The notes: generated by a model from the sequence alone, not told the origin. A DNA stretch of 64,000 bases from Malassezia japonica (GCF_029542785.1 NC_083370.1:1610001-1674000); one strand, 5' to 3'; counted from the stretch's first letter, positions 1 to 64,000 are shown. Numbers and translations are program-made.

Positions 1-2
1 GC

Positions 3-137
3 TACAACTGCATCGGTGCGGATCTTCAAGTAGCTGAAGTGCTTTCCGTAGGTCTAGCCATCGGCAAGTACGTTCACAACTTTCTCCAGTGCAGACTGCA
101 GCAGGGCTATGCCATTGCTGCAATCCGACTAGCTTAG
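3..137 (+). CDS. Possible 3' end of a gene entering from the left edge
   Basis: One frame is open from the window edge to a TAG at 135-137, encoding about 44 residues with a hydrophobic C-terminal portion. I do not recognise the protein, and an open frame of this length could arise by chance. A strong hairpin follows the stop immediately, which fits a gene end but proves nothing. Confidence 0.2.
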   Translation, partial: YNCIGADLQVAEVLSVGLAIGKYVHNFLQCRLQQGYAIAAIRLA

Positions 138-141
138 CTAC

Positions 142-172
142 CCAAAAGCCCCTGCGAACAGGTGCTTTTTGG
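142..172. repeat. Hairpin-forming inverted repeat
   Basis: CCAAAAGC, a short spacer, CCTG, a CGAA loop, CAGG and GCTTTTTGG form an almost perfect stem of about 12 bp with one bulge. It lies just after the possible stop codon at 137. It could be a 3' processing or terminator-like structure. The rest of 173-707 shows no gene: it is moderately AT-rich towards 540-700 and serves as the downstream flank of the permease gene. Confidence 0.4.
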
Positions 173-707
173 CAACACTATGCATCTCTCTGTACCCTTG
201 GCGAGCGCAGCCGCTGAGCGAGCTGGCTTCTAGCACGAGACGTGAGAGACACAGGTCCTAAGGATCGCATTCTACAAGCCTACTGAGCTGCGCTTTCGCG
301 CTGCCTTTCAGCTCGTCTCTATTACTCTCGACTTTCGCCGATTTCATGAAGGTTGTCTTCAAACATCCCTCCAACAGATGTCCCTATTTGGCTACTGGCC
401 CAATGTGGAGATTGGCTTCTGACCCATCCCTTTCAGGACGTGGCCATTTTTGCGCAAGCCCCCGTTACCTGCCTAGGCCTTAATGTGGAGGTTCCCTTAG
501 TCCGTTTGGCTGCGTCACATTGAAGAACTTTGCGTTGCGATACTAGGAATTATCCATCATTCTAGTAATATATACAGATGTTCAACAAACGGTAGATGGT
601 TTATAGATACATAATATACAAATGCTATACGGGGAAGGTTTGCACGCAAATGGTGCCTTATTCACATACGTAAAGAGAATCAAGGTATGGGACCGACCCT
701 AGACTAT

Positions 708-2528
708 TTAATGGCCATCCCAAACAAGATTCTGGGTGTTCGTAGCAGACTGCTCTGGGTCTGCTGTTTTTGCAACCATAGATTCGACTGTCGTGGTCTT
801 TTCTGAATCGTGTAACGAACCCGTCTCTTCGTCAGACTGGGTATTCAGATCGGGGTGGTAGTTTTGCTCTTCCTTCATGAGAGTGATAATACCAGCATCT
901 TCAGACTTCAAGGGATCAGCCTCCCAAGATGGCTTGGGCTCATAGTAGCCCTTTTCAGTAACGGAGTAGCCTCCAGTGACTGGGAAAAATTGGCATAATG
1001 CAGTGTAGATGACCATCGCCGCCAAGAAGCCAATAGGGTAAGCAAGCGTGTAGATATGCTGAGCAGCGCTTGAAACTTTGATGCGACCGTTGCTGACAGC
1101 ACCAACAAAACCGGTGATTAGAATAGCGATACCTCCAAAGTAGGCAACATATGCGCGCCAGTTCACGCCGTAGAAATAGCGATAGTCATTCTGTGCATCG
1201 GGCTTCTTTGAGAAAGAGTATAATGCAGACACATTGAGCTTGCCTCTCCGGACGATGTAATAATCAGCAATGATCACGCCGGATACAGTGGAGAGGAACA
1301 TGGAATATGCAGCGAGATAGTTTGTGAAGTTGTTAGATGTAGCCAGTAGGCGCCATGGTGTGATGGCAAATGCCAGGGCAGCACAGATTAACGCGCCGCG
1401 ACGGACATTGATGTACCGAGGGAATAGCGCAGAAAGGTCGTGGCCAGCTGAAAGAGAGTTCGCAGAGATATTGGCGCCTAGTTGTGCCAGGCTGAATGCA
1501 AGTGTCAAGAAAAATACGCCTGCACGCGTGCCGGGATCGTGCGGGGCACGGTCTAGGCGCAGTGTGAGCACATCGAGAGGGTTCCATGAAGTGACTCCAA
1601 ATTGCTTGCGGGTAGAATAAGTGATGATAATGCCAAATAGGGAAGTGATACTGAAAATGAGAGGAACAGTTACCAATTGAGGCATCACTGTGTTCCTGGG
1701 GTGGCTAGCATATCGGCAAAAGTCGGTCATATTCAGCACAAGTGAAGAGTTGTTTGCGATGCCCGAGATCAGAGCACTCATAAATGCCCAACCGGCCTTG
1801 GAGCCGGTAATTCCCTTGCTGCTGTTCATGTCTCCTACACCCTTGTTGTCATACACACACCAAATAAGGAGCGCAATTGAAGCCATTGGCGTTGTGATCG
1901 ACTTAAGCGTGAATAAGTGACGGATGCTTTGCGGCCGGGCAGCCACGGCCGGGATCGAAACGAGAGAGAAGATGAAGAACGCCACAAAGTAGGCCGTGTT
2001 TGCATTTTCTTCGTGTATCGCGCCCTTCATATTGTTATACGAAGGAATAAGGCAGCGGAGCAGTAGCTGGATACACTGTCCGCCGATAGCGCTCTGCACG
2101 CCGTACCAGATAATGGCCAGCACCACTCGGTTGATCACAGGCCAGAAACTTCCAAAGATACCAAAGCTGGAACGTGCCATGACAGGGAACGGCGTGTGGT
2201 ACACAGCACCCATCCGGCCGGAGATAGTCACTAAAATGCCAACGACAGTGTACCCCAGGATAATCGCAATCCATCCCTGCCACCATACAAGACCTTCGCC
2301 TGTAGATGGAGAAATGGCTGCACCTGCAATCATGAACGTGTTCAAGTTCAGCCCATCCGAGATCCAGTACGTGACATAGTTGTAGTAGCGCCATGTCCGG
2401 CCCTCTGGCGGCACTGGGAGCATGTCTCGGTTATGCAGCAGAGCCTCTGCGTGAGATACGTCATCACCAGCAGCCCCTGGGACACGGAGCACTTTCCGTG
2501 CCTCCAGGATCCTACCAAAGGTGGACAT
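708..2528 (-). CDS. NCS1-family nucleobase:cation symporter (uracil/uridine/allantoin permease type)
   Basis: The 606-residue protein is a multi-pass plasma-membrane transporter of the NCS1 family, related to yeast Fur4, Dal4 and Fui1. It begins after an N-terminal cytoplasmic segment with the family-typical run TWRYYNYVTYWISDGLNLNT leading into the first membrane segment. Further hallmarks are GRMGAVYHTPFPVMARSSFG after the second segment, the helix with WYGVQSAIGGQC, and about 12 hydrophobic segments in all. The charged C-terminal tail (about 100 residues, rich in E, D and T) is cytosolic in this family and often carries turnover signals. I start at the ATG at 2528 because the upstream in-frame extension is not family-like. 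Substrate (uracil, uridine, allantoin or thiamine relatives) cannot be fixed from sequence alone. Confidence 0.93.
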   Translation of the reverse strand: MSTFGRILEARKVLRVPGAAGDDVSHAEALLHNRDMLPVPPEGRTWRYYNYVTYWISDGLNLNTFMIAGAAISPSTGEGLVWWQGWIAIILGYTVVGILVTISGRMGAVYHTPFPVMARSSFGIFGSFWPVINRVVLAIIWYGVQSAIGGQCIQLLLRCLIPSYNNMKGAIHEENANTAYFVAFFIFSLVSIPAVAARPQSIRHLFTLKSITTPMASIALLIWCVYDNKGVGDMNSSKGITGSKAGWAFMSALISGIANNSSLVLNMTDFCRYASHPRNTVMPQLVTVPLIFSITSLFGIIITYSTRKQFGVTSWNPLDVLTLRLDRAPHDPGTRAGVFFLTLAFSLAQLGANISANSLSAGHDLSALFPRYINVRRGALICAALAFAITPWRLLATSNNFTNYLAAYSMFLSTVSGVIIADYYIVRRGKLNVSALYSFSKKPDAQNDYRYFYGVNWRAYVAYFGGIAILITGFVGAVSNGRIKVSSAAQHIYTLAYPIGFLAAMVIYTALCQFFPVTGGYSVTEKGYYEPKPSWEADPLKSEDAGIITLMKEEQNYHPDLNTQSDEETGSLHDSEKTTTVESMVAKTADPEQSATNTQNLVWDGH

Positions 2529-3064
2529 GGTCGCTGAAGAACAATTTTCGCGACGCGCCTTTGGGAAAAAGAGGCGCGTCACTTGCGCCAATTTTTTGAC
2601 GGATTAACTGGGGATATGCACGCGTATTAGCTATCGCACTTCTTGATTCGAGGTATCGGACACATTAGGTAATCGTGTCAGCCGAGCCAAAAAAGCGCGC
2701 ATCATGCGTGACACATGGCGTAGGCTGGACTTGTAGTACATCGAGGCACACGAGACCCATGCTTGTTAGAATATGGAGCGCAGCTGCGCATGGTTGTGGT
2801 TAGAGAGTGGTTGCTATCTCGGACTGCGGTTATGCTTTGCTTACTGGCTGAGTCGCGGCGCTTGTGCCAAGAAAATTCGTGCTTTTTCAATCAGTTCAAT
2901 TCTTTGCGAACATGTATGGGCTTTATCGTGGTACAGACAAGTAGGCAATCTCAATAGGGTGCGTGTAGCAGCTTTCTAATCGGAATCTTGGTCGGTGAGT
3001 CTAACGCTGTTCGAATCGGTCGTTTTTGGTCGTGTGCAGTCCTTCTCAGCAATCGCCAGGTCGA
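2529..3064. other. Intergenic region upstream of the NCS1 permease gene
   Basis: 536 bp lie between the permease start and the stop of the GFA-domain gene. Short open frames here look random and none has recognisable protein character. It should contain the permease promoter and the 3' end of the GFA-domain gene. I see no clear repeat, RNA gene or regulator site. Confidence 0.5.
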
Positions 3065-3469
3065 CTAGGACGCCTGCTCGGGGTATTGAGGCAGGCCATC
3101 ATTGATAGTGTCCCAGTCGGCCTTGGAATCGACATAGAAATGAAACCCGGGTCGCGTTTGTATGTCTCCATCCAGCACTCCGGCGCGAAGTCTCAGTTTG
3201 TCGGGCATGGCCGTGCGTTGGCTGTAGATGGGCGAGCCGCAGCGGCCACAGAACTTGCGGAGTTTCCCGGGGGTGGATTCGTAGGATTTAAGTAGGTCTT
3301 CGCCGCTTTGCAAGGTGAAGTTAGCGGTGTCGATCGGGATAGCGCATGCGAATGCGGATCCGTTCGCTTTGCGACATTGCTTGCAATGGCAGACTTGGAT
3401 CAGAGGAAGATCCCCCTGTACTACATAGGTCACTCCCCCGCAAAGACAGCTTCCAGTGTGCTGCGGCAT
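3065..3469 (-). CDS. GFA/CENP-V-domain zinc protein
   Basis: This 134-residue single-domain protein has the three cysteine clusters of the GFA (glutathione-dependent formaldehyde-activating, CENP-V-like) fold in order: GSCLCGGV near residue 7 (CxC), CHCKQCRK near 27 (CxCxxC) and CGRCGSPIYS near 75 (CxxC). These bind zinc ions. The length equals a typical stand-alone fungal member. Members bind glutathione adducts or are uncharacterised; the true substrate is unknown. The start ATG lies a few bases from a CCACGTGG palindrome (3473-3480). The gene is intronless. Confidence 0.88.
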   Translation of the reverse strand: MPQHTGSCLCGGVTYVVQGDLPLIQVCHCKQCRKANGSAFACAIPIDTANFTLQSGEDLLKSYESTPGKLRKFCGRCGSPIYSQRTAMPDKLRLRAGVLDGDIQTRPGFHFYVDSKADWDTINDGLPQYPEQAS

Positions 3470-4037
3470 GGTCCACGTGGCCTGGCTAGTTGCGACAGTG
3501 GGCTCTCAAGCGGTAGGATGTGAGGGTGACTCCCCCGCTACTCTAATTTGGCACATTTTCGCAATTGGCTACCTCCACTTCGGCGTAATCGGGGATGGCC
3601 ACGGGTATCTTGGGTCGAGCGTGGTGCTCCGAAAACTAGACCAAGAAAGGAGAAGGCGCAGATTTCGAAACGAGCCACCTGCGCACACGCTATCGGACCT
3701 TATTTTCCAAGTGCATGCTCTTCAAAAGCTGATCACATGCCAGTTAAGGGGGATGAACCCAACCACGTGCCAACTGAGCGTCCCAGCCAAACTTTCCGAT
3801 CCCCCGATCACCCATGCGCCTCGCGCAGCCACACGCGCCGATTCCTGCGCATCCGATCCTCGTGTGGGCGCGTTTGTAAATTAAGGGATGCGCGAAATTT
3901 TTGCTGACTGGCGCACTTGCACGTGTTAGATCCGTGCATACGCTGGACCCCTTCTTTTAACAGATCCAAGAAATTCTCGTAGATAAATGAAGCAGTGCGT
4001 AACTAGAACATACCCCTATACACACAATTCTTCCAAG
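3470..4037 (+). promoter_or_regulatory. Promoter region of first GIT1-type gene with three CACGTG boxes
   Basis: 568 bp without a gene. It holds CACGTG at 3474-3479, 3764-3769 and 3920-3925, starting 564, 274 and 118 bp before the downstream ATG. CACGTG is the core site of Pho4/Cbf1-type bHLH factors, and yeast GIT1 is a known Pho2/Pho4 target. The leftmost box also sits directly upstream of the GFA-domain gene and may serve that instead. Binding here is inference. Confidence 0.5.
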
Positions 4038-5582
4038 ATGGCCGAGGTCGTCGTAGCCCCCGGGCCTGTGTCCATGGAGGACCGCACCATTTCATGGAAG
4101 AAGATCGGAACGATCGCCGCATGTGGTACTGCGCTTTTTGCGGATGGCTACGTGAACAACTCGATCGGACCTGTGAACACAATCCTAAAGAAGCTGTACC
4201 CCAAGATCTACCCCCACAAGCAGCCTATTGTCACGGCGATCGCCTTTGTCGGCACTGTTGTCGGTATGGTGGTCTTTGGCTACTACTCGGATGCCATCGG
4301 CCGCAAGAGCGGTATGATTGTCGCCTGCCTTATTATTATTGTCTTCTCTGCTCTCTCCTCGGGCTCGTACTTCAACGGCGAGACTGGGCCTATGATTGAC
4401 ATGCTCACCGCGTGGCGCTTCTTTACGGGTATCGGTGTCGGTGCCGAGTATCCGACTGGCTCGGTCGCTGCTGCCGAGCAGTCGGAAGAGCTTCCCAAAT
4501 CGTTTCAACACGCCCCCTTCATTCTTGCTACCAACCTGGCGCTCGTGATGGGCTCCGTGTGCGCCAACATGGTCCCCTTTATCCTTACGCTGATCTGCAC
4601 GGAAAATCACCTGCGCCTTGTCTGGCGCCTGTCGATTGGTCTGGTCATCGTCCCTTGCCTGTTTGTCCTTCCATTCCGCATGGTCGTCAAGCAGCCGAAG
4701 CTGTACGTCAACGGTGCCATGAAGCCGAAAAAGACTCCTTACTGGCTGGTGATCAAGTTCTACTGGTTCCGCCTCACGAGTATCTCTGTCCTGTGGTTCA
4801 TTTATGACTTTATCGTCTTTCCCATCGGCATCTTTTCTTCGCTCATTATCAACACAATCATTGGTCAGAAGGCACCCTTGTGGAAGTCCTTCGCCTGGAG
4901 TGCCCTGATTGTTGTCTTTGGTATTCCCGGTTCCGTCATCGGTGCTTTCCTCGCAGACAAGATTGGTCCTAAGCGCACGTTCATTGTCGGCATCACGCTA
5001 CAGATTATTACGGGCTTTATCATGGCCGGTCTTTTCTCGAGGCTGCACAGCTGTATCCCGGCCTTTTGCGTCGTCTACGGTCTCTTCCAATCGTTCGGCC
5101 AGCTTGGTCCTGGTGATAACCTTGGCCTTCTTGCCTCCAAGTCGTGCGCGTCTGGTGTCAAAGGTCAGTTCTACGGTATTGCCGCGGCGATCGGAAAGAT
5201 CGGTGCCTTTGCCGGAACGTACGCCTTTCCGGTGCTCCAGTCGCACTATGCTGCGCCCAAGAATGGCGTCATCATCGACCAGCGTTACTACACTGTGCCG
5301 TTCTACCTCTTTGCCTCGCTCGATATCATTGTTCTGCTCATGTTGATCTTTGTGATCAAGGAGCGCAGTGCTGATTGCCAGATCAAGGAGGAGATGGAGT
5401 TCAAGCAATACCTTCTCGACAACGGTGTCAACCTCTCGAGCATCGGTCGTACCGACACGCTTGCCTCGAACGAGACCATTGTCGAGGACTTTGTCGAGAA
5501 AGCCGACCCCGAAATGGCCGCCCCTCCTGCCCAGGAATTCGCTACGCAGAAGAACGAGACCGTTGCGCCCCACCCTTATTAG
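4038..5582 (+). CDS. GIT1: Glycerophosphodiester/phosphate permease, MFS, first tandem copy
   Basis: This 514-residue plasma-membrane transporter belongs to the phosphate:H+ symporter branch of the MFS and most resembles yeast Git1, which imports glycerophosphoinositol and glycerophosphocholine. Visible features are DGYVNN in the first membrane segment, the MFS loop GYYSDAIGRKSG near residue 80, GIGVGAEYPTGS in the fourth segment, a central loop near 220-240, and the GQLGPGDNLGLLASKSCA run in the second half. About 12 membrane segments are evident, with an acidic C-terminal tail. I choose the ATG at 4038 over the in-frame one at 3987 because the tandem paralogue starts at the same place in the same CCAAGATG context. 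The two copies are clearly homologous over their whole length, so this is a local duplication. Confidence 0.9.
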   Translation: MAEVVVAPGPVSMEDRTISWKKIGTIAACGTALFADGYVNNSIGPVNTILKKLYPKIYPHKQPIVTAIAFVGTVVGMVVFGYYSDAIGRKSGMIVACLIIIVFSALSSGSYFNGETGPMIDMLTAWRFFTGIGVGAEYPTGSVAAAEQSEELPKSFQHAPFILATNLALVMGSVCANMVPFILTLICTENHLRLVWRLSIGLVIVPCLFVLPFRMVVKQPKLYVNGAMKPKKTPYWLVIKFYWFRLTSISVLWFIYDFIVFPIGIFSSLIINTIIGQKAPLWKSFAWSALIVVFGIPGSVIGAFLADKIGPKRTFIVGITLQIITGFIMAGLFSRLHSCIPAFCVVYGLFQSFGQLGPGDNLGLLASKSCASGVKGQFYGIAAAIGKIGAFAGTYAFPVLQSHYAAPKNGVIIDQRYYTVPFYLFASLDIIVLLMLIFVIKERSADCQIKEEMEFKQYLLDNGVNLSSIGRTDTLASNETIVEDFVEKADPEMAAPPAQEFATQKNETVAPHPY

Positions 5583-6225
5583 ACGATCATCTCTATTCCC
5601 ATAACGCCCCAGGTCCTTTGCCGAGTCTATCCCATGTAATGCCCCCGAAGATCAATAGGCTCCCAAATAAGTGTAAGGTTATTCAAAATGAATCTGAATC
5701 TATACGAGCGCTAAGCTTCGGCGGGGCAATAATCCGCGACACTGCTGCACGTGTACGAGCTTGTTCTCGCTTGTCGTGTTCATGCGATATGAATACTGTG
5801 ACAAACGCACGCCGACTACTCCGCACGACCGTGCTCATCGCTCACCACCCTTGGCTTGCGATGAGCCAAGTCCCGTCCCTCGACACTGAGAATCCTCCGC
5901 AATGCCTGACCAGGTAGGGGGCTTGCGTGGTATGCGTAGCTTCACGTGAATAGGACAGTGTCGCTCGCCCGGCCCAATGGGGGGCCATGTGCGTATAATG
6001 AACGTTCCAATTTGGGCGTTTATTCGATCCTGTCGAGTCTAAATTTAACCCAATCCCCTACAGGTACGCGCTTGAATTGCATTATGCCCGCAGCTCAGCA
6101 AGCGCACGTGCGCACTCAAAGAGCAAGTGCGCAGGGACCTGGTCATTATAGGGCACTAGCGTCAAGAGTTTAAAAAGTCTAGGTGTCGAGAGTTTGCGTC
6201 TCTCAGTCCCCTGCCACTATCCAAG
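5583..6225 (+). promoter_or_regulatory. Promoter region of second GIT1-type gene with three CACGTG boxes
   Basis: 643 bp between the tandem transporters. CACGTG occurs at 5748-5753, 5943-5948 and 6105-6110, starting 478, 283 and 121 bp before the ATG. The proximal one is inside a 12-bp palindrome GCGCACGTGCGC (6102-6113). The two proximal spacings closely match those of the first copy (118 and 274). A TTTAAAAA run near 6170 could be a TATA-like element. No gene is seen. Confidence 0.5.
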
Positions 6226-7818
6226 ATGTCGGAGACCGTACTCGATGCTCCCATCATCCGGGATGTTGACCGCAAGTTTTCCTGGAAGAAGTTTGGTACC
6301 ATTGTCGCTTGTGGTGCCGCTCTGTTCTCGGACGGCTACGTGAACAACTCGGTCGGTATGGTGAACACCATCCTCAAAAAGCTCTACAAGCCGATCTACA
6401 CGGAGAATGATTTCTCTGAGCTTGTTACTTCTATTGCCTTTGCTGGTACCGTCGTCGGTATGCTTATCTTCGGCTACCTTTCCGATGTTGTTGGCCGCAA
6501 GAACGGTATGATCATGGCGACGTTGATTGTCCTAGTATTCACTGCCCTAACTGCTGGCTCTTACTACAAGGGTGATGCGAAGGGCATGATCCAAATGTTT
6601 ATTGCTTGGCGTTTCTTCACCGGTGTCGGTATCGGTGCAGAGTACCCCACCGGCTCGGTCGCCGCTGCAGAGAAGACCGAGGAGATGCCCAAGCGTTTCC
6701 AGCACGGTCCTTTCGTCTTCGTTACCAACTTTGCTATCGACATGGGCTTTGTGACGTCGGCATTTGTCGGTGTTATCCTTACTTGGATCTGCGGCGAGGA
6801 ACACAACCGTCTTATCTGGCGTCTGCTGGTCGGCCTTGGTGTTGTGCCGTGTCTTATTGTGCTGCCCTTCCGCCTTGTCATGGAGCAGTCCAAGAACTTC
6901 CAAAAGGGTGCCATCAAATACAACAAGATCCCCTACGGCCTCATCCTCAAGCGCTACTGGTTCCAACTTGCGGCCATCTCGCTCGCCTGGTTCATCTATG
7001 ACTTCATCAGCTACCCCTTCGGCCTCTATTCCTCGGTGATCACCGACACTATCTTGGGTGACAGTGCCCCGCAATGGCAGTCCTTTGGTTGGGCTACTCT
7101 CATTACCAGCTTCTATCTTCCCGGATCTTTCTTCGGCGCTTGCATTGTCGACTTTATTGGCCCCAAGAAGACCTACATGATCGGCCTGACGCTGCAGATC
7201 ATCGTCGGCTTTATTATGTCGGGCCTCTACTCGAAACTTAGCAGCCACATTGCCGCCTTCTGTGTGGTTTATGGTCTTTTCCTGTCTTTCGGTGAGATGG
7301 GCCCTGGTGACAACCTGGGTCTGCTTGCCTCCAAGTCGTGTGCGACATGTGTCAAGGGCCAGTTCTACGGTATCGCGGCGGCTATCGGCAAGGTCGGTGC
7401 TTTCGGTGGAACCTATGCGTTCCAGAAGCTCCAATCTCACTGGGAGGATGCTGAGGGCAATTCCACCGACAATCTGTGGTACACCGCGCCTTTCTACCTG
7501 GGTTCGGGGCTTGCTTGCTTGGCACTTTTGATCATTACTTTCTGCATCACGGAGCGCGAGCCGAACTGTCAGGCCAAGGAGGACGAAGACTTCCGCGAGT
7601 ACCTCGCCCAGAACGGCTTCGACCTTTCGCTCATGGGCACCGACGATGTGCTCGCCACCGACGAGCTTGCGAACGAGTACGACTATGACGAGAAGCTCCC
7701 CAAGGAGGATTCCGCCGACTACCAGCACGACGAGTTTGTCCCCGCCGCCGAGCACGCCGTGGATGCGCACGAAGGCTATGCTCCCCCCACCTACCCCAAC
7801 CAGCAGCACGTCTACTAA
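6226..7818 (+). CDS. GIT1: Glycerophosphodiester/phosphate permease, MFS, second tandem copy
   Basis: 530 residues, colinear with the upstream copy: DGYVNN in the first segment, GYLSDVVGRKNG in the second loop, GVGIGAEYPTGS in the fourth segment and GEMGPGDNLGLLASKSCA later. The C-terminal tail is longer and rich in D, E, H and P. The predicted role is uptake of glycerophosphoinositol or glycerophosphocholine, or of phosphate itself, at the plasma membrane. In a lipid-dependent skin yeast, deacylated phospholipid head groups would be a natural substrate, but that is inference. The two copies differ in several membrane segments, so their substrates may have diverged. A long open frame on the opposite strand is a codon-bias shadow. 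Confidence 0.9.
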   Translation: MSETVLDAPIIRDVDRKFSWKKFGTIVACGAALFSDGYVNNSVGMVNTILKKLYKPIYTENDFSELVTSIAFAGTVVGMLIFGYLSDVVGRKNGMIMATLIVLVFTALTAGSYYKGDAKGMIQMFIAWRFFTGVGIGAEYPTGSVAAAEKTEEMPKRFQHGPFVFVTNFAIDMGFVTSAFVGVILTWICGEEHNRLIWRLLVGLGVVPCLIVLPFRLVMEQSKNFQKGAIKYNKIPYGLILKRYWFQLAAISLAWFIYDFISYPFGLYSSVITDTILGDSAPQWQSFGWATLITSFYLPGSFFGACIVDFIGPKKTYMIGLTLQIIVGFIMSGLYSKLSSHIAAFCVVYGLFLSFGEMGPGDNLGLLASKSCATCVKGQFYGIAAAIGKVGAFGGTYAFQKLQSHWEDAEGNSTDNLWYTAPFYLGSGLACLALLIITFCITEREPNCQAKEDEDFREYLAQNGFDLSLMGTDDVLATDELANEYDYDEKLPKEDSADYQHDEFVPAAEHAVDAHEGYAPPTYPNQQHVY

Positions 7819-7943
7819 GTTCGCTCTTTTTCTCCGGCTCGCCCGATAAAACAATAAGGCTTTTCAAGTCTCTTTATGTCATGTCGAACATTTTTATCTT
7901 ATGAAAAATATGTAACTAGTTTACAATTCGCAGCTAATGGAAG

Positions 7944-9781
7944 CTACCCCATTCCCCGCCCGCCGCCGGTGAGGATCAGTTTCGGCTTGCGTTTCTGGCT
8001 GCGTGCCGACGGCGCAGGCTGCTGCTCCGTCTGTGGCGCGTCGTTCGCATGCTCGAGTGCGTTCCAAGCATCGTCCATCACGCGCGTATCCGGGAGTGCC
8101 GGATCCGCGGCGGTGCTCGGCGCGGCCGGCGTCCCCCACACGGTTTTCTGAGCCGAGTGCGACTTGGGGGTCGACGCAATGCTAGGAAACGGCACGGACT
8201 GCCCCAGCGCATCCTCCTCGACGCCTGGGTGCGTTGGAAAGTGCATTTCTGCACCGATCATGGCCGAATCGCGGAACGAGAGCGTAGCGTCCGGCATGTA
8301 CGCAAATTCGCTCGGTTCCGGCGGCGGCTGGCTGCGCTGTGCGCCCTTTTCCGCCTTGGCACGCGCGCGGTTCTCGCGGGCGTCTTTTTCCTTGTGCCGG
8401 TTCCAGCGCTGCTTGAGCATGCCCTCGAACGGCTTCCACTCGATCGCGCCTTGGGTGTCGGCGAAGCGCGCCGAGGTCTGTGCCCAGTCGACCTCGAGAA
8501 AGGTCACGTCCGAGGACATGGGAAGGTGCGCAATGTACTTGCACTTGCGGCGCAGCGTCTCGTCCATCGTCCCCTCCTCTGCATGCTGGACGACAACACG
8601 CAGCGTGTCGGGAAAGTGAGCGTAAGCCCCAAAGTGCGCCAGGAGCACCTTGACGTCGAGCGGATGAATGAAAATGTTTTGTCCCGAGGCCGCCTGGTAG
8701 AAAAAGTACGATCCCGGCGGCTCGTGCGCGTCCTGCGTGTCGTGTGCGTGCGCGACGGCGTTGCGTGCCACCTGGATACGATGCAGCGCGCGCCCTTCGA
8801 GCTGGGCGTGGACGCGCGCCACCTGCTCGGCGAGGTTTTGCTTCGCGACGTGCAGAAACTCGACGCTGAGCTCGTCGGGCGTGTACTGCTGGAGCACCAC
8901 GACCTCTTTCTCGATCTCGCCAATGTCGCGCTCGAGCGACGCGGCGAGAAACTCGGGGGTGGCAATGACGATGCGTGCGAATTCGAGCGCGTCGGGCTGG
9001 AAGCAGTACACGCCCTCTGGCTGCGCAGCGCGCGGCCACGCCGCCGAGCGCGGAAGCGCGAGCGTCGTGCTCTGCGGGCGCTCGACGAGGCGCAGCGTCG
9101 TGACGCCCGGCTCCTCCCCGCCCTCTGTTCCTTTTTCCGCGAGGTACGCATGCGTAAACTGCGCCGCGTTGCGGCGGGCGTCGAGCCAGTGCACGGCCTT
9201 GAGGTCTTTTGCGTGCACGTCGTCCCAGCAGATCGGGCACCGCTTGCAGTGGCGGTGCGTCGAGATGCCTTTGGGCCGCGTGCCCTCTTCGGCGACCGTC
9301 AAGTAGTGCAGGATGCATGCGTAGCAGTACACATGCCCGCACCGCGTGATGCGTGGCGCACTCGGCGGCGAGAGGCAGATCGGACACGTCGCGTCGCTCT
9401 GCGCTGCGGTCACAGCGAGGTCGGACGTGGAGCTCATCACGACCTGCACAATGTCCTGCCAAGGGAGTGGCGCATCGGGGTTGGCAAAGTGCATCGTGCA
9501 ATCGTACGTCGGCTTCATCACGAAGCGGTACTGTGCATTGACATAGCCTGCATTAGTCTCGCAACGTACGCTCGCGGTTAAACGGCCGTGCATCGACGCG
9601 CCGTGCGCGGCGCGGCGCGCTGGGCGGCGGCGCCCGTGGCGGCAGGGTAAACGAAAGAAGCTGCATAAGACGCGGCACGTACATGGTTCAGACTCTGTCC
9701 CTTCTTCTTCCCCTGCCGATTCCCCTGTCCCCCGCGCCCTTGGGCGTCCGAGACGGGCGCGCTCTGGCCCGAGCTCACCAT
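7944..9781 (-). CDS. RNF10/Mag2-type RING-finger E3 ubiquitin ligase
   Basis: Spliced protein of 597 residues from three exons (9781-9683, 9660-9570, 9547-7944). Two 22-nt introns, 9661-9682 and 9548-9569, restore the family N-terminus: exon 1 ends in KKGQSLNH, exon 2 begins LLSFTLPPR, and exon 3 restores YVNAQYRFVMKP. A C3HC4 RING begins near residue 118 with CPICL, continues CGHVYCYAC and ends CPIC near 170. RNF10 and yeast Mag2 ubiquitinate small-subunit ribosomal proteins on stalled or defective ribosomes; the same role is inferred. The C-terminal third is basic then disordered. Its 3' end faces the second transporter across 125 bp. A longer open frame beginning at 9803 is not used because splicing gives a better family match. 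Confidence 0.88.
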
Positions 9782-9815
9782 CGCGACCGGAGTGAGAAAC
9801 CACGTGGCACTACTT
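9782..9815 (-). promoter_or_regulatory. Short promoter of the RING gene with CCACGTGG
   Basis: Only 34 bp separate the RING gene start from the stop codon of the next gene on the same strand. The palindrome CCACGTGG occupies 9800-9807, 19 bp before the start codon. The same octamer recurs in other very short promoters of this window. Confidence 0.45.
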
Positions 9816-11440
9816 CTACAAAAGACCCTGGCGCTTGAGCAGCTCGTATGTCTTGCGCGTGTATGCCTGTGTGAGTGGTGCGACGTACGTTGCCATGCTC
9901 GTCTTCGATCTCCTCCGTGTCTCCGTCGTCGACGTGCTCGAGCTTTTGCTGCTGCTTCAGCTTTTCATACACTGCGTCAGTAGAAATACGTACAGGCAAA
10001 CGCGTCCTGGATGCGTGTCACGTCGCGGAACTGCACCGTGTTGGGGAGGCCGAGTGCGCGCATGCCAAAGGTGTGCCGCGCCTCTTGAAAGTGCTTCTCA
10101 AAGACCTTGCGGCCGCGGTAGATGTGGTCCGAGCAGATCTCGCACTTGTACTCGACGCTCAGGCCATGCAGCTTGTACATCCAGAACGGAATCGGCTTGC
10201 CGTCCCAGCCCAGGGGAAGCTTCAGCGGGTTGTGCACCTTTTCCGTCGAGTCTGACTCGCGGGCCGCCTTTTCGATCGCGCGCTCGTAGCCCATGCCGCC
10301 GGTCGCGAGCGCCTCCTCGGTCTCGGCCTCGAGCGCCTCGGCCTCGTCCTGGCGCTCGCGGTCGGTGAGCGCGGCCTTGCGCTCGACGTTCGAGCGCGTA
10401 TCTTCCCGCACGGAGCGGAGCTTGCGTGCGAGCGCTTGGACAATCACCTCGTCGCGTGCGAGCGCCTTGGCCTTGGCGAGGCGCTTGGCCTGCTCGAGCG
10501 CCGTGTCGACGTGCTTGGGCGCCTGCGGGCGCAGCTCGCCATTCCGCAGGCGCTCCTCGAGCTTCTTGTGCTTGGTGGACGAGAGGTGCGCGTCGTACAC
10601 GGTCTGCTTGGCATAGTGCCGCTGGCACGCGTCGCACCAAATGCCCTCGGACGGGTCCTTGTCGAGGCTCTTGTCGCCAAACAGCGCCTCTTCCTTGTCC
10701 TCCCAGCCCGGCACCGTGCCGCGCTCCCAGTTTGATTCAAAGAACTCGGCGGCGTGCGTCTCGGGCGCGTCCATATCCTCGAGCGGCCGCGACTTGTGCA
10801 GAAAAGAGGAAAGATAGGTGCGGAGACTCGTCACGTACGCGTGGTAGGCCTCGGTGCGCTTGGTTGACATCGGGACACCCGCGCGCACGCCGCACATCTG
10901 GTCGAGGCGCGCGAGGTACTCGAGGTAGGAGATGCGCTCGACGCCTTTCAGGTTGATGTACATCTCGTACTGAACGTACAAGTCGAGGAAACGGCCGCCC
11001 ATCTCCTCGCCGCTAAATTCGCGGTCCATGATTGAAAAGTCCGACATGAGCTCCTCGCCGCGTGCGAGGATCGACGGCGTGGCGGTCGTCTGCAGCGCGA
11101 CGGCGTTCTCGGGGTATCGTTTGTAGTACTCTTGCACCTTGTCGAGGCGCTTGTAAAATTCTGCGTACGGCCCATTCTCTGTGTCCGTCTCGTCCTGGCG
11201 GCCCAGCGCCTCCCACTCGGCCACGCGCTCCTGGTCGCGGTCTGCGTACATGGCGCTCAGCGACTCGTACTGCCCCACGATCTTGTCCAGGAGCTCGGAC
11301 GAGACGAGCTCCCAGTGCATATTCAGCCGCTTCGACGAAGAGTTCGGCGGGTGGATCAGCGTATCCACGAGCGCATCCTCGTACTGCTCAATCTCCTCGT
11401 GCGTCCTGCGCGCCAGCTCAAACACCGACGTCTCCGCCAT
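9816..11440 (-). CDS. SF3A3: Splicing factor SF3A subunit 3 (Prp9/SAP61)
   Basis: Subunit of SF3a in the U2 snRNP, acting in branch-site recognition in the nucleus. The 526-residue product comes from exons 11440-9994, 9971-9889 and 9866-9816, with two 22-nt introns (9972-9993, 9889 side 9867-9888). Splicing joins DAFA to LYEKLK and ends with the family signature [11 protein letters not shown]. Visible domains: an N-terminal helical region, a matrin-type finger [20 protein letters not shown] near 280, and the conserved C-terminal finger [20 protein letters not shown] near 420 followed by [10 protein letters not shown]. The start at 11440 is the first true ATG. It is divergent from the eIF4A3 gene, with 52 bp between start codons. 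It is noteworthy that a branch-site recognition factor is encoded beside genes full of 22-nt introns. Confidence 0.95.
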
Positions 11441-11492
11441 CGTCGTCGCCAAAACGGAGCCACGTGGCTTTTCTTCGCCGACGACAGCGACG
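11441..11492. promoter_or_regulatory. 52-bp bidirectional promoter (SF3A3/FAL1) with CCACGTGG
   Basis: The whole space between two divergent start codons is 52 bp. CCACGTGG lies at 11460-11467, roughly central. Transcription of both genes must start in or beside this segment. Confidence 0.5.
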
Positions 11493-12767
11493 ATGGCGGT
11501 ACGTGCGCCGACTAACGCAGGACGTGCACACGAATCTCGCGTTCGAGAGCAGCGAGGAGGTGACGGTCGCCCCCACCTTTGACTCGCTCGGCCTCAAGGA
11601 CGATCTCTTGCGCGGCATTTATGCATACAGTGCGTTTCTTTTTTTCCTAACCCAGATTTCGAAAAGCCGTCGGCGATCCAGCAGCGTGCGATCCTGCCCA
11701 TCATTCGCGGCCGTGATGTGATTGCGCAGGCGCAGTCGGGAACGGGTAAGACGGCCACCTTTTCCATCTCGATGCTCCAGACGATCGACACGGCGCTGCG
11801 CGACACGCAGGCGCTGGTGCTGAGCCCGACGCGCGAACTTGCGACGCAGATCCAGAGCGTCGTGCTCGCGCTCGGCGACTACATGAACGTGCAGTGCCAC
11901 GCGTGCATCGGCGGCACGTCGGTCGGCGAGGATATCCGTAAGCTCGAGTACGGCCAGCACATTGTCTCTGGCACGCCTGGCCGTGTATTCGACATGATTC
12001 GGCGCCGCAACCTGCGCACCAAGAACATCAAGATGCTTATTTTGGACGAGAGCGACGAGCTGCTCAACATGGGCTTCAAGGACCAGATTTACGATATCTA
12101 CCGCTACCTCCCCCCTGCGACGCAGGTCGTGCTGCTCTCGGCGACGCTCCCGAACGACGTGCTGGAGATGACGACCAAGTTCATGACGGACCCTGTGCGG
12201 ATTCTGGTGAAGCGCGACGAGCTCACGCTCGAAGGCATCAAGCAGTTCTTTGTTGCGGTCGAGAAGGAGGAGTGGAAGTTTGATACGCTGTGCGATCTGT
12301 ACGACACGCTGACCATCACGCAGGCCGTGATTTTCTGCAACACGCGCCGCAAGGTGGACTGGCTGACGGAGCGGATGCGCGAGAACAACTTCCAGATCAG
12401 CAGCATGCACGGCGAGATGCAGCAGAAGGAGCGCGATGCGATCATGAACGAGTTCCGGCAGGGCAGCAGCCGCGTCCTGATCACCACCGACGTGTGGGCG
12501 CGCGGTATCGATGTGCAGAACGTGTCGCTCGTGATCAACTATGACTTGCCTACGTACGTACCGCGACTGACGCAGCAACCGCGAGAACTACATCCACCGT
12601 ATCGGCCGCTCAGGCCGCTTCGGCCGCAAGGGTGTCGCGATCAACTTTGTCACGGTCGACGACGTCAAGATCCTGCGGGATATCGAGCAATACTACAGGT
12701 GCGTTTCTTTCGCTCACCCAGCACGCAAATCGACGAGATGCCGATGAAAATAGACGATCTCATGTAG
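11493..12767 (+). CDS. FAL1: DEAD-box RNA helicase, eIF4A3/Fal1 type
   Basis: ATP-dependent RNA helicase of the eIF4A3 group: exon-junction complex core in animals, 18S rRNA maturation (Fal1) in yeast. The 393-residue product has five exons: 11493-11498, 11521-11629, 11656-12553, 12576-12698 and 12722-12767. Introns are 22, 26, 22 and 23 nt. The first coding exon is two codons (Met-Ala). Motifs in order: [12 protein letters not shown] (Q motif), AQSGTGKT (Walker A), PTRELA, GTPGR, DESD (the DEAD box variant of the eIF4A3 group), [13 protein letters not shown] and [13 protein letters not shown]. The DVWARG form favours eIF4A3/Fal1 over eIF4A, which normally has DLLARG. The last splice joins YY to STQIDEMP, the family C-terminus. 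Confidence 0.94.
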
Positions 12768-13060
12768 CGCCGGACTTCCGCCCTTGAAGCCCCTTATTGC
12801 AGGTCGCATGCATATTTCGGCCGAAAGTAGAGTCTATTTTGGTTTTCCTGCCACACGTTGCACGGCGCGCACTGCGAATCGAATTTCCCCCTGCAGGGGC
12901 GTGGCGCCGACGCGATTAGAGAACGCGGTATTAATTACTAACAGATTCTCTGCGCACGAAGCCGGGCAGAAACGCACGGTTCTTCGTTTCATACCCCTCG
13001 GATTCCCGCGACGAACGTACTAAATAGGTCACTCGAGACCGGTGCGTTTCTTGGTCCACC
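12768..13060 (+). promoter_or_regulatory. Upstream region of the glucanase gene
   Basis: 293 bp between the helicase stop and the glucanase start. It contains the glucanase promoter and helicase 3' region. I see no gene or clear motif. Confidence 0.3.
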
Positions 13061-15442
13061 ATGTCTTTTTCACCGTCGCACAATGCGCCGTCGTTGCCGC
13101 AGGAGTTTCCTATGGACCAGCTCCGTGAGCGCACGCAGCAGCGCGATCCCTCGTTCGGCAGCGAGAGCGGCGTTTTTTACCCCATGAGCAGCCCGCCGAT
13201 GGATCACCAGACGTACTCGGGCGCACACCCGCACAAGCCCCAGCAACACCTGTCGCCGCATCTGCCCCAGCAGCATCTCTCGCAGCAGCCAGTCCAGCAG
13301 CAGCAGCAGCAGCAGTTCCAGCGCTCGCCACAGCTGGGCGGCCAGGCCATTCAACCGCAGGACTCGTACTACTCACAGGGAAACTACGACTTCACACCTG
13401 AGCGTAGCCCCAACTTTGACAGCCCTGCGCTGGTCCCGGCGAACCTGCAGGCGGACCATCCGCGCTGGGCGTACAGCCCCGGACAGCAGGCCGTTCCCCT
13501 GCGCCAGGGCCCGTATCTGGATGCGGAGCCGGGCATGGACGAGTCCTTCCACGATGCCTCGTCCCTCCGTGGCGGGCGCACGAACGTCTACGGGCCCGAC
13601 TACAACGACGCATTCGCCAACAGCAACTCGTTCTTTTTCGACGAAGGCGCCAAAACGGGCACGCCCCAAAAGGGAGCGTACCCTTCACACACGCCGGTGG
13701 ATAGCTCGCTGGTCCACGGTCGCACAGAGAGCCCGTACGAAGGCGGCATGCCCTTGTCGCCGTCCAACGTCCCTGCTTATGCGAAGCAGCAGAATCAAGA
13801 CTCGTACCCGTCCGGCGGTACGGCGGCTGCCCGTGCTGCGGCCGCCGCCGCGGGCTACACGTCGCCGCACACGCGGAATGCCCAAATGTTCAGCGCGCCT
13901 TCGCAGGAATTTGGCGGACTGAACTCGCCACCGTCGCGGGGCCAGCTGAACAATGCCTCGACTCAGAACCTGCACGCGGCTGGCTCGCCGGGCCGTGGCC
14001 GCGACGCGGAGTACCAGGGCCTGGATGGCAAGCCACACAAGTCGGCCGGCTGGCTTTCTGGCTGGCGCAAGTGGGCGCTGCTGGGCTTGCTAATCGTGAT
14101 TATCCTCGCTGTTGCGCTCGGCGCGGGTCTCGGCGCAGGCCTGAAGAAGCACGGAGATGCCAAGTCCAACATTGCCAAGGCGAATGGCAACAAGGACAAC
14201 GTCGCGAACCCCGATACGACCTCGCCGAAGCTCGCGGCGCTACCGCCGTGGGACTGGACCGACTCGAACAAGAAGGTGTACGGTGTGAATGCCGGTGGCC
14301 AGTTCCTGCTCGAGCGCTGGCTCTTTGAAGACTGGATGGTGCAGACTGGTGGCGCCGATGCGTGGGACGAGTACACCATGTCGAAAAATCTCGGCCCCCA
14401 GAAGATGAAGGACGTGCTGAACAACCACATGGCGACGTGGTTCGTCGAGGACCACATGGACCAGTTCCAGAAGCTCGGCATCAACATGGTCCGTGTGCCG
14501 ATTGGCTACTGGCCCTTTTTTGACTCGAGCAAGGTGAACGAGCCGTACGTCAACGCCTCGCAGCTTGCCTACTTTTCGGCGACACTCAACTGGGCGTGGA
14601 GGCGCGGAATGTATGTGCTTGTTGACCTGCACGGTCTGCCGGGCAGCCAAAACGGCGACCAGTCGAGCGGCCGCAACATGTCGACGGTTGCTGGACCTGA
14701 AGCCGCGCAGAAAGGCAATTGGTACGAGGACCAGAACCAGCAGTACTCGAAGCAGATCGTCAACACGATGCTCCAGTGGATGGACAAGCACCCTGCGCGC
14801 TCAGTGATTGCTGGCTTTACTCCGGTGAACGAGCCGCAGTCGATGGGTTCTAACAAGACGCGACTCTCGACGCTCAAAGAGTTCTACACCTTTAGCATCA
14901 ACGCCGCGAAGAAGTACAACATGCCTCTTGTTCTTCACCACGCATTTGTCGACGACCCGTACAAATACTGGTCTGACTTTATGGAGGAGCAGGATCCTTC
15001 GATGGTCATCTTTGACGACCACCCCTACCCCGCATGGTACCAGACCCCCGAGCCGGAAGACCAGGACGACATTTCGCAAAACATTTGCAAGCTCGGCACC
15101 CAAGGCAAGGACTTTCCGATCCCGACAGTGATGGGCGAGTACTCGGCAGTGACCAATGTCAATACTTCTCAGTTCACCACCGACTACCTCAACACACAAC
15201 TAAAGGTCTACGGCTGGTCCGGCGGCTCGATGTTTTTCAACTTCCGCGCGAATACCTCGGACAACCCTCAAGCTGGCCCGCCGCCAGTAATTGGCAGGAA
15301 GTACTCGCTGCTCGACATGATCCCGCAGGGCAATCAGGTCGGCCAGTTCCCTACCTACCCCAAGTCGGGCTCGGTCGCCGACTTTACCGACGGCCTGAGC
15401 TCCGCATGCGGCACGCGCCCCAAGTACTCTTGGGAGAAGTGA
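13061..15442 (+). CDS. Membrane-anchored GH5 glucan 1,3-beta-glucosidase
   Basis: A 793-residue type II membrane protein. Residues 1 to about 330 are a disordered, Gln/Pro/Ser-rich cytoplasmic part including a pure CAG tract (13299-13316). A single hydrophobic segment lies near 337-360 (LLGLLIVIILAVALGAGLG). The rest is an extracellular GH5 exo-1,3-beta-glucanase domain like fungal ExgD and yeast Exg relatives. Hallmarks: MVRVPIGYWPF, VDLHGLPGSQNG, the acid/base glutamate in NEPQSM near residue 590, DDHPYPAW, and the nucleophile glutamate in MGEYSA near 692. It probably remodels beta-1,3-glucan in the cell wall. It is intronless, unusual for its neighbourhood. Confidence 0.93.
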   Translation: MSFSPSHNAPSLPQEFPMDQLRERTQQRDPSFGSESGVFYPMSSPPMDHQTYSGAHPHKPQQHLSPHLPQQHLSQQPVQQQQQQQFQRSPQLGGQAIQPQDSYYSQGNYDFTPERSPNFDSPALVPANLQADHPRWAYSPGQQAVPLRQGPYLDAEPGMDESFHDASSLRGGRTNVYGPDYNDAFANSNSFFFDEGAKTGTPQKGAYPSHTPVDSSLVHGRTESPYEGGMPLSPSNVPAYAKQQNQDSYPSGGTAAARAAAAAAGYTSPHTRNAQMFSAPSQEFGGLNSPPSRGQLNNASTQNLHAAGSPGRGRDAEYQGLDGKPHKSAGWLSGWRKWALLGLLIVIILAVALGAGLGAGLKKHGDAKSNIAKANGNKDNVANPDTTSPKLAALPPWDWTDSNKKVYGVNAGGQFLLERWLFEDWMVQTGGADAWDEYTMSKNLGPQKMKDVLNNHMATWFVEDHMDQFQKLGINMVRVPIGYWPFFDSSKVNEPYVNASQLAYFSATLNWAWRRGMYVLVDLHGLPGSQNGDQSSGRNMSTVAGPEAAQKGNWYEDQNQQYSKQIVNTMLQWMDKHPARSVIAGFTPVNEPQSMGSNKTRLSTLKEFYTFSINAAKKYNMPLVLHHAFVDDPYKYWSDFMEEQDPSMVIFDDHPYPAWYQTPEPEDQDDISQNICKLGTQGKDFPIPTVMGEYSAVTNVNTSQFTTDYLNTQLKVYGWSGGSMFFNFRANTSDNPQAGPPPVIGRKYSLLDMIPQGNQVGQFPTYPKSGSVADFTDGLSSACGTRPKYSWEK
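13299..13316 (+). repeat. CAG microsatellite encoding polyglutamine
   Basis: An uninterrupted CAG run lies within the cytoplasmic part of the glucanase gene, flanked by other glutamine codons. Such tracts often vary in length between strains. Confidence 0.7.
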
Positions 15443-15494
15443 TCCGTGACATGATGAAATATATAAGTGCTGCATAGACGACTACGATACGGTC

Positions 15495-17981
15495 TTACAA
15501 TTTCTTCGCGAACGTCCCGCTCCGGTTACCGCTGCGCACGTCGCTCTTTCGCTTGGCCGTCTTGGGCATCGTGGTATCCTGCGCCTTGTTCTTGCGCTTG
15601 CGCGGTGCACTTGCGAGCAGGTCCGAGGTCGGGGGCGCGCGCTTCGCGTCGAGGACCGACGTCGCTGTGCTGTAGTCAAAGGGCGCGACGGTGCTCTGCG
15701 CCTCTTTGCGCTGCCGCTTCTTGTCTTTGGACCAGCGAGCCTTTTTGCTTACAGGCACGATCTCGTCCTCGGAGTCGTCGAGCGCCGCGTGGGGAGAGGG
15801 ATCCACAGAGGCTGAGGCGGATGGAGTGGGCGTCGCATCGGCTGTATGCTTCCGCGTCTGTTGCACATGTGCGGCCTCGTCCGCCTCGTCGTCGCCGGCC
15901 TCGTCGTCATCGGCTTCGTCGTCGCCGCTGTCGTTCGCATCCTTCTCGCCGTCGCCCACATGCCCGCCAAACACCTTGCGCAGCACCTCGGCACACTCCC
16001 CGCGGATGCGCGTAAGTGCACTCGGTTTCTGCTCCGGAAGATCAAACAGCGACTTGCGCTTTTTTTCGCCCCCAGATATCGCACCGCGCCCATCGGCTGT
16101 GAGCATGCCGTGAAAGAGGCGCGCGCGGGGCACGGCCATTGGCTCGTGGCGCGCCCACAGCGACGTCTGCACGGTCGGCGCGCCGCCTGCAAGCCGCGCC
16201 TCGGCGACCGCCGACGGGACGGGCACAGCCTCACCGAGATCGTCGGCCGACGCGTCGCCGAGCATCTCGGTCAGCTGCTGCTGAGCGTCGGCGCCCCTGC
16301 GCTGTGCATCGCGGTTGTACGCCTCGATCTCTTCCTGGATTACCTGCGCGAGCTCCGTGGCGCGCTTGCGCACGGCCTGCGCCTGCGCGGGCACCGCACG
16401 CTTGACCTCTTCCGGCGTCGTCGGCATGCGAAAAACGAGGTGCATCAGCGACGAGATCGACAAGAGGTACTGCGCGCCCTCGTCCTCCTCGCGGGCGACC
16501 GTGTCGCGCCAGCGGTGCAGACAGCGCATCATGCGCTCCTCCTTGCCCATCTGGGCGACGGCCTTGTTCTGTGGCGCGGCGCGCGCGAGCTCGCCGCCGT
16601 GCCGCAGCCAGAGCGTGTGCCAGCCCGAGCGCGAGTCGCCCTGCTCGTCCCACGGCTCCTTGGCGTAGACCTTGGACGCGGTGGCCTTGCTGCGCTCAAA
16701 CACCTCGCGGATCGCGTGCTGGCCGCCCTGCTGCTGCAGCTCTTCGCGTAGCTTATCGTAGATATACAGGAGCGAGTGCGTGTCGCTGCGCGCATAGTAC
16801 AGCATCTCTTTCGGCAGCGGCCGGATGCGCCAGTCGGCGAGTTGGAAGCGCTTGTCTGCCTCGAACTCGGTGTAGCGCTGCAGCAGGAACGCGAGCGAGT
16901 GCACCGAAAAGGGGAGCACATTCGTCGCGTGGTACGTATCGAACAAGCAGGTGACATACACGCCGAGGTCGCGCTGCAGCCACAGGATATCGTGGTCCGC
17001 GCCGTGGAGCACGAGGATCTTGGCAGGGTCGGTAAAAACCTCGTTGAGCACCTCGGCGTGCTCGCGCACCTCGTCCGAGAGCGTGTCCACGATCCAGTCG
17101 CCGTACCGCGTGCTCACCTGCATCAGGCACACAATGCCGAGGTACGAGTGCTTGTTGTGGTGCTCCAAGTCGACGGCGATCTCCTTTACGCGGTCCTCGG
17201 CAAGGTGTGCCTTAAGCGCATCGAGCTCAGCCGCAGTGCGCACCCACGCAAACGGGCAGCGGTCCGTCGAGGCGGTGGGCCGACGCACATCCAGGGGCTC
17301 GGGCGCCTGGGGCTGGGGTGTGTCGAACGCGCTCTTTGGCACGTCGGTCTGATAAATCTCGACATGATAAGGATTAAGGCGGGGATCGCCCTCAACGCTG
17401 TACGGCCCGACGATCAGCCCCTCGGCCGTGTCCCAGCGGGGGTCGCGCCAGCCGAGCGGCACCTTGGCATTCGGCTTGCCGAGGCGCAGCGGCCGGCTCC
17501 ACTTGTGGTCTGCGCGGTTGTCCGGCTGCGTCGTAAAGAGGCGCTGGGGATGCGGGATCTGTGCATTGAGAATATGCGCCGGGAGCGGCCCACTCTGCAG
17601 CAGGTCCTCTTCGGCCTCGGCCTCGGCCTTGGCCTTGCTCTTTTCCGGCGCGGCGATCGGGCGGCGGCCCTCGTACTCGTCCAGGTACACGTCGGTGCGC
17701 TCCAGCAGCTGATCAACCAGGTCTCCGACGGCCGTCGTAAAGGTGCTCGGCGCTGCGAGCTGCTCGGCGTCGTCCATGCCAGCCTCGGTCTCGCCATCGG
17801 CGATCCACGAGCGCATTGCGCGCATCACCTGCCCGAGGCGCTCGGTCGCATCCGCGAGCGAGCGCTGCACCCCGCGGTCAATCGAGCAGTAAAAGTCGAG
17901 ATCAGTCGACGACGGGAGCTGCGCGGCGGTCTGCGTCGCAGCCGCCAGCGCGCCGCTCACCTCGCCCAAGCGCTCTTCCAT
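15495..17981 (-). CDS. RRP6: Nuclear exosome 3'-5' exonuclease Rrp6 (EXOSC10)
   Basis: The 828-residue protein processes and degrades nuclear RNA as a catalytic subunit of the nuclear exosome. An N-terminal PMC2NT region (about 1-110) binds the Rrp47/C1D partner in the family. The DEDD-Y exonuclease domain follows: AVDLEHHNKHSYLG (Asp and Glu), LVLHGADHDILWLQRDLG (Asp), and YYARSDTHSLLYIYDKL (Tyr and Asp). An HRDC domain is expected near 470-560 (MRCLHRWRDTVAREEDE). The C-terminal 200 residues are charged and basic with nuclear-signal-like clusters (KKRKS, KRKNK). It is intronless. The start codon lies only 41 bp from that of the divergent RNase H2 gene. Confidence 0.94.
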   Translation of the reverse strand: MEERLGEVSGALAAATQTAAQLPSSTDLDFYCSIDRGVQRSLADATERLGQVMRAMRSWIADGETEAGMDDAEQLAAPSTFTTAVGDLVDQLLERTDVYLDEYEGRRPIAAPEKSKAKAEAEAEEDLLQSGPLPAHILNAQIPHPQRLFTTQPDNRADHKWSRPLRLGKPNAKVPLGWRDPRWDTAEGLIVGPYSVEGDPRLNPYHVEIYQTDVPKSAFDTPQPQAPEPLDVRRPTASTDRCPFAWVRTAAELDALKAHLAEDRVKEIAVDLEHHNKHSYLGIVCLMQVSTRYGDWIVDTLSDEVREHAEVLNEVFTDPAKILVLHGADHDILWLQRDLGVYVTCLFDTYHATNVLPFSVHSLAFLLQRYTEFEADKRFQLADWRIRPLPKEMLYYARSDTHSLLYIYDKLREELQQQGGQHAIREVFERSKATASKVYAKEPWDEQGDSRSGWHTLWLRHGGELARAAPQNKAVAQMGKEERMMRCLHRWRDTVAREEDEGAQYLLSISSLMHLVFRMPTTPEEVKRAVPAQAQAVRKRATELAQVIQEEIEAYNRDAQRRGADAQQQLTEMLGDASADDLGEAVPVPSAVAEARLAGGAPTVQTSLWARHEPMAVPRARLFHGMLTADGRGAISGGEKKRKSLFDLPEQKPSALTRIRGECAEVLRKVFGGHVGDGEKDANDSGDDEADDDEAGDDEADEAAHVQQTRKHTADATPTPSASASVDPSPHAALDDSEDEIVPVSKKARWSKDKKRQRKEAQSTVAPFDYSTATSVLDAKRAPPTSDLLASAPRKRKNKAQDTTMPKTAKRKSDVRSGNRSGTFAKKL

Positions 17982-18022
17982 CGTCGCAAGAAATCGGCTT
18001 AGTCAGCATCCTCCTCGACGCG
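17982..18022. promoter_or_regulatory. 41-bp bidirectional promoter (RRP6/RNASEH2A)
   Basis: Divergent start codons are separated by 41 bp. No CACGTG box or TATA-like element is visible, unlike several other short promoters in the window. Confidence 0.4.
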
Positions 18023-19261
18023 ATGGCCGACGACGCGGTGCCGTCCGTGCGCGCGGCGCCGCTTACTGCGTCGTATACGTGGCGCTCGCCGATACCTGAC
18101 CAGTGCGTGGGGGGCTCGGGGACGCAGCGCGTCCCGTGCGTGCTCGGCGTGGACGAGGCGGGGCGTGGGCCAGTGCTCGGTACGTATTTTCTCTTATGTA
18201 GGTCCGCTCGTCTACGGCATTGCGTACTGCCCCGAGGACCAGCAAGAGGCGCTGCGCGGTGTGGGGTTTGCCGACTCCAAGACACTTACGCCGGAGCGCC
18301 GCGACGCGCTCCTTGCAGCCCTGCTCGAAAACCACGCATCGATGGGTAGGTCACGTCGCTGACCCAGGCTGGGCCGTACGCGTGATGTCGCCTCAGGACA
18401 TCTCCGCTGGCATGCTCAAGCGCCGGCCGCATAATCTGAATGCACAGAGCAGCGACGCTACCGTCATGCTCATCCAGGGCGTCCTCGACTCGGGCGTGGA
18501 CGTGACAAAAGTAGGTGCTTTATCTCACCCAGATCTTTGTCGACACGGTCGGCGAGCCGGGGGCGTACGCGCGCTTGCTGCAGTCGCACTTTCCCAGGCA
18601 TCCGCATATTGAGTGGACCGTCACAAAAAAGGCCGACGCCATCTATCCGGTCGTCGGCGCGGCGAGTATCGCTGCCAAGGTGACGCGCGACCGCTGCATC
18701 GAGCACTGGATGTACGCGGAACGCAGCCTGCCGCTCGAGCCGGGCGCGGGCGACAAGCGCAAGCGCGATGATGAAGAGAGCGTGTACATCACCGGAAGCG
18801 GCTACCCCGGCGACCCAAAAACCGTGCGCTACCTCCAAGAGACGCTCGACCCGGTATTTGGATGGGCCGGCATCGTGCGCTTCAGCTGGGCGACGGCCAA
18901 GACAATGCTCGAAGAAGCCGTGCGGCCCACAGGATCGCGGCGCAAGACAGAGGCAGCGAGCGAGCCGTCTCTTGCTCCGCTCGGCACGGTGCGGCCCGCA
19001 GCCACGCGGGGCTACGCCGTGCGCTGGATCGACGAGCCTGCGACACTCACCGACTTTTTCTCGCGTGGGCCGCGCAAGATTGGTGCGCCGCGCGCGATGA
19101 GCACCAAGGCCAAGAACGAGAAAGCGCCGGAGCCTGCGCCAACACTCCCTGCGCACCAGCAGCTCCAGCGCACCGATACCGAGACGCTGCGCAAGCAGCG
19201 CCCGGCGCTCTGGGCCGACCTGTCCCTGGGTTCGGCGAGCGCCTCGGATTTGTTTGGATAA
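18023..19261 (+). CDS. RNASEH2A: Ribonuclease H2 catalytic subunit A
   Basis: This 390-residue subunit cleaves the RNA strand of RNA/DNA hybrids and removes single ribonucleotides from DNA. Exons: 18023-18179, 18202-18345, 18368-18510 and 18533-19261; all three introns are 22 nt. Type 2 RNase H motifs are VLGVDEAGRGPVLGPLVYG (catalytic Asp and Glu), where the first splice occurs inside the motif, DSK in FADSKTLTPE, and AASIAAKVTRDRCIEHW. An aspartate follows in GYPGDPKT. The C-terminal tail (about 100 residues) is basic and disordered, longer than in yeast Rnh201. Joining all exons keeps one frame without stops. Confidence 0.95.
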
Positions 19262-19337
19262 ACCATATCATCTATATCTAGTCATGGAGGTACTCCCTGC
19301 ACCTTCCAAGGAGCCTCTATCTACACAGCGTGCACAC

Positions 19338-19713
19338 TTAGAAGAGAATCGCACCAGCAATAACGGCCACAGCAGCAGCGAGGTAGGGCAACGGGGTCGT
19401 CGCCAGCATAGCAGCGCTCGTCAGTTTTTTCGCGTCAGCGTAGCCGGCAATATCCGAAGTGGAGAGGATCGATCCCTGCTTGAAGTTGGAGGGCGTGGGG
19501 GTCGACGACGAGGGCGGAGGGGTGTAGCCCGAGATCGACTCGAGCGACTGCTGGGTCGTCGGCTGGCCGCCACCGCCGCCGAGCGCGGCCTGACGGCGGT
19601 CCAGAGGGGCCTGAGAAGGTGCGACGCCTATGTTAGCCTTGGTACATACCCTCACTCGCCACCACGGCCGCGACCAAGGTCAGGGCAATCGCGAGATACA
19701 CCGCACAGCGCAT
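19338..19713 (-). CDS. Small secreted protein, predicted GPI-anchored
   Basis: A 117-residue protein from two exons (19713-19650 and 19627-19338) joined across a 22-nt intron. It begins with a clear signal peptide (MRCAVYLAIALTLVAAVVAS), continues with a short Gly-, Pro-, Ser- and Thr-rich mature part, and ends in a hydrophobic segment (LPYLAAAVAVIAGAILF) with no following charged tail. That arrangement fits a GPI-anchor signal, so a cell-surface location is likely. I recognise no family. Without the splice the signal peptide is lost, which supports the intron. Confidence 0.75.
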
Positions 19714-19954
19714 CGTCACAAAGTAGAGTCAAACGGCGGAGCGGCGAGGACGGCGCGCGCCGCGCTCTGCACATGGCAAACAATGACGTAATCATGACGC
19801 ACTGCATTCGTCACGTGAACTTTTGCCGTTGCACCGCGAAGACGGCCAGGCGGCGATGTTTCGGTTCGCACGACACTGGGATACTTGTACTCTGGTGTGG
19901 CGCGCATTGCATACGAGTGTACCTGTTGAAAAAAAGCTAAAGGTTCCAAAGAAT
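19714..19954. promoter_or_regulatory. Bidirectional promoter with TCACGTGA
   Basis: The region between the small GPI protein gene and OLA1 contains the palindrome TCACGTGA at 19811-19818. An in-frame upstream ATG for OLA1 at 19856 lies within it (see findings). Confidence 0.4.
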
Positions 19955-21303
19955 ATGCCGCCTAAGAAGAACGCCCCTGTTGCTGAGAAGCCGCGTCTTG
20001 GACGCCCTTCGAACAACCTGCAGATGGGCATTGTCGGTCTGCCTAATGTCGGCAAGTCGACGCTGTTCAACACGATCGCCAAGTGCGATCTCGGCAAGGC
20101 TGCCAACTTCCCATACGCGACCATCGAACCCGAGGAGGCCCGTGTGAAGGTGCCGGACGACCGCTTCCTCTGGCTCTGCGACCTCTACAAGCCCAAGTCC
20201 GAGGTGCCTGCTTTCCTGACCTGTGTCGATATTGCCGGTCTTACCGCCGGTGCGAGTACGGGTGCGGGTCTCGGTAACGCTTTCCTGTCGCACGTCCGCG
20301 CCGTCGACGGTATCTTCCAGGTGGTGCGTGCGTTTGACGACTCGGACATTGTCCACGTCGAGGGCGACGTCGACCCGACCCGTGACATGGACATCATCTC
20401 GACTGAGCTGCGTCTGAAGGACATTGAGTGGGTCGAGAAGACTCTCGACAACGCGCGCAAGGTCGCGCGCTCGGCGGGAAACAACTCGCTCGAGGACCGC
20501 AAGAAGAAGGAGGAAGTGGCGGTCATCGAAAAGGTGCTCAAGTGCCTCCAGGAGGACAACAAGGACGTCCGCAAGGGCGACTGGAATGCGAAGGAGGTAC
20601 GTATTGCACGCAGGGCGACAGAGGATGATAAAGAGTGCATCGCACTCGAACATCTTAACCCAGCTCGTCGAGGGCCCCGAACAAGGTCCAAATGAGATAC
20701 ACTCCTATACTGATCTCGCCCTGCATTGACAAGAGAACATGTACTGACCGACAGGTGGACATCATCAACGAGATGAAGCTGCTGACCGCCAAGCCGGTCA
20801 TCTACCTCGTCAACCTCAGCGAGCGCGACTACGTCCGCAAGAAGAACAAGTGGCTCCCGAAGATCAAGGAGTGGATCGACAACAACAACCCCGGTGACCT
20901 GCTGATCCCCTTCTCGGCTTCGCTCGAGGAGCAGCTCTTCTCGCTCGAGGACGAGTCCGCGCAGAAGGAGTACCTCGCCAAGCTCGGCGAGGGCGTTACC
21001 AGCGCGCTCGGCAAGATCACCAAGAGTGGTTACGACGGTCTCGACCTCATCCGCTACTTCACCGCAGGCCCCGACGAGGTTCGCGCCTGGTCGATCCGCC
21101 GCGGTATCAAGGCTCCGGCCGCCGCTGGTGTCATCCACACCGACTTCGAGAACAAGTTCGTCTGTGGTGATATCATGGCCTTTGAGGACCTCAAGGAGGC
21201 CGGCAGCGAAAACGCGTGCCGTGCAAACGGCAAGCTCGCGCAGAAGGGCAAGACGTACGAGATGGTCGACGGTGACATTGCCCACTGGAAGTGTGGTGCG
21301 TAA
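19955..21303 (+). CDS. OLA1: Obg-like ATPase 1 (YchF/Ola1)
   Basis: A 396-residue cytosolic P-loop ATPase of the YchF family, linked to translation and stress responses. Exons 19955-20596 and 20755-21303 flank a 158-nt intron, far longer than almost all others here. The start MPPKK matches the family. Motifs: IVGLPNVGKST (P-loop), PYATIEPEEARV (switch I region), DIAGL (where GTPases have DxxG), and NLSERDYVRKKNKW, in which NLSE replaces the GTPase NKxD and gives ATP preference. A TGS domain completes the protein (FTAGPDEVRAWSIRRGIKAP). A second in-frame ATG at 19856 would add 33 residues resembling a mitochondrial targeting sequence. Confidence 0.95.
20611..20723 (+). ncRNA. Candidate C/D-box-like snoRNA inside the OLA1 intron
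   Basis: Within the 158-nt intron, a C-box-like ATGATAA (20625-20631) and a D box CTGA (20710-20713) are flanked directly by GAGG and TCTC, which pair. This extends into CAGGGC (20611-20616) pairing with GCCCTG (20718-20723). Inside lies another perfect hairpin, GAGTGC-ATC-GCACTC. This is the layout of an intron-encoded C/D snoRNA. The C box has one departure from RTGATGA, and I could not identify an rRNA target, so the call is a candidate only. Confidence 0.4.
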
Positions 21304-21351
21304 TGAGTAGAATGTCCATACGAAGCGATGGCCCTCGGGCAAAAAAATTAT

Positions 21352-21357
21352 AAAAAA
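21352..21357 (-). terminator. RNA polymerase III T-run after tRNA-Val
   Basis: Six consecutive T residues on the minus strand directly follow the tRNA discriminator base, with a second T-run just beyond (21341-21347). This is the usual polymerase III stop signal. Confidence 0.8.
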
Positions 21358-21441
21358 TCAGAACGCCCGGGATTGAACCGGGGATCGTCTCAGTCCACAT
21401 TGGATGTAAATGAGAAGTCCTAACCACTAGACCACGCTCTG
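21358..21441 (-). tRNA. tRNA-Val (anticodon UAC) with an 11-nt intron
   Basis: All arms fold. The acceptor stem is CAGAGCG with CGTTCTG (one G-U pair). The D arm is GTCT/GGAC, the anticodon stem TCTCA with TGAGA, the T stem CCCGG/CCGGG with loop TTCAATC, and the discriminator is A. The anticodon loop read without the intron is TTTACAC, as in yeast tRNA-Val(UAC). The 11-nt intron (21394-21404) lies at the canonical position after base 37. The first base pair C1-G72 is unusual for valine tRNA. Confidence 0.88.
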
Positions 21442-21524
21442 CGAAACATATTTCCTCTCTCCTTTTAGGGTAGATAAAGACGTCGCTATAAATTAAAGTT
21501 GGCTTCCCCACACGCCGGTCCGCC

Positions 21525-22978
21525 ATGGTCGTACGGAGCCGGGACGAGTCACAACGTCGGGCAATGTGCGCACAGTGCCGCATACACTCGGACTCATTAT
21601 ACTGCACGAACTGCATTGCATATCGACTAGCGGCGCACCAAAAAGACCATACTCGCATCGCGTCACAGATCGATGGCCTCAAGGTGCAGCTACAGGACCG
21701 CAATGCATCACCCTACTTGTGCGCGCCAGATTCTACACCCAAGCGGGAGAAGGACGTGATACCCGATCCTTTTGCGTATGGAGACGGATCAGAAGCGCCG
21801 GGACCTCTCACGAGCCTCCGACTGCAGCAGCAGCTCAAGGCACAGCGATGCCAATGCGACGACATGCGCAGCGTCGTCGAACGTGCACACGATGTTACCG
21901 CGCTGCTCCAAGCGCAGATCGACGAGAGACGAACCCAGATACGAGTGCGCCGCGAAGCACTTCAGCGCAGTCACGAGGAGCTCCTCGTGCCAAGCGACGC
22001 CACTCTCGGGCCTCGGTACGACAAGCTCGTGGCGCTCCAGGAGCTACTCGTGCAGCAGGAATTGACTGCCAAACGACTGCAGAGGTATGTGCTTATTCTC
22101 ACACAGCGAGCGCCAGCGATTGGGCAAACAGCTCTTGCACATTTACCACGTCGTCCCTCGCGATCCGCCAGATTTGAGCTCCTCGCAGTCAAGCACCGAG
22201 TCACAACGAACGAGCACCACGTCTCGGAGTCGCGCACAATGGGATCTGTGCGACCAGCCCTTTCCCAGTCTGCACAACATGATCACTCTGCGCCGCGACG
22301 ATATCAACGGTGCTGTATACCATACTGCTGCGCTTGTGCGACAATTGGCCATCTACCTCGGCCTCCAGCTTCCGTTTACCATCAAATTTGGACATGGGCG
22401 TGTATTCTTGCGCCCTTCTAGCGTATTCCCAGGCGCGCTCAGTACGTCGGAGCATGCACTCTACATTTCCCAGTCCACGTTCAACACGTTAAGCACCAAG
22501 TTTACGACCAAGCCCGAAGTGCCCAAGCCCGTGCAACCATCGACCATGTCTTTGCTTGCCATGGACAGTATGATGTACGTGCCGCCCGACACCAATACGT
22601 CCCGAGCTCCGACACCACCGCCACGCCCAAGACGGTTTTCGGGCTTGCGTCCGATTGGAGACGGGCCTTCGTTTGCGGCGCTCGGTGCTTTTCCCAATGC
22701 GTGGATGATGCTAGTATACAATATCGTATACTTGGCCTACACACAAGGGTTCAAAGTTCATCGACTCACTGCGGCCACTAATCCTCTTTGGCTCTTGTTT
22801 TACTCTGTACAATCACCCCACTTTGCTACGTACGTTACGCAACTTACCCAGGAAATCACATACCTCTCTGTGTCCAACCCAGCATATACGCGATGTATCT
22901 CTACCGCTCCTGCCATACACTCGCTTCGTTACCCTGCTTGATCCAAGAGCGACAGCAGACACTATGCGCAATTCGTAA
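21525..22978 (+). CDS. ATG14: ATG14-like subunit of autophagy PI3-kinase complex
   Basis: A 469-residue protein from exons 21525-22084, 22107-22829 and 22852-22978, with two 22-nt introns. The N-terminus has paired cysteine motifs (CAQC and CTNC near residues 15-29), as in Atg14/Barkor. Long helices follow (about 75-210), rich in Q, E and R and likely coiled-coil for Vps30/Beclin binding. A conserved C-terminal block contains DDINGAVYHTAALVRQLAIY and LPFTIKFGHGRVFLRPSS. The predicted role is targeting Vps34 to autophagosome formation sites. It could instead be the Vps38/UVRAG relative, since both share this fold. The last intron is supported by its perfect splice motif; reading through it gives an alternative short C-terminus. 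Confidence 0.7.
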
Positions 22979-23076
22979 TGGAAACGAACGTTTAACTTCG
23001 TTATGCGCTCGACGTTATGGTACTCGTAGTTGTAGTTCGTATGCACTGTATTCTATTTACGAAAGGACCATTTACT

Positions 23077-24714
23077 TTAAATGGGGGTATCCTTTCCATC
23101 CATCTTGATTTTGTCGTCAATGTTGAATTCCGTATGGTCGGCAGCCGCAATGGCAATGTCTGCCAAGCTTTGCGGTTGGCTGTGCAGCACACCATCGAGC
23201 AAGGGGCCTTCGTACGTTTTGCGTCCAGTTGTGAACCAGTAAACAACGCAAATAGTTAGCCAAAAGACAAATGCAACAATAGCGTAGTTCATACTGCTTC
23301 CCGTTGTAGGCACCTCGGGCGGGAAAAAGAAGAGGACCGTAGTGACAGAGACATAGATGAGACCCACAATGTTCACTGTCCATCCCACAAGAGGGCTAAG
23401 CTTGTATGCCCTGGGAGGGAGCTTGCTCCGTCCTTGAGCGCAATTAATTGCGATCGGAATTCCATACGTCAAATTCAAAGCAATGACAGATGCCGATGTA
23501 ATGGCATTGAATGCGCTTGACGAACCAAGGAAGATGCAGCCGAAAATAATCACAACGGCCATAGTCAGCATCAGTGCATTCAAAGGAAGTTTGAGCGTTG
23601 TATGCACATGCGAAAATTGACGCGAGAAAGGAATTCCGCGATCCCGGGCAAACGCAAACGTCATACGACTCGACGCTGTAAAAAAGCCAAGTGTCGCAAA
23701 CACGAGGCAGATCAATGGGAACAAAGTAAGACAGACTGCAGCCGCATTGTTCTTGGTCGCAATCTTGAAGATATGAATAAGAGGGGTCTGGGTGGACGAA
23801 ATAACCTCGTCCACATTTGCAGGACCGCCCGAGACAAAGAGAAGCACCATAAGGAAAATGAATCCGGTACTGATTCCGACTAGAACACTGGTATTCATGA
23901 TTTGCGGTCCTTGCACTGAGGGATTAGGGATTTCTTCAATCATATGCGCCACCGCATCGTACGCAGTCAGTCCAAAGCTTCCTTGGAGCAGACCCAGGAG
24001 CCACGCGATTCCATCCGGCCAGCCGGTCTCGTTCAAAAAATTGCCGAAGACCCACTTTGCGTCGGCAAACTTGGGGGCAGCTGTGGCGAGAACAACAATG
24101 CTAATCACCACAAATCCAAGCATTGACCAAAAGAAGCTTGCCTTATTGGCCAGCGGGAGAAGAGGCGTTGCAAAGGCATTGATTAGGAAGCCCAGCACAG
24201 AGTAGGCAATGTAAATCAAGAACTGGTGCCAGCGCTGGGACTCATAGTTTGGATGCATTAGTGCAATTAGACCGACGATAAGTTGACTGCTGAGCAGGCC
24301 ACCGGTGGCACTCAAAGCAATCCAACCGCCAACGTTGATCCAACCGGTGATCCAAGAAAAAATGCGGCGATAGGCTGGCGGAGACACGAATGCAACCCAG
24401 TGGTATTGCCCTCCCGCCGTCGGGAAGGCGGATAGGAACTCGGATAATGACATTGAAAGACAGACATTACAGATTCCTGCTGTGACCAAGCCCCAGATGA
24501 CAGAGCTCGGGCCACCGCTGGGCAGAGCCAGCGACATAGAAACTGATAGCGCTGTCCATGAATCCAGGATAGCAAATGCTAACCCTAGCATGGATATAAA
24601 AGAAAAGTTGCGCTCGAGACTCGGCTTATGGCCCATGGATAGGAGCTGCGCATCTTCATGACTGGCGAGCACCATTGTCCCCTTTTCGTCAGGGAGCTCG
24701 GCAACGCTGGTCAT
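23077..24714 (-). CDS. APC-family amino-acid/choline/GABA-type permease, copy 1
   Basis: This 545-residue membrane protein has about 12 hydrophobic segments and is of the fungal amino-acid/choline transporter group (Uga4, Hnm1, Bio5 relatives). Visible motifs: RNFSFISMLGLAFAILDSW at the first segment, SLALPSGGPSSVIWG, EFLSAFPTAGGQYHWV (family signature), GWINVGGWIAL, and FGLTAYDAVAHMIEEIPNP. The start is the true ATG at 24714. It lies next to the copper amine oxidase gene and has a close paralogue on the far side of it. Substrate is unknown; GABA, choline, polyamines or other amines are typical for the group. Confidence 0.9.
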   Translation of the reverse strand: MTSVAELPDEKGTMVLASHEDAQLLSMGHKPSLERNFSFISMLGLAFAILDSWTALSVSMSLALPSGGPSSVIWGLVTAGICNVCLSMSLSEFLSAFPTAGGQYHWVAFVSPPAYRRIFSWITGWINVGGWIALSATGGLLSSQLIVGLIALMHPNYESQRWHQFLIYIAYSVLGFLINAFATPLLPLANKASFFWSMLGFVVISIVVLATAAPKFADAKWVFGNFLNETGWPDGIAWLLGLLQGSFGLTAYDAVAHMIEEIPNPSVQGPQIMNTSVLVGISTGFIFLMVLLFVSGGPANVDEVISSTQTPLIHIFKIATKNNAAAVCLTLFPLICLVFATLGFFTASSRMTFAFARDRGIPFSRQFSHVHTTLKLPLNALMLTMAVVIIFGCIFLGSSSAFNAITSASVIALNLTYGIPIAINCAQGRSKLPPRAYKLSPLVGWTVNIVGLIYVSVTTVLFFFPPEVPTTGSSMNYAIVAFVFWLTICVVYWFTTGRKTYEGPLLDGVLHSQPQSLADIAIAAADHTEFNIDDKIKMDGKDTPI

Positions 24715-24980
24715 GTTCAAGGGTGTACAGCTACAGGAGCCTTGGGCTTCTATTTGTATCTATTTCAGGCATTTGGAGTGCGCGGACCCTTTCTATCAAG
24801 AGCGTATCTTATCGACATGGCCCGTGCATACGTCTTATCCTGCCCATGATTAGGCGTAAATTTAGCGCTTCAAACAGCGACACCGGTCAACTGTCTTTAT
24901 GCAAGTGGGATAGATAGTGGGTAATCAGGAAAGTTCGATCTATAACCAGCATTCTAGATTGGTTTGTAAAAAAAGGCTAA

Positions 24981-27122
24981 TCATGTCTTGCCACAGCACG
25001 AGCCATTGAGCGAAGAGCCGGCCATTACCTCCGTCGCGCCATTGACGCCGTCCGCATGGCCGTTCGCGTGACCATTTGCGTAACCATTCGCATAACCATT
25101 CAGAGATGCTTTCGTGTCATCATACAGAACGCTCTGGTTAAACGCCTGCGAGCTTGGCGGGATATCCAGCGTGGGATTGTATTCAAAGAAACTGTTAGGT
25201 TTCAGCATCACGCGAGCCACCTCAGCAGGCATCACAGGGAAGTCCTCCGGGCGAGGGTTATGGGTAAAGCAGAAAGTGTGCCAAACGACGATGTCATCAT
25301 TTTCGACATTGTCCTTACGCTCAACCCAGGACTTGATTCCCTCCTCACCCTCGTTTTGGTTCGTATAGGTTCCAGCAGCAAACAGCTCACCTTCGTTATA
25401 TTTGGTCACCCAGATCGGCGCGTCGCCAAAATTGGAACGTCGAGCATGCCACGAGTCAGGGTGCGCCAAGATCTTTTGTGATGGAATTGGGACCAGCTTG
25501 TATCCAACAGGCTGCAGCGAAGTAGGGTTGATCTTGTTCGGATTGATAATCTTGAACACACGTCCTTTGGCGACGTCAATCTCTTCCGTACCCGACTCTT
25601 TCATGACACGGCTCTCGGTGCGGTAGCCAATGCCGTGAGGGTTGAATTCGTCCCTGGGCATCGGCACGCTGTCCACAATCTGGAGCGAGTTGCCATCACC
25701 ATCGACGCAGGGATCAATGCGCAGGTTGAAAATGTGCTGATGATAGGGACCCAGAACACCATGCGCAACACGCGTACCAAACTCACAAGGGTCCTTGTTG
25801 TCGGGATCCACAGGCGTAGTACTGAGAATACCCGTGGCAAGTACGTCGAACATGATCTCGCCGCTCTGGTCGAAGTTGTAGTAGAAGCAGTACTCGTAGT
25901 TCGCCACCGTGATAATCGTCTGCAGTTGCAGCTGACGGCGACGCACGACGCTAGCGTTGCCTGTACGCCAATTGGTGTGCTTCCACTGGATACCGGCATC
26001 GATTTCATGCATGCAGACGACATTTTCCGTCTTGAACGGTTTACCATTAAAGCCGAGAAGGTTGGCATCAAAGTACTTAATCACACCGAGACAGTCGCAG
26101 CCAAGGCCGAGGTTGTTGGCGCAGAAACCAGCACCCAGGTTACCGAGATCAAATGCATTCTTGCGGTGCAATGGAGCACGGGGCTCACCGTACGGCACCA
26201 CCATCTCGGAAAGCGAGATACGGTGGAATACTTCACGGCCGTCGAAAGTAATATCATACAAGACAAGGCCTTCGCGCCAGTTGAAGCCGATACGGAAACG
26301 CCACTTTTCCCACTCGATCAGATAGCCGTCCACCGAGAAACTCGGGCCTTCCGGCTGAACCACGCGAAGTGGCTTCAGCGAAGTCCGAGCCTTCTCCTTT
26401 TGCAGGTGGTGGGCGTATTCTGGAGCCTTGGGCTTTCCAAACTTGAATCCATCCTTCGGCTCGTCGTCGCCCTTGGTGCTCACGCCCAGCGGGAGGCGAG
26501 GCACACTGGAAATCTTGTCTTGGTCCGTGTTCAGATCAATAATCATCAAAAAGTCCAGAGGGTACGCATAGGGGTTCGCATCCAGATCCTCCGACTCCAG
26601 ATCGCGCATGAAAAAGAAAACTTGAGCCTTCCGGTCGTGCTCGTTTTCCGCATCACGAGCAAAGTCCCACGGCTCGGCCACAATATGGCTTAGCGGGATA
26701 TTCAGACGCTCGGCCTCCTTCTTGAGCTCGTCGGAGTTGTACACCAAGTCGCAAATTGTGTTCACTTCTTCAGGGTTCAAAGGCGCCATCTTGGTCCGCG
26801 GAAGCTCGGTGAACTCGTCGACGTTCTTGTTCGTGACATCCACTGTAGCTTCGAATAGCCGCGGGGTCTTGGCAATATAAAACATGAGCGACATGCGACG
26901 CGGGGGAGGAGCAATCAGCTGGCCGCTACGCTCAGCGCGGAGGTACTTGCGCAGGATAGGCTTGGGCGGCTCAGCGAGGCCGCCCGCATGGAAAAAGAGC
27001 GGCTCGTCATTAAACTTTGTGGAGACAAGAGCGACCGCCTCCTCGAGTTCTTCGGCCGTTGCGGGATCAAGAGGATGAACTGCGGGCGCGGGATGCGCAG
27101 GGTCAACAGTAACAGGGGACAT
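24981..27122 (-). CDS. Copper amine oxidase (topaquinone type)
   Basis: A 713-residue enzyme oxidising primary amines to aldehyde, ammonia and hydrogen peroxide. The topaquinone precursor is Tyr409 in NYEY. The proposed catalytic base is Asp325 in AFDLGNLGAG, copper ligands His461 and His463 lie in YHQHIF, and a third His is in THNPRPEDFP near residue 620. Both N-terminal small domains are present. The C-terminus ends in an Asn/Gly/Ala/His-rich repeat and CCGKT, not a typical peroxisomal SKL signal. It is intronless. The three-gene block of permease, oxidase and permease on one strand suggests an amine uptake and catabolism cluster. Confidence 0.95.
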   Translation of the reverse strand: MSPVTVDPAHPAPAVHPLDPATAEELEEAVALVSTKFNDEPLFFHAGGLAEPPKPILRKYLRAERSGQLIAPPPRRMSLMFYIAKTPRLFEATVDVTNKNVDEFTELPRTKMAPLNPEEVNTICDLVYNSDELKKEAERLNIPLSHIVAEPWDFARDAENEHDRKAQVFFFMRDLESEDLDANPYAYPLDFLMIIDLNTDQDKISSVPRLPLGVSTKGDDEPKDGFKFGKPKAPEYAHHLQKEKARTSLKPLRVVQPEGPSFSVDGYLIEWEKWRFRIGFNWREGLVLYDITFDGREVFHRISLSEMVVPYGEPRAPLHRKNAFDLGNLGAGFCANNLGLGCDCLGVIKYFDANLLGFNGKPFKTENVVCMHEIDAGIQWKHTNWRTGNASVVRRRQLQLQTIITVANYEYCFYYNFDQSGEIMFDVLATGILSTTPVDPDNKDPCEFGTRVAHGVLGPYHQHIFNLRIDPCVDGDGNSLQIVDSVPMPRDEFNPHGIGYRTESRVMKESGTEEIDVAKGRVFKIINPNKINPTSLQPVGYKLVPIPSQKILAHPDSWHARRSNFGDAPIWVTKYNEGELFAAGTYTNQNEGEEGIKSWVERKDNVENDDIVVWHTFCFTHNPRPEDFPVMPAEVARVMLKPNSFFEYNPTLDIPPSSQAFNQSVLYDDTKASLNGYANGYANGHANGHADGVNGATEVMAGSSLNGSCCGKT

Positions 27123-27495
27123 GTTGATGCCTCGCCCTGACTGGGCGGCAACCCTTTAAATAAGGCCGGGGTCCATTGCTCGAGCGATAAGCAATTGCAG
27201 CACGTCAATATCAGCCCAAACTTTTGTGACTAAAAATAAAATTATCAGTTAGATAGTGGCGTCCGTGCGTTCATTTCGCTATCGAAGTGGATTTGATTGC
27301 GCAAAGGGCACCGGTGCATACTGGATGCACTATCTTGTGACATAACAGCATCGTCACTATCAAACATACAGGGCCTAGATATCTTCCCCGTATGTAGAAT
27401 ATTCTTATTATTTTGGCAAGGGGGCGGTGTCCAGGAATTTTGTTTGTCCTTGACTAGATCCGTGGGTGCTATGTACATCTCTTTTGGGTATCACT
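27123..27495 (-). promoter_or_regulatory. Upstream region of the amine oxidase gene
   Basis: 373 bp between the amine oxidase start and the stop of permease copy 2. It is AT-rich for the window and should hold the amine oxidase promoter. No CACGTG box, repeat or RNA gene is seen; short open frames look random. Confidence 0.35.
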
Positions 27496-29076
27496 TTACA
27501 ACTCCTCGTTCACCTCGGCAGCATCTGACTTTTCTAATACCACCGGTGCCAATTGGTCAGCTCCGTGATCAAGCACGGGTCCTTGATAGGTTTTATGGCC
27601 CGCCACGAACCAGTACACCAAGCAGATCGTGAGCCAAATGGCAAACACGACGATGGCATAATTCATTGATGTACCTGTGGCCGGTACCACTGGGGGAAAG
27701 AAGAACATAACCGTGGTCAGGATCACGTACGAGACGCCCACGAGGTTGGCCGTCCAGCCGAGCACGGGCCCCAGCCGATACGCACGGTCAGGGAGCTTGG
27801 CGCGGCCCTGGCAGCAGTTGATGGCAATAGGGATACCATAGGATAGATTTAGCGCAATGGTCGCCGCGGAAGTAATCGCACTAAATGCGCTTGAAGAGCC
27901 CAAAAAGACCAGGCCGAAAATGACGACGAGCGTCGTAGTGAGGATCAATGCGTTCAATGGGAGTTTCAATGTCGGGTGAACATGGGCAAGGTACTTGGAT
28001 CCAGGTAGTCCTTGTTCCCTAGCGAATGCAAATGTCATGCGGCTCGAGGTCGTCGACGATCCCAGCGCCGCAAAGACTAGGCAGACCAACGGAAACATGG
28101 TCAAGCACACGGCTGCCGCATTGTTATCCGTTGCGATTTTGAAGATGCGAACGAGCGGCGTCATCGGGGAAGAAATCACATCTTCCAGATATTCCTGCCC
28201 CCCCGAGACAAACATGAGCACCACGAGAAAGATGAATCCCGTAAGAATACCCACGATAATACTTGCGTTCATGATGCGCGGTCCTTGGACGGACGGGTTG
28301 GGAATCTCCTCAATCATGTGGGCGACCGCGTCGTAGGCTGTGAGGCCGAAGCTTCCTTGGAGAAGGCCCATGAGCCATGCAATGCCATTGGGCCACCTTG
28401 TCTTGTTGATAAAGTTGCCAAACACCCACTTGGCGTCCGCGAAATCGGGCGACTTGGTCGCGAGCACCGTGATGCATATCGCGGCGAGGCCCAAGATGGA
28501 CCAGAAAAAGCTGAATTTGTTGGCAACAGGCAAGACTTTGGTACCGAATGCATTCATTGTAAAGCTCCACAGCGCATAGCCAATATAGATGAGGAACTGC
28601 TGCCACCGCTCCGTCTTGTACGAGGGATGGTACAGTGCAATCATGCCCACAATGAGCTGAGAGCTCAGCAGTCCTGCTGCTGCGCTCAATGCAATCCATC
28701 CACCCACGTTGATCCACCCTGTAATCCATGAAAAGATGCGTCGATAACCCAGCGGCGACACAAACGCGACCCAGTGGTACTGCCCGCCGGCGGTAGGAAA
28801 AGCAGAGAGGAACTCGGATAAGGACACGGAGAGGCACCAATTACAAATGCCTGCTACGACCAGCCCCCAAACCACGGCACTGGACCCTCCGCTGGGCAGC
28901 GCCAGCGAGATCGACGCCGCGAGCGCGGTCCACGAATTGAGGACGGCGAACGCCAAGCCCAACATCGACAAGAAGGAAAAATTACGATGGAGCTGCGGGG
29001 TATGTCCCATGGCAAGCAGCTGCTCGTCGTCTTGACTCGGCATTGCTGCCTCGTCGCCCGTGTGCTGGTCCGTCAT
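27496..29076 (-). CDS. APC-family amino-acid/choline/GABA-type permease, copy 2
   Basis: 526 residues, closely similar to copy 1 along its full length: RNFSFLSMLGLAFAVLNSW, EFLSAFPTAGGQYHWV, GWINVGGWIAL, and FGLTAYDAVAHMIEEIPNP are shared almost unchanged. The N- and C-terminal cytoplasmic tails differ most. The start is the ATG at 29076; the longer open frame uses a non-ATG codon. The pair probably arose by duplication around the amine oxidase gene. A CCACGTGG octamer is 54 bp upstream of the start (29130-29137). Confidence 0.9.
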   Translation of the reverse strand: MTDQHTGDEAAMPSQDDEQLLAMGHTPQLHRNFSFLSMLGLAFAVLNSWTALAASISLALPSGGSSAVVWGLVVAGICNWCLSVSLSEFLSAFPTAGGQYHWVAFVSPLGYRRIFSWITGWINVGGWIALSAAAGLLSSQLIVGMIALYHPSYKTERWQQFLIYIGYALWSFTMNAFGTKVLPVANKFSFFWSILGLAAICITVLATKSPDFADAKWVFGNFINKTRWPNGIAWLMGLLQGSFGLTAYDAVAHMIEEIPNPSVQGPRIMNASIIVGILTGFIFLVVLMFVSGGQEYLEDVISSPMTPLVRIFKIATDNNAAAVCLTMFPLVCLVFAALGSSTTSSRMTFAFAREQGLPGSKYLAHVHPTLKLPLNALILTTTLVVIFGLVFLGSSSAFSAITSAATIALNLSYGIPIAINCCQGRAKLPDRAYRLGPVLGWTANLVGVSYVILTTVMFFFPPVVPATGTSMNYAIVVFAIWLTICLVYWFVAGHKTYQGPVLDHGADQLAPVVLEKSDAAEVNEEL

Positions 29077-29191
29077 CGCGGCGCTCGACACGCTTTATCT
29101 GACTCGGCTTGGCAAAAATAGCGCGCCTGCCACGTGGGTGTGGCTCGTGCACTGGAACAAGGTAGCATTACCATCACATCCGGGTCTATTC
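29077..29191. promoter_or_regulatory. Upstream region of permease copy 2 with CCACGTGG
   Basis: 115 bp between the permease start and the stop of the next gene on the same strand. CCACGTGG is at 29130-29137. Confidence 0.4.
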
Positions 29192-30768
29192 TTACGGGAA
29201 CGGGCGCAGGCGGGGGTGGAAGATCCTGGTCGTGTACAGGTCATAGGTCGAAAGCGGTTCACCGGACCGAGAAGGAATAATGAACGGCACCTTGATCGGC
29301 AAGTGCACCGCCAACTGGGCGGCGGATGTGGCCGTGGCAAGACTCCCCAAAACTTCCTTGGAAATCGGCTCGATCATTTCCTCACGCGACCGACTCTTGC
29401 ACGTGCAGAAACAGAACATGAGGATCTCCCATTGAATGGGCGGCGAACTCTGCACCAGATGCTCCCACTGGCTAATCTCGCGGAGCGCCGTCTGCCGAGC
29501 GATGTACGTAAGGTTCATCGCAGTACGTCCCATAATGTCCTGTGTGAGTTGGGCAAACATACCGTAAGGATCATGTGCACGCTTTGGATCAGGAGGAGCT
29601 GTTCGTCCGTATACTCCACGTTCAAGTTCTTCAGGAGCTTGGCATCGCCAAAGGGCTCCAAGAGCTTTGCCATCGACGCTTTGCCGTACAGCGTCTCGAC
29701 CTGGACTTGCGACATGGTCTGCTCGTCCGGACGAACAAAGCGCGGGTCGACACAGGCGAGGAGCTTGGCGTAAATCGCGTTGAGCGCAGCGAGGAGCTCG
29801 GAAATCGCACTGGCCATGTCGGGGCATTCTTCCTCGCGTCCGTACACCGAGGGCGGCTCGACCTTGAACCAGTCGGGCATCTTTTCATCCTTCATGGTCG
29901 CGATGCAGTCGAGGACCTTGCTGGGCGTGTCTTCCTGGAGGGCAAGCACGATGGCGGCGTGCGCCTTGTTGCCGTACTTGCACCAATCGTGGAGCATCTT
30001 TGGCGGCACCAGCTTCCTGTAGTCGTCGCGGCGCAGCCACATCGCATACAGGTAGCGTTCCTGACCAGCGACGGCGCGGCGCAGGAACTCGATGGTCTTG
30101 ATGTGCCACTGGAACTCGTCGAGGAACCTGTTGGGGAGCGGGGGCGGCGGCCGCTCGCCTTCGTCCTCTTCCTCGTCCTGGTCCCGGCTCTCGTCGGGGT
30201 GCATGGATTCGTGCACCGCCGTTTTGAACAGAGCCGGGGCGGGTTCGGTGATCGAGACGGCTTCCATGGCCGCGCCCAGGTCGTACGGAGGAAGGATCGG
30301 GGCGGGCAAGACAGGCGGAGTGGGGTCGGAAGCCGACGCAGTCACACTGGAAGGCACGGGCTTGTCCGGTACGGGCGGCGCCTCGTCGTGGGGATTGACG
30401 AGTTGGTCTTCGTTCATGGCGTCGACCTCCTCGTCCCGACGGCCTTGTACCGAAGGATGCTCGCCCTCGGTGGCACGCTGGGCCTCGGTGGCCTGCGTCC
30501 TCCCGCCGTCCTCGTCCGGTCCCGAGACGAGGAGCACCGGCGGTCCGGCGGCGACCTGAGCCTCGATCTCGATCACCATATCGTCCTTGGCCTCCTCGGT
30601 CGGGGCACGCTTCTTGTCGCGCGAGAGCAGACGGCTCCAGCGGCGCTTGTTCTTGGTCGTCTTGCGGCGAGAGAACAGCGTACGGCGCGACGAGTCGCCC
30701 GCATCAGGCAGGGACACGGGCTCGTTCGACTCGCTCTGCATCGTCCCCGAGGACGCGGTAACGTCCAT
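29192..30768 (-). CDS. Conserved-looking protein of unknown function
   Basis: I do not recognise this 517-residue protein. Exons 30768-29563 and 29539-29192 are joined across a 23-nt intron. The first 60 residues are basic (RRKTTKNKRRWSRLLSRDKKR), followed by about 140 acidic, proline-rich, probably disordered residues. The C-terminal 300 residues look folded and mostly helical, beginning FLDEFQWHIKTIEFLRRAVAGQ and including MWLRRDDYRKLVPPKMLHDW and YIARQTALREISQWEHL. No signal peptide or membrane segment is evident. It shares a 153-bp promoter with the IBTK-like gene, containing CCACGTGG. Confidence 0.75.
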
Positions 30769-30921
30769 AGAGGAAGCGTCCCTCCGGGGCGCGCTTATAT
30801 GCTCTGCGCACGGCCATCCTGCCCTCGTCGTATAGCCCACGTGGCGAGGTGGAGTGGATGCAGCGCGTCGGCATGCGCTTGTGGCGTCGCGCATTGACCG
30901 ACGCGAGTCGAGTCGGTGGCT
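30769..30921. promoter_or_regulatory. Bidirectional promoter with CCACGTGG
   Basis: 153 bp between divergent start codons of the unknown protein and the IBTK-like gene. CCACGTGG is at 30837-30844. Confidence 0.4.
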
Positions 30922-33900
30922 ATGCTGTCTGTCCCTAGTCTATTAGACTGCTGGCATGTCCGTGACCTTTCGCGCTTTCGCCGCGTGTGTACGTACCTCA
31001 TCTCACCCAGTAAAAGGCAATCCTGGCGAACGGAGCGCGCAGCGCATGCGCTCGCCTGCCTCTTTTGGCACGAGTGCGAATGGACAGGCGCCCGGCCCGT
31101 GCACGCCTGCCGAGGTGAACCGGCGCGACGCATTCGGACGCTCGGTGCTTCATCACCTCGCATCCGCCGACGAGACAATGGCAGGGGAGTACTTGCAGCA
31201 GCTCCTCAGCCATCCGTCGGTGAATGTCAATTTGCAGGACCACGAAAGTGGCTGGACGGCGCTGCACCGCGCCATGTACTATGGGAATCTGCGCACCGCC
31301 ATAATTCTGTTGCAACGGGCGGATACGGATCCGCTGCTGCGCGACTGGGAGGGCCTTACGCCCTTCGATTTGTACAATCTCACCGTCGACGGCACGAGCC
31401 CGACGCCGGACGACGCCGCGCACGGCGCCGAGCTCTTTGTGTGGGGGGCCAACCGCAACTATAATCTCGGCCTCGAGCACTGCAACGACTGCGTACTGCC
31501 GGAGCGCGTCAAGCTCGCACGCACCGAGGCTGGCCCAACGCCAGGCTCACGCTTTAACCGCCTGCGCGTGCGCGACGTGGCCATGTCCAAGTGGCACACG
31601 GTCGTGCTCACGACCGAGCGCCGCTCCAACGTATACGTCACCGGCATCGGGACGCTCGGGCGCCTGGGGCGCACGTCGCAGACGCAAATGAAACTCGAGC
31701 GCCTGCGCGACTTTTCCGAGCCGGCCGTCTGCGTGGCGGTCGGCGCGGACCACACGCTGCTGGTCGCTTCAAGCGGCGCGGTTTATACCTTTGGCTCCAA
31801 CCGCATGGCGCAGCTGGGCTTCACGATCGAAGAGGGGATGGGGACCGTCGCATCGTCCACCGGCACCATCCGCTCGGGCGCGTCGAACGCATCGCTGCAC
31901 GGCGTGAGTATCGGCCAAAACGGCACCGAGCTCGATATACAGGTGACGCCACGCCGCGTGCTCGGCTCGCTCAAGCGCGAGACGGTGCTTGGCGTGGCGG
32001 CCTCGCGCCTGCACTCGGTCGTCTTCACCGCAGACGCCGTCTATACCTGGGGCACCAATACCGGCCAGCTCGGCTACGACCACCACGCGGCGCCGGTGCA
32101 GGTGCAGCCGCGCAAGGTCACGGCCATCAGCCAGCCGGTGCGGCAGGTCGCTGCGACCGAGTTTGCGACGGCGTGCCTGCTCGAGTCGTCCGACGTCGTC
32201 GTGTTCCACGGCGACACGCACTTTCGCATCACCTTTCCGGTGCCACGCCTGTCGTCCGACATGTCCGTCTTTCGCCCACGGCAGTCGCAGCCGAAGCCGA
32301 CGATCCAAAAGCTGACGTGCTCGGGAACGACGTTTGCGGCGCTGTCGGGCGATGGCGACCTCTTTACGTTTGTTCTCGAGCATCCCACCGGCCTGCGCGG
32401 CAGCCACACGCCCAAGGTGACGCCGCCGCGGCCGCAGCTCGTCTGGTCGGTGCGCCGCAAGTTTTCGGCGGTGCGCGACGTGGCGATCGGCCAGGACGGC
32501 GCCCTGATCCTCTGCACCGCCACCGGGCACGTCTACCTGCGCGGCGCGCGTGCAGAGAGCGGCACCAGCAAGGCGCAGGCCGCGCGTGCCGCCAAGTTCC
32601 ACGTCGTGCCGTACCTGCAGCGTGTCGTGCGTGTCAAGATGAACGAGACGGGGAGCTACGCGGCGCTCCAGGCGCCGCCGCGCCTCAAGGAGATTGCCGT
32701 ACGTGGCCGCAGCATCGAGAGTGAAATGCTCGCCCTCTTGCCGCACGTCGCGCCCAGCGATGCGCACCGCACACGGCCACGGAGCGCAAGCGCGAGCAGC
32801 GCGAGCAGCTGCTCGTCGCACCGGTCCACGCCTCTCTCTGACGCGTCCGATGACGACCAGGACGGCGACCAGGCGCTCCAGCGGTACGCTGCGCACGCCC
32901 GCACGCTGCTGCACAACGCTGTCGAGTGGCGCGCAAAGCTGCACTACCCCTTCGACGCGCTCCCCGAGGTCTTTGCCGAGACGGGGTGCGACGCGGTGCT
33001 GGTCGTGGAGCACGGCACGCTCTACGTGCCTACGCACCGTCTCGTGCTTGCGACGCGCATTCCCGCGCTCCGCGCCGCGATCTGGGCCAAGGAGCGTATG
33101 CAGCCCCCAGCCGCGCTCGGCGTGCATGTCTCGCACGACGGGCCGCTGTGCGTGATCGAGAGGCCGGACCTCTCGCTGATTTCTGCATTTTTCCTTTTGC
33201 AATACCTCTATACGGACGACCTGCCCCCGGTCTGGACCGCGAACCTCGGCGTGCTCGTCGGGCCACTGTGCCGCTCGCTGGACACGACCTATGCCCCGGT
33301 CCTCCCGGAGCTGCGCATGCTCGCGAGCTCGTTCGGCCTCGACGCGCTGAACCGCGCGCTGCTCTCGAGCGTTCCTCGTGCGCCAGAGCCGACGCTGCGC
33401 GGCGCGCTCGAGCAGCTCTATGCGTGTGTCGCTGCGCACGACGCACGGGGCTGTGCGTGCGAACAAGCGCCGCCGGACGTCGTGCTGCACCTCGCCGACC
33501 GCGACGTGGCGTGCCACTCGTTCTTTCTGCGCCGCTCGCCGATGCTCCAGGCGCTGCTCGAGTGGCACCGCACGCGGGGCGACCAAGGCACGACGCACGT
33601 CGACACGCCACACTGGCACTGGGACGTGGTGCGCATCGGCCTCCAATACCTCTATACCGACGCGGGCCTCGCGATCTTTGCAGGGAGCGACACGGAGCGC
33701 ACGCCGGACCAGTTTATGGACCTTGTGCTGGACGTGCTCCAGTTTGCCGACGAGCTGCTCCTCGACAAACTCCAGGCGCTGTGCCTGACGCTGCTCAGAC
33801 AGCGCATCAAGCCGACCAATGTCGGCGCGCTGCTCGCCGACGCGAACCGCCACAATGCCACGGCGTTTAGCGAGGTGTGCATGGACTACGCGACACGCAA

Positions 33901-35254
33901 CCTCGAGACGCTCCTCGAGTCCGGCTTCCTCAACGGGCTCGCAACGACCGACAGCGTGCGCCTCGAGTCGTATATCCAGCAGCGCCAGGACCAGCACCTG
34001 AAGCGCACCGTCGCATCCGACCGCCTCTTTGCGCTCTCGCTCAAGCACCAGGCGTACATCGCCGAGCTCGACCTGCCCAAGCCCTCGCTCAACATGGCGT
34101 GCCTCAAGGTACCAAAACGCCAAAAGTCGCCGGCGCTCGCGCCGATCGACCGCGCCAAGTCGCCCGAGCTGCCGCCCATGCCGCAGAACGACGATTCGCT
34201 CCTCTTTGCGATGGACGACGTCCAGGAGGCACTGCCTAAGGACGACGAGTGGCACACTGTCGGCAAGCAGTCCAAGGGACGGCACTCGACGGCACAGATG
34301 CCCCGGCGCTCGCCGGCGCTCGACGCAGTACAGGGCGAGCCGAGCGTCAGCCGCTGGTCCCTCGATAGCACGCCGCGCTCGGGGGGATGGCACATGCCCG
34401 AGACGCCGCCGGTGCCGAGCCCACGCACGAGGCCCATGGAGCCGTCGGACGTCTTGCACGGCACGCCGCCGCCCAGCGCTACGGTCTCGGTCGAGTCGCA
34501 AGAGGCCCTTGCACGCCTGCCGCTCGCTGCACGCGTCTCGCAAAAGGAGCGCAAGAAACAGCAGCGTAATGTGCCGGAGCCGGCGCCGGCGCCGGCGGCT
34601 GCACCGGCGTGGGGGCGCGTCGCACGGCCGTCGCCGAATCCGAGCCTTGGCCGCCCGTCGCCGTCGCCAAGTGCGAGTATCGGCCGCCCGTCGCCGTCGC
34701 CAAGTGTCGGCCGCCCGTCGCCGTCGCCAAGTGTCGGCCGCCCGTCGCCGTCGCCGAGCGCTGCACGGCCGACACCGGGCACGTCGCGCCCGACTTCGTC
34801 GCTGAGCATGACACGCCCTACGCCGTCGCCCAGCAACGGCATATGGCGCTCGTCGCCGTCGGGTGCGTCGCCCGTGTTTGGCGGCACATCGCCGAACACG
34901 TTTGGCTCGCCTCCGGCCATGTCCTTTGCGCAGATCCAGCAGCAGCAGCGTGTCGAGGGGATGGTGCAGGAAGCGGCGCGCCAGACGCCCAAGAACTTTG
35001 CACAGATCCAGCACGAAGAGACTGTTGCGCAGGAGCGGCAGCGGCGTGAGCGGCAAGAGGCTGAGGCGTTTGAGCGCTGGTTCGAGGAAGAGTCGCGGCG
35101 TGTGCAGCAAGAGCAGCAGTCGGCGCGACAGGAATCCTCGCACCGCAACGACGGCCGCGGCCGGCGGGGGCGCCGTGGCGGTGGGCAGCAGCGCTCGTCA
35201 CGCGGGCGTGGGAAGCAAGCGAATCCAGCTACGGCACGTATTGACGACGCATAA
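30922..35254 (+). CDS. IBTK-like protein: ankyrin, RCC1 and BTB domains
   Basis: The 1436-residue product comes from exons 30922-30988 and 31011-35254 with a 22-nt intron. Splicing gives the N-terminus DCWHVRDLSRFRRVLKGN. Domains in order: ankyrin repeats (about 65-130; FGRSVLHHLAS, GWTALHRAMYYGNL), RCC1-type propeller repeats (about 155-540; ELFVWGANRNYNLGL, VYTFGSNRMAQLGF, VYTWGTNTGQLGY), two BTB/POZ domains (about 670-800 and 840-960), then a Pro/Ser-rich tail with a 9-residue repeat and a charged C-terminal coiled-coil. Human IBTK with this layout is a Cullin-3 substrate adaptor, and the same role is inferred. Unspliced RNA read from ATG 30956 also stays open into the same frame. Confidence 0.9.
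34651..34761 (+). repeat. 27-bp minisatellite in the IBTK-like gene
   Basis: Near-identical 27-bp units encode RPSPSPSVG-type nonapeptides, with slightly diverged copies at both edges. The repeat is in frame and lies in the disordered tail, where length variation would be tolerated. Confidence 0.75.
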
Positions 35255-35382
35255 GTAGATGTACATTAGATGGAACCGCCGCGATATGCGGCATCCTACA
35301 CAGTTTTGGATGTGGGTTCCGTTTTGGTATCAGTGTCCGTGGTGGACTGGGTAAGGAGTGAGAGCTGGGGCTCCGTACGGGG

Positions 35383-38300
35383 CTAAGCGGCGGCTGGCTC
35401 GGAGTCCTCCGGCTTGGTGTTTTTGGCCTTGGGCTCGTCCGGCTTGGGCCCGTCCGGCTTGGGCTCCTCTGCCTTGGGCTCCTCAGGCTTGGCCTCAGGC
35501 TTGACCTCTTCTGCCTTGGTCGTTTCAGCTTGGGGTTCTGTAGCTTTGGTCTCCTCAGACTTGGCCTCTTCCGCCTTGGATTCAGGCTGTGACTCGTTCG
35601 ACGTGGTCTTTGTCGGCTTGGTGTCCTCAGAACTGGGTTCTTTTGCATTGGTCTCGTCCGCGTTGACCTCTGCGTTGGCCTCGGCTTTGAGCTCGTCCGA
35701 CTTGGCCACTGATTGGGGTTCCTCCGTCTTGGGTTCCGTCTTGGCCTCGTCCACTTTGGGCTCCGATCTGTCCTCCTCCAGCTTGGATTCCGCTGGTTTG
35801 GACTCCTCTGCCTTGGCCTCTGTAGTTTCTGCATTCAGATTAGGCTTGGGTTCGTCTGACTTGGGCTCTTTCGGCTTGAATTCTTCCGGCTTGGATTCCG
35901 CTGGTTTGGGCTCTTCTGCCTTGGCCTCTGTAGTTTCTTCATTCAGGTTAGACTTGGGGTCTTCCGACTGAGGCTCTTTCGGCTTGGATTCCTCCGGCTT
36001 GGCCTCCTCAAGCTTGGGCTCAAGCTTGGGCTCTTCTGCCTTGGTCACATCTGCCTTGGGTTCCTCAGACTTGACCTCATCCGACTTGACCTCGTCCGAC
36101 TTGGCCTCGTCCTTCTTGACCTCGGACTTGGCGTCATTCGGCTTGATTTCCTCGTTCTTGGGCTCGTTCTTGGGCTCATCTGCCTTGGCCTCATTCGTGT
36201 CGACATCCTCGGGCTTGGCCTCTGTCGGCTTGGCTTCATCCGCCTTTGCCTCATCCGCCTTTGGCTTCTCCGGCTCCTCAGGCTTGGCTTCTTGCTTAGC
36301 ATCGCCCGACTTGGTTACCTCGCCCGCAGTGGCACTCTTTGTAGGGCTTTCCGTGCCCGTCTTTGGCTGTGCCGCGCGGCGACGCATAGACTCGGCCAGG
36401 CGCTGTTGCAGTGCCATACGGCCCGTCGACCTGGACGTCTTGCCACGGGGCGGCGTCGAGGGGGTAGTGGTGCCCGACGTCTCTGGTGTAGCGTCTTTCG
36501 AAGGCGTCTCGGGCGTCTTGTCGGCCGCCCCTTTGGCTGTGCCGTTCACCTTGGTCTCTTCCTTGGGTGCCTCCTTGGGCACCTCTTTCGGTTCCTCGGG
36601 CTTTGTGGGCTCCTCGGCCGCTTTGGGCTCTGCTGTCTCTTGGGGCGCACTGTGCACCTTTTCGCCCTGCGAGGCCTCGGGTGTGTTGGTAGCAGGCTTG
36701 GCCGACGATTCTGACTCGGGGGCGTTCATTGTAGGCTCGGCCTTGGCAGGCCCGGCCGTGGCAGGCTCGGTCTCTTTGACAGGCTCGGTTTCTGTGACAG
36801 GCTCCGCTCCCTTGGCAGGCTCTGCTACCTTGGCAGGTCCAGTCTCCTTGACAGGCTCAGTCTCCTTGACAGGCTCTGCTTCCTTGACAGGTCCAGTCTC
36901 CTTGACAGGCTCAGTCCCCTTGACAGGCTCAGCCTCTTTGGCTGCCTCGTCCTGGGTAAATTCGGCCTCCTTCACAGGCTCGGCCTCGCTGGCGCTGGCC
37001 CCCTTGGCAGGCACGGGAGGCTTGCCCTCGTCCTTTGGCTCACTCGGCAACGCTTTCGACTCGGGAGCCTTCTCGGCCTCGGCCTTGGCCTGCGCGCCGC
37101 CTGCCTTTTCGGCATCCTCCTTCGGCGGCACGGACGGCGCATTTTCGCGCGCCTGCTCGAACGAGTCCATCGCGTTCAGGCGCGGCGACTGCGTCGCCGG
37201 CGGCCGCTTGCCGAACGAGAAGCGGGGACGGTACGCGAGCGGCGGCGTCGAGTCGCCACCCGTCTTTTCCATGGACGCACGCGCAACCGGCGCCGGTGGC
37301 GCCGACTTGGTCTGCATCACCTCGGCCGTCTTGTCGCCCTTCCACGCCGTCTCGTGCAGTGCGCGCATCTTGACGGCAATGTGCTCCGCATCGCAAACCA
37401 TGCGCTTGTGTGCCTCGGGCGACCGCACTTCGACACGCGCAATCGTTGTACCGAGGCCATTGTCGATATCCTGGCACACCTTGGTCAGGATGGCCTGGAC
37501 GACGTTGGACTCGAGGTACTGTACCATGACGCGGTGCAGCGTGCCTGTTTCGCGCACGAGGTCTTGGATCGCCTGGCTCGGCTGCACCTCGCCCTGGATC
37601 GGTGCGTCCCATTCCTGGGCACTGAGTGCGCGCATGTGCACCTGCACGCGGTCGCCCATAATCGCGACGAGCTTGGCGTGGATCTCGAGCTGGTGCTCGG
37701 AAAAGTCGCGCTGCAGCTTGTCGAACTCGGTCAGGAGCACGGCCTGCGTCGCACTCAGATGGCGCTTGCACAGCGCACGCAGCGGCGCAATCAGCGCGAC
37801 CATCAGCGAGAGCGACTGCGAGGCGAGCGCGAGGTGGCGTGCCGTGATGTTTTTGAGGCCCGCCGAGCGCATCGCGCCTGCGCCGAGCACCACCTGGCAC
37901 GTCCGCGAGTTGAACTGCTTGAGGAACTCGACGATCCATCCCAGCGCTTCGGCGACAAACATCGGCAGGTTGACGACCACGCGGACGTACTCACCGAGGA
38001 AGTTGAGCACGACGCCGCTCGCACGCACGACAAAGTAGCGCTGGTCGTTAAGCTGTAGCGTGCGCTGCCCTTCCTCGCTCTTGGGCGCCGGTGGCGCCGG
38101 CGACGATGCGTGCAGGACCGGCGCGATGCGGTACGCGTCCAAGTCCTCGTTCGCCGACGTGACAATCTGGCGGACGACCTCGGCAAGCTCCGGCGCGACT
38201 GGCGCGGGCGACCATACCTCGTCTTCCACCGCCTTGACTGCGCGCTCGATGCGCGTCTTGTGAAAGTGCGCGAGGAACGCCTTGGCCTGTGCAAGGACCT

Positions 38301-39756
38301 GGCTGCGTAGCCCCACGACTGCTTTCTCGGTCGCGCCTTCGGCGAGGTGCACAAAGCGCCATGCGAGCGCAAAGTACGGCACAAACTCGGCGAGCGACTG
38401 CTCCATGAGGCGCGGCGTGCGCACGCCGAGCGTGTGTGCCGCGACGCGCTGCGCACGCGCCCACGCCGCCTGCGTCGCCGCGTCGAGCGCCTTATGTGCC
38501 GGCGGGTCTTGGAGCGCCGCGCGCATCTTGGCGTCCTGGGTGGCGCAGTGGCGGGCGCTGAGGAGGAGCGTGCGCAGGACGAGCGTGCTGACCGTGACGT
38601 ACGTCGGCCAATCCGCGTCCTTGACGCGCTGCAGCGCCTCCTGGTTCGCCTCGGTCGGCAGCGCCGCGGTCCAGCTGAGCTCCTTCTCGGCGCCGAGTGC
38701 GGTGCGTGCCACCTGCTCGAGGCGCTCAGGGGCGTGGTGTGCGTACTCTGTGAGCGCTTCTGTGAGTGCGCCGCTGCGTGCGAGGAGCGCGACGAGACGC
38801 GCAAGCGGCGGGGGAACGCTCGTATCGCTCCCACTCGGCTCTGGGAGCGCCGCGTCTACAGCGAGGTCCTTGGCGTGCGCCGGTGCGAGGTCGAGGGACG
38901 TGTGCAATGCCTCGTCGACGAGCGCAGCAAGCTCGCGCTGGAGCGCCGCGCCGATATTCGTGCGCGCCTCGGCGAGCTGCGGCGCGATCGGTGCGAGCGC
39001 CTGGAGCTTCTTTTCCGTGCCGAGCTCCTTGGCGAGCTCGTCGAGGACTGCGAGTGCGTTTTCCAGCTCGCCGTGCTGCACGAGCAGCAGCAAGAGGTCG
39101 CGGCGCTCGATCAGGCGGCGCACGTCCTTGAGCATGTTTTCCTGCTTCTCGAGCTCCTGGCGCTGTGCGTGGAGCTCGGCGAGGCGCAGTCCTTCGGCGA
39201 CGTGTACGTCGACCTCGTCGAGGTGCTGCTGGAGCGCGGTGAGCTCCGTGATGCATGCGGCGGTATCCGCACCCAGCTTCTGGAGCGTCGCGAGCGCATC
39301 AAAGAAGGACGCGCTGCGTGCGCCGATCTCGACGACGAGGTGCTGCTCGATGACGTCCGAGTAGTAGCTCAGCTTCTCCTGGAGCATCTGGTTGAGCACG
39401 ACGCCGTAAGGCGACGTGTCGTCGCCGCTCAGACCCAGCGCGGTCGTCTGCTTGTAGCGCTCGGTGACCAGGTCAAAGGTATACTGCTTGCTGAGATCAA
39501 ACTCGCTCCCAAAAAACACCTGGGGCACGGTGCTGAGCGGCGGCAGGCGGCGCGGCGCCTCGATCGGGCGTGCACTCGTGCTGTGCTCGCGCTCAAAGCG
39601 GTCAAAGAGCGCGCCGTACGTCGCGACGTACTCGTCGAGCGCGCGGCGGTCCGGCGCGGCGAGCTCGGACAAGGCGTGCGACGCCGGCCCGACCGGCGGA
39701 AAGCGCGCGGCGCCTGCATCGATCGGATGGGGTCGCCGCCGGGGGTGATTCAGCAT
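35383..39756 (-). CDS. VPS54: GARP complex subunit Vps54 with long repetitive tail
   Basis: A 1457-residue single-exon protein. Residues 1 to about 820 match Vps54, a tethering subunit of GARP for endosome-to-Golgi retrograde transport. An N-terminal coiled region includes QVFFGSEFDLSKQYTFDLV and SYYSDVIEQHLVVEIGARS. The C-terminal Vps54 domain includes LLTEFDKLQRDFSEHQLEIH, KLVAIMGDRVQVHMRAL and TLHRVMVQYLESNVVQAIL. Beyond that lies a tail of about 620 residues made almost only of Glu, Lys, Pro, Ala, Ser and Thr repeats (EPVKET, EEPKPAESKPEE types). Frame is continuous from the Vps54 part into the tail with no splice site required. Such a tail is not part of the known family. Confidence 0.9.
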   Translation of the reverse strand: MLNHPRRRPHPIDAGAARFPPVGPASHALSELAAPDRRALDEYVATYGALFDRFEREHSTSARPIEAPRRLPPLSTVPQVFFGSEFDLSKQYTFDLVTERYKQTTALGLSGDDTSPYGVVLNQMLQEKLSYYSDVIEQHLVVEIGARSASFFDALATLQKLGADTAACITELTALQQHLDEVDVHVAEGLRLAELHAQRQELEKQENMLKDVRRLIERRDLLLLLVQHGELENALAVLDELAKELGTEKKLQALAPIAPQLAEARTNIGAALQRELAALVDEALHTSLDLAPAHAKDLAVDAALPEPSGSDTSVPPPLARLVALLARSGALTEALTEYAHHAPERLEQVARTALGAEKELSWTAALPTEANQEALQRVKDADWPTYVTVSTLVLRTLLLSARHCATQDAKMRAALQDPPAHKALDAATQAAWARAQRVAAHTLGVRTPRLMEQSLAEFVPYFALAWRFVHLAEGATEKAVVGLRSQVLAQAKAFLAHFHKTRIERAVKAVEDEVWSPAPVAPELAEVVRQIVTSANEDLDAYRIAPVLHASSPAPPAPKSEEGQRTLQLNDQRYFVVRASGVVLNFLGEYVRVVVNLPMFVAEALGWIVEFLKQFNSRTCQVVLGAGAMRSAGLKNITARHLALASQSLSLMVALIAPLRALCKRHLSATQAVLLTEFDKLQRDFSEHQLEIHAKLVAIMGDRVQVHMRALSAQEWDAPIQGEVQPSQAIQDLVRETGTLHRVMVQYLESNVVQAILTKVCQDIDNGLGTTIARVEVRSPEAHKRMVCDAEHIAVKMRALHETAWKGDKTAEVMQTKSAPPAPVARASMEKTGGDSTPPLAYRPRFSFGKRPPATQSPRLNAMDSFEQARENAPSVPPKEDAEKAGGAQAKAEAEKAPESKALPSEPKDEGKPPVPAKGASASEAEPVKEAEFTQDEAAKEAEPVKGTEPVKETGPVKEAEPVKETEPVKETGPAKVAEPAKGAEPVTETEPVKETEPATAGPAKAEPTMNAPESESSAKPATNTPEASQGEKVHSAPQETAEPKAAEEPTKPEEPKEVPKEAPKEETKVNGTAKGAADKTPETPSKDATPETSGTTTPSTPPRGKTSRSTGRMALQQRLAESMRRRAAQPKTGTESPTKSATAGEVTKSGDAKQEAKPEEPEKPKADEAKADEAKPTEAKPEDVDTNEAKADEPKNEPKNEEIKPNDAKSEVKKDEAKSDEVKSDEVKSEEPKADVTKAEEPKLEPKLEEAKPEESKPKEPQSEDPKSNLNEETTEAKAEEPKPAESKPEEFKPKEPKSDEPKPNLNAETTEAKAEESKPAESKLEEDRSEPKVDEAKTEPKTEEPQSVAKSDELKAEANAEVNADETNAKEPSSEDTKPTKTTSNESQPESKAEEAKSEETKATEPQAETTKAEEVKPEAKPEEPKAEEPKPDGPKPDEPKAKNTKPEDSEPAAA
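35786..36001 (-). repeat. 108-bp tandem duplication in the VPS54 tail
   Basis: Two adjacent units of 108 bp (36 codons) encode nearly the same ETTEAKAEE(P/S)KPAES block; starts at 35786 and 35894 are in register. It lies within a longer stretch of shorter degenerate EPK/EAK repeats. Confidence 0.65.
36746..36990 (-). repeat. 18-bp minisatellite in the VPS54 tail
   Basis: About a dozen 18-bp units encode the hexapeptide EPVKET and variants. Units differ by few bases, suggesting recent expansion by slippage or unequal crossover. Confidence 0.65.
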
Positions 39757-39836
39757 CGAGGCAATCGCTGCGTCAGCTACAAGACATACAGTGGAATCCC
39801 GCGAGCGACGGGGCGCCCCCCGCGTCGGCGTCGGCC
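39757..39836. promoter_or_regulatory. 80-bp bidirectional promoter (VPS54/PCC1-like)
   Basis: The divergent starts are 80 bp apart if the first ATG of the right-hand gene is used, or 110 bp with the second. No CACGTG box is present. Confidence 0.35.
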
Positions 39837-39866
39837 ATGGTAGCGGGTGTCGGTTTAGTCATCACC

Positions 39867-40293
39867 ATGGCCGTGCCGCTCTTTTCGGTAGGGGACGTGG
39901 ACGTGGGCGCGGTGCTCGGTGCGATCCGCGCATCCGACTATGTAAAGGAGCTCGCATCTGGCGAGGACTCGTCGCCGGAGGAGGCGGTCGCTGCCCTCGT
40001 GCAGCCCGCACAACAGGTCGGCTCGGTGGCCGAGGCCGAGGCGGCCGTGCGCAGCCTTCAAGGCGACTGGTCGCGCCGCGTGCTGGTCGTCGCCGATGCG
40101 CAGACCCAACAAGACCAGAGCGTGCTCGTCGTCGAGTTCTCTCCCAAAGACTCGCTGCGTGTCGCGTGCGGCTCGCTGCTCGAAGTGGTACGTCGCGCTA
40201 CTGACGCAGGTGGCGCGTGTCGATGCGTCGCAGACGCACCTCGCCGAGTTCCGCCGGATCTGTGGAAGCGAGTTATACGATGCTGGGCAGTAG
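39867..40293 (+). CDS. Small protein, possible KEOPS subunit Pcc1
   Basis: A 134-residue protein from exons 39867-40187 and 40210-40293 with a 22-nt intron; starting at the earlier in-frame ATG (39837) would give 144 residues. The order of elements resembles Pcc1: an N-terminal strand and helix (MAVPLFSVGDVDVGAVLGAI), then SVLVVEFSPKDSLRVACGSL, comparable to the family pattern L-x-V-x-F-x-x-x-D-x-x-x-LR in the last strand and helix. It has a longer middle linker than usual. Pcc1 helps dimerise the KEOPS complex that makes t6A in tRNA. BUD32, another KEOPS subunit, is 2.7 kb away. Identity is tentative. Its stop abuts the stop of the convergent gene. Confidence 0.65.
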
Positions 40294-42378
40294 CTATGAG
40301 CTATGACGGGCCGATACAAGCAGACGTGCCGAGATTTCGCCGACCGCGACGATACACGCGGCGACGATCAAGGCGATGATGATCCACGTGATCTTGCTCA
40401 TAGCGTTGTTGTTGAGGTGCTCGTGGATGATTTCCAGGAGGTCGTTGGCGACGGCGAGGCGCTCGTTGAGTGTCTCGGCGCGCTGGTCGATCTCGAGGTA
40501 CTCGCGGATCGCGTCGTAGAGCGCCTGCAGGCTCGCCTCGCTCCAAAAGAGATCGGGCGTGTCCAGGACGTCGGACGTGAGATTCACGTCGACGCGCAGC
40601 TTAAAGAGGTGCCCCGACATGCGCAGCGCCCCCCGGCGGTTCACACGCAGCTCTCCGGTCTGCGCGAGCTCGCGGGGAATGTGGCTCGTGAGCTCGAGCG
40701 TGCGGTGCATGCTCTCCTCAAACTCGGACAGCTTGGTGCTCTGCGCGATGGCGTGCGCAAGCGAGAGCTTGAGCAGGTGGTTCGGCGCGCGGAACGTGAA
40801 AAAGTCGTTGTAGATGCGCGGCGACTGCACGTTCGGGTCGTAGCAAAAGTGAAAGAGCTCCTGGTCGTACATGCGGTGCGGCGTGCGCACGCTGCCGGAC
40901 GCCATGATATCCTCGATAATCGACTCTTCCTCCGACTCGGTAAAGTTGAACATGACCACGACGCCGTACGGCAGCACCACCAGCTCGCCCATCTGCATCG
41001 CGTCGCGGATCGCCGCAGGCGCGTGCTCGTTCACCGTGCCGTTGTGCATGTGCGACGCCTCGTTGATACGCAGCTTGCGCAGCTTGGCGGGGCTCGGCTC
41101 CTCGACTTCGCGCGGCTCGTCGCCGCGCTCCTGCGACTCTTGCAGCAGCATGTCACGCGCGCCGGCACGGTCGGCATTCGTCGGATCAAAGTTGTCCTCG
41201 GTCGGCGGCGGGACACGCGCCTCTTCGACCATCGTCTCGGTCAGGAGGTTGTCGATGCGCACTTCCTCGGTCGGCGCGGGCGCCTCGAGCGCAGGCGGCG
41301 CATCCGGTGCACCGCCGCTGCGCTCGCCGCCTTGGATGTAGCCGTCGGCAGGATCAAAGTTGGTCTGGTCGTCGGGCTGCTCAAAGTAGCCGCCAACGTA
41401 GCCGCTCTCTTCGTGCGCCTCAATCGCACGCTCGTGCCGCGACTCGGCGCCGGGCGACCCGCTGCGAGGCTCGCGCGAGGAACGCACTGTCGCACGCCCA
41501 AAGCCGGGCAAGAGCGGCTTAAAGTAGAGGACGTACGCACACTCTTCGTACAGACGCGGACGCACGCCGTGCTCGCGGCGCAGGAAACCCAGCAGCGTCG
41601 GAATATGGACCGAGGCAGAGATCGCATACGACGTCAGGCGGGGGAGGTCGGTGTACACACGCTGCTGCGGCGGCATGCGCTCAAACGCATAGTACACCGG
41701 CCCTTTTCGCTTCGGGCCCCGGGGAGGCGCAAAGCGAGGACGCTCGGGCGTGCGCGTCGGCGCATCGTCGTCGTCCTCCTCGTCCTCATCCTCGTCCTCC
41801 TCCTCGCCGGGCTCCTGCGGCAGCGGCGCAAGCTGGCTCTCGCTCGGCAGCAGCACATGGCGGCCGCTCACTTTGCTGGTCCTCACCGGCTTCTCGGCGC
41901 GCACCGGCAGCGAGTAGCGCGGCACACGCGCGGGCGTGCCCTTGAGCGACGGGCCCGCCGGCGGCTTGCTCGGGCCTGCGACACGCAGCGGGCCGCTCGC
42001 CGCGCTCTGCCCGCCGCCTTTCGACGGGAGCTTGGGCGGGGCGGCCCGGGGGTACGCCGCGCGCGCGCCGGTCGGCGCCTTGAGTGTCTTGTTCGCACGC
42101 GCCCCTCCCGAGATCTCGGCGGGCACCTGCTCCTTGGACCGCGTGCCCTTTACACCTGGCATCACGATCCCCGACGGGAGCTCGTGCAGCGCGGCGTCGC
42201 CGGGTGTCTCGACCTCGAAATCGTCGATCTCGTCTTGCTGCGGCGCACGCAGTCCGCTTGCGCGGCGTGTACGCAGCATGGATGCCGTGTCGCTCATGCC
42301 CGGCAGCGGCGTCGAGTGCCGCGCGCCCGACGGCGGCGTCGCGCCGCGATTCGCACCTCCGCTCGGTCGCTGCGCCAT
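40294..42378 (-). CDS. Rmd1/Sif2-type DUF155 membrane protein
   Basis: 694 residues, intronless. The first 210 are disordered and basic or proline-rich. The DUF155 (RMND1/Rmd1/Rmd8) domain runs from about 240 to 650, including RLTSYAISASVHIPTLLGFL, LVVLPYGVVVMFNFTESEEE, YNDFFTFRAPNHLLKLSLAHAIAQS and LRVDVNLTSDVLDTPDLFWS. It ends with a membrane segment (ITWIIIALIVAACIVAVGEI). Mitochondrial RMND1 supports translation in human mitochondria; fungal cytoplasmic relatives are poorly characterised. I see no strong mitochondrial presequence, so the Rmd8/Sif2 type is favoured. The start is 35 bp from that of SIW14. Confidence 0.88.
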   Translation of the reverse strand: MAQRPSGGANRGATPPSGARHSTPLPGMSDTASMLRTRRASGLRAPQQDEIDDFEVETPGDAALHELPSGIVMPGVKGTRSKEQVPAEISGGARANKTLKAPTGARAAYPRAAPPKLPSKGGGQSAASGPLRVAGPSKPPAGPSLKGTPARVPRYSLPVRAEKPVRTSKVSGRHVLLPSESQLAPLPQEPGEEEDEDEDEEDDDDAPTRTPERPRFAPPRGPKRKGPVYYAFERMPPQQRVYTDLPRLTSYAISASVHIPTLLGFLRREHGVRPRLYEECAYVLYFKPLLPGFGRATVRSSREPRSGSPGAESRHERAIEAHEESGYVGGYFEQPDDQTNFDPADGYIQGGERSGGAPDAPPALEAPAPTEEVRIDNLLTETMVEEARVPPPTEDNFDPTNADRAGARDMLLQESQERGDEPREVEEPSPAKLRKLRINEASHMHNGTVNEHAPAAIRDAMQMGELVVLPYGVVVMFNFTESEEESIIEDIMASGSVRTPHRMYDQELFHFCYDPNVQSPRIYNDFFTFRAPNHLLKLSLAHAIAQSTKLSEFEESMHRTLELTSHIPRELAQTGELRVNRRGALRMSGHLFKLRVDVNLTSDVLDTPDLFWSEASLQALYDAIREYLEIDQRAETLNERLAVANDLLEIIHEHLNNNAMSKITWIIIALIVAACIVAVGEISARLLVSARHSS

Positions 42379-42413
42379 GGAAGACGGGCTGAAGCCACGT
42401 GGCTCTTTTGACC
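42379..42413. promoter_or_regulatory. 35-bp bidirectional promoter with CCACGTGG
   Basis: Start codons of the Rmd1-type gene and SIW14 are 35 bp apart; CCACGTGG fills 42395-42402. Confidence 0.5.
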
Positions 42414-42978
42414 ATGCCCGACGCCGGGGCGCGGGGGATGTGGGTGAGCCGCGCGAGCGCGTCGAAAGAGATTGTGGTGCCCCCGCTGAACTTTGACATG
42501 GTTGCGCCGGGCGTGTACCGTAGCGGGCACCCGAATGAGCGCAACTTTCGATTTTTGCAGCGCCTCAATTTGCGCAGCATCGTATACCTGGCCAACGACG
42601 ACTACCGCGAGAATGTGCGCGAGTGGGCGGCCGCTGAGCACCTCAACGTCTTTCACCACCGCGTAAATATGAACAAGGAGCCGTTCACAGAGAGTAGGTC
42701 GACCGACTAACGCAGTGGACGAGGCTGAAGTCGCGCTCGCGCTCGAGCATGTGCTCGACAAGCGCAACCACCCCGTGCTGATCCACTGCAACAAGGGCAA
42801 GTACCGCGTGGGGTGCCTCGTGGGGTGCCTGCGGCGCCTGCAGGGATGGAGCCACATTAGCATCCTGGAGGAGTACGCGCGCTTTGCGGGTGACAAGATC
42901 GCCGACGAGGAGTTTATCGAGATGTTTGACCTCGCGCGGGTGCAGCTCGACCCCGAGCACAAGCCGGGGTGGCTGTAG
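42414..42978 (+). CDS. SIW14: Siw14-type atypical dual-specificity phosphatase
   Basis: A 180-residue phosphatase of the plant-and-fungi atypical DSP family. Exons 42414-42693 and 42716-42978 flank a 22-nt intron. Features: LNFDMVAPGVYRSGHPNERNF at the N-terminus, LRSIVYLANDDY, and the catalytic loop HCNKGKYRVG (Cys nucleophile, Arg five residues later). Yeast Siw14 hydrolyses inositol pyrophosphate 5-PP-IP5, linking it to phosphate signalling. The domain is nearly the whole protein. The longer open frame upstream uses a non-ATG codon. Confidence 0.92.
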
Positions 42979-43016
42979 TGTATAGTATGAAAAGCATTAC
43001 GAGTATCGACTACCGG

Positions 43017-43914
43017 CTACCCCACCATGGACCGCTTGCGGCCCCGCAGCCGCACTTCTTGCAGCCGCGCATAGATATGGTCCCACGCGTGCTGCGCCTT
43101 GCCGCCTTTTGCCGGCGTCGTCAGGCGCTCGGTATGCTGCGCGTAGCTGTCCAGCACGCGGTGGAAGAGCGACTGGGACGCGGGGTGCGTCGACGCAAAC
43201 GCACGCTCGAGCACGTACAGATCCACCGCCTTGTCCTCCCAGAAACTCGACACGCTCGCGAGCCCAAAATCGATCACGACCAGCTCGAGCGCGCCGCCGG
43301 TGCGCAGCATCATGTTGCTCGTGGTCAGATCGCCGTGGATCACGTCCGCACAGTGCATCTGCGCGAGCTGCGCGCCGATCTTGTCCATGACCGAGACTGA
43401 GTCAGAAGAAAGGGTACGTACGCTGATTGGCCTCAGTGGGCGACGCAACATTCGCTGGGAGCGCCGCGTCCTCCTCGCCTTCTTCGGGCAGGCCGCCGAG
43501 CCAGCGGCGGACACTCACGCCGTCGATCCACTCGAGGCCCAGGAGGCCGCGCGTTTCGTCCACGAGCTCGACGCGCGGCACGTTGACGCCGCTGCGCGCA
43601 CACCGCACGAGCGACCGTGCCTCGCCGACGGTGCGCGACACGGTAATCGACGCAGAGAGCGTGGGGTGGCGGTACCGCTTAAAGAAGCGGTGCTTGAGCA
43701 GGATCGTGTGCTCGGTCGTCTTTCGATCGGCCGGCGCCGCGTTGGGGAGCGTCACGCCGTCTTCCACTTCGTACAGGCACACGCGGTACACTTTGGCCTC
43801 GGCGCCTTGCTTCACCAGCGCCGCACGCGCCGGATCCTGCACGAGCGCCAGTACGCCGCATTCGCCAAGCGGCTCGTCCATCACGGTTTCCGCAACCTCC
43901 ACCCACTTTTTCAT
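43017..43914 (-). CDS. BUD32: KEOPS complex kinase/ATPase Bud32 (PRPK)
   Basis: A 290-residue atypical kinase from exons 43914-43422 and 43396-43017 with a 25-nt intron. Motifs: LVKQGAEAKVYRV (glycine-poor nucleotide loop of the family), LKHRFFKRYRHPTLSASITVSRTVGEAR, the catalytic loop IHGDLTTSNMML, and the metal-binding DFGLA. It ends with the basic stretch RLRGRKRSMVG common in this family. Bud32 activates Kae1 in t6A modification of tRNA. An alternative start at 43881 would trim 11 residues. Its 3' end is 38 bp from that of SIW14. Confidence 0.93.
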
Positions 43915-43963
43915 GCCGAACAAACGGGCGAAGCACTCGGCGCGTGTGGCGCAGCGCGAGACG
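43915..43963. promoter_or_regulatory. 49-bp bidirectional promoter (BUD32/CCDC137-like)
   Basis: Divergent start codons are 49 bp apart with the BUD32 start used here. No CACGTG box or TATA-like element is seen. Confidence 0.35.
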
Positions 43964-44521
43964 ATGGGCTTCAACCTCGCGCCGTCGTCGAGCAAGGGCA
44001 TGAACGATATTCCCCGCAGCGCACGCTTCCTCTTTTCCGGGCCGCCGCCGAAGCGCGAGAAGCACGAAAAGGAAAAGGAGGCGATGCGCATCCGCCCCAA
44101 CGAGCGCCTAAGCGACTTTAACCAGCGTGTCGAGAGCGCGTTTTCGTCGGATATCAATGCTACGATGCGCCGCGAGAATAGGTCCGAGTCGAATACCAAG
44201 AAGCGCGCACGGAGGCGTGAGCTTCTCAAGGCCAAGAAGCGCAAGGCGGATCCGGAGCAGGCGCACGAGGAGGCCGCCGCAGACTGGAAGCGTGCAGCCG
44301 CATCGCGCTCGCTGCACGACGTTGCGCAGGCGCCGCCGACACTGACCGTGCGCCCGAAAGAACGCAAGAAGCCGCTCATGGCCGTCGAGGCACAGGCAGC
44401 TGCACGCCCGAAGCCGTCGCTCGCTCGGCAGCGTATTCTGGACGAGGAGCGGACGCGCGCCGTGCAGCAGTACCGTGCGCTGAAGAAGGACGGCGCGCAA
44501 AAGGAGGATCTGTACGAGTAG
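43964..44521 (+). CDS. Basic coiled-coil protein, CCDC137-like
   Basis: A 185-residue, highly basic, helical protein without introns. The stretch MRIRPNERLSDFNQRVESA resembles the conserved motif of CCDC137 and fungal nucleolar relatives (G/NE-S/R-L-x-x-F-N-x-R-V). Lysine-arginine clusters (KKRARRRELLKAKKRK) suggest nuclear or nucleolar location. No catalytic domain is visible. The name is a tentative family match based on one motif. Confidence 0.75.
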   Translation: MGFNLAPSSSKGMNDIPRSARFLFSGPPPKREKHEKEKEAMRIRPNERLSDFNQRVESAFSSDINATMRRENRSESNTKKRARRRELLKAKKRKADPEQAHEEAAADWKRAAASRSLHDVAQAPPTLTVRPKERKKPLMAVEAQAAARPKPSLARQRILDEERTRAVQQYRALKKDGAQKEDLYE

Positions 44522-44819
44522 ATAGAGGTAATGAGGCGGGAAAAGTGACGTGGATGCTACTACGTAGTCTAGTGCAATACGCGGGGCGAGGCGAGGCAAG
44601 ATGGTTGCGTCGGCGCGTCGTCCGCAGTCCAAGTCTATGTAGGCTTGGAGCGTGAAAAGTCGCAGGTCGGATGCAGGTCGGATGCCTAGTCCATCACGCC
44701 CTCATCACCAAGCTCGTCGCACGACGCCCCTGTCCTGCCATTTCTCGCACACCCCTGTGCTCTCCTGTCTCGCACACCCATCCTCCTTTCTGCATGATCG
44801 CGCTTGCGACTCTTTTACG
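44522..44819. other. Convergent intergenic region without a gene
   Basis: 298 bp between the CCDC137-like stop and the eIF3d stop. It is the longest tail-to-tail gap in the right half of the window. I see no RNA gene or repeat. Confidence 0.4.
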
Positions 44820-46631
44820 CTACTCAATGTCCGCGGCCACGTCCGCGGCCTCCTCCTCTTCCGCCTCGAGCTCCTCCTCCTCGTCCTCCTGCTGATCAAA
44901 GTCGAACGGCACCTGGTAGAACTTGATGATCGGGCGGTTGGGGTCCTTGACCAGCACAAACTTGCCTGCCGGCGCGCCACGCACCAAGTCGACAATCGTG
45001 CGCACAATACCCCAGCCGTTGGCGAGCGAGTAGGCCATCTGCGCAGCGAGGTCCTTGGGCTTGAACCACGACGTGCCCAGGATAACGTGGCGGTACGGGT
45101 CGAGCGGGTTCGCACGCGAGATGTAGCCGAGCTTCATGTTGTCGGCGCCCGCGAGGATACTCTGCACCGTGAAGCGCGCGAGCTTGAACGAGTTGTTCTT
45201 CATCTCCGTCGCGACGACCGCGCCGCGCGACTGGTCGAGGCGCGTGCGCCAGTCCGGCGCGCCGCCCGCACCCGCCGCGCGCGGGTCGAACTCGTTCAGC
45301 GTGCGGATCGTGATGTACTGCGACGGCGGCTGCTTCGGCGTGGCGCCCGCGACGTACGCGTTGAGCTCGGTACGCACGACCATCTCGACCGGGTCCTCCT
45401 CATCCGTGCTGAGGTTGAAGCGGCGGTACTTGTACGCACAGCTCGCCAGCTGCCCGTCCTCTGCGCCGCCGGTGTGGAAGGGGTTGGGGTGCTGCATCTT
45501 GACCGGCTTCTTTTCGTCGCACACCTGGAAGCCAAAGTTTTCGTTGACAAACGTCGCCTCGAGCGAGAGCGCGCTCGGCGTGTTGATGCGCGCGCGCACG
45601 TTCGACTCGGGGTTCGGGCCGTTCGCAGGGTCGTTCAGCTCGATCGGCGGCTCGGTCGCATTTTCGTTCACGGTGACAAAGTCAAACGGACCGTTGGCAC
45701 GCTTGTCAAAGAACATCTTGCCGTCCTCTGTCTTGGTAATGACAATGTCCCAGGGGTACACCGAGCGCGGCGAGCACATAAGCAGCGCAAGGATCGAGTC
45801 GGTCATAAAGACCTGCGCCTTGTTCTCGGGGCGCTCCGCGATCTCGTGGATCACCGGGTCGTCGCTCGTCGTGGGGTTGTAGTGCACGCGGTCACGGGGC
45901 TGCAGCGGGCGCTCGAAGCGCACGCTCGTGCGGTCGTACGTGCGGTCGTACGGGAAGAGCGCACCGTACGACGCAATATCCTCCGGCGCCTCGACCTCCA
46001 TGCGCAGCTTGTTGAGGCGCGCAAAGTCCATCTCGCTGAGCTGCTCCCAGTCGGGGCCAGCAGTGATTGAGGCCTCGCGCGCCTTGCGCTGGGTGCGCTC
46101 CCAGTCGCGGTAGCCGCCGCGGCGCACGCCGCGCTGCGCGGCGGCCGCCGGCGCCATGCGGCCGCCACGGCCGCCGCGCGAACTCGCGACCGCCGCCGCC
46201 GCACCGCCACGGCCAAACGCCGCCTGGCGGCCGCCGGCCGCCGCGCCGCCACGGCCGCCACGCGCCGCACCGCCCGCCGCACCACGGCGGGCCGCGGCAG
46301 AGCGCGTGTTGTCGACGACGCTAAAGCTCGACTCGTCCTCCGCGTGGAAGTACGCAAAGGTGTTGACCGGCGCACCCGTGCCGTATGCCGGCGCCGCGCC
46401 GCGCGTGTTGCGCGTGCTGCGGCCCGACACGGTGCTCGCCGCGCTGCGGTCGTCGCTCGTCGAGGCCGACGTGTTCCAGTCGGCGATGCGGCCGATGCGG
46501 TCGTTCTTCGAGAAAGGCGCAAAGGGGATCTGCTGGAACTCCTCCGGAAGCGCGAGCGCGGCGCTCGTGCCTACCGGCGGGCCCCACACCGCGTCGTCCG
46601 CGGCAATCTTGGGAAGCTGAAAGGACGCCAT
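44820..46631 (-). CDS. EIF3D: Translation initiation factor eIF3 subunit D
   Basis: A 603-residue single-exon protein. The N-terminus MASFQLPKIAADDAVWGPPV and the segment IPFAPFSKNDRIGRIADW are typical of eIF3d. An Ala/Gly/Arg-rich insertion follows (about 105-165). The conserved cap-binding core includes DWEQLSEMDFARLNKL, VMTDSILALLMCSPRSVYPWD-like residues and YRRFNLSTDEEDPVEMVVRTE. The C-terminus is acidic. eIF3d sits at the mRNA exit side of the 40S subunit. In-frame sequence upstream of the chosen ATG does not match the family. The start codon is 49 bp from that of VID27. Confidence 0.95.
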   Translation of the reverse strand: MASFQLPKIAADDAVWGPPVGTSAALALPEEFQQIPFAPFSKNDRIGRIADWNTSASTSDDRSAASTVSGRSTRNTRGAAPAYGTGAPVNTFAYFHAEDESSFSVVDNTRSAAARRGAAGGAARGGRGGAAAGGRQAAFGRGGAAAAVASSRGGRGGRMAPAAAAQRGVRRGGYRDWERTQRKAREASITAGPDWEQLSEMDFARLNKLRMEVEAPEDIASYGALFPYDRTYDRTSVRFERPLQPRDRVHYNPTTSDDPVIHEIAERPENKAQVFMTDSILALLMCSPRSVYPWDIVITKTEDGKMFFDKRANGPFDFVTVNENATEPPIELNDPANGPNPESNVRARINTPSALSLEATFVNENFGFQVCDEKKPVKMQHPNPFHTGGAEDGQLASCAYKYRRFNLSTDEEDPVEMVVRTELNAYVAGATPKQPPSQYITIRTLNEFDPRAAGAGGAPDWRTRLDQSRGAVVATEMKNNSFKLARFTVQSILAGADNMKLGYISRANPLDPYRHVILGTSWFKPKDLAAQMAYSLANGWGIVRTIVDLVRGAPAGKFVLVKDPNRPIIKFYQVPFDFDQQEDEEEELEAEEEEAADVAADIE

Positions 46632-46680
46632 GGCTGCAGAAAAGAAGAGTCGCACGTGGGGCCACGTGGTAGCGACCGCC
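46632..46680. promoter_or_regulatory. 49-bp bidirectional promoter with two CACGTG boxes
   Basis: Between eIF3d and VID27 starts lie CACGTG at 46653-46658 and CCACGTGG at 46662-46669, only 9 bp apart. Confidence 0.5.
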
Positions 46681-49080
46681 ATGTTCATGCTCAAGAGCCG
46701 TGCGTAGCAGCGTGACTGACCCAGTGTTTGGCAAAATATGGAGTGCGTGGCGCGACTGACGCAGGCGACCAGAACAATCTTGAGCTTATCCAGCTGCCGG
46801 CTGGTGCGCTGTATCTCGTCCGCGAAGGGAGCGTAAAGGGCGTGCGCGAGTGCATCTACCAGGAGGCCTTTGCGACGATCCGGCGCACCGCGACGCCACG
46901 CAACTACCAGCTCGTGGTGACGCGTGCACAGACCGGCGAGGGGCAGCTGCTGGAAGGAGAGGACGCGAGCGACGAGCGTGCGTTCCTTATCGACGCCGCG
47001 CTCGAGTTCCACGCCTCGACCCAGGACGGCCAGCCGACGTTTGTTTGGCGCGACTACGACGGCGGTGACGAGGACCGCATGCAGTTTATTGTCGACGCAG
47101 ACAAGGTGAACGCGGTCACTCGGTCGATCTTTGAAGTGACCTACCTGCAGTGCGCGTGGGAGCGCAAGACGGGGCGCTCGCACGAAGAGGCCTCGGACGA
47201 GGACCTGGAGCGGCTGAAGCACCAGTGCGTAGCGCGACTAACGCAGTGACCCCAACGCGGTCGACGCGGCAGTCGCCGAGATCGAGGCCAAGGCCGCGCC
47301 GGCACCGGCGCCCGAACCCAAGGCGCCCAAGGCCGAGACGCCGCGCCCGGCCAAGCCCACCGAGTCGCTCCAGTCGATCACCGGCTCGAGCGATCCGCAG
47401 ATCGTGCTGGCGGCGACCGCGGACCTGTACCTCTACGACCAGGCATCCGGTCTGTTTATGCGCCAGGAAAAGGGCGTGCAGGTCAAGGTCGCCGAGGCGG
47501 GCCGCTTCCTGTACTGGATGGTCGTCGACGGCGCCTCCGCGCCGTGGCTCTCGCAGGCGGTCGACAGCCGGATGAACATGAACTTTTCGCTGGAGAATCT
47601 GTCGAGCGTGTGGAACTACTACGATACGGACCACCGTGTCTACTCATGGCTGCTGCGCTTCTCGGAAAAGGCGGCGTACCTCGCGTTCCAGGAAAGGTTT
47701 TCGCACCTGCTCTGGGAGACGCTGCACGAGGAGCCCTGGGGCAAGGCGTCGGACGTCGACAAGCACTATGTCGAGCAAGCGTACGAGCAGGACGTCGCCA
47801 TGACGGCCGCCGACGAGGAGGAGGCCGAGCCCCACCGCGCGCTCCTCTCGCCGCGGCACACGGCGAACCTGAGCGAGGACGAGGAGAGCGCGGATGAAGT
47901 CGAGGCCGAGCTCGATCCGATGGACGAGGAGGACGAAGAGTATGCGGACGAGCCCGAGGTCCCGGTCGCCCCGTCGAGCGACGGCGAGAAGAACTCGCAC
48001 CTCGCAGTCGGCTACAAGTTTGACCGCTCGTTTGTGGTGCGTGGCAACAAGATCGGCGTGTTCAAGCACACCGACGACGACCGCCTCGAGTTTGCCACCT
48101 CGATCAACCGCGTCGCGACGCCGGGCGGCAAGAACTTTGCGCCGTCGCGGGCGATGCTCCACGAGCAGGACTCGGCGATGGTCCTCATGGACCCCACCAA
48201 CACGCACTCGCTCTACCGCATGGACCTCGAGTACGGCAAGGTGGTCGAGGAGTGGAAGGTGCACGAAGACGTCCCGGTGAACAACATCCTGCCGAACACC
48301 AAGAGCGCGCAGATGACCGCCGACAAGACGCTCATCGGCACGTCGCGCAACGGCATCTTCCGCATCGATCCGCGCCAGAACGGCGAGAAGCTCGTGGATT
48401 CGCAGTTCAAGCTGTACACGTCCAAGAACGACTTTAGCTCCGCGGCCACCGACGAGCACGGCCGCCTGGCGGTCGCGAGCAACAAGGGCGACCTGCGCCT
48501 CTTTGACAAGATCGGCAAGAACGCCAAGACGGCGCTGCCGGCGCTCGGCGACCCGATCCTCGGTGTCGACGTCTCGGCAGACGGCCGCTGGGTCGTCGCG
48601 ACGTGCCGCACCTACCTGCTCCTGATCGACACGCTGATCAATGACGGGCGGTACGCCGGCGCGCTCGGCTTTGACCGAGCGTTCCCTGCAGACTCGCGGC
48701 CGCTACCCCGCCGCCTGCAGCTGCGACCACACCATGTGGCGTATATGGAGTCCGAGGTGAGCTTCACCCCGGCCCACTTCAACACGGGCACGGACCAGGA
48801 GACGAGTATCGTGACGTCGACCGGCAACTATGTCGTGTCGTGGTCGTTCAACCAGGTGAAGAAAGGCAACCCGTATGCCTATGTCCTCAAACGCTACCAA
48901 GGTACGGTCGTGCGCGACGAGCACACCTACGGCTCCGACCAGTCGATCGTGGTCGCGTTTGAGAACGACGTGCAGCTCGCGCGCCGCGCGCAGCTGCACA
49001 AGCCGACGCGGGCTTCGCTCGCGCCGCATGCCGCGCCGCGCAGCAGCCAAGGGCGGGCGCCGCGCAACTCGTATGGATAG
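46681..49080 (+). CDS. VID27: Vid27-family protein
   Basis: A 776-residue cytoplasmic protein from exons 46681-46699, 46725-46742, 46765-47224 and 47247-49080; introns are 25, 22 and 22 nt. The 18-nt second exon is needed to build the family N-terminus, LKSLFGKIWSDQNNLELI. Motifs: QLPAGALYLVREGSVKG, then an N-terminal PH-like region, an acidic linker (about 320-360), and the C-terminal propeller domain with VGYKFDRSFVVRGNKIGVF and LIGTSRNGIFRIDPR. Yeast Vid27 was linked to vacuole import and degradation of fructose-1,6-bisphosphatase, but its molecular function is unclear. The stop is 9 bp from the SEC18 stop. Confidence 0.93.
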
Positions 49081-49089
49081 ATGTGTTAA

Positions 49090-51450
49090 TTAGAGAAAGT
49101 TGAGTGCCGCTGCCAGCTTGTCCGCGGGGTCCGCGTCGAGGCGCGCCATCTCGATCTCGGAGAGGAGCTTCTTGATGCCGATCGAGATCTTTCCTTCCTC
49201 GTTCAGGCCGGCGTGCGCAAGGAGCTGCAGGCAGCGCGCATGCGCCTCCTCCGACGCAAAGAGCTGCGTCTGGCGCAGGACGTGGTCGATGCTGCGCAGC
49301 GACGTGATGGCCGGCACGCGAATGTCGGCGAGGAACGCGTCGCCAATGTCCATCTCGGTCAGCATCGGCTTGTTGGACGTCGTCGCAAGCACGAGCAGGC
49401 GGCGGTCCTTGGGCGGCTGCTTCCCGAGGAGCACCGACAGGGCCTGCAGCACCGGGTTCGAGAAGCGGGGGCCGATCGGCACCCACTCGATGATCTTTTC
49501 GATCGAATCGAGGACAATGATGCTCAGCGGGCTCTTGTACGCGTCGTTAAACACCTTGTTCAGGTACGCAATCTTTCCTTGCTCGTTCATGCCGACCATG
49601 TTCTCCGGCGCAATGAGCTTGATAAAGGGGAAGTCGGACGCCATCGCGATCGTCGCCGCAAGCGCCGTCTTGCCCGAGCCTGCCGGGCCGTAGAGGAGTG
49701 CGGTGACGAGCGACGTGCGCTGGCTTGTGCGCACCTGCTCGACACGCAGCTGGCCGTCGCGCAAAATCACGTCAATGTGCGGCGCATAGTGCATGATGCC
49801 GTTGCGCACGACCTGCTGCAGCTCCTCCTCGGCCACACCAAACGCCGGCTTCACCTCGTCGAGCGCGCACATAAAGTCTTCGCGGTTCACGCGCATGTTT
49901 TCGACGTCGTCCGAGATGCCGGCCATGGTGCCGACCTTGACATGGCGGTTGAATGCAAACGACGTTGCGCTCTTGACAAGACCCGCGATCTCGGCACCCG
50001 AAAAGTTCTTTGTGAGCGTCGCGAGCTCCTCGAGCGCCACATCGTGGTCCATGATGTCGTTGGTGCGCATCTTGGCCGTCTGGATGTTGAGGATCTGCAG
50101 GCGGCCGTGCTCGTCCGGCAGGTTGATCTCCATGTGCACCTCGAGACGGCCCGGACGCAGTAGCGCCTCGTCGATCATGTCGAGACGGTTGGTCATACCG
50201 ATGAGCAGGATATTGTTCAGCTGGTCGACACCGTCCATCTTGGACAGGAGCTGGTTTACGACCGAGTCGCCGACGCCGGTGCCGCCGCCGGTCGAGCCAC
50301 GCTGCTTGCAGATCGCGTCGAGCTCGTCAAAGATGATAATGTGCAGGCCGGATTCATCGCCCTTGGCCTTTTGCTCGGCCTCGGCCTCGGCAAAGAGCTT
50401 GCGGATGTTTTCCTCGCTCGCACCGACGTACTTGCTCAGAATCTCGGGGCCGTTCACCACCTTGGGCTCACCCGCGTTGAGCATCTTGCCGATCTGGCGC
50501 GCCATGAGCGTCTTACCGGTACCCGGCGGGCCGTACAGCAGCAGACCCTTGACGTGCTGAATACCGAGCTTGTCGACCAGCGCGGGCGGAAAGATGCGCG
50601 AGGCAAACGCACGGCGAAAGATGGCACTAAACTCGGTGTCCAGACCACCGATGCCCATGTCCTCAAACTTAAAGTTGGGCTGGAGGATGGCGTTCGGGCG
50701 CGCGCGCTTGCCGCTGGCCTTGAGCTGTATCGGCGAGTTGGGCGCCTTGGCAAAGTTGAGCTGCGTCTCGGGCGTAACGAGACCCATCTGGCTCGGCCCC
50801 TCGAGCGAGCCGAGGCCCCGCACCGTCGCGCGCAGGTTGTGCCCGTGGAACTCGAATACGAGAATCTGGCTCGAGGACAGGAGGTGCGCACTAAAGGCAC
50901 GCAGGAACACCTGCTGCATCTCGTCCGCGTCAAACACGTCCGGCACCGCCATCGAGCGGCTCAGAAAGTCGAGCTCGAGGTCGACGCTGCCGAGGTACAT
51001 CGCCGAGCCGAACTGCGCCGGATCAAACGCCTCGACGGTCACGTCCTGCCCTTCGGCGCTGAGCGCGGCCCACTGGCGCTGGAGCAGCGCCGTGCCGATC
51101 GTCCGGGGCTGGATCGTGCGCGTGGTGTCGGCGCGAGCGGTAAACGCGTAGCGCCCATTCACCAGCACGTACTGCGTCGAGCCCCACTCCTCCGGATTCA
51201 AAACCACGCAGTTGCTCGTGTTGAGCGCCTGTGGCGACTTGACCACACGGAACACATGCGGCTGGCGCGTCTCGGCGGTGCGCACCGGCACCGGTGGCGG
51301 CGCAGCGGCCGCCTGGCGCACCGGCACCTGCGGCGCTTGGGGCGGCGGCACACGCGCCGGCGGCGCGCGGCTTCCGCCGTACAAACTATGAATATCTCCT
51401 CCGGCGCGGTCTGCGCCCGGCGCGCTGCTCCCTCGGAAAAAGCCCGCCAT
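49090..51450 (-). CDS. SEC18: NSF/Sec18 AAA ATPase
   Basis: A 786-residue hexameric ATPase that disassembles SNARE complexes after membrane fusion, recruited by alpha-SNAP/Sec17. Domains: a disordered Pro/Ala-rich start, the N domain (about 65-240), D1 with GPPGTGKT, IIIFDELDAI and RPGRLEV (arginine finger region), and D2 with GPAGSGKT and LDSIEKII. D2 is the hexamerising, weak-ATPase ring in the family. The start is the ATG of MAGFFRGS; the much longer open frame continuing upstream is read-through of the neighbouring gene's opposite strand. Confidence 0.96.
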   Translation of the reverse strand: MAGFFRGSSAPGADRAGGDIHSLYGGSRAPPARVPPPQAPQVPVRQAAAAPPPVPVRTAETRQPHVFRVVKSPQALNTSNCVVLNPEEWGSTQYVLVNGRYAFTARADTTRTIQPRTIGTALLQRQWAALSAEGQDVTVEAFDPAQFGSAMYLGSVDLELDFLSRSMAVPDVFDADEMQQVFLRAFSAHLLSSSQILVFEFHGHNLRATVRGLGSLEGPSQMGLVTPETQLNFAKAPNSPIQLKASGKRARPNAILQPNFKFEDMGIGGLDTEFSAIFRRAFASRIFPPALVDKLGIQHVKGLLLYGPPGTGKTLMARQIGKMLNAGEPKVVNGPEILSKYVGASEENIRKLFAEAEAEQKAKGDESGLHIIIFDELDAICKQRGSTGGGTGVGDSVVNQLLSKMDGVDQLNNILLIGMTNRLDMIDEALLRPGRLEVHMEINLPDEHGRLQILNIQTAKMRTNDIMDHDVALEELATLTKNFSGAEIAGLVKSATSFAFNRHVKVGTMAGISDDVENMRVNREDFMCALDEVKPAFGVAEEELQQVVRNGIMHYAPHIDVILRDGQLRVEQVRTSQRTSLVTALLYGPAGSGKTALAATIAMASDFPFIKLIAPENMVGMNEQGKIAYLNKVFNDAYKSPLSIIVLDSIEKIIEWVPIGPRFSNPVLQALSVLLGKQPPKDRRLLVLATTSNKPMLTEMDIGDAFLADIRVPAITSLRSIDHVLRQTQLFASEEAHARCLQLLAHAGLNEEGKISIGIKKLLSEIEMARLDADPADKLAAALNFL

Positions 51451-51528
51451 GGTCGTTGATGGTGCCTGGCGCCTGTGCGCGCTGACTAAACCACGTGGAT
51501 CGGGTCGCCGCGGCTCGCTTTCCGATCG
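51451..51528. promoter_or_regulatory. 78-bp bidirectional promoter with CCACGTGG
   Basis: Between SEC18 and the PP2C gene; CCACGTGG at 51491-51498. Confidence 0.5.
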
Positions 51529-53645
51529 ATGCCTGGGCGGAGCGGACTGGGGCGGGTGTGTGTGCGCCCTAAGCTGCGTGTATCGCATCCTACTGCGCCT
51601 GTGCGCTGCGGAGCGAGCGCGTTTACGACCCAGAGCGCCAACGCGCGGAATTCGACGACGCGGCCTGCCGGTCGCGTGCCGCCGACAAGCACCTCGGCCG
51701 CGTACCAGCGGCAGCGCCGCACCGAGTGGCTCCTGGTTGGCGTCGCAGGCTCTGCTGCAGCGTTTGGAGGCTGGTACTACTGGGCAAATATCCGTACACG
51801 CCACATGCCCGACGACGCGCGGCCCTACTCGACGCCGGCGCGCCCGTCGACCTTTTCGATTCCTGCACGGGTACGTGGCCCGAACGATCCCGCGTACAAG
51901 GTCATTACGCCGCTGACGCCGGAGGAGGTCGATTCGCGCCTGCGTGCGAATGAGCGCAGCACGTCGGTCGACCGCCCGGCCGGCGCGTGCCTTGTGGCGC
52001 GCTACGACACGAACTGCGTGCCGAGCAACGACCCGGTCGAGGACCGCCACGCGGAAGTCATCGTCGAGCGCGACCGCGGGATCAGCGAGCAGGGCCCGCG
52101 CGGTGACCTGTGCTTCTTTACGGTGATGGACGGCCACGGCGGCCACTATACCTCCCAGCTTCTTTCGCAGAAGCTCATTGCGTTTGTCGCACTCGAGCTC
52201 GACAAGGTCTTTCGCGAGACGGGCGAGTACGCCAAGATGGGGCGCGCCGACATGTCGATTTCTTCGTCGGTGTGGCGCACGCTCTTTGGCGGCGACCGCC
52301 AAAAGAATGCACACCAGCTCGCGGCCTATGCGCTGGACGGCAACCCCGAGATTGTGAAGCGCGCCTTTGTCAAGGGCTTCCGCGGCCTCGACAAGGAGAT
52401 TACCAACACGCCGCTCGAGCTGCTCAAACAGTACGAGCTGAGTCTCGCCGCGGCCTCTTCGCAAGGCACCGCGCCGAGCGCGTCCGACTCGAAGAACTCC
52501 CTCTCGTCGCTCGCCCACTCGATCTGGCCGTCGACGGTGACCGGCGCGCCGCACGCTGCGCCGTTCTTTAGCGCGTCGCAGACGTCCGCTCGCGAGGCGC
52601 TCCTGCCGGCGCTCAGCGGAAGCTGTGCCCAGATGGTGTACATTGACAGCGCCCGCCGCGACCTGTACGTCGCCACGACCGGCGACTCGCGCGCCGTCGC
52701 GGGGTACTGGGACGAGCGCGCTGGGCGCTGGGAGGTCGAGGCGCTCTCCATCGACCAGACCGGCCGCAACCCCGACGAGGTGCGCCGCATCCAGCGCGAG
52801 CACCCCGCCGACGAGCAGCAGTCGGTCATCCAGCGGGGACGTGTGCTGGGCGGCCTCGAGCCGACGCGCGCCTTTGGCGACGGCCGCTACAAGTGGGACC
52901 GCAACACGCAGGCGCGCCTCATCGAGGCGTTCCTGCCGAACCGCCAAAGCGCGCGTGGGCCGCCCAAGGCACTCCAGACGCCGCCCTACGTCACCGCCGA
53001 GCCGGTCGTCGAGTGGCGCAAGATCCCGATCGGGCACGAAGAGCACGCGCAGCCGGACTCGCTCGTCGCCGCCGCCTCCGAGGGCCTTACGTCGCTCTCG
53101 GGCAGCACCTCGACGCGCGAGCTGCGCTTCATCATCATGGCGACCGACGGGCTCTGGGACCTGATGTCGAACCAGGAGGCAGTCGGCCTCGTGGCCGGCC
53201 ACCTCGCCGGGATCCGCGGCGAGGTGCGTGCCGCGGACCTGCAGCAGCAGTGCTTTTCGCCGTCCAAGAGCGCGCCCGCACTCGCTGCCAAGGCGGCGGC
53301 GTCCGACGAGAAGGCCACGCCCTCGTCCGAGCACGGGCCACACCACCCCCTGCTGCGCACGCCGAACCACCTGCAAAAGTTCTCGTTCCAAGACGACAAT
53401 CTGAGCACGCACTTGGTGCGCAATGCGCTCGGCGGCGCCGCGCGCGAGCGCGTCGCCGGCCTGCTCGCCATCCCCAGCCCCGAGTCGAGGCGGTACCGCG
53501 ACGATGTACGTACAATAACTAACCCAGATCACTGTCAAGTATGTGTGCTACGAACTAACCCAGTGTCATCCTCTTCAACACCCCCAAACCGAAAGCCAGC
53601 CGCGACGAGGCGTCGGCGCACGCGCCGCGGGCCGCCAAATTGTAG
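51529..53645 (+). CDS. Mitochondrial-type PP2C protein phosphatase (Ptc5-like)
   Basis: A 689-residue protein from exons 51529-53505, 53528-53538 and 53564-53645. The introns are 22 and 25 nt and enclose an 11-nt microexon. Splicing restores the last PP2C strand (RRYRDDITV then VILFNTPKPK), which the unspliced frame destroys. The N-terminus is Arg/Ser-rich like a mitochondrial presequence, followed by a membrane segment (WLLVGVAGSAAAFGGWYYW). PP2C metal-binding motifs: EDRHAE, VMDGHGGH, ATTGDSRAV and MATDGLWD. Yeast Ptc5 dephosphorylates pyruvate dehydrogenase; the same role is plausible. Several low-complexity insertions enlarge the domain. Confidence 0.9.
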
Positions 53646-53795
53646 CACGGGCCGCGTGTGCGTGGGGGCCGCTGCGGCCCCTTGTCCATAGCCAATCAGG
53701 TGTCGTGGATTGGTTTTGCGAACTCGTTACCCCGGCAATTTTCCGTCGGCCGACACGCCAACGTTGCGAAAGCATACGTCTCGCACCGTACCAGC
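53646..53795 (+). promoter_or_regulatory. Promoter of cytochrome b5 gene
   Basis: 150 bp between the phosphatase stop and the cytochrome b5 start on the same strand. It contains a CCAAT sequence (53692-53696) but no CACGTG box. Confidence 0.35.
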
Positions 53796-54244
53796 ATGTC
53801 GCGCCAGATTACGTTCGCTGAGCTCTGCGAGCACAACACCGAGCAGGACCTGTGGCTCCTCATTGACGGCAAAGGTATGCTGAAAAAAAACTAATGTAGT
53901 CTACGATGTGACTAAGTTCATGCCCGAGCACCCTGGTGGTGACGAGGTTCTTACCACCGAGGCTGGCAAGGACGCAACCGAGCACTTTGAGGACGTCGGC
54001 CACTCGGACGACGCCCGCGACCAGCTCAAGGGCATGCTCATCGGCACGCTCGCTGACCCGGTACGTGGCTTGACTAATCGGCAGGAGAACGTGCCCAACA
54101 CTAACCGCTCGTCCACCGAGGGCGGCACTACGGCCGTCGGCCAGCCGTACGTATCTATGCTTACCCAGCCCCCTGCTTGTCATCCTTGCCGTGCTGGGTG
54201 TTATCGCCTACTTTGGGTACACCCGCTTTGTGCTCAAGCAGTAA
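53796..54244 (+). CDS. CYB5: Cytochrome b5, tail-anchored
   Basis: A 125-residue ER protein from four exons: 53796-53874, 53900-54060, 54085-54146 and 54169-54244, with introns of 25, 24 and 22 nt. Heme ligands are His in [10 protein letters not shown] and His in [11 protein letters not shown]. The C-terminal anchor is [20 protein letters not shown], followed by VLKQ. It donates electrons to fatty-acid desaturases and sterol enzymes. The 24-nt intron is the only short one here that is a multiple of three, and it contains no in-frame stop, so retention would insert eight residues before the linker. The stop is 1 bp from that of the convergent gene. Confidence 0.94.
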
Positions 54245-54245
54245 A

Positions 54246-55220
54246 CTAGTCCCGTAGACTAGGACCAACAAGTCGAGAGTCGTTCCAGGCAGCCAGGCGC
54301 CATAACGCAACGCCGAGGGGGGAAAGGCGCGGGTGCGGTGCGAGGGAAAAGACTCCGTGCTCGTGCGAGGCGAAGGCGGGCGCACCGCGCACCAGCTCGG
54401 ACAGGTGCGCGAGCGCGGCCGCACGCAGCGCCGCGTCCCCAAATAGCCCAGGCACGGCATAGGCTACGCACGCGCCCGGCGGCGAGAGACGCGCCGCCGC
54501 GCCGTCGGTAGACTCGTGCAGGACAAGCGAGGCGCCATGACGAGGCGCCTCGGGGGTATACAGAGCGTCCGACCGCATATGCCTCGCTTGGGCCGGACCG
54601 GGGTGGTATGGCGCCGATGCAGCGTTATCTGCGTGCGCTGCTGCACGCTCAAGCGCCCCGGTCTGTGCACGCGCAACAGCCAGCTCGAGCTCCTGAACAA
54701 CACGCTCCTGCAACTGGTGCGTCACGAGCGGCAGGACACGCGGCAAGAGACTCGCTTCCGGCGCGACTGAGCGGTGCATTTCTGCGTAAGCCACGCCACG
54801 TACGTTTCTCCTGGAGCCGCTGGAATACCTGCTGGTCGCCCAGCACCCACATGCCCTTGCCGAGCTTTTTCTGCGCGTACCGCGGATGGAGTATGCCATC
54901 TGGGAGAAGCGTCAGCTCGGTGCCTTCGCCTTTGGGTATATGCACAACTTTGAGCTGTATCATCAGGCCTACATGAGCCTCGTAGCGTACCGTTAGGAAG
55001 CGCAGCATGCGTCACAATGCAGCGGCGCAGCGGCGACGCGAGCAGGTGGACTGCGTCAGTCTCCTCACGTACGCAGCGGATTCGACTCCCAGCGCGCCTC
55101 GAGCTCGTGCATACTCTTCTCTGCATCTGAAGCGCCCGACGCGTACCGCACGCCGCGGCACGCGCCCCGTACGGCGCTCCACACGCCGAGCCGCCGCGGC
55201 GCTCTCAGCAGGCCGGCCAT
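54246..55220 (-). CDS. Unknown protein with mitochondrial presequence
   Basis: A 302-residue protein from exons 55220-55073, 55050-54991, 54968-54804 and 54781-54246; all three introns are 22 nt. No long open frame covers it, yet the four exons join in one frame and give a typical mitochondrial targeting start ([20 protein letters not shown]). A compact domain follows ([20 protein letters not shown], then [33 protein letters not shown]), then a helix-rich C-terminal half. It may be a mitochondrial ribosome or translation-associated protein, but I cannot name a family. Confidence 0.75.
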
Positions 55221-55285
55221 GGCTCCTTGCAACCTCCACATACACGTGATCGGCCGCGCGTCGGCGGCAAGGCTCGCTTCTAACG
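55221..55285. promoter_or_regulatory. 65-bp bidirectional promoter with CACGTG
   Basis: Between the mitochondrial protein gene and RPN12; CACGTG at 55243-55248 (ACACGTGA context). Confidence 0.4.
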
Positions 55286-56147
55286 ATGGCGGTCGACGCG
55301 GCGCTCAAGGCGGCGCACGCCAAGCTCCTTGCCGAGTTCAATGGACTGAACAAGAGAAACACTGCAAGTTCGCTGAATGCGGTGGCAGGTCAGCTTGCCG
55401 AGCTCAAGCTCCTGCTTGCCGAGCGCGAGCTGCTCTACCCCCAGCCGCTGGCGAACGGCCAGCTGGATATCGATGCGTTGGTTCTCGCGCGCGAGACCTT
55501 TGAGATCGGTGCGCTGTGGAGCGTGCTTGCAAAAGACACAAACAGCTTTGACCGGTACTGGAGCCAGCTGAAGCCGTTCTACCTCGATCTACAGTACGTT
55601 TTTTTACTCACGCAGCGCGGCGCTTCCCCCGTCGGCGAACTACGAGCCGATCGTCGGCCTGTCGCTTTTGCGTTCGCTCTCGTCGAACGACATCTCGTCC
55701 TTCCATATGGCTCTCGAGACGCTGCCTACGGATCTCGTGCAGAACAGCGAATACATCAAGCACCCCGTGCTCCTCGAGCGCTGGCTCATGGAGGGCTCCT
55801 ACTCCAACGTCTGGCGCGAGCGCAACAAGGTGCCGCGCGAAGAGTTCCGTTTCTTTGTGGACATGCTCATGGTCACGATCCGTCACGAAATCGCCTCGTG
55901 CGAAGAAAAGGCGTACGATACGCTCCCCCTGAACGACGTCGCCACCCTGCTCTTTTTCGACAGCCTGCCCGAGGTGCTCGAGTTTGCCAAGGAGCGGGGA
56001 TGGCATGTGAACCCCACGAGCCAGACAGTCGAGTTTGCCAACAAGCACTCGGAACGCGGCGCGGCGCACGACGAGGAACGCATCCCGATGCGTGCGACGA
56101 TTTCCTCCAACCTGCACTTTGCGCGCGAGCTGGAGAGCATTGTGTAG
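55286..56147 (+). CDS. RPN12: 26S proteasome regulatory subunit Rpn12 (PSMD8)
   Basis: A 279-residue PCI-domain subunit of the proteasome lid, nuclear and cytosolic. Exons 55286-55593 and 55616-56147 flank a 22-nt intron; the splice yields YLDLHAALPPSANYEPIVGL, as in the family. The PCI region includes LLRSLSSNDISSFHMALETL, HPVLLERWLMEGSYSNVW, RHEIASCEEKAYDTLPLNDV and LEFAKERGWHV. The length fits the family (about 270). Its 3' end is 42 bp from that of the HMG-box gene. Confidence 0.94.
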
Positions 56148-56189
56148 GAAATAGAGTACAACTACAATACATACGGAGTCATTGGTATG

Positions 56190-57679
56190 TTACAACACTT
56201 GTGCCGCTTCGGGCTGGCCCAAGGAGAATGGATGCTTTGCATCGCCCAAGTCGTCTAGCTCGCCGTGTTCGGCATCAAAGCCGACGCTCGACGGCGGCTC
56301 GTCGTCATGCGCCGCATGGGCAGGCGTGTGCGAGGTGCTGGGGCGCGTGATGCCGCGCGACTCCTCGTACTCGCGCCGCAAGCGCTCGTACTCAGCCTTG
56401 TCTTTGTCGGCTTGGTCGAGGTAGGGCTGCTTCTCCTCGTCGCTGAGCGTGCGCCACTTGGCCGCCGCCAGTACGCTCTGCTTGGTCGTCTCGTGCTCGC
56501 CTTCCAGCACTTCTTTCGACATCTCGGGGTCCGTGCGGATCGTGCGCAGGAACAGAAAGTAGGCCGAGAGCGGCTTCTTGGGGGCGTTGGGGTCCTTGAG
56601 GTTACCACGGCGCGATTTGCCCAACTTGCGCTGCGCAGAGCGAAACATGTTCTCGTGGCGGATGTCGTCGGGCGTCAACTTTGCCCGCCACGCTGCGAGA
56701 TCCTTCTCGTACTGCTCCTTGGCCTCTTGGCTGCGCTCCTGGAACTTTTGCCGCTCGCTCTCGGGCAGCGCGGCATACCGCAGGCCCGCATCCTTGGCGA
56801 CGTGCGCAACATTGAGGCGCTCTTCGGGCGACGCAGCCTTGATCTTTTGCAGCTCCTCGGTAAAAAAGATTTGCCATGCGGACGGCGACTGCTTCGGCGG
56901 CTTAAGACGCGACTTGAGCTGCGGCACCGGCGCAGGCTCCTTCTTGCGTGACGCTTCGGGCTGACCAAATTGCGCAAAGCGCATGTCGGGCACCTCCGAG
57001 ACGGGGTACTTGCGGGGACGGCCGAGTTGCTTCTTGGCTTTGCCGACGCCCATCGCGCCCGGCATGCCAGGCGCGCCGGGCGCAGGGAACGGCGACGCGG
57101 CATTGGGGTTCATTGCGGCAGGGAGGCCCGTAGCCGGAATACCGGGAAACATCATGCCGTTGGTAAACTGGGGATAGGACATGGGGACATTGGCAAAGTT
57201 GCCGGGCACGCCGACGTCGGCGCCCCCCAGCATCGGGTTCGTGCTTGACATGGTCTGTGATGTGAGTCCCGGCATGCCCCCGGGCATCGGCCGCGGCATG
57301 CCGTAGCCGTACATGGGCATCGACATGCCCGGCATGGCCGGCATACCGGGCGCCGGCGCGCCGAAGCTCATCGGCGGTACTTGATGAAATGCATAGGGTG
57401 ATGCGGCGAAGCCTGCGTTGCTATCGAGTAGCGTGTTGGAATCAGGGCTCACAAGGCGGTTGGGGGGTGGGATACCCCCTCCCTCGCCCTGAGGGTGATG
57501 GTTTGTCTGGGGTATTAGTACGGCTCGCGTCAATCCCTGCGTCTCCACCAATTAGAACGACCCGGGCACTCGCCTTAAGGGCGGTGTACCCGGGAGGAGC
57601 CGTCCCGGGGGGACTGCGCTGATCGGACAATCGGTGGTTGGATAGACGCAGGAACCAAATAATTTAGGCGACGTACCAT
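56190..57679 (-). CDS. Protein with two HMG boxes
   Basis: A predicted 439-residue DNA-binding protein. The first 160 residues are Pro/Met/Gly-rich and disordered. An AT-hook-like GRPRKYP lies near 175. HMG box 1 is around 210-275 (SPSAWQIFFTEELQKIK...KFQERSQEAKEQYEKDL). HMG box 2 follows at about 310-385 (DPNAPKKPLSAYFLFLRTIR...KQPYLDQADKDKAEYERL). A nuclear chromatin or transcription role is inferred. The proposed start is an ATG at 57679 forming a one-codon coding exon, joined through a 170-nt intron (57507-57676) to TNHHPQGEGG. If that splice is wrong, a start further inside the disordered part is possible. Confidence 0.85.
57507..57676 (-). ncRNA. Structured 170-nt intron, candidate RNA element
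   Basis: The intron begins GTACGT and ends TACTAATACCCCAG (minus strand). On the plus strand, CCTGCGTCTCCACC (57536-57549) pairs with GGTGG (57633-57637) and AGACGCAGG (57644-57652), giving a 14-bp bulged closing stem. Inside it is a 13-bp hairpin built on CCCGGG (57561-57566 and 57589-57594) and another on GTCCC/GGGAC (57602-57614). The structure is almost symmetrical, so either strand could form it. It does not match a TPP riboswitch, tRNA or C/D snoRNA by eye. Confidence 0.35.
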
Positions 57680-57951
57680 TGACGCTTGTAGATGCGGGAG
57701 GGACTTTAGCAGTGCCACCCGATGGCTCCGCAGGGGGTTGGACGGAGACGAGGCAAGGGCGAGTGGCGTTATGCCTCAGCTGCGTGGCTTTTCGGGGAGG
57801 CGCGGTTGCAGCTGCAGGCTAGGCACATTTTCCCCCAACGCGGGCCACTCTTTGGCGGAATTTGCAGCAGGCGCAGATGCCGCGCTTCTACATCACATGC
57901 ACGTGATTTAAACCCCCGATCGTGTGCGCTGCAGCACTGCCGCAACATCGC
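57680..57951. promoter_or_regulatory. Bidirectional region (HMG-box/esterase) with CACGTG
   Basis: 272 bp between divergent starts. CACGTG at 57900-57905 (GCACGTGA context). No gene is seen in it. Confidence 0.35.
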
Positions 57952-58755
57952 ATGAACGCCAAGCCAGTGGAGCACGAGCCACGTACGCGCCCTGCGCCCT
58001 CGGCACCGGCGCTCCAGGCCTTCAATGGAACCAGGGTGCAGATCGAATACGCAGGCGCGCCGGACGGCGTCGACTCGAATTTGCTCATCCTCCTGCACGG
58101 CCTCGGCGACCGCGCCGCGCCTTTTCGGCAGCTCGGCACTTCGCTGCAGCGCACGCTGCCGCAAACGGCCGTGCTGTGCATCCAGGGGCTAAAGCGCGTG
58201 CCGCTCCTCGAAGAAGACGCGTGGATGTGGTGGGACACGTTTGATATGCTCGGCGAAACGATCCCCAACCCCGATCCAAGGCACGCGATCGGGGCCATCG
58301 AGGGCGCGCTCGCCTACCTCTGTGCGCCGCAGGACAAGGGGGGGTGCGCATGGCCGAACGAAAACGTGCACCTCTTTGGGTACGGGCAGGGAGGCTCGCT
58401 CGCGCTCGAGGCGCTTGCAGCGCGGCGGCCGAACGCGGTCGGGAGCGTCACGAGCGTATGCGGCCCTTTTCTGTCGCTGCCGACTTTTACCCCGCCGCTG
58501 ACGACACCGGCGTGCTTCGTGACGCGCTTTGCGCCGCCGGTGCTCCAGTCCTCGGCGCTCGCCAAGGGGCAGCTTGCGGCGGTAAATAAGGCGTTCAAAC
58601 ACGTCACACACCACAACTATCCGCCTTCCATGGCACCCGTCGAAGAGGCTATGATCCGGGGGAACGAGTGGCGCGACCTGCACGTCTTTTGGAGCAAGCT
58701 GTGGCGCAACCGCTCGGCATGGGAACTCGGTGGGGATCTATACACGGTCTCTTAG
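57952..58755 (+). CDS. Alpha/beta-hydrolase, esterase/phospholipase type
   Basis: A 267-residue intronless hydrolase of the carboxylesterase/acyl-protein thioesterase-like superfamily. LLILLHGLGDRAAPFRQL carries the oxyanion-hole motif. The nucleophile elbow is unusual: GYGQGG replaces the expected GxSxG, with Gln where the catalytic serine normally is. That raises the chance it is catalytically inactive or uses another residue. It resembles fungal YDL057W-type proteins. The start is the ATG at 57952; the upstream extension uses a non-ATG codon. It overlaps the 3' end of NSE3 by 4 bp. Confidence 0.85.
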   Translation: MNAKPVEHEPRTRPAPSAPALQAFNGTRVQIEYAGAPDGVDSNLLILLHGLGDRAAPFRQLGTSLQRTLPQTAVLCIQGLKRVPLLEEDAWMWWDTFDMLGETIPNPDPRHAIGAIEGALAYLCAPQDKGGCAWPNENVHLFGYGQGGSLALEALAARRPNAVGSVTSVCGPFLSLPTFTPPLTTPACFVTRFAPPVLQSSALAKGQLAAVNKAFKHVTHHNYPPSMAPVEEAMIRGNEWRDLHVFWSKLWRNRSAWELGGDLYTVS

Positions 58756-59812
58756 CCTACGAGCGGCGTGCCCGCCGCACGCTCCATGAGCTTCTCAAGC
58801 TCAGTGCTGTCCTGTGGCGTCTCGTTCTTCACTGCGCCAAACATGCGCACGACAAAAGCGCCGACGGCCTGTTCACCGATCTCGACCTCTGCACGAGGGC
58901 CCCAGCGGTACTCGGCCGCAGGCGCCTGCGCAGAGCCGTCGCTGCCGCGCACGGTCTCGACACGCACTTTTTCTAGATACCCCTGGCGCTGCAGCTGGGC
59001 CATGTAGGTCTCCAACGTAAGCTTGTGGTCGCCCGAAAAGCGCTGGCGGCTCTGTGTCGATGTCTCGCCCTCGTCGCTGCCGTGAAACGGCTGCAGCGCT
59101 GACGGAAGCGCACGGTCGACCGACAGCGAGAGCTGCGCAAGATAGGCACGGAGACGCCCTTCGTCGACGCGGCGGCCGCACAGCAGAATGATGCTGAGAA
59201 TAAGAAAAAGGAGGCCCATGCCGCCGAGCTGGGCATCCATGCTCCAGTCAACGAGCGCCGCGTCTTGGGTATCACGCCGCCCCAGTTCTTGAAGGACGGC
59301 AGGCGGCAGCGTCGAGCGCAGCATCCACGTAGCCGACGCCGACATGTCCTTCCGCGTCGGCTCAGTACGCTGCCGCTTGGCACCCACACGCTCATCGAGC
59401 TTCTCGGCCTGCTCGACCAGCAGCGGATTCTCCTGGTTGCGTGCGCGCATCTCCACGAGCTCGTATGCAAAGGTGGTCTTGAGCATGTGCTGCGCAACCG
59501 CAAAAATAACCGGAAACGCACGACTCGCGTCCTTTCCAATAACTGTGTTAAGTAAAGAACCTACTCTTTTTCATTACATCGTCGCGGCGCAGGGGGTGCC
59601 GCCGATACTCGGTAAAGAGTGCCATCCGCACGAGGTCGCCGGCCATGCGCTCGACCGTCTGCGTCAGCCTATTCACGTACATCCTGTCCGATCGCATGTG
59701 CAGTGCTCTTGGCGCCAGGAGCGAGGTGCGCCATTGCCTCCTCGCCCAGCAGCTCGCCGATCCACGCGTGCGCGTCAGGCGCGTCCGCCGCACGACGCGC
59801 TGGACGCGGCAT
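58752..59812 (-). CDS. NSE3: Smc5-Smc6 complex subunit Nse3 (MAGE family)
   Basis: A 338-residue protein from exons 59812-59681, 59658-59565 and 59542-58752 with two 22-nt introns. The MAGE homology domain is rebuilt by splicing: LVRMALFTEYRRHPLRRDDV, then ASRAFPVIFAVAQHMLKTTF, YELVEM, and the second winged helix starting GGMGLLFLILSIILLCGRRV. Nse3 binds Nse1 and Nse4 and DNA in the Smc5/6 complex that handles recombination intermediates. The C-terminal part includes RWGPRAEVEIG as in other members. Its start is 44 bp from that of the next gene. Confidence 0.88.
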
Positions 59813-59856
59813 CGTGGAGGTGTGTTGGATGCTTAGTCAGCCATTTTTTGGACGCC
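59813..59856. promoter_or_regulatory. 44-bp bidirectional promoter (NSE3/acidic CxxC protein)
   Basis: Divergent start codons are separated by 44 bp. No CACGTG box is present. Confidence 0.35.
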
Positions 59857-60520
59857 ATGTTCAAGCGGCTGAGCAAGGCGCAGGCGCTCCGCGAGGAGCT
59901 CGGCGAGGAGACGGAGGAGACGGGTCCCGTCACCATCGAGACGGCCCTGGACGAGGAGAGTGCGAGTGAGGAGGAGTTTAGCGATGACGATGACGACGAC
60001 AATGACGATGATGAGGAAGACGAGGAGGGCGACGACGATGAAGAGGACGAAGGCGACGTACAATTCACCGTCCGTGATGCGCTCGAGAGCCCCATCTACC
60101 TGGACGACGAGGCACCCGGACGCGCCGAGATTTTCCGGTGCGTCGCATGCCCGATCGTCATGCTAAAGAACGACAAGGCCATTGAAGTGCATGCCGAGAG
60201 CAAGGTACGTCGCCGGACTCATCCAGAACCACAAGCGGCGGTTCCACCGTTTTGTCGAGTTTGCGCATGCCGAGTCAGAGCGCGAAGGCGACCGTGTGAT
60301 GGCGCTCGACCCCCGCACGCTTGCCGACCTGCTCGAGGACGAGCGGCGAGCTGAGGAGAAGAAAGCACCGGCGAAGCGCAAAGAGCCGTCGAGCACCGAC
60401 CACGTCTCGCGTGTCGAGCGCCGCAAGCAGCGCCGTGCGGTCCGCAATGAGAAGCGTGCAGGCCTCCAGGAGGCGTACGCCAAGCGCATGGAGAAAGAAG
60501 GTGGCGCGTCTACCAAGTAG
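59857..60520 (+). CDS. Acidic protein with single CxxC...H zinc-finger-like motif
   Basis: I do not recognise this 213-residue protein. Exons 59857-60204 and 60227-60520 flank a 22-nt intron. The N-terminal third has an almost continuous Asp/Glu run (about 42-68). The motif CVACPIVMLKNDKAIEVHAESKNH spans the splice and looks like a C2H2 finger of the kind found in RNA-binding nucleolar proteins. The C-terminus is very basic (KQRRAVRNEKRAGLQEAY). A nuclear or nucleolar role in ribosome assembly is plausible from composition only. Its stop codon touches that of REX3. Confidence 0.78.
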
Positions 60521-62150
60521 TTATGTACAAAGCTCCGCCCACTTGTGCCGCACAAGTTCGAGTGTCGTCTGTGCGTCTTCGGCAGAGGAGTGGCCGACGG
60601 CCGAGCCGCCTGCCTGGATGATCTTGCCGAGGTACTTGGCGACCAGGTCGCGCAGTGCGAGGCGGAACGGCAGGCCGCGGGGATGCGGAAAGAGCTGGCA
60701 CGTATCGATGATAGTCGTGTGCACCACGCGAATCGCGCGCAGATCGTTTTCGAGGCCATGGCCAATCTAGGTCAGCAAGGCAACGTACCAAAACCGTATT
60801 CGGCCCGACGTAGCGCGCGAGCGCGCGCCGCGCCGCCTCGAGGTCCAGCACGGCGTTCGCCTCGTACTCCTCCGGCTGGATACCGGAGAATTGTGTATTA
60901 AAGTCGAGCACGGCGACGTCGTCGGTGCACCGCACAAGCTCGTCAAAGACAATCTCGCCGCTCTCGTCGATCAGCGTGATGCGCGTAACGCTCAGGCCCT
61001 GCGTCGTATAGCTCATCTCGCAGTCCAGAGCAGCAAGGTCGAGCGCCCCGCTACTTCCCCCCATCTCCTCGGCGAGCTGCGCAAAGGTGGTATACGGCGC
61101 GCGGTGGTGCAGTGCCTCCTCGGCCTCTTCCTTAAAGACGTGGGGCCCGGTCGCGCAGCGGTCGTCGCCGAGCGCCTGGGTGTCGACCGTGCGCCCGCAG
61201 CACGTCCACCGCTGGACCTTGCGGCGCTTTCCGTCGCTCGCTTCTTCGCGGCGGGGACGCCCAGGGTGGAAGCGGCATGCTTCAGGGTCCTGGCCTCCGT
61301 GTGCGGCCGTCTGCAGCGGCGCAACAAGGAACAACGTGCCGCAGCGCGCACACGTCTGCTTTTCGCCGGCGCCATTGATGCGGTCGCCGCCCGGTCCCCA
61401 GGCTGCGGGAATCTCGGTGAGGTACCCCAGCGTCTGCAGGTCGCCTTTTGGGCACAGGAAGCCCGCCTTGACGACGCGCTCGCGTGTGAGGTAGTGGGCC
61501 TTGCGGTCCTCGGCCTTTTTTCGCTTCGCCATTACCTCGGCATTCGTCCCGGTCTCGGTGCAGCGCAGCAGAATCGCACGCGCGGCGTCCGCACCGCCGT
61601 GGTGCGTGGCTGCGCACGCCTCGTCGACGGCCTCGGCGAGCGCTTCCTTGTTGCGTTTCGTCACGCTCATTGCCGCGCTCATGCTCGAGTTGCGGTACGA
61701 GTGCTCGCTCGCGAGGCGAAACACGTCGGCCTCTATCGCGCGCGCATCCGTCGTGCACAGGTCAGCGCCGATCGTGCGCATCGTGGGGTCCGCATGGGTA
61801 ATGAGCGGCTTGTAAAAGACGGAGAGCGTGCCAAAGATCTTTTGGATGCCATTTTTTCGTGCCCCCAGCGAGATTTTCGAAGAGGCAGGGTGCACCCTGC
61901 TCGTAATCACCGGGCACTCGAGGCCGCCGGGCGCCGCGGCGGGCGGCGGGCGCGCCGCCGCCTTGGCCGGCGGTGCGGCCTTTTCCTTGGCCGGCGTCTC
62001 TTCGACTTTGCGGCGCTTGGCTTCCTGCACCTGCGCCTCAAGCAGCCTTAAATCATGCGAGTACGGGCACTGGACACGGTCGCCCTCGCACGCCCCATCG
62101 CGAAACGCAGGGCACACGACCCCGCTCAAGAGGCCCGCTGGCCGAAACAT
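60521..62150 (-). CDS. REX3: RNA exonuclease 3 (DEDDh family)
   Basis: A 535-residue protein from exons 62150-60789 and 60766-60521 with a 22-nt intron. An N-terminal CCCH finger (CPAFRDGACEGDRVQCPYSH) is present near residue 13-32. The exonuclease domain has LAALDCEMSYT (Asp, Glu), then after the splice LIGHGLENDLRAIR (Asp), and GHSSAEDAQTTLEL (His, Asp). The splice falls exactly before the IGHGLENDL motif. Yeast Rex3 trims RNase MRP RNA and other small RNAs. A Cys/His cluster (CARCGTLF...CRFHPG...CCG) near 275-330 may bind another zinc. The start is 21 bp from that of ERG27. Confidence 0.9.
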
Positions 62151-62171
62151 GCGAGGCGAACCTCCACTTCC
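62151..62171. promoter_or_regulatory. 21-bp gap between divergent start codons (REX3/ERG27)
   Basis: Only 21 bp separate the two ATGs. Both starts are constrained by essential domains close to the N-terminus, so the gap cannot be widened much by choosing other starts. Promoter elements must overlap coding sequence or transcripts must overlap. Confidence 0.6.
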
Positions 62172-63480
62172 ATGAGCCGCCCGATTGTCTTGGTGACCGG
62201 CGCGAACGGCGGCGTGGGCCTCGGCGTGTGCGAGCGCCTGCTTGTGCAGCTCTCGACGCCGGCGCCCCCAGACAGCACTGCGCTATATGGCGGTCGCGAA
62301 GATGCGGCCGGCACGCCGTTTGATGCCAGCAACGGGTGCACGCTGATCCTCGCGTGCCGCAACGAGGCAAAAGCGCGTGCGGCGATCGAGGCGCTCGAGG
62401 CGCTGCTACAGAAGCTGCATGACCAGGTGGACGACGACCTTCCGGAGCGTGTGGGCTCGGCGGCGAGCTCGGCGGTCGACGCCCCGTCAAAGGATGGCCT
62501 GCGCACGCGCCAGTTTACCAATGACCGCAGCGCCCCGCTGGCCGAGCGCAATGCGGTTGCGCGCACCGAATACCGCCGGCGCTTTGCGCGCAACTCGAAA
62601 ATCGAGTTTGTCAAACTCGACCTGGCGAGCGTCGCGAGCACCAAAGCGTGCGCGCAGGAAGTGCTGGCGACCTACCCCTACCTCACGCACCTGATCCTCA
62701 ACGCGGGCGGCGCGGCGTGGGCCGGCGTCAACTGGCCGCTGGCGTTCTTTGAGATTATCACGAACCTGCACCGTGGTGTGACGCGCCCGTCGTACAAGCT
62801 GCAGAACCCTAGCGAGACGACCGCCGACGGCTTCGGCTGGGTGTGGGAGATCAACTGCGGCATGCACTATGTGCTCGCGAACGCGCTCGTGCCCCTGATG
62901 CGCAAGTCGCCGTACAAGACGCCGTCGCGCATCATCTGGACCGGCTCGCTCGAGGCGAGCCAGCGCGACTACCACCCCGAGGACTTCCAGTGCCTCGACC
63001 CCAAGGTGTCGCCGCACGCGTACGAGTCGACCAAGTACCAGTGCGAGCTCGCGGCACTCGGCATGGACGAGCGTCTCGCGGCGACGCACGAGCACGCGCC
63101 CCGCGTCTACACGGCGCACCCCGGCATTGTCGCGAGCAGCATCTTTGCCGAGGTCATCCACGTGGTGCTCCTCTCGCTCATGAAGCTCGTGTTCTACGTG
63201 GTACGTCGCACTACTGACCCAGGCGCGCTGGACCTTTTCGCCGCACCACCCCATCGACGCGTACAAAGGCGCGATCGCCGCCTCGTACGTTGCCGTCGCC
63301 CCGGCCGAGGACCTCGACTCGACCGCGCGGTACGGCGCGCAGTGCACCTTTTTCGGCCGCGAGTACGTCTATCCCGGACAGATCGACGGCTGGCAGGCGA
63401 CAGATGGCCCTGCGCGTGTCACGGACCTCGCCCGCGACCTCCTCCGTCGCTACGACGCGGCGCTCAGCGGGGTCCTGTAG
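62172..63480 (+). CDS. ERG27: 3-keto-steroid reductase Erg27
   Basis: A 428-residue short-chain dehydrogenase for C-4 demethylation in ergosterol synthesis, at the ER or lipid droplets. Exons 62172-63200 and 63223-63480 flank a 22-nt intron. The cofactor motif is VTGANGGVGLGV at residue 8, LILNAGG follows, and the catalytic YESTKYQ near 285 supplies Tyr and Lys. After the splice the family run ARWTFSPHHPIDAYKGA appears. The length is longer than yeast Erg27 (347) because of loops near 30-60 and 95-130. Confidence 0.94.
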
Positions 63481-63541
63481 CATAATTCCCCACTCGCGCG
63501 AGCCATGCATAGTTCCTCTTCGTCGGTCCCTTGTTTCAACC

Positions 63542-64000
63542 ATGTCGCTACTGCGCCGTGCGGTGGCGCTGCGCCTGCCGAGTGCAGGTGCCCGGAGTGC
63601 GACCAGTATGCCACGTACCGCATTCTCGCCGGCGGTGCAGAGCCTGCGTGTAGCCGCAGTGCGCCCTACGATGCCGCCCGTGGCGTTCCAACGCCACCTG
63701 CATGCACGGGCGATCAGCACGAGCTCCGGCATGCCCAAGTTCATGCTGCGTCTCGTGCGCCTGCCGATCTATGGAATTGCAGGTGCGGGCGGCTTGTACG
63801 CGTACACGAACTACAAGCTCGACGAGTGGAAGGGGCGTCTCGGCGACCTGTTTGGCTCGGCGAGCGACTCGGCGAACGGCCTCCTCGGCGCGCTGTCGGA
63901 GAACTCGAACAGCGCGCTGGCGTATGCGCGTGACGGCTGGAACTCGTTCTTGTCGCGCTTTGAGCAGGCGCGCGAGGAGCAGGAGGAGAGCGACGAGGGC
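63542..64000 (+). CDS. MGM1: Mitochondrial dynamin-like GTPase Mgm1/OPA1, 5' part
   Basis: The first 153 residues are present; the gene runs off the right edge. Residues 1-60 are rich in Arg, Ala and Ser like a mitochondrial presequence. Then comes MLRLVRLPIYGIAGAGGLYA, a hydrophobic segment followed by YTNYKLDEWKGRLGDLF, matching the membrane anchor and following region of Mgm1/Msp1/OPA1. Inner-membrane fusion and cristae maintenance are the family roles. The GTPase domain is outside the window, so the call rests on the N-terminus alone. Confidence 0.6.
   Translation, partial: MSLLRRAVALRLPSAGARSATSMPRTAFSPAVQSLRVAAVRPTMPPVAFQRHLHARAISTSSGMPKFMLRLVRLPIYGIAGAGGLYAYTNYKLDEWKGRLGDLFGSASDSANGLLGALSENSNSALAYARDGWNSFLSRFEQAREEQEESDEG

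Follow-up and report, generated by a model that had tools for sequence, protein, structure and literature searches.

Most descriptions of extremely short introns come from ciliates, relict nuclei and parasites – 15-16 nt in Stentor, 16-17 nt in mikrocytids, and 18-21 nt in the chlorarachniophyte nucleomorph – and in all three they form a narrow length class, as in Malassezia japonica but shorter. Stentor introns resemble those of M. japonica in having 5 nt after the branch adenosine, but the branch sites of Stentor show no strong consensus, and Slu7 and Prp18 were not found there, whereas the M. japonica branch site is strict and both factors are present; mikrocytid introns are conserved in sequence, as are those of M. 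japonica. Since introns of 15-21 nt are known elsewhere, the M. japonica class is a variant and not a length record, and the suggestion in an earlier note on this DNA that it comes close to the smallest size physically possible for a spliceosome is not supported.

Two systems are closer in the design of the 3′ end. In the cited part of PMC12316389, type B introns of Trichomonas vaginalis and T. stableri have a uniform length of 23-25 nt (to 28 nt in T. stableri) and a 3′ splice site with which the branch site is fused. These introns number 24 and 52, compared with thousands of signal matches in M. japonica, and in Trichomonas the branch motif and AG are separated by 4 nt rather than 2 nt. Yarrowia lipolytica is like M. 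japonica in having 2 nt between branch motif and AG and no polypyrimidine tract, although its introns are described as fairly long beside those of the other species in the comparison.

Very short Malassezia introns are already in print (in the cited parts of PMC7426719 and PMC9241646), as the earlier note had guessed, and the M. restricta KCTC 27527 annotation, prepared with RNA-seq hints, is summarized as having 2,150 introns with a mean of 37.2 nt and a median of 30 nt. The parts of these sources used here thus concern very short introns in the same genus, but contain no 22-nt peak, fixed branch-to-AG element or splicing-factor change. Among the papers listed in searches of the Malassezia literature, none describes the 22-nt class or this form of 3′ end, as judged by titles and the starts of abstracts.

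Here, we describe this class in a 64,000-nucleotide stretch of M. japonica DNA (the window), in 264 kb of the same genome, and genome-wide. All intron lengths and spacings are those of the M. japonica genome, and splicing is deduced from reading frame and protein homology.

A genome-wide class of 22-nt introns

A gene model supplied only with codon usage and any GT...AG interval of 10-250 nt, and thus blind to length and motif, called 94 introns across 264 kb, and 39 of these are exactly 22 nt; the second commonest length is 23 nt (n=6). Substituting four control dinucleotide pairs for GT...AG gave 0-3 introns at 22 nt. The controls still yielded 76-93 'introns' in total, so that chance may account for many of the 55 introns that are not 22 nt long, and the 22-nt spike alone stands out. 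Neither splice signal was used in finding these introns, yet a GTRNGT donor and a CTNAYNNAG 3′ end are each present on 37/39.

Searches with the motif give the same picture. The pattern GTRNGT-N7-CTNAYNNAG has 3,144 matches genome-wide compared to 15 for its reverse, and in 264 kb the strict motif (GTRNGT...CTNAYNNAG) has 98 matches at 22 nt, followed by 11 at 23 nt. A motif-only scan of the 264 kb gave single matches at 15 nt and at 16 nt, with none in the control at either length. Of the first 100 matches listed for a pattern that allows lengths of 19-33 nt (+ strand, within the first 0.64 Mb of contig 1), 82 are 22 nt and none is shorter. A model combining coding and signal scores includes 73 of the 98 strict 22-nt sites and assigns 22 nt to 76 of its 132 introns, with a tail – part of it probably chance – extending to hundreds of nucleotides. 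M. japonica therefore has a genome-wide class lying within a few nucleotides of one length, at its floor, rather than virtually all of its introns in the class as in ultrashort-intron systems.

Reading frame provides a separate line of evidence. Ninety-six strict 22-nt sites had enough flanking sequence, and coding signal was clear on both sides in 44; downstream, the spliced frame was the best one in 44/44 and the retained frame in 0/44, in agreement with the claim that splicing keeps the frame. With GT-AG ends, a branch-site motif, and frame restored upon removal, these have the features of U2-type introns. U12-type introns carry an RTATCCTT donor and a TTCCTTRAY branch site and do not match, as the donor here is GTACGT and the branch site CTNAY. 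By frame, motif and homology, the 22-nt introns are confirmed as a real, genome-wide class in M. japonica, as the earlier note had proposed.

Introns and micro-exons of the window

In the window, the strict scan yields 27 matches with a length of exactly 22 nt (17 on the + strand, 10 on the −), whereas the reversed-sequence controls give one match each (55 nt and 35 nt) and none at 22 nt. The coding-plus-signal model places 30 introns in the window, including 20 of the 27 sites (those absent begin at 9661, 22085, 22830, 30989, 46743, 54782 and 55051); a 64-nt intron that it calls at 58582 is probably an artifact. Most of the 38 introns originally claimed were recovered: 28 of 22 nt (the 27 strict sites plus 59543-59564, which has TTAAC for CTNAY), two of 23 nt, one of 24 nt, one of 26 nt, three of four of 25 nt (43397, 46700 and 53539), and the 158-nt intron at 20597-20754. 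The fourth 25-nt intron and a 170-nt intron were not located in the window.

Eleven junctions in five proteins lie inside gap-free alignments to solved proteins. Two are in SF3A3 (Sap61/Prp9; 9867..9888 and 9972..9993, − strand), where alignment to human SF3A3 is gap-free and the intron positions are joined in annotated proteins of M. yamatoensis, M. pachydermatis, M. sp. CBS 17886 and M. cuniculi; both are also found by strict motif and coding model. Three are in eIF4A3 (+ strand), where a gap-free 387-residue alignment to human DDX48 spans introns of 26 nt (11630..11655), 22 nt (12554..12575) and 23 nt (12699..12721); the 22-nt intron of the first exon (11499..11520), supported by strict motif and coding model, is outside the alignment. 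RNase H2 subunit A has three 22-nt introns (18180..18201, 18346..18367 and 18511..18532, +) aligned to human RNase H2A, the first gap-free around the DEAGRGPVLGP motif, and Rpn12/PSMD8 has one (55594..55615, +), gap-free to human PSMD8 at the junction. The remaining two junctions are in a PDP1-like phosphatase (+), where a 22-nt intron (53506..53527; strict motif and coding model) and a 25-nt intron (53539..53563; motif scan and coding model) flank an 11-nt micro-exon (53528..53538) encoding ITV and two bases of the next codon; the peptide YRDDITVNVILFN across it aligns gap-free to YRDDITIIVVQFN of human PDP1.

Could these segments be something other than introns – assembly frameshifts, sites of programmed frameshifting, or DNA eliminated before transcription? 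Single frame breaks do occur, as in the SF1 gene discussed below, but nothing favors this for the class: GT...CTNAY..AG recurs at fixed spacing in thousands of places, frame agreement is complete, removal restores gap-free proteins, and the positions are joined in related species. We give such explanations practically no credence, and judged by frame and homology they are already refuted for the class.

VID27 (+) contains a second micro-exon, of 18 nt (46725..46742), which encodes LFGKIW and lies between a 25-nt intron (46700..46724; motif scan, frame test and relatives' proteins) and a 22-nt intron (46743..46764; strict motif, open spliced reading and relatives' proteins); a further 22-nt intron is at 47225..47246 (strict motif and coding model). 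The peptide MFMLKSLFGKIW is also present in M. furfur P0225, M. sympodialis P0229, M. yamatoensis P0224 and Violaceomyces P0237, so that homology supports micro-exons of both 11 nt and 18 nt. The coding model had called a single 65-nt intron at 46700-46764, which skipped the micro-exon and was replaced by the two shorter introns. Calls of this kind, in which the model at times chose a longer intron around a 22-mer, are what could suggest that the true introns are longer and the 22-mers only parts of them. This is very improbable, because homology is gap-free on either side of 22-nt cuts, and a longer cut at 46725-46742 would delete six residues found in relatives. LFGKIW is missing from the public VID27 proteins of M. 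vespertilionis and M. sp. CBS 17886, as would be expected from a skipped 18-nt exon, and the SF3A3 protein of one relative (P0002) has insertions whose letters fit retained introns of 24 nt and 21 nt.

Strict motif, coding model and Pfam matches together support 22-nt introns in a RING-finger gene (9548..9569, −; RNF10-like in the earlier note), a Y_phosphatase2-family gene (42694..42715, +), an RNase_T exonuclease gene (60767..60788, −; there Rex3-like) and a short-chain dehydrogenase gene (63201..63222, +; there Erg27-like), and a 25-nt intron in a kinase-like gene (43397..43421, −). A cytochrome b5-domain gene (+) has a 24-nt intron with its branch adenosine 7 nt from the junction (54061..54084; coding model and Pfam match) and a 22-nt intron (54147..54168; strict motif and coding model). 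Strict motif and coding model also agree on 22-nt introns at 19628..19649 (−), 39768..39789 (−), 40188..40209 (+), 60205..60226 (+) and 59659..59680 (−), and on a 23-nt intron at 29540..29562 (−). The 59659 intron shares a gene, Nse3-like in the earlier note, with the TTAAC intron (59543..59564, −), which is in the coding model. The 158-nt intron (20597..20754, +), also from the coding model, has its branch adenosine 7 nt from the junction and lies in a gene that we take to encode an Obg-like ATPase. Candidate 22-nt introns with a strict motif and an open spliced reading, but outside the coding model, are at 9661..9682 (−; after a short 5′ exon of the RING-finger gene), 22085..22106 (+), 22830..22851 (+), 54782..54803 (−) and 55051..55072 (−). 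A strict match near a gene start at 30989..31010 (+), also outside the model, is ambiguous, with the ORF from 30956 open unspliced.

Spacing floor and the 3′ end

The 22 nt are composed of 16 nt (GTACGT, seven free bases and CTN), the branch adenosine, and 5 nt (Y-N-N-A-G), and both spacings, close to the values given in the earlier note, are near-fixed. Across the 264 kb, 104 matches have a donor-to-branch distance of 16 nt, 14 have 17 nt, and none has 15 nt; distances of 10-14 nt account for 15 matches altogether, compared to 5 with the sequence reversed. The commonest spacing is thus also the shortest of those that are well populated. In two modelled introns, of 20 nt and 21 nt, the 16 nt are preserved and the tails are cut to 3 and 4 nt, indicating that the floor acts on donor-to-branch spacing. 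This 16-nt spacing is the floor of this lineage, not of spliceosomes generally.

The AG ends 5 nt past the branch adenosine in 132 matches (3 in the control), followed by 6 nt in six. At the two positions that separate the branch motif from AG, C makes up 65% and T 5% (75 introns), and no polypyrimidine tract could fit between branch point and AG in a 22-nt intron. The 3′ end thus combines a strong branch motif, a fixed short distance to AG, and no pyrimidine tract. A minority of introns are long, and in the coding-plus-signal model the best-scoring branch site of some introns is 7-36 nt from the AG.

Splicing factors and recognition of the 3′ end

M. japonica has canonical U2 and U6 snRNAs (RF00004 and RF00026 matches containing GUAGUA and ACAGAGA, respectively). 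The Rfam U1 model has no match in M. japonica or in any of 14 controls, and the sole U1 pattern match in the genome lacks the U1 5′ end. U2AF35 is intact, aligning gap-free over 174 residues to S. pombe U2AF23, and SF1 is encoded but in two frames in this assembly, with the break at a C run and no intron signals. Slu7 and Prp18 are also encoded. Both are thought to be dispensable at short branch-to-AG distances, and given this their presence counts against the explanation proposed below.

U2AF65 was compared between 18 Malassezia-clade proteins and 83 others, with gapped rows set aside. The RRM1 RNP2 tyrosine is lost in 15/18 clade proteins (kept in 3/18, and in 0/6 of those named), whereas outside the clade the position is Tyr in 73 of 74 and Phe in the other. 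Phe at RRM1 RNP1 position 5 is present in 2/18 (aromatic in 8/18) versus 74/77 (aromatic in 75); RRM1 RNP1 position 3 is aromatic in 9/18 versus 77/77, and RRM2 RNP1 position 3 in 4/18 versus 82/83. M. japonica U2AF65 itself retains the RNP1 position 3 Tyr. RRM1 RNP1 position 8 is kept in 18/18, and RRM2 RNP2 position 2 and RNP1 positions 5 and 8 are each aromatic in 18/18, so some RNA binding may remain. The ULM Trp is kept in 17/18, and the UHM Arg and Phe in 18/18. At the level of aligned residues, clade U2AF65 has mostly lost the RRM1 RNP2 tyrosine, with other RRM1 and RRM2 stacking positions lost more variably, and has kept its U2AF35-binding motif and SF1-binding UHM. We found no account of this residue loss in the literature searched. 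It suggests the adapted acceptor selection that the earlier note had proposed, but because the change belongs to one clade, it provides just one correlation with intron shape.

We favor, with moderate confidence, the explanation that these are ordinary U2-type introns shrunk to a lineage-specific floor, with the 3′ end read as one composite element. The branch site would be recognized by SF1 and then U2, and the AG by U2AF35, with U2AF65 acting mainly as a scaffold linking SF1 and U2AF35, without reading a polypyrimidine tract. Deletion bias would trim introns until recognition of the 5′ splice site and branch site would collide, setting the floor, and splicing would proceed by intron definition, as exons down to 11 nt sit between introns of the 22-nt class. 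A more specific version, possible but held only tentatively, is that the genus gave up polypyrimidine-tract reading, U2AF65 becoming a scaffold and CTNAYNNAG a nine-base composite site, and that this allowed introns to collapse to a hard 16-nt donor-to-branch minimum. This would be the reverse of Saccharomyces, described in the cited part of PMC8624252 as having no U2AF35 and only Mud2 as a remnant of U2AF65.

Deletion bias could instead have carried introns passively to the limit of an unchanged spliceosome – a deletion-to-threshold model put forward by the mikrocytid authors – with the U2AF65 change reflecting general fast protein evolution unrelated to introns. Malassezia U2AF65 does diverge fast outside RRM1 too, with a mean pairwise UHM identity of 0.64, but the change is uneven: RRM1 RNP2 and RRM2 RNP1 position 3 are altered in most proteins while the ULM and UHM residues are kept, and RRM1/RRM2/UHM identities are 0.48/0.63/0.64 in the clade, compared to 0.67/0.82/0.69 in ten other Ustilaginomycotina and 0.87/0.91/0.72 in eight Agaricomycetes. 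RRM1 is thus well below UHM in the clade, barely below in the other Ustilaginomycotina, and not below in the Agaricomycetes, which makes the passive account rather unlikely. Less likely again is that an RBM17/SPF45-type UHM protein and Smu1/RED-type factors replace U2AF65 on 22-nt introns; this would fit the loss of RNA-binding residues, and is described for some human short introns in the cited parts of PMC8363638 and PMC12862383, but the kept ULM and UHM motifs and well-conserved U2AF35 suggest that U2AF still acts.

Genes of this kind may be modelled wrongly by gene finders whose minimum intron length is greater, as the VID27 and P0002 SF3A3 proteins may illustrate. Transformation and gene deletion are available in the basidiomycete yeasts M. 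furfur and M. sympodialis, according to the cited part of PMC5654937. With canonical U2 and U6 snRNAs and genes for U2AF, SF1, Slu7 and Prp18, Malassezia offers a system for studying what determines how close the branch site can lie to the 5′ splice site, and lets one ask what role U2AF65 has when there is no tract to bind.

The 22-nt intron class

The strict intron motif, GTRNGT...CTNAYNNAG, occurs 27 times at a length of 22 nt in the window (bases 1,610,001-1,674,000 of contig 1, in a genome of 8.43 Mb and nine contigs), and not once at 22 nt in reversed-sequence controls. Because a motif scan alone can be self-fulfilling, a two-strand gene model was built without knowledge of the motif; it used codon usage only, treated every GT...AG between 10 and 250 nt as a possible intron and gave no length a preference. 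Applied to 264 kb, made up of the window plus twenty 10-kb stretches from eight of the nine contigs, this blind model placed 94 introns, of which 39 are 22 nt long, the runner-up length being 23 nt (6 introns). When the terminal dinucleotides were replaced by the control pairs CT-AC, TG-GA, GT-GA and GC-AG, the same model returned 76, 78, 82 and 93 ‘introns’, with 3, 2, 0 and 2 at 22 nt, respectively. Since the totals are similar, many of the 55 modelled introns of other lengths may have arisen by chance, but the spike at 22 nt has not. Moreover, signals unseen by the blind model are present in nearly all of its 22-nt introns, with CTNAYNNAG in 37 of 39 and GTRNGT also in 37 of 39.

The converse approach, finding the motif first and scoring coding potential second, identified 98 strict 22-nt sites in the 264 kb, 96 of them with sufficient flanking sequence. 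A clear coding signal is present on both sides in 44 of the 96; downstream, all 44 continue in the frame expected after splicing and none in that expected after retention. Genome-wide, the 22-nt form GTRNGT-N7-CTNAYNNAG has 3,144 matches, compared to 15 for the backwards pattern. The earlier note's reading of a real, genome-wide-looking class of 22-nt introns that preserve the frame when spliced is therefore upheld, and the observed lengths, signals and frames argue for excision of these segments from RNA.

‘Very short introns’ have been published in Malassezia, as the same note had guessed (PMC7426719, in the portion available), and available portions of two reports on M. restricta give minimum intron settings of 20 and 15 nt for annotation, with a mean intron length of 37.2 nt and a median of 30 nt (PMC6473144, PMC9241646). 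The accessible text of PMC8476143, which covers M. sympodialis, gives no 22-nt class. Among the papers listed in the literature searches, none describes in its title or abstract opening the 22-nt class, the composite 3′ end or the erosion of U2AF65 in Malassezia. A branch site fused to the acceptor has been described in both Trichomonas (PMC12316389) and Yarrowia (PMC2483917), and Stentor (PMC9505925) and mikrocytids (PMC10245619) have intron classes shorter than the 22 nt of M. japonica.

Intron anatomy and the donor-to-branch floor

A donor-trained round of the model gave 60 introns of 22 nt in the 264 kb, with the consensus GTACGT-N7-CTNAY-N-C/T-AG. Donor position +4 is C in 83% of these, though the ACAGAGA of U6 is canonical; a compensatory U6 change is thus ruled out. 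In a set of 75 introns, C makes up 65% and T 5% of the two bases between the branch motif and the AG, and the seven bases past the donor are unremarkable.

In another version of the model, donor and branch signals were scored separately and the branch was permitted anywhere; 76 of its 132 introns are 22 nt. A scoring branch site is present in 124 modelled introns; in 100 of them the putative branch A lies 5 nt from the junction, and in 87 it is preceded by 16 nt. Two modelled introns are shorter than 22 nt (20 and 21 nt), and both keep the 16 nt but have tails of only 3 and 4 nt. Counts from the motif alone are in accord with these modelled distances, as with the positions that the earlier note had assigned to the presumed branch A, about 5 nt from the junction and about 16 nt from the donor: the AG ends 5 nt past this A in 132 matches, and 16 nt precede it in 104, with none at 15 nt and 15 at 10-14 nt (versus 5 in the control).

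By total length, the strict motif is found 98 times at 22 nt, never at 17-21 nt, and once each at 15 and 16 nt. The pattern GTACGT-N(4-18)-CTNAYNCAG, which admits 19-33 nt, has 2,534 matches in the genome and 10 in the control; of the first 100, which come from the forward strand of contig 1 within its first 0.64 Mb, 82 are 22 nt and the other 18 are all longer. The mode thus sits on the donor-to-branch floor.

Lengths of 23, 24, 25, 26 and 27 nt number 11, 2, 7, 4 and 3 in motif-only counts, and 6, 3, 4, 3 and 1 among the first 100 genome matches above, too few to show whether lengths divisible by three are selected against. The 44 frame-tested introns are in phases 0, 1 and 2 in 17, 10 and 17 instances. 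In-frame stops within introns are not supported as a guard against retention, as 10 of the 44 contain one; following retention, the first stop is reached at a median of 152 nt. The GC content of the window is 0.53-0.54 at 20001-28000, compared to 0.61-0.67 from 28001 onward.

Protein continuity and micro-exons

Spliced proteins were aligned to solved structures. The alignment of eIF4A3 with human DDX48 is gap-free across 387 residues and spans introns of 26, 22 and 23 nt; the first intron of the gene lies outside it. The junctions of SF3A3 (two introns), RNase H2A (three) and Rpn12 (one) fall in gap-free stretches of alignments that are gapped elsewhere. Both SF3A3 positions are joined in the annotated proteins of M. 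yamatoensis, M. pachydermatis, M. sp. CBS 17886 and M. cuniculi. The SF3A3 of another relative (P0002, 81% identical) has eight and seven additional residues exactly at the two intron positions, consistent with read-through of putative introns of 24 nt (GTACGT...CTGACGCAG) and 21 nt (GTNCG...CTNACNCAG).

Homology supports two micro-exons in the window. One, of 11 nt (53528-53538), is in a PDP1-like phosphatase gene and is gap-free to human PDP1. The other, of 18 nt (46725-46742), lies in VID27 and encodes LFGKIW, a motif found in relatives; among the 120 VID27 relatives listed, 50 carry a (F)GK(I)W-like motif in their N-terminal 140 residues, including those of M. furfur, M. sympodialis, M. 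yamatoensis and the outgroup Violaceomyces. LFGKIW is absent from the public VID27 proteins of M. vespertilionis (P0230) and M. sp. CBS 17886 (P0231), probably because those gene models skip the 18-nt micro-exon. Other short-exon candidates, identified by motif in three of the extracted loci, are 10 nt between 22- and 23-nt introns (L014, 77-131, + strand), 20 nt between 36- and 32-nt introns (L016, 7167-7254, - strand), and 35 nt between 28- and 22-nt introns (L022, 3191-3275, + strand). Several public Malassezia proteins (P0003, P0006, P0015, P0224, P0230 and P0231) have ill-fitting names – e.g. SF3A3 labelled DNA ligase and VID27 labelled tRNA methyltransferase – as if carried over in annotation.

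U2AF65 and a probable composite acceptor

The pairing regions of U2 and U6 snRNAs are canonical. U1 snRNA was not found using the Rfam U1 model, which was silent also in 14 of 14 controls, and one pattern match lacks the U1 5′ end. Loss of Slu7 and Prp18, reported for Stentor (PMC9505925), is ruled out in M. japonica, where both genes are present. SF1 and a U2AF65-like gene are also present, and U2AF35 (locus L045) aligns with S. pombe U2AF23 over 174 residues without gaps. The SF1 gene (locus L040; contig 1, 62350-62662, - strand) is in two reading frames, with a shift at a C run after the SPSP motif and no intron signals seen at the frame change; an assembly miscall in the C run or a real frameshift is possible.

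The U2AF65-like gene scores 224 bits against a curated family cut-off of 310, and weak matches occur in 2 of 14 control genomes too; its product nonetheless matches human U2AF65 structures and is 100% identical to M. japonica protein MJAP1_004289. The comparison of this factor with relatives, which the earlier note had proposed, proved fruitful. An alignment of 101 homologues contains a clade of 18 (support 1.0) that includes all six named Malassezia proteins. In human U2AF65, the RNP positions compared here stack on RNA, and the Trp and UHM residues given below bind partners; the human RNP letters are visible in the match to the human structures. The RRM1 RNP2 Tyr is present in 3 of 18 clade members, versus 73 Tyr and one Phe among 74 ungapped others (nine gapped sequences were set aside), and the six named species have D, L, V, R, Q and Q. 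At RRM1 RNP1 position 5, two of the 18 have Phe and eight have an aromatic residue of any kind (others 74/77 and 75/77). An aromatic residue occupies RRM1 RNP1 position 3 in nine of the 18 (others 77/77) and RRM2 RNP1 position 3 in four (others 82/83). M. japonica has D at RRM1 RNP2, and M and Y at RNP1 positions 5 and 3. RRM1 RNP1 position 8 is kept in all 18, as are aromatic residues at RRM2 RNP2 position 2 and RRM2 RNP1 positions 5 and 8; 17 of the 18 have the U2AF35-binding Trp, and all 18 have both the Arg and the Phe of the UHM.

Replacements are of many kinds, a pattern more suggestive of relaxed constraint than of a single new function; pyrimidine-tract binding may have been lost. The predicted U2AF65 structure has modest overall confidence (pLDDT 68, pTM 0.35), but in the RRM1 stretch strands and helices follow one another as expected, with block pLDDT of about 72-90, suggesting that its fold is kept.

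At this spacing a pyrimidine tract cannot fit, and the acceptor combines branch site and AG; the AG reader, U2AF35, is intact and the tract reader, U2AF65, is partly eroded. In the simplest reading, SF1 and U2 would read CTNAY, U2AF35 would read the AG, and U2AF65 would link them. Either loss of the tract may have permitted introns to shrink, or shrinkage may have ended the need for tract reading.
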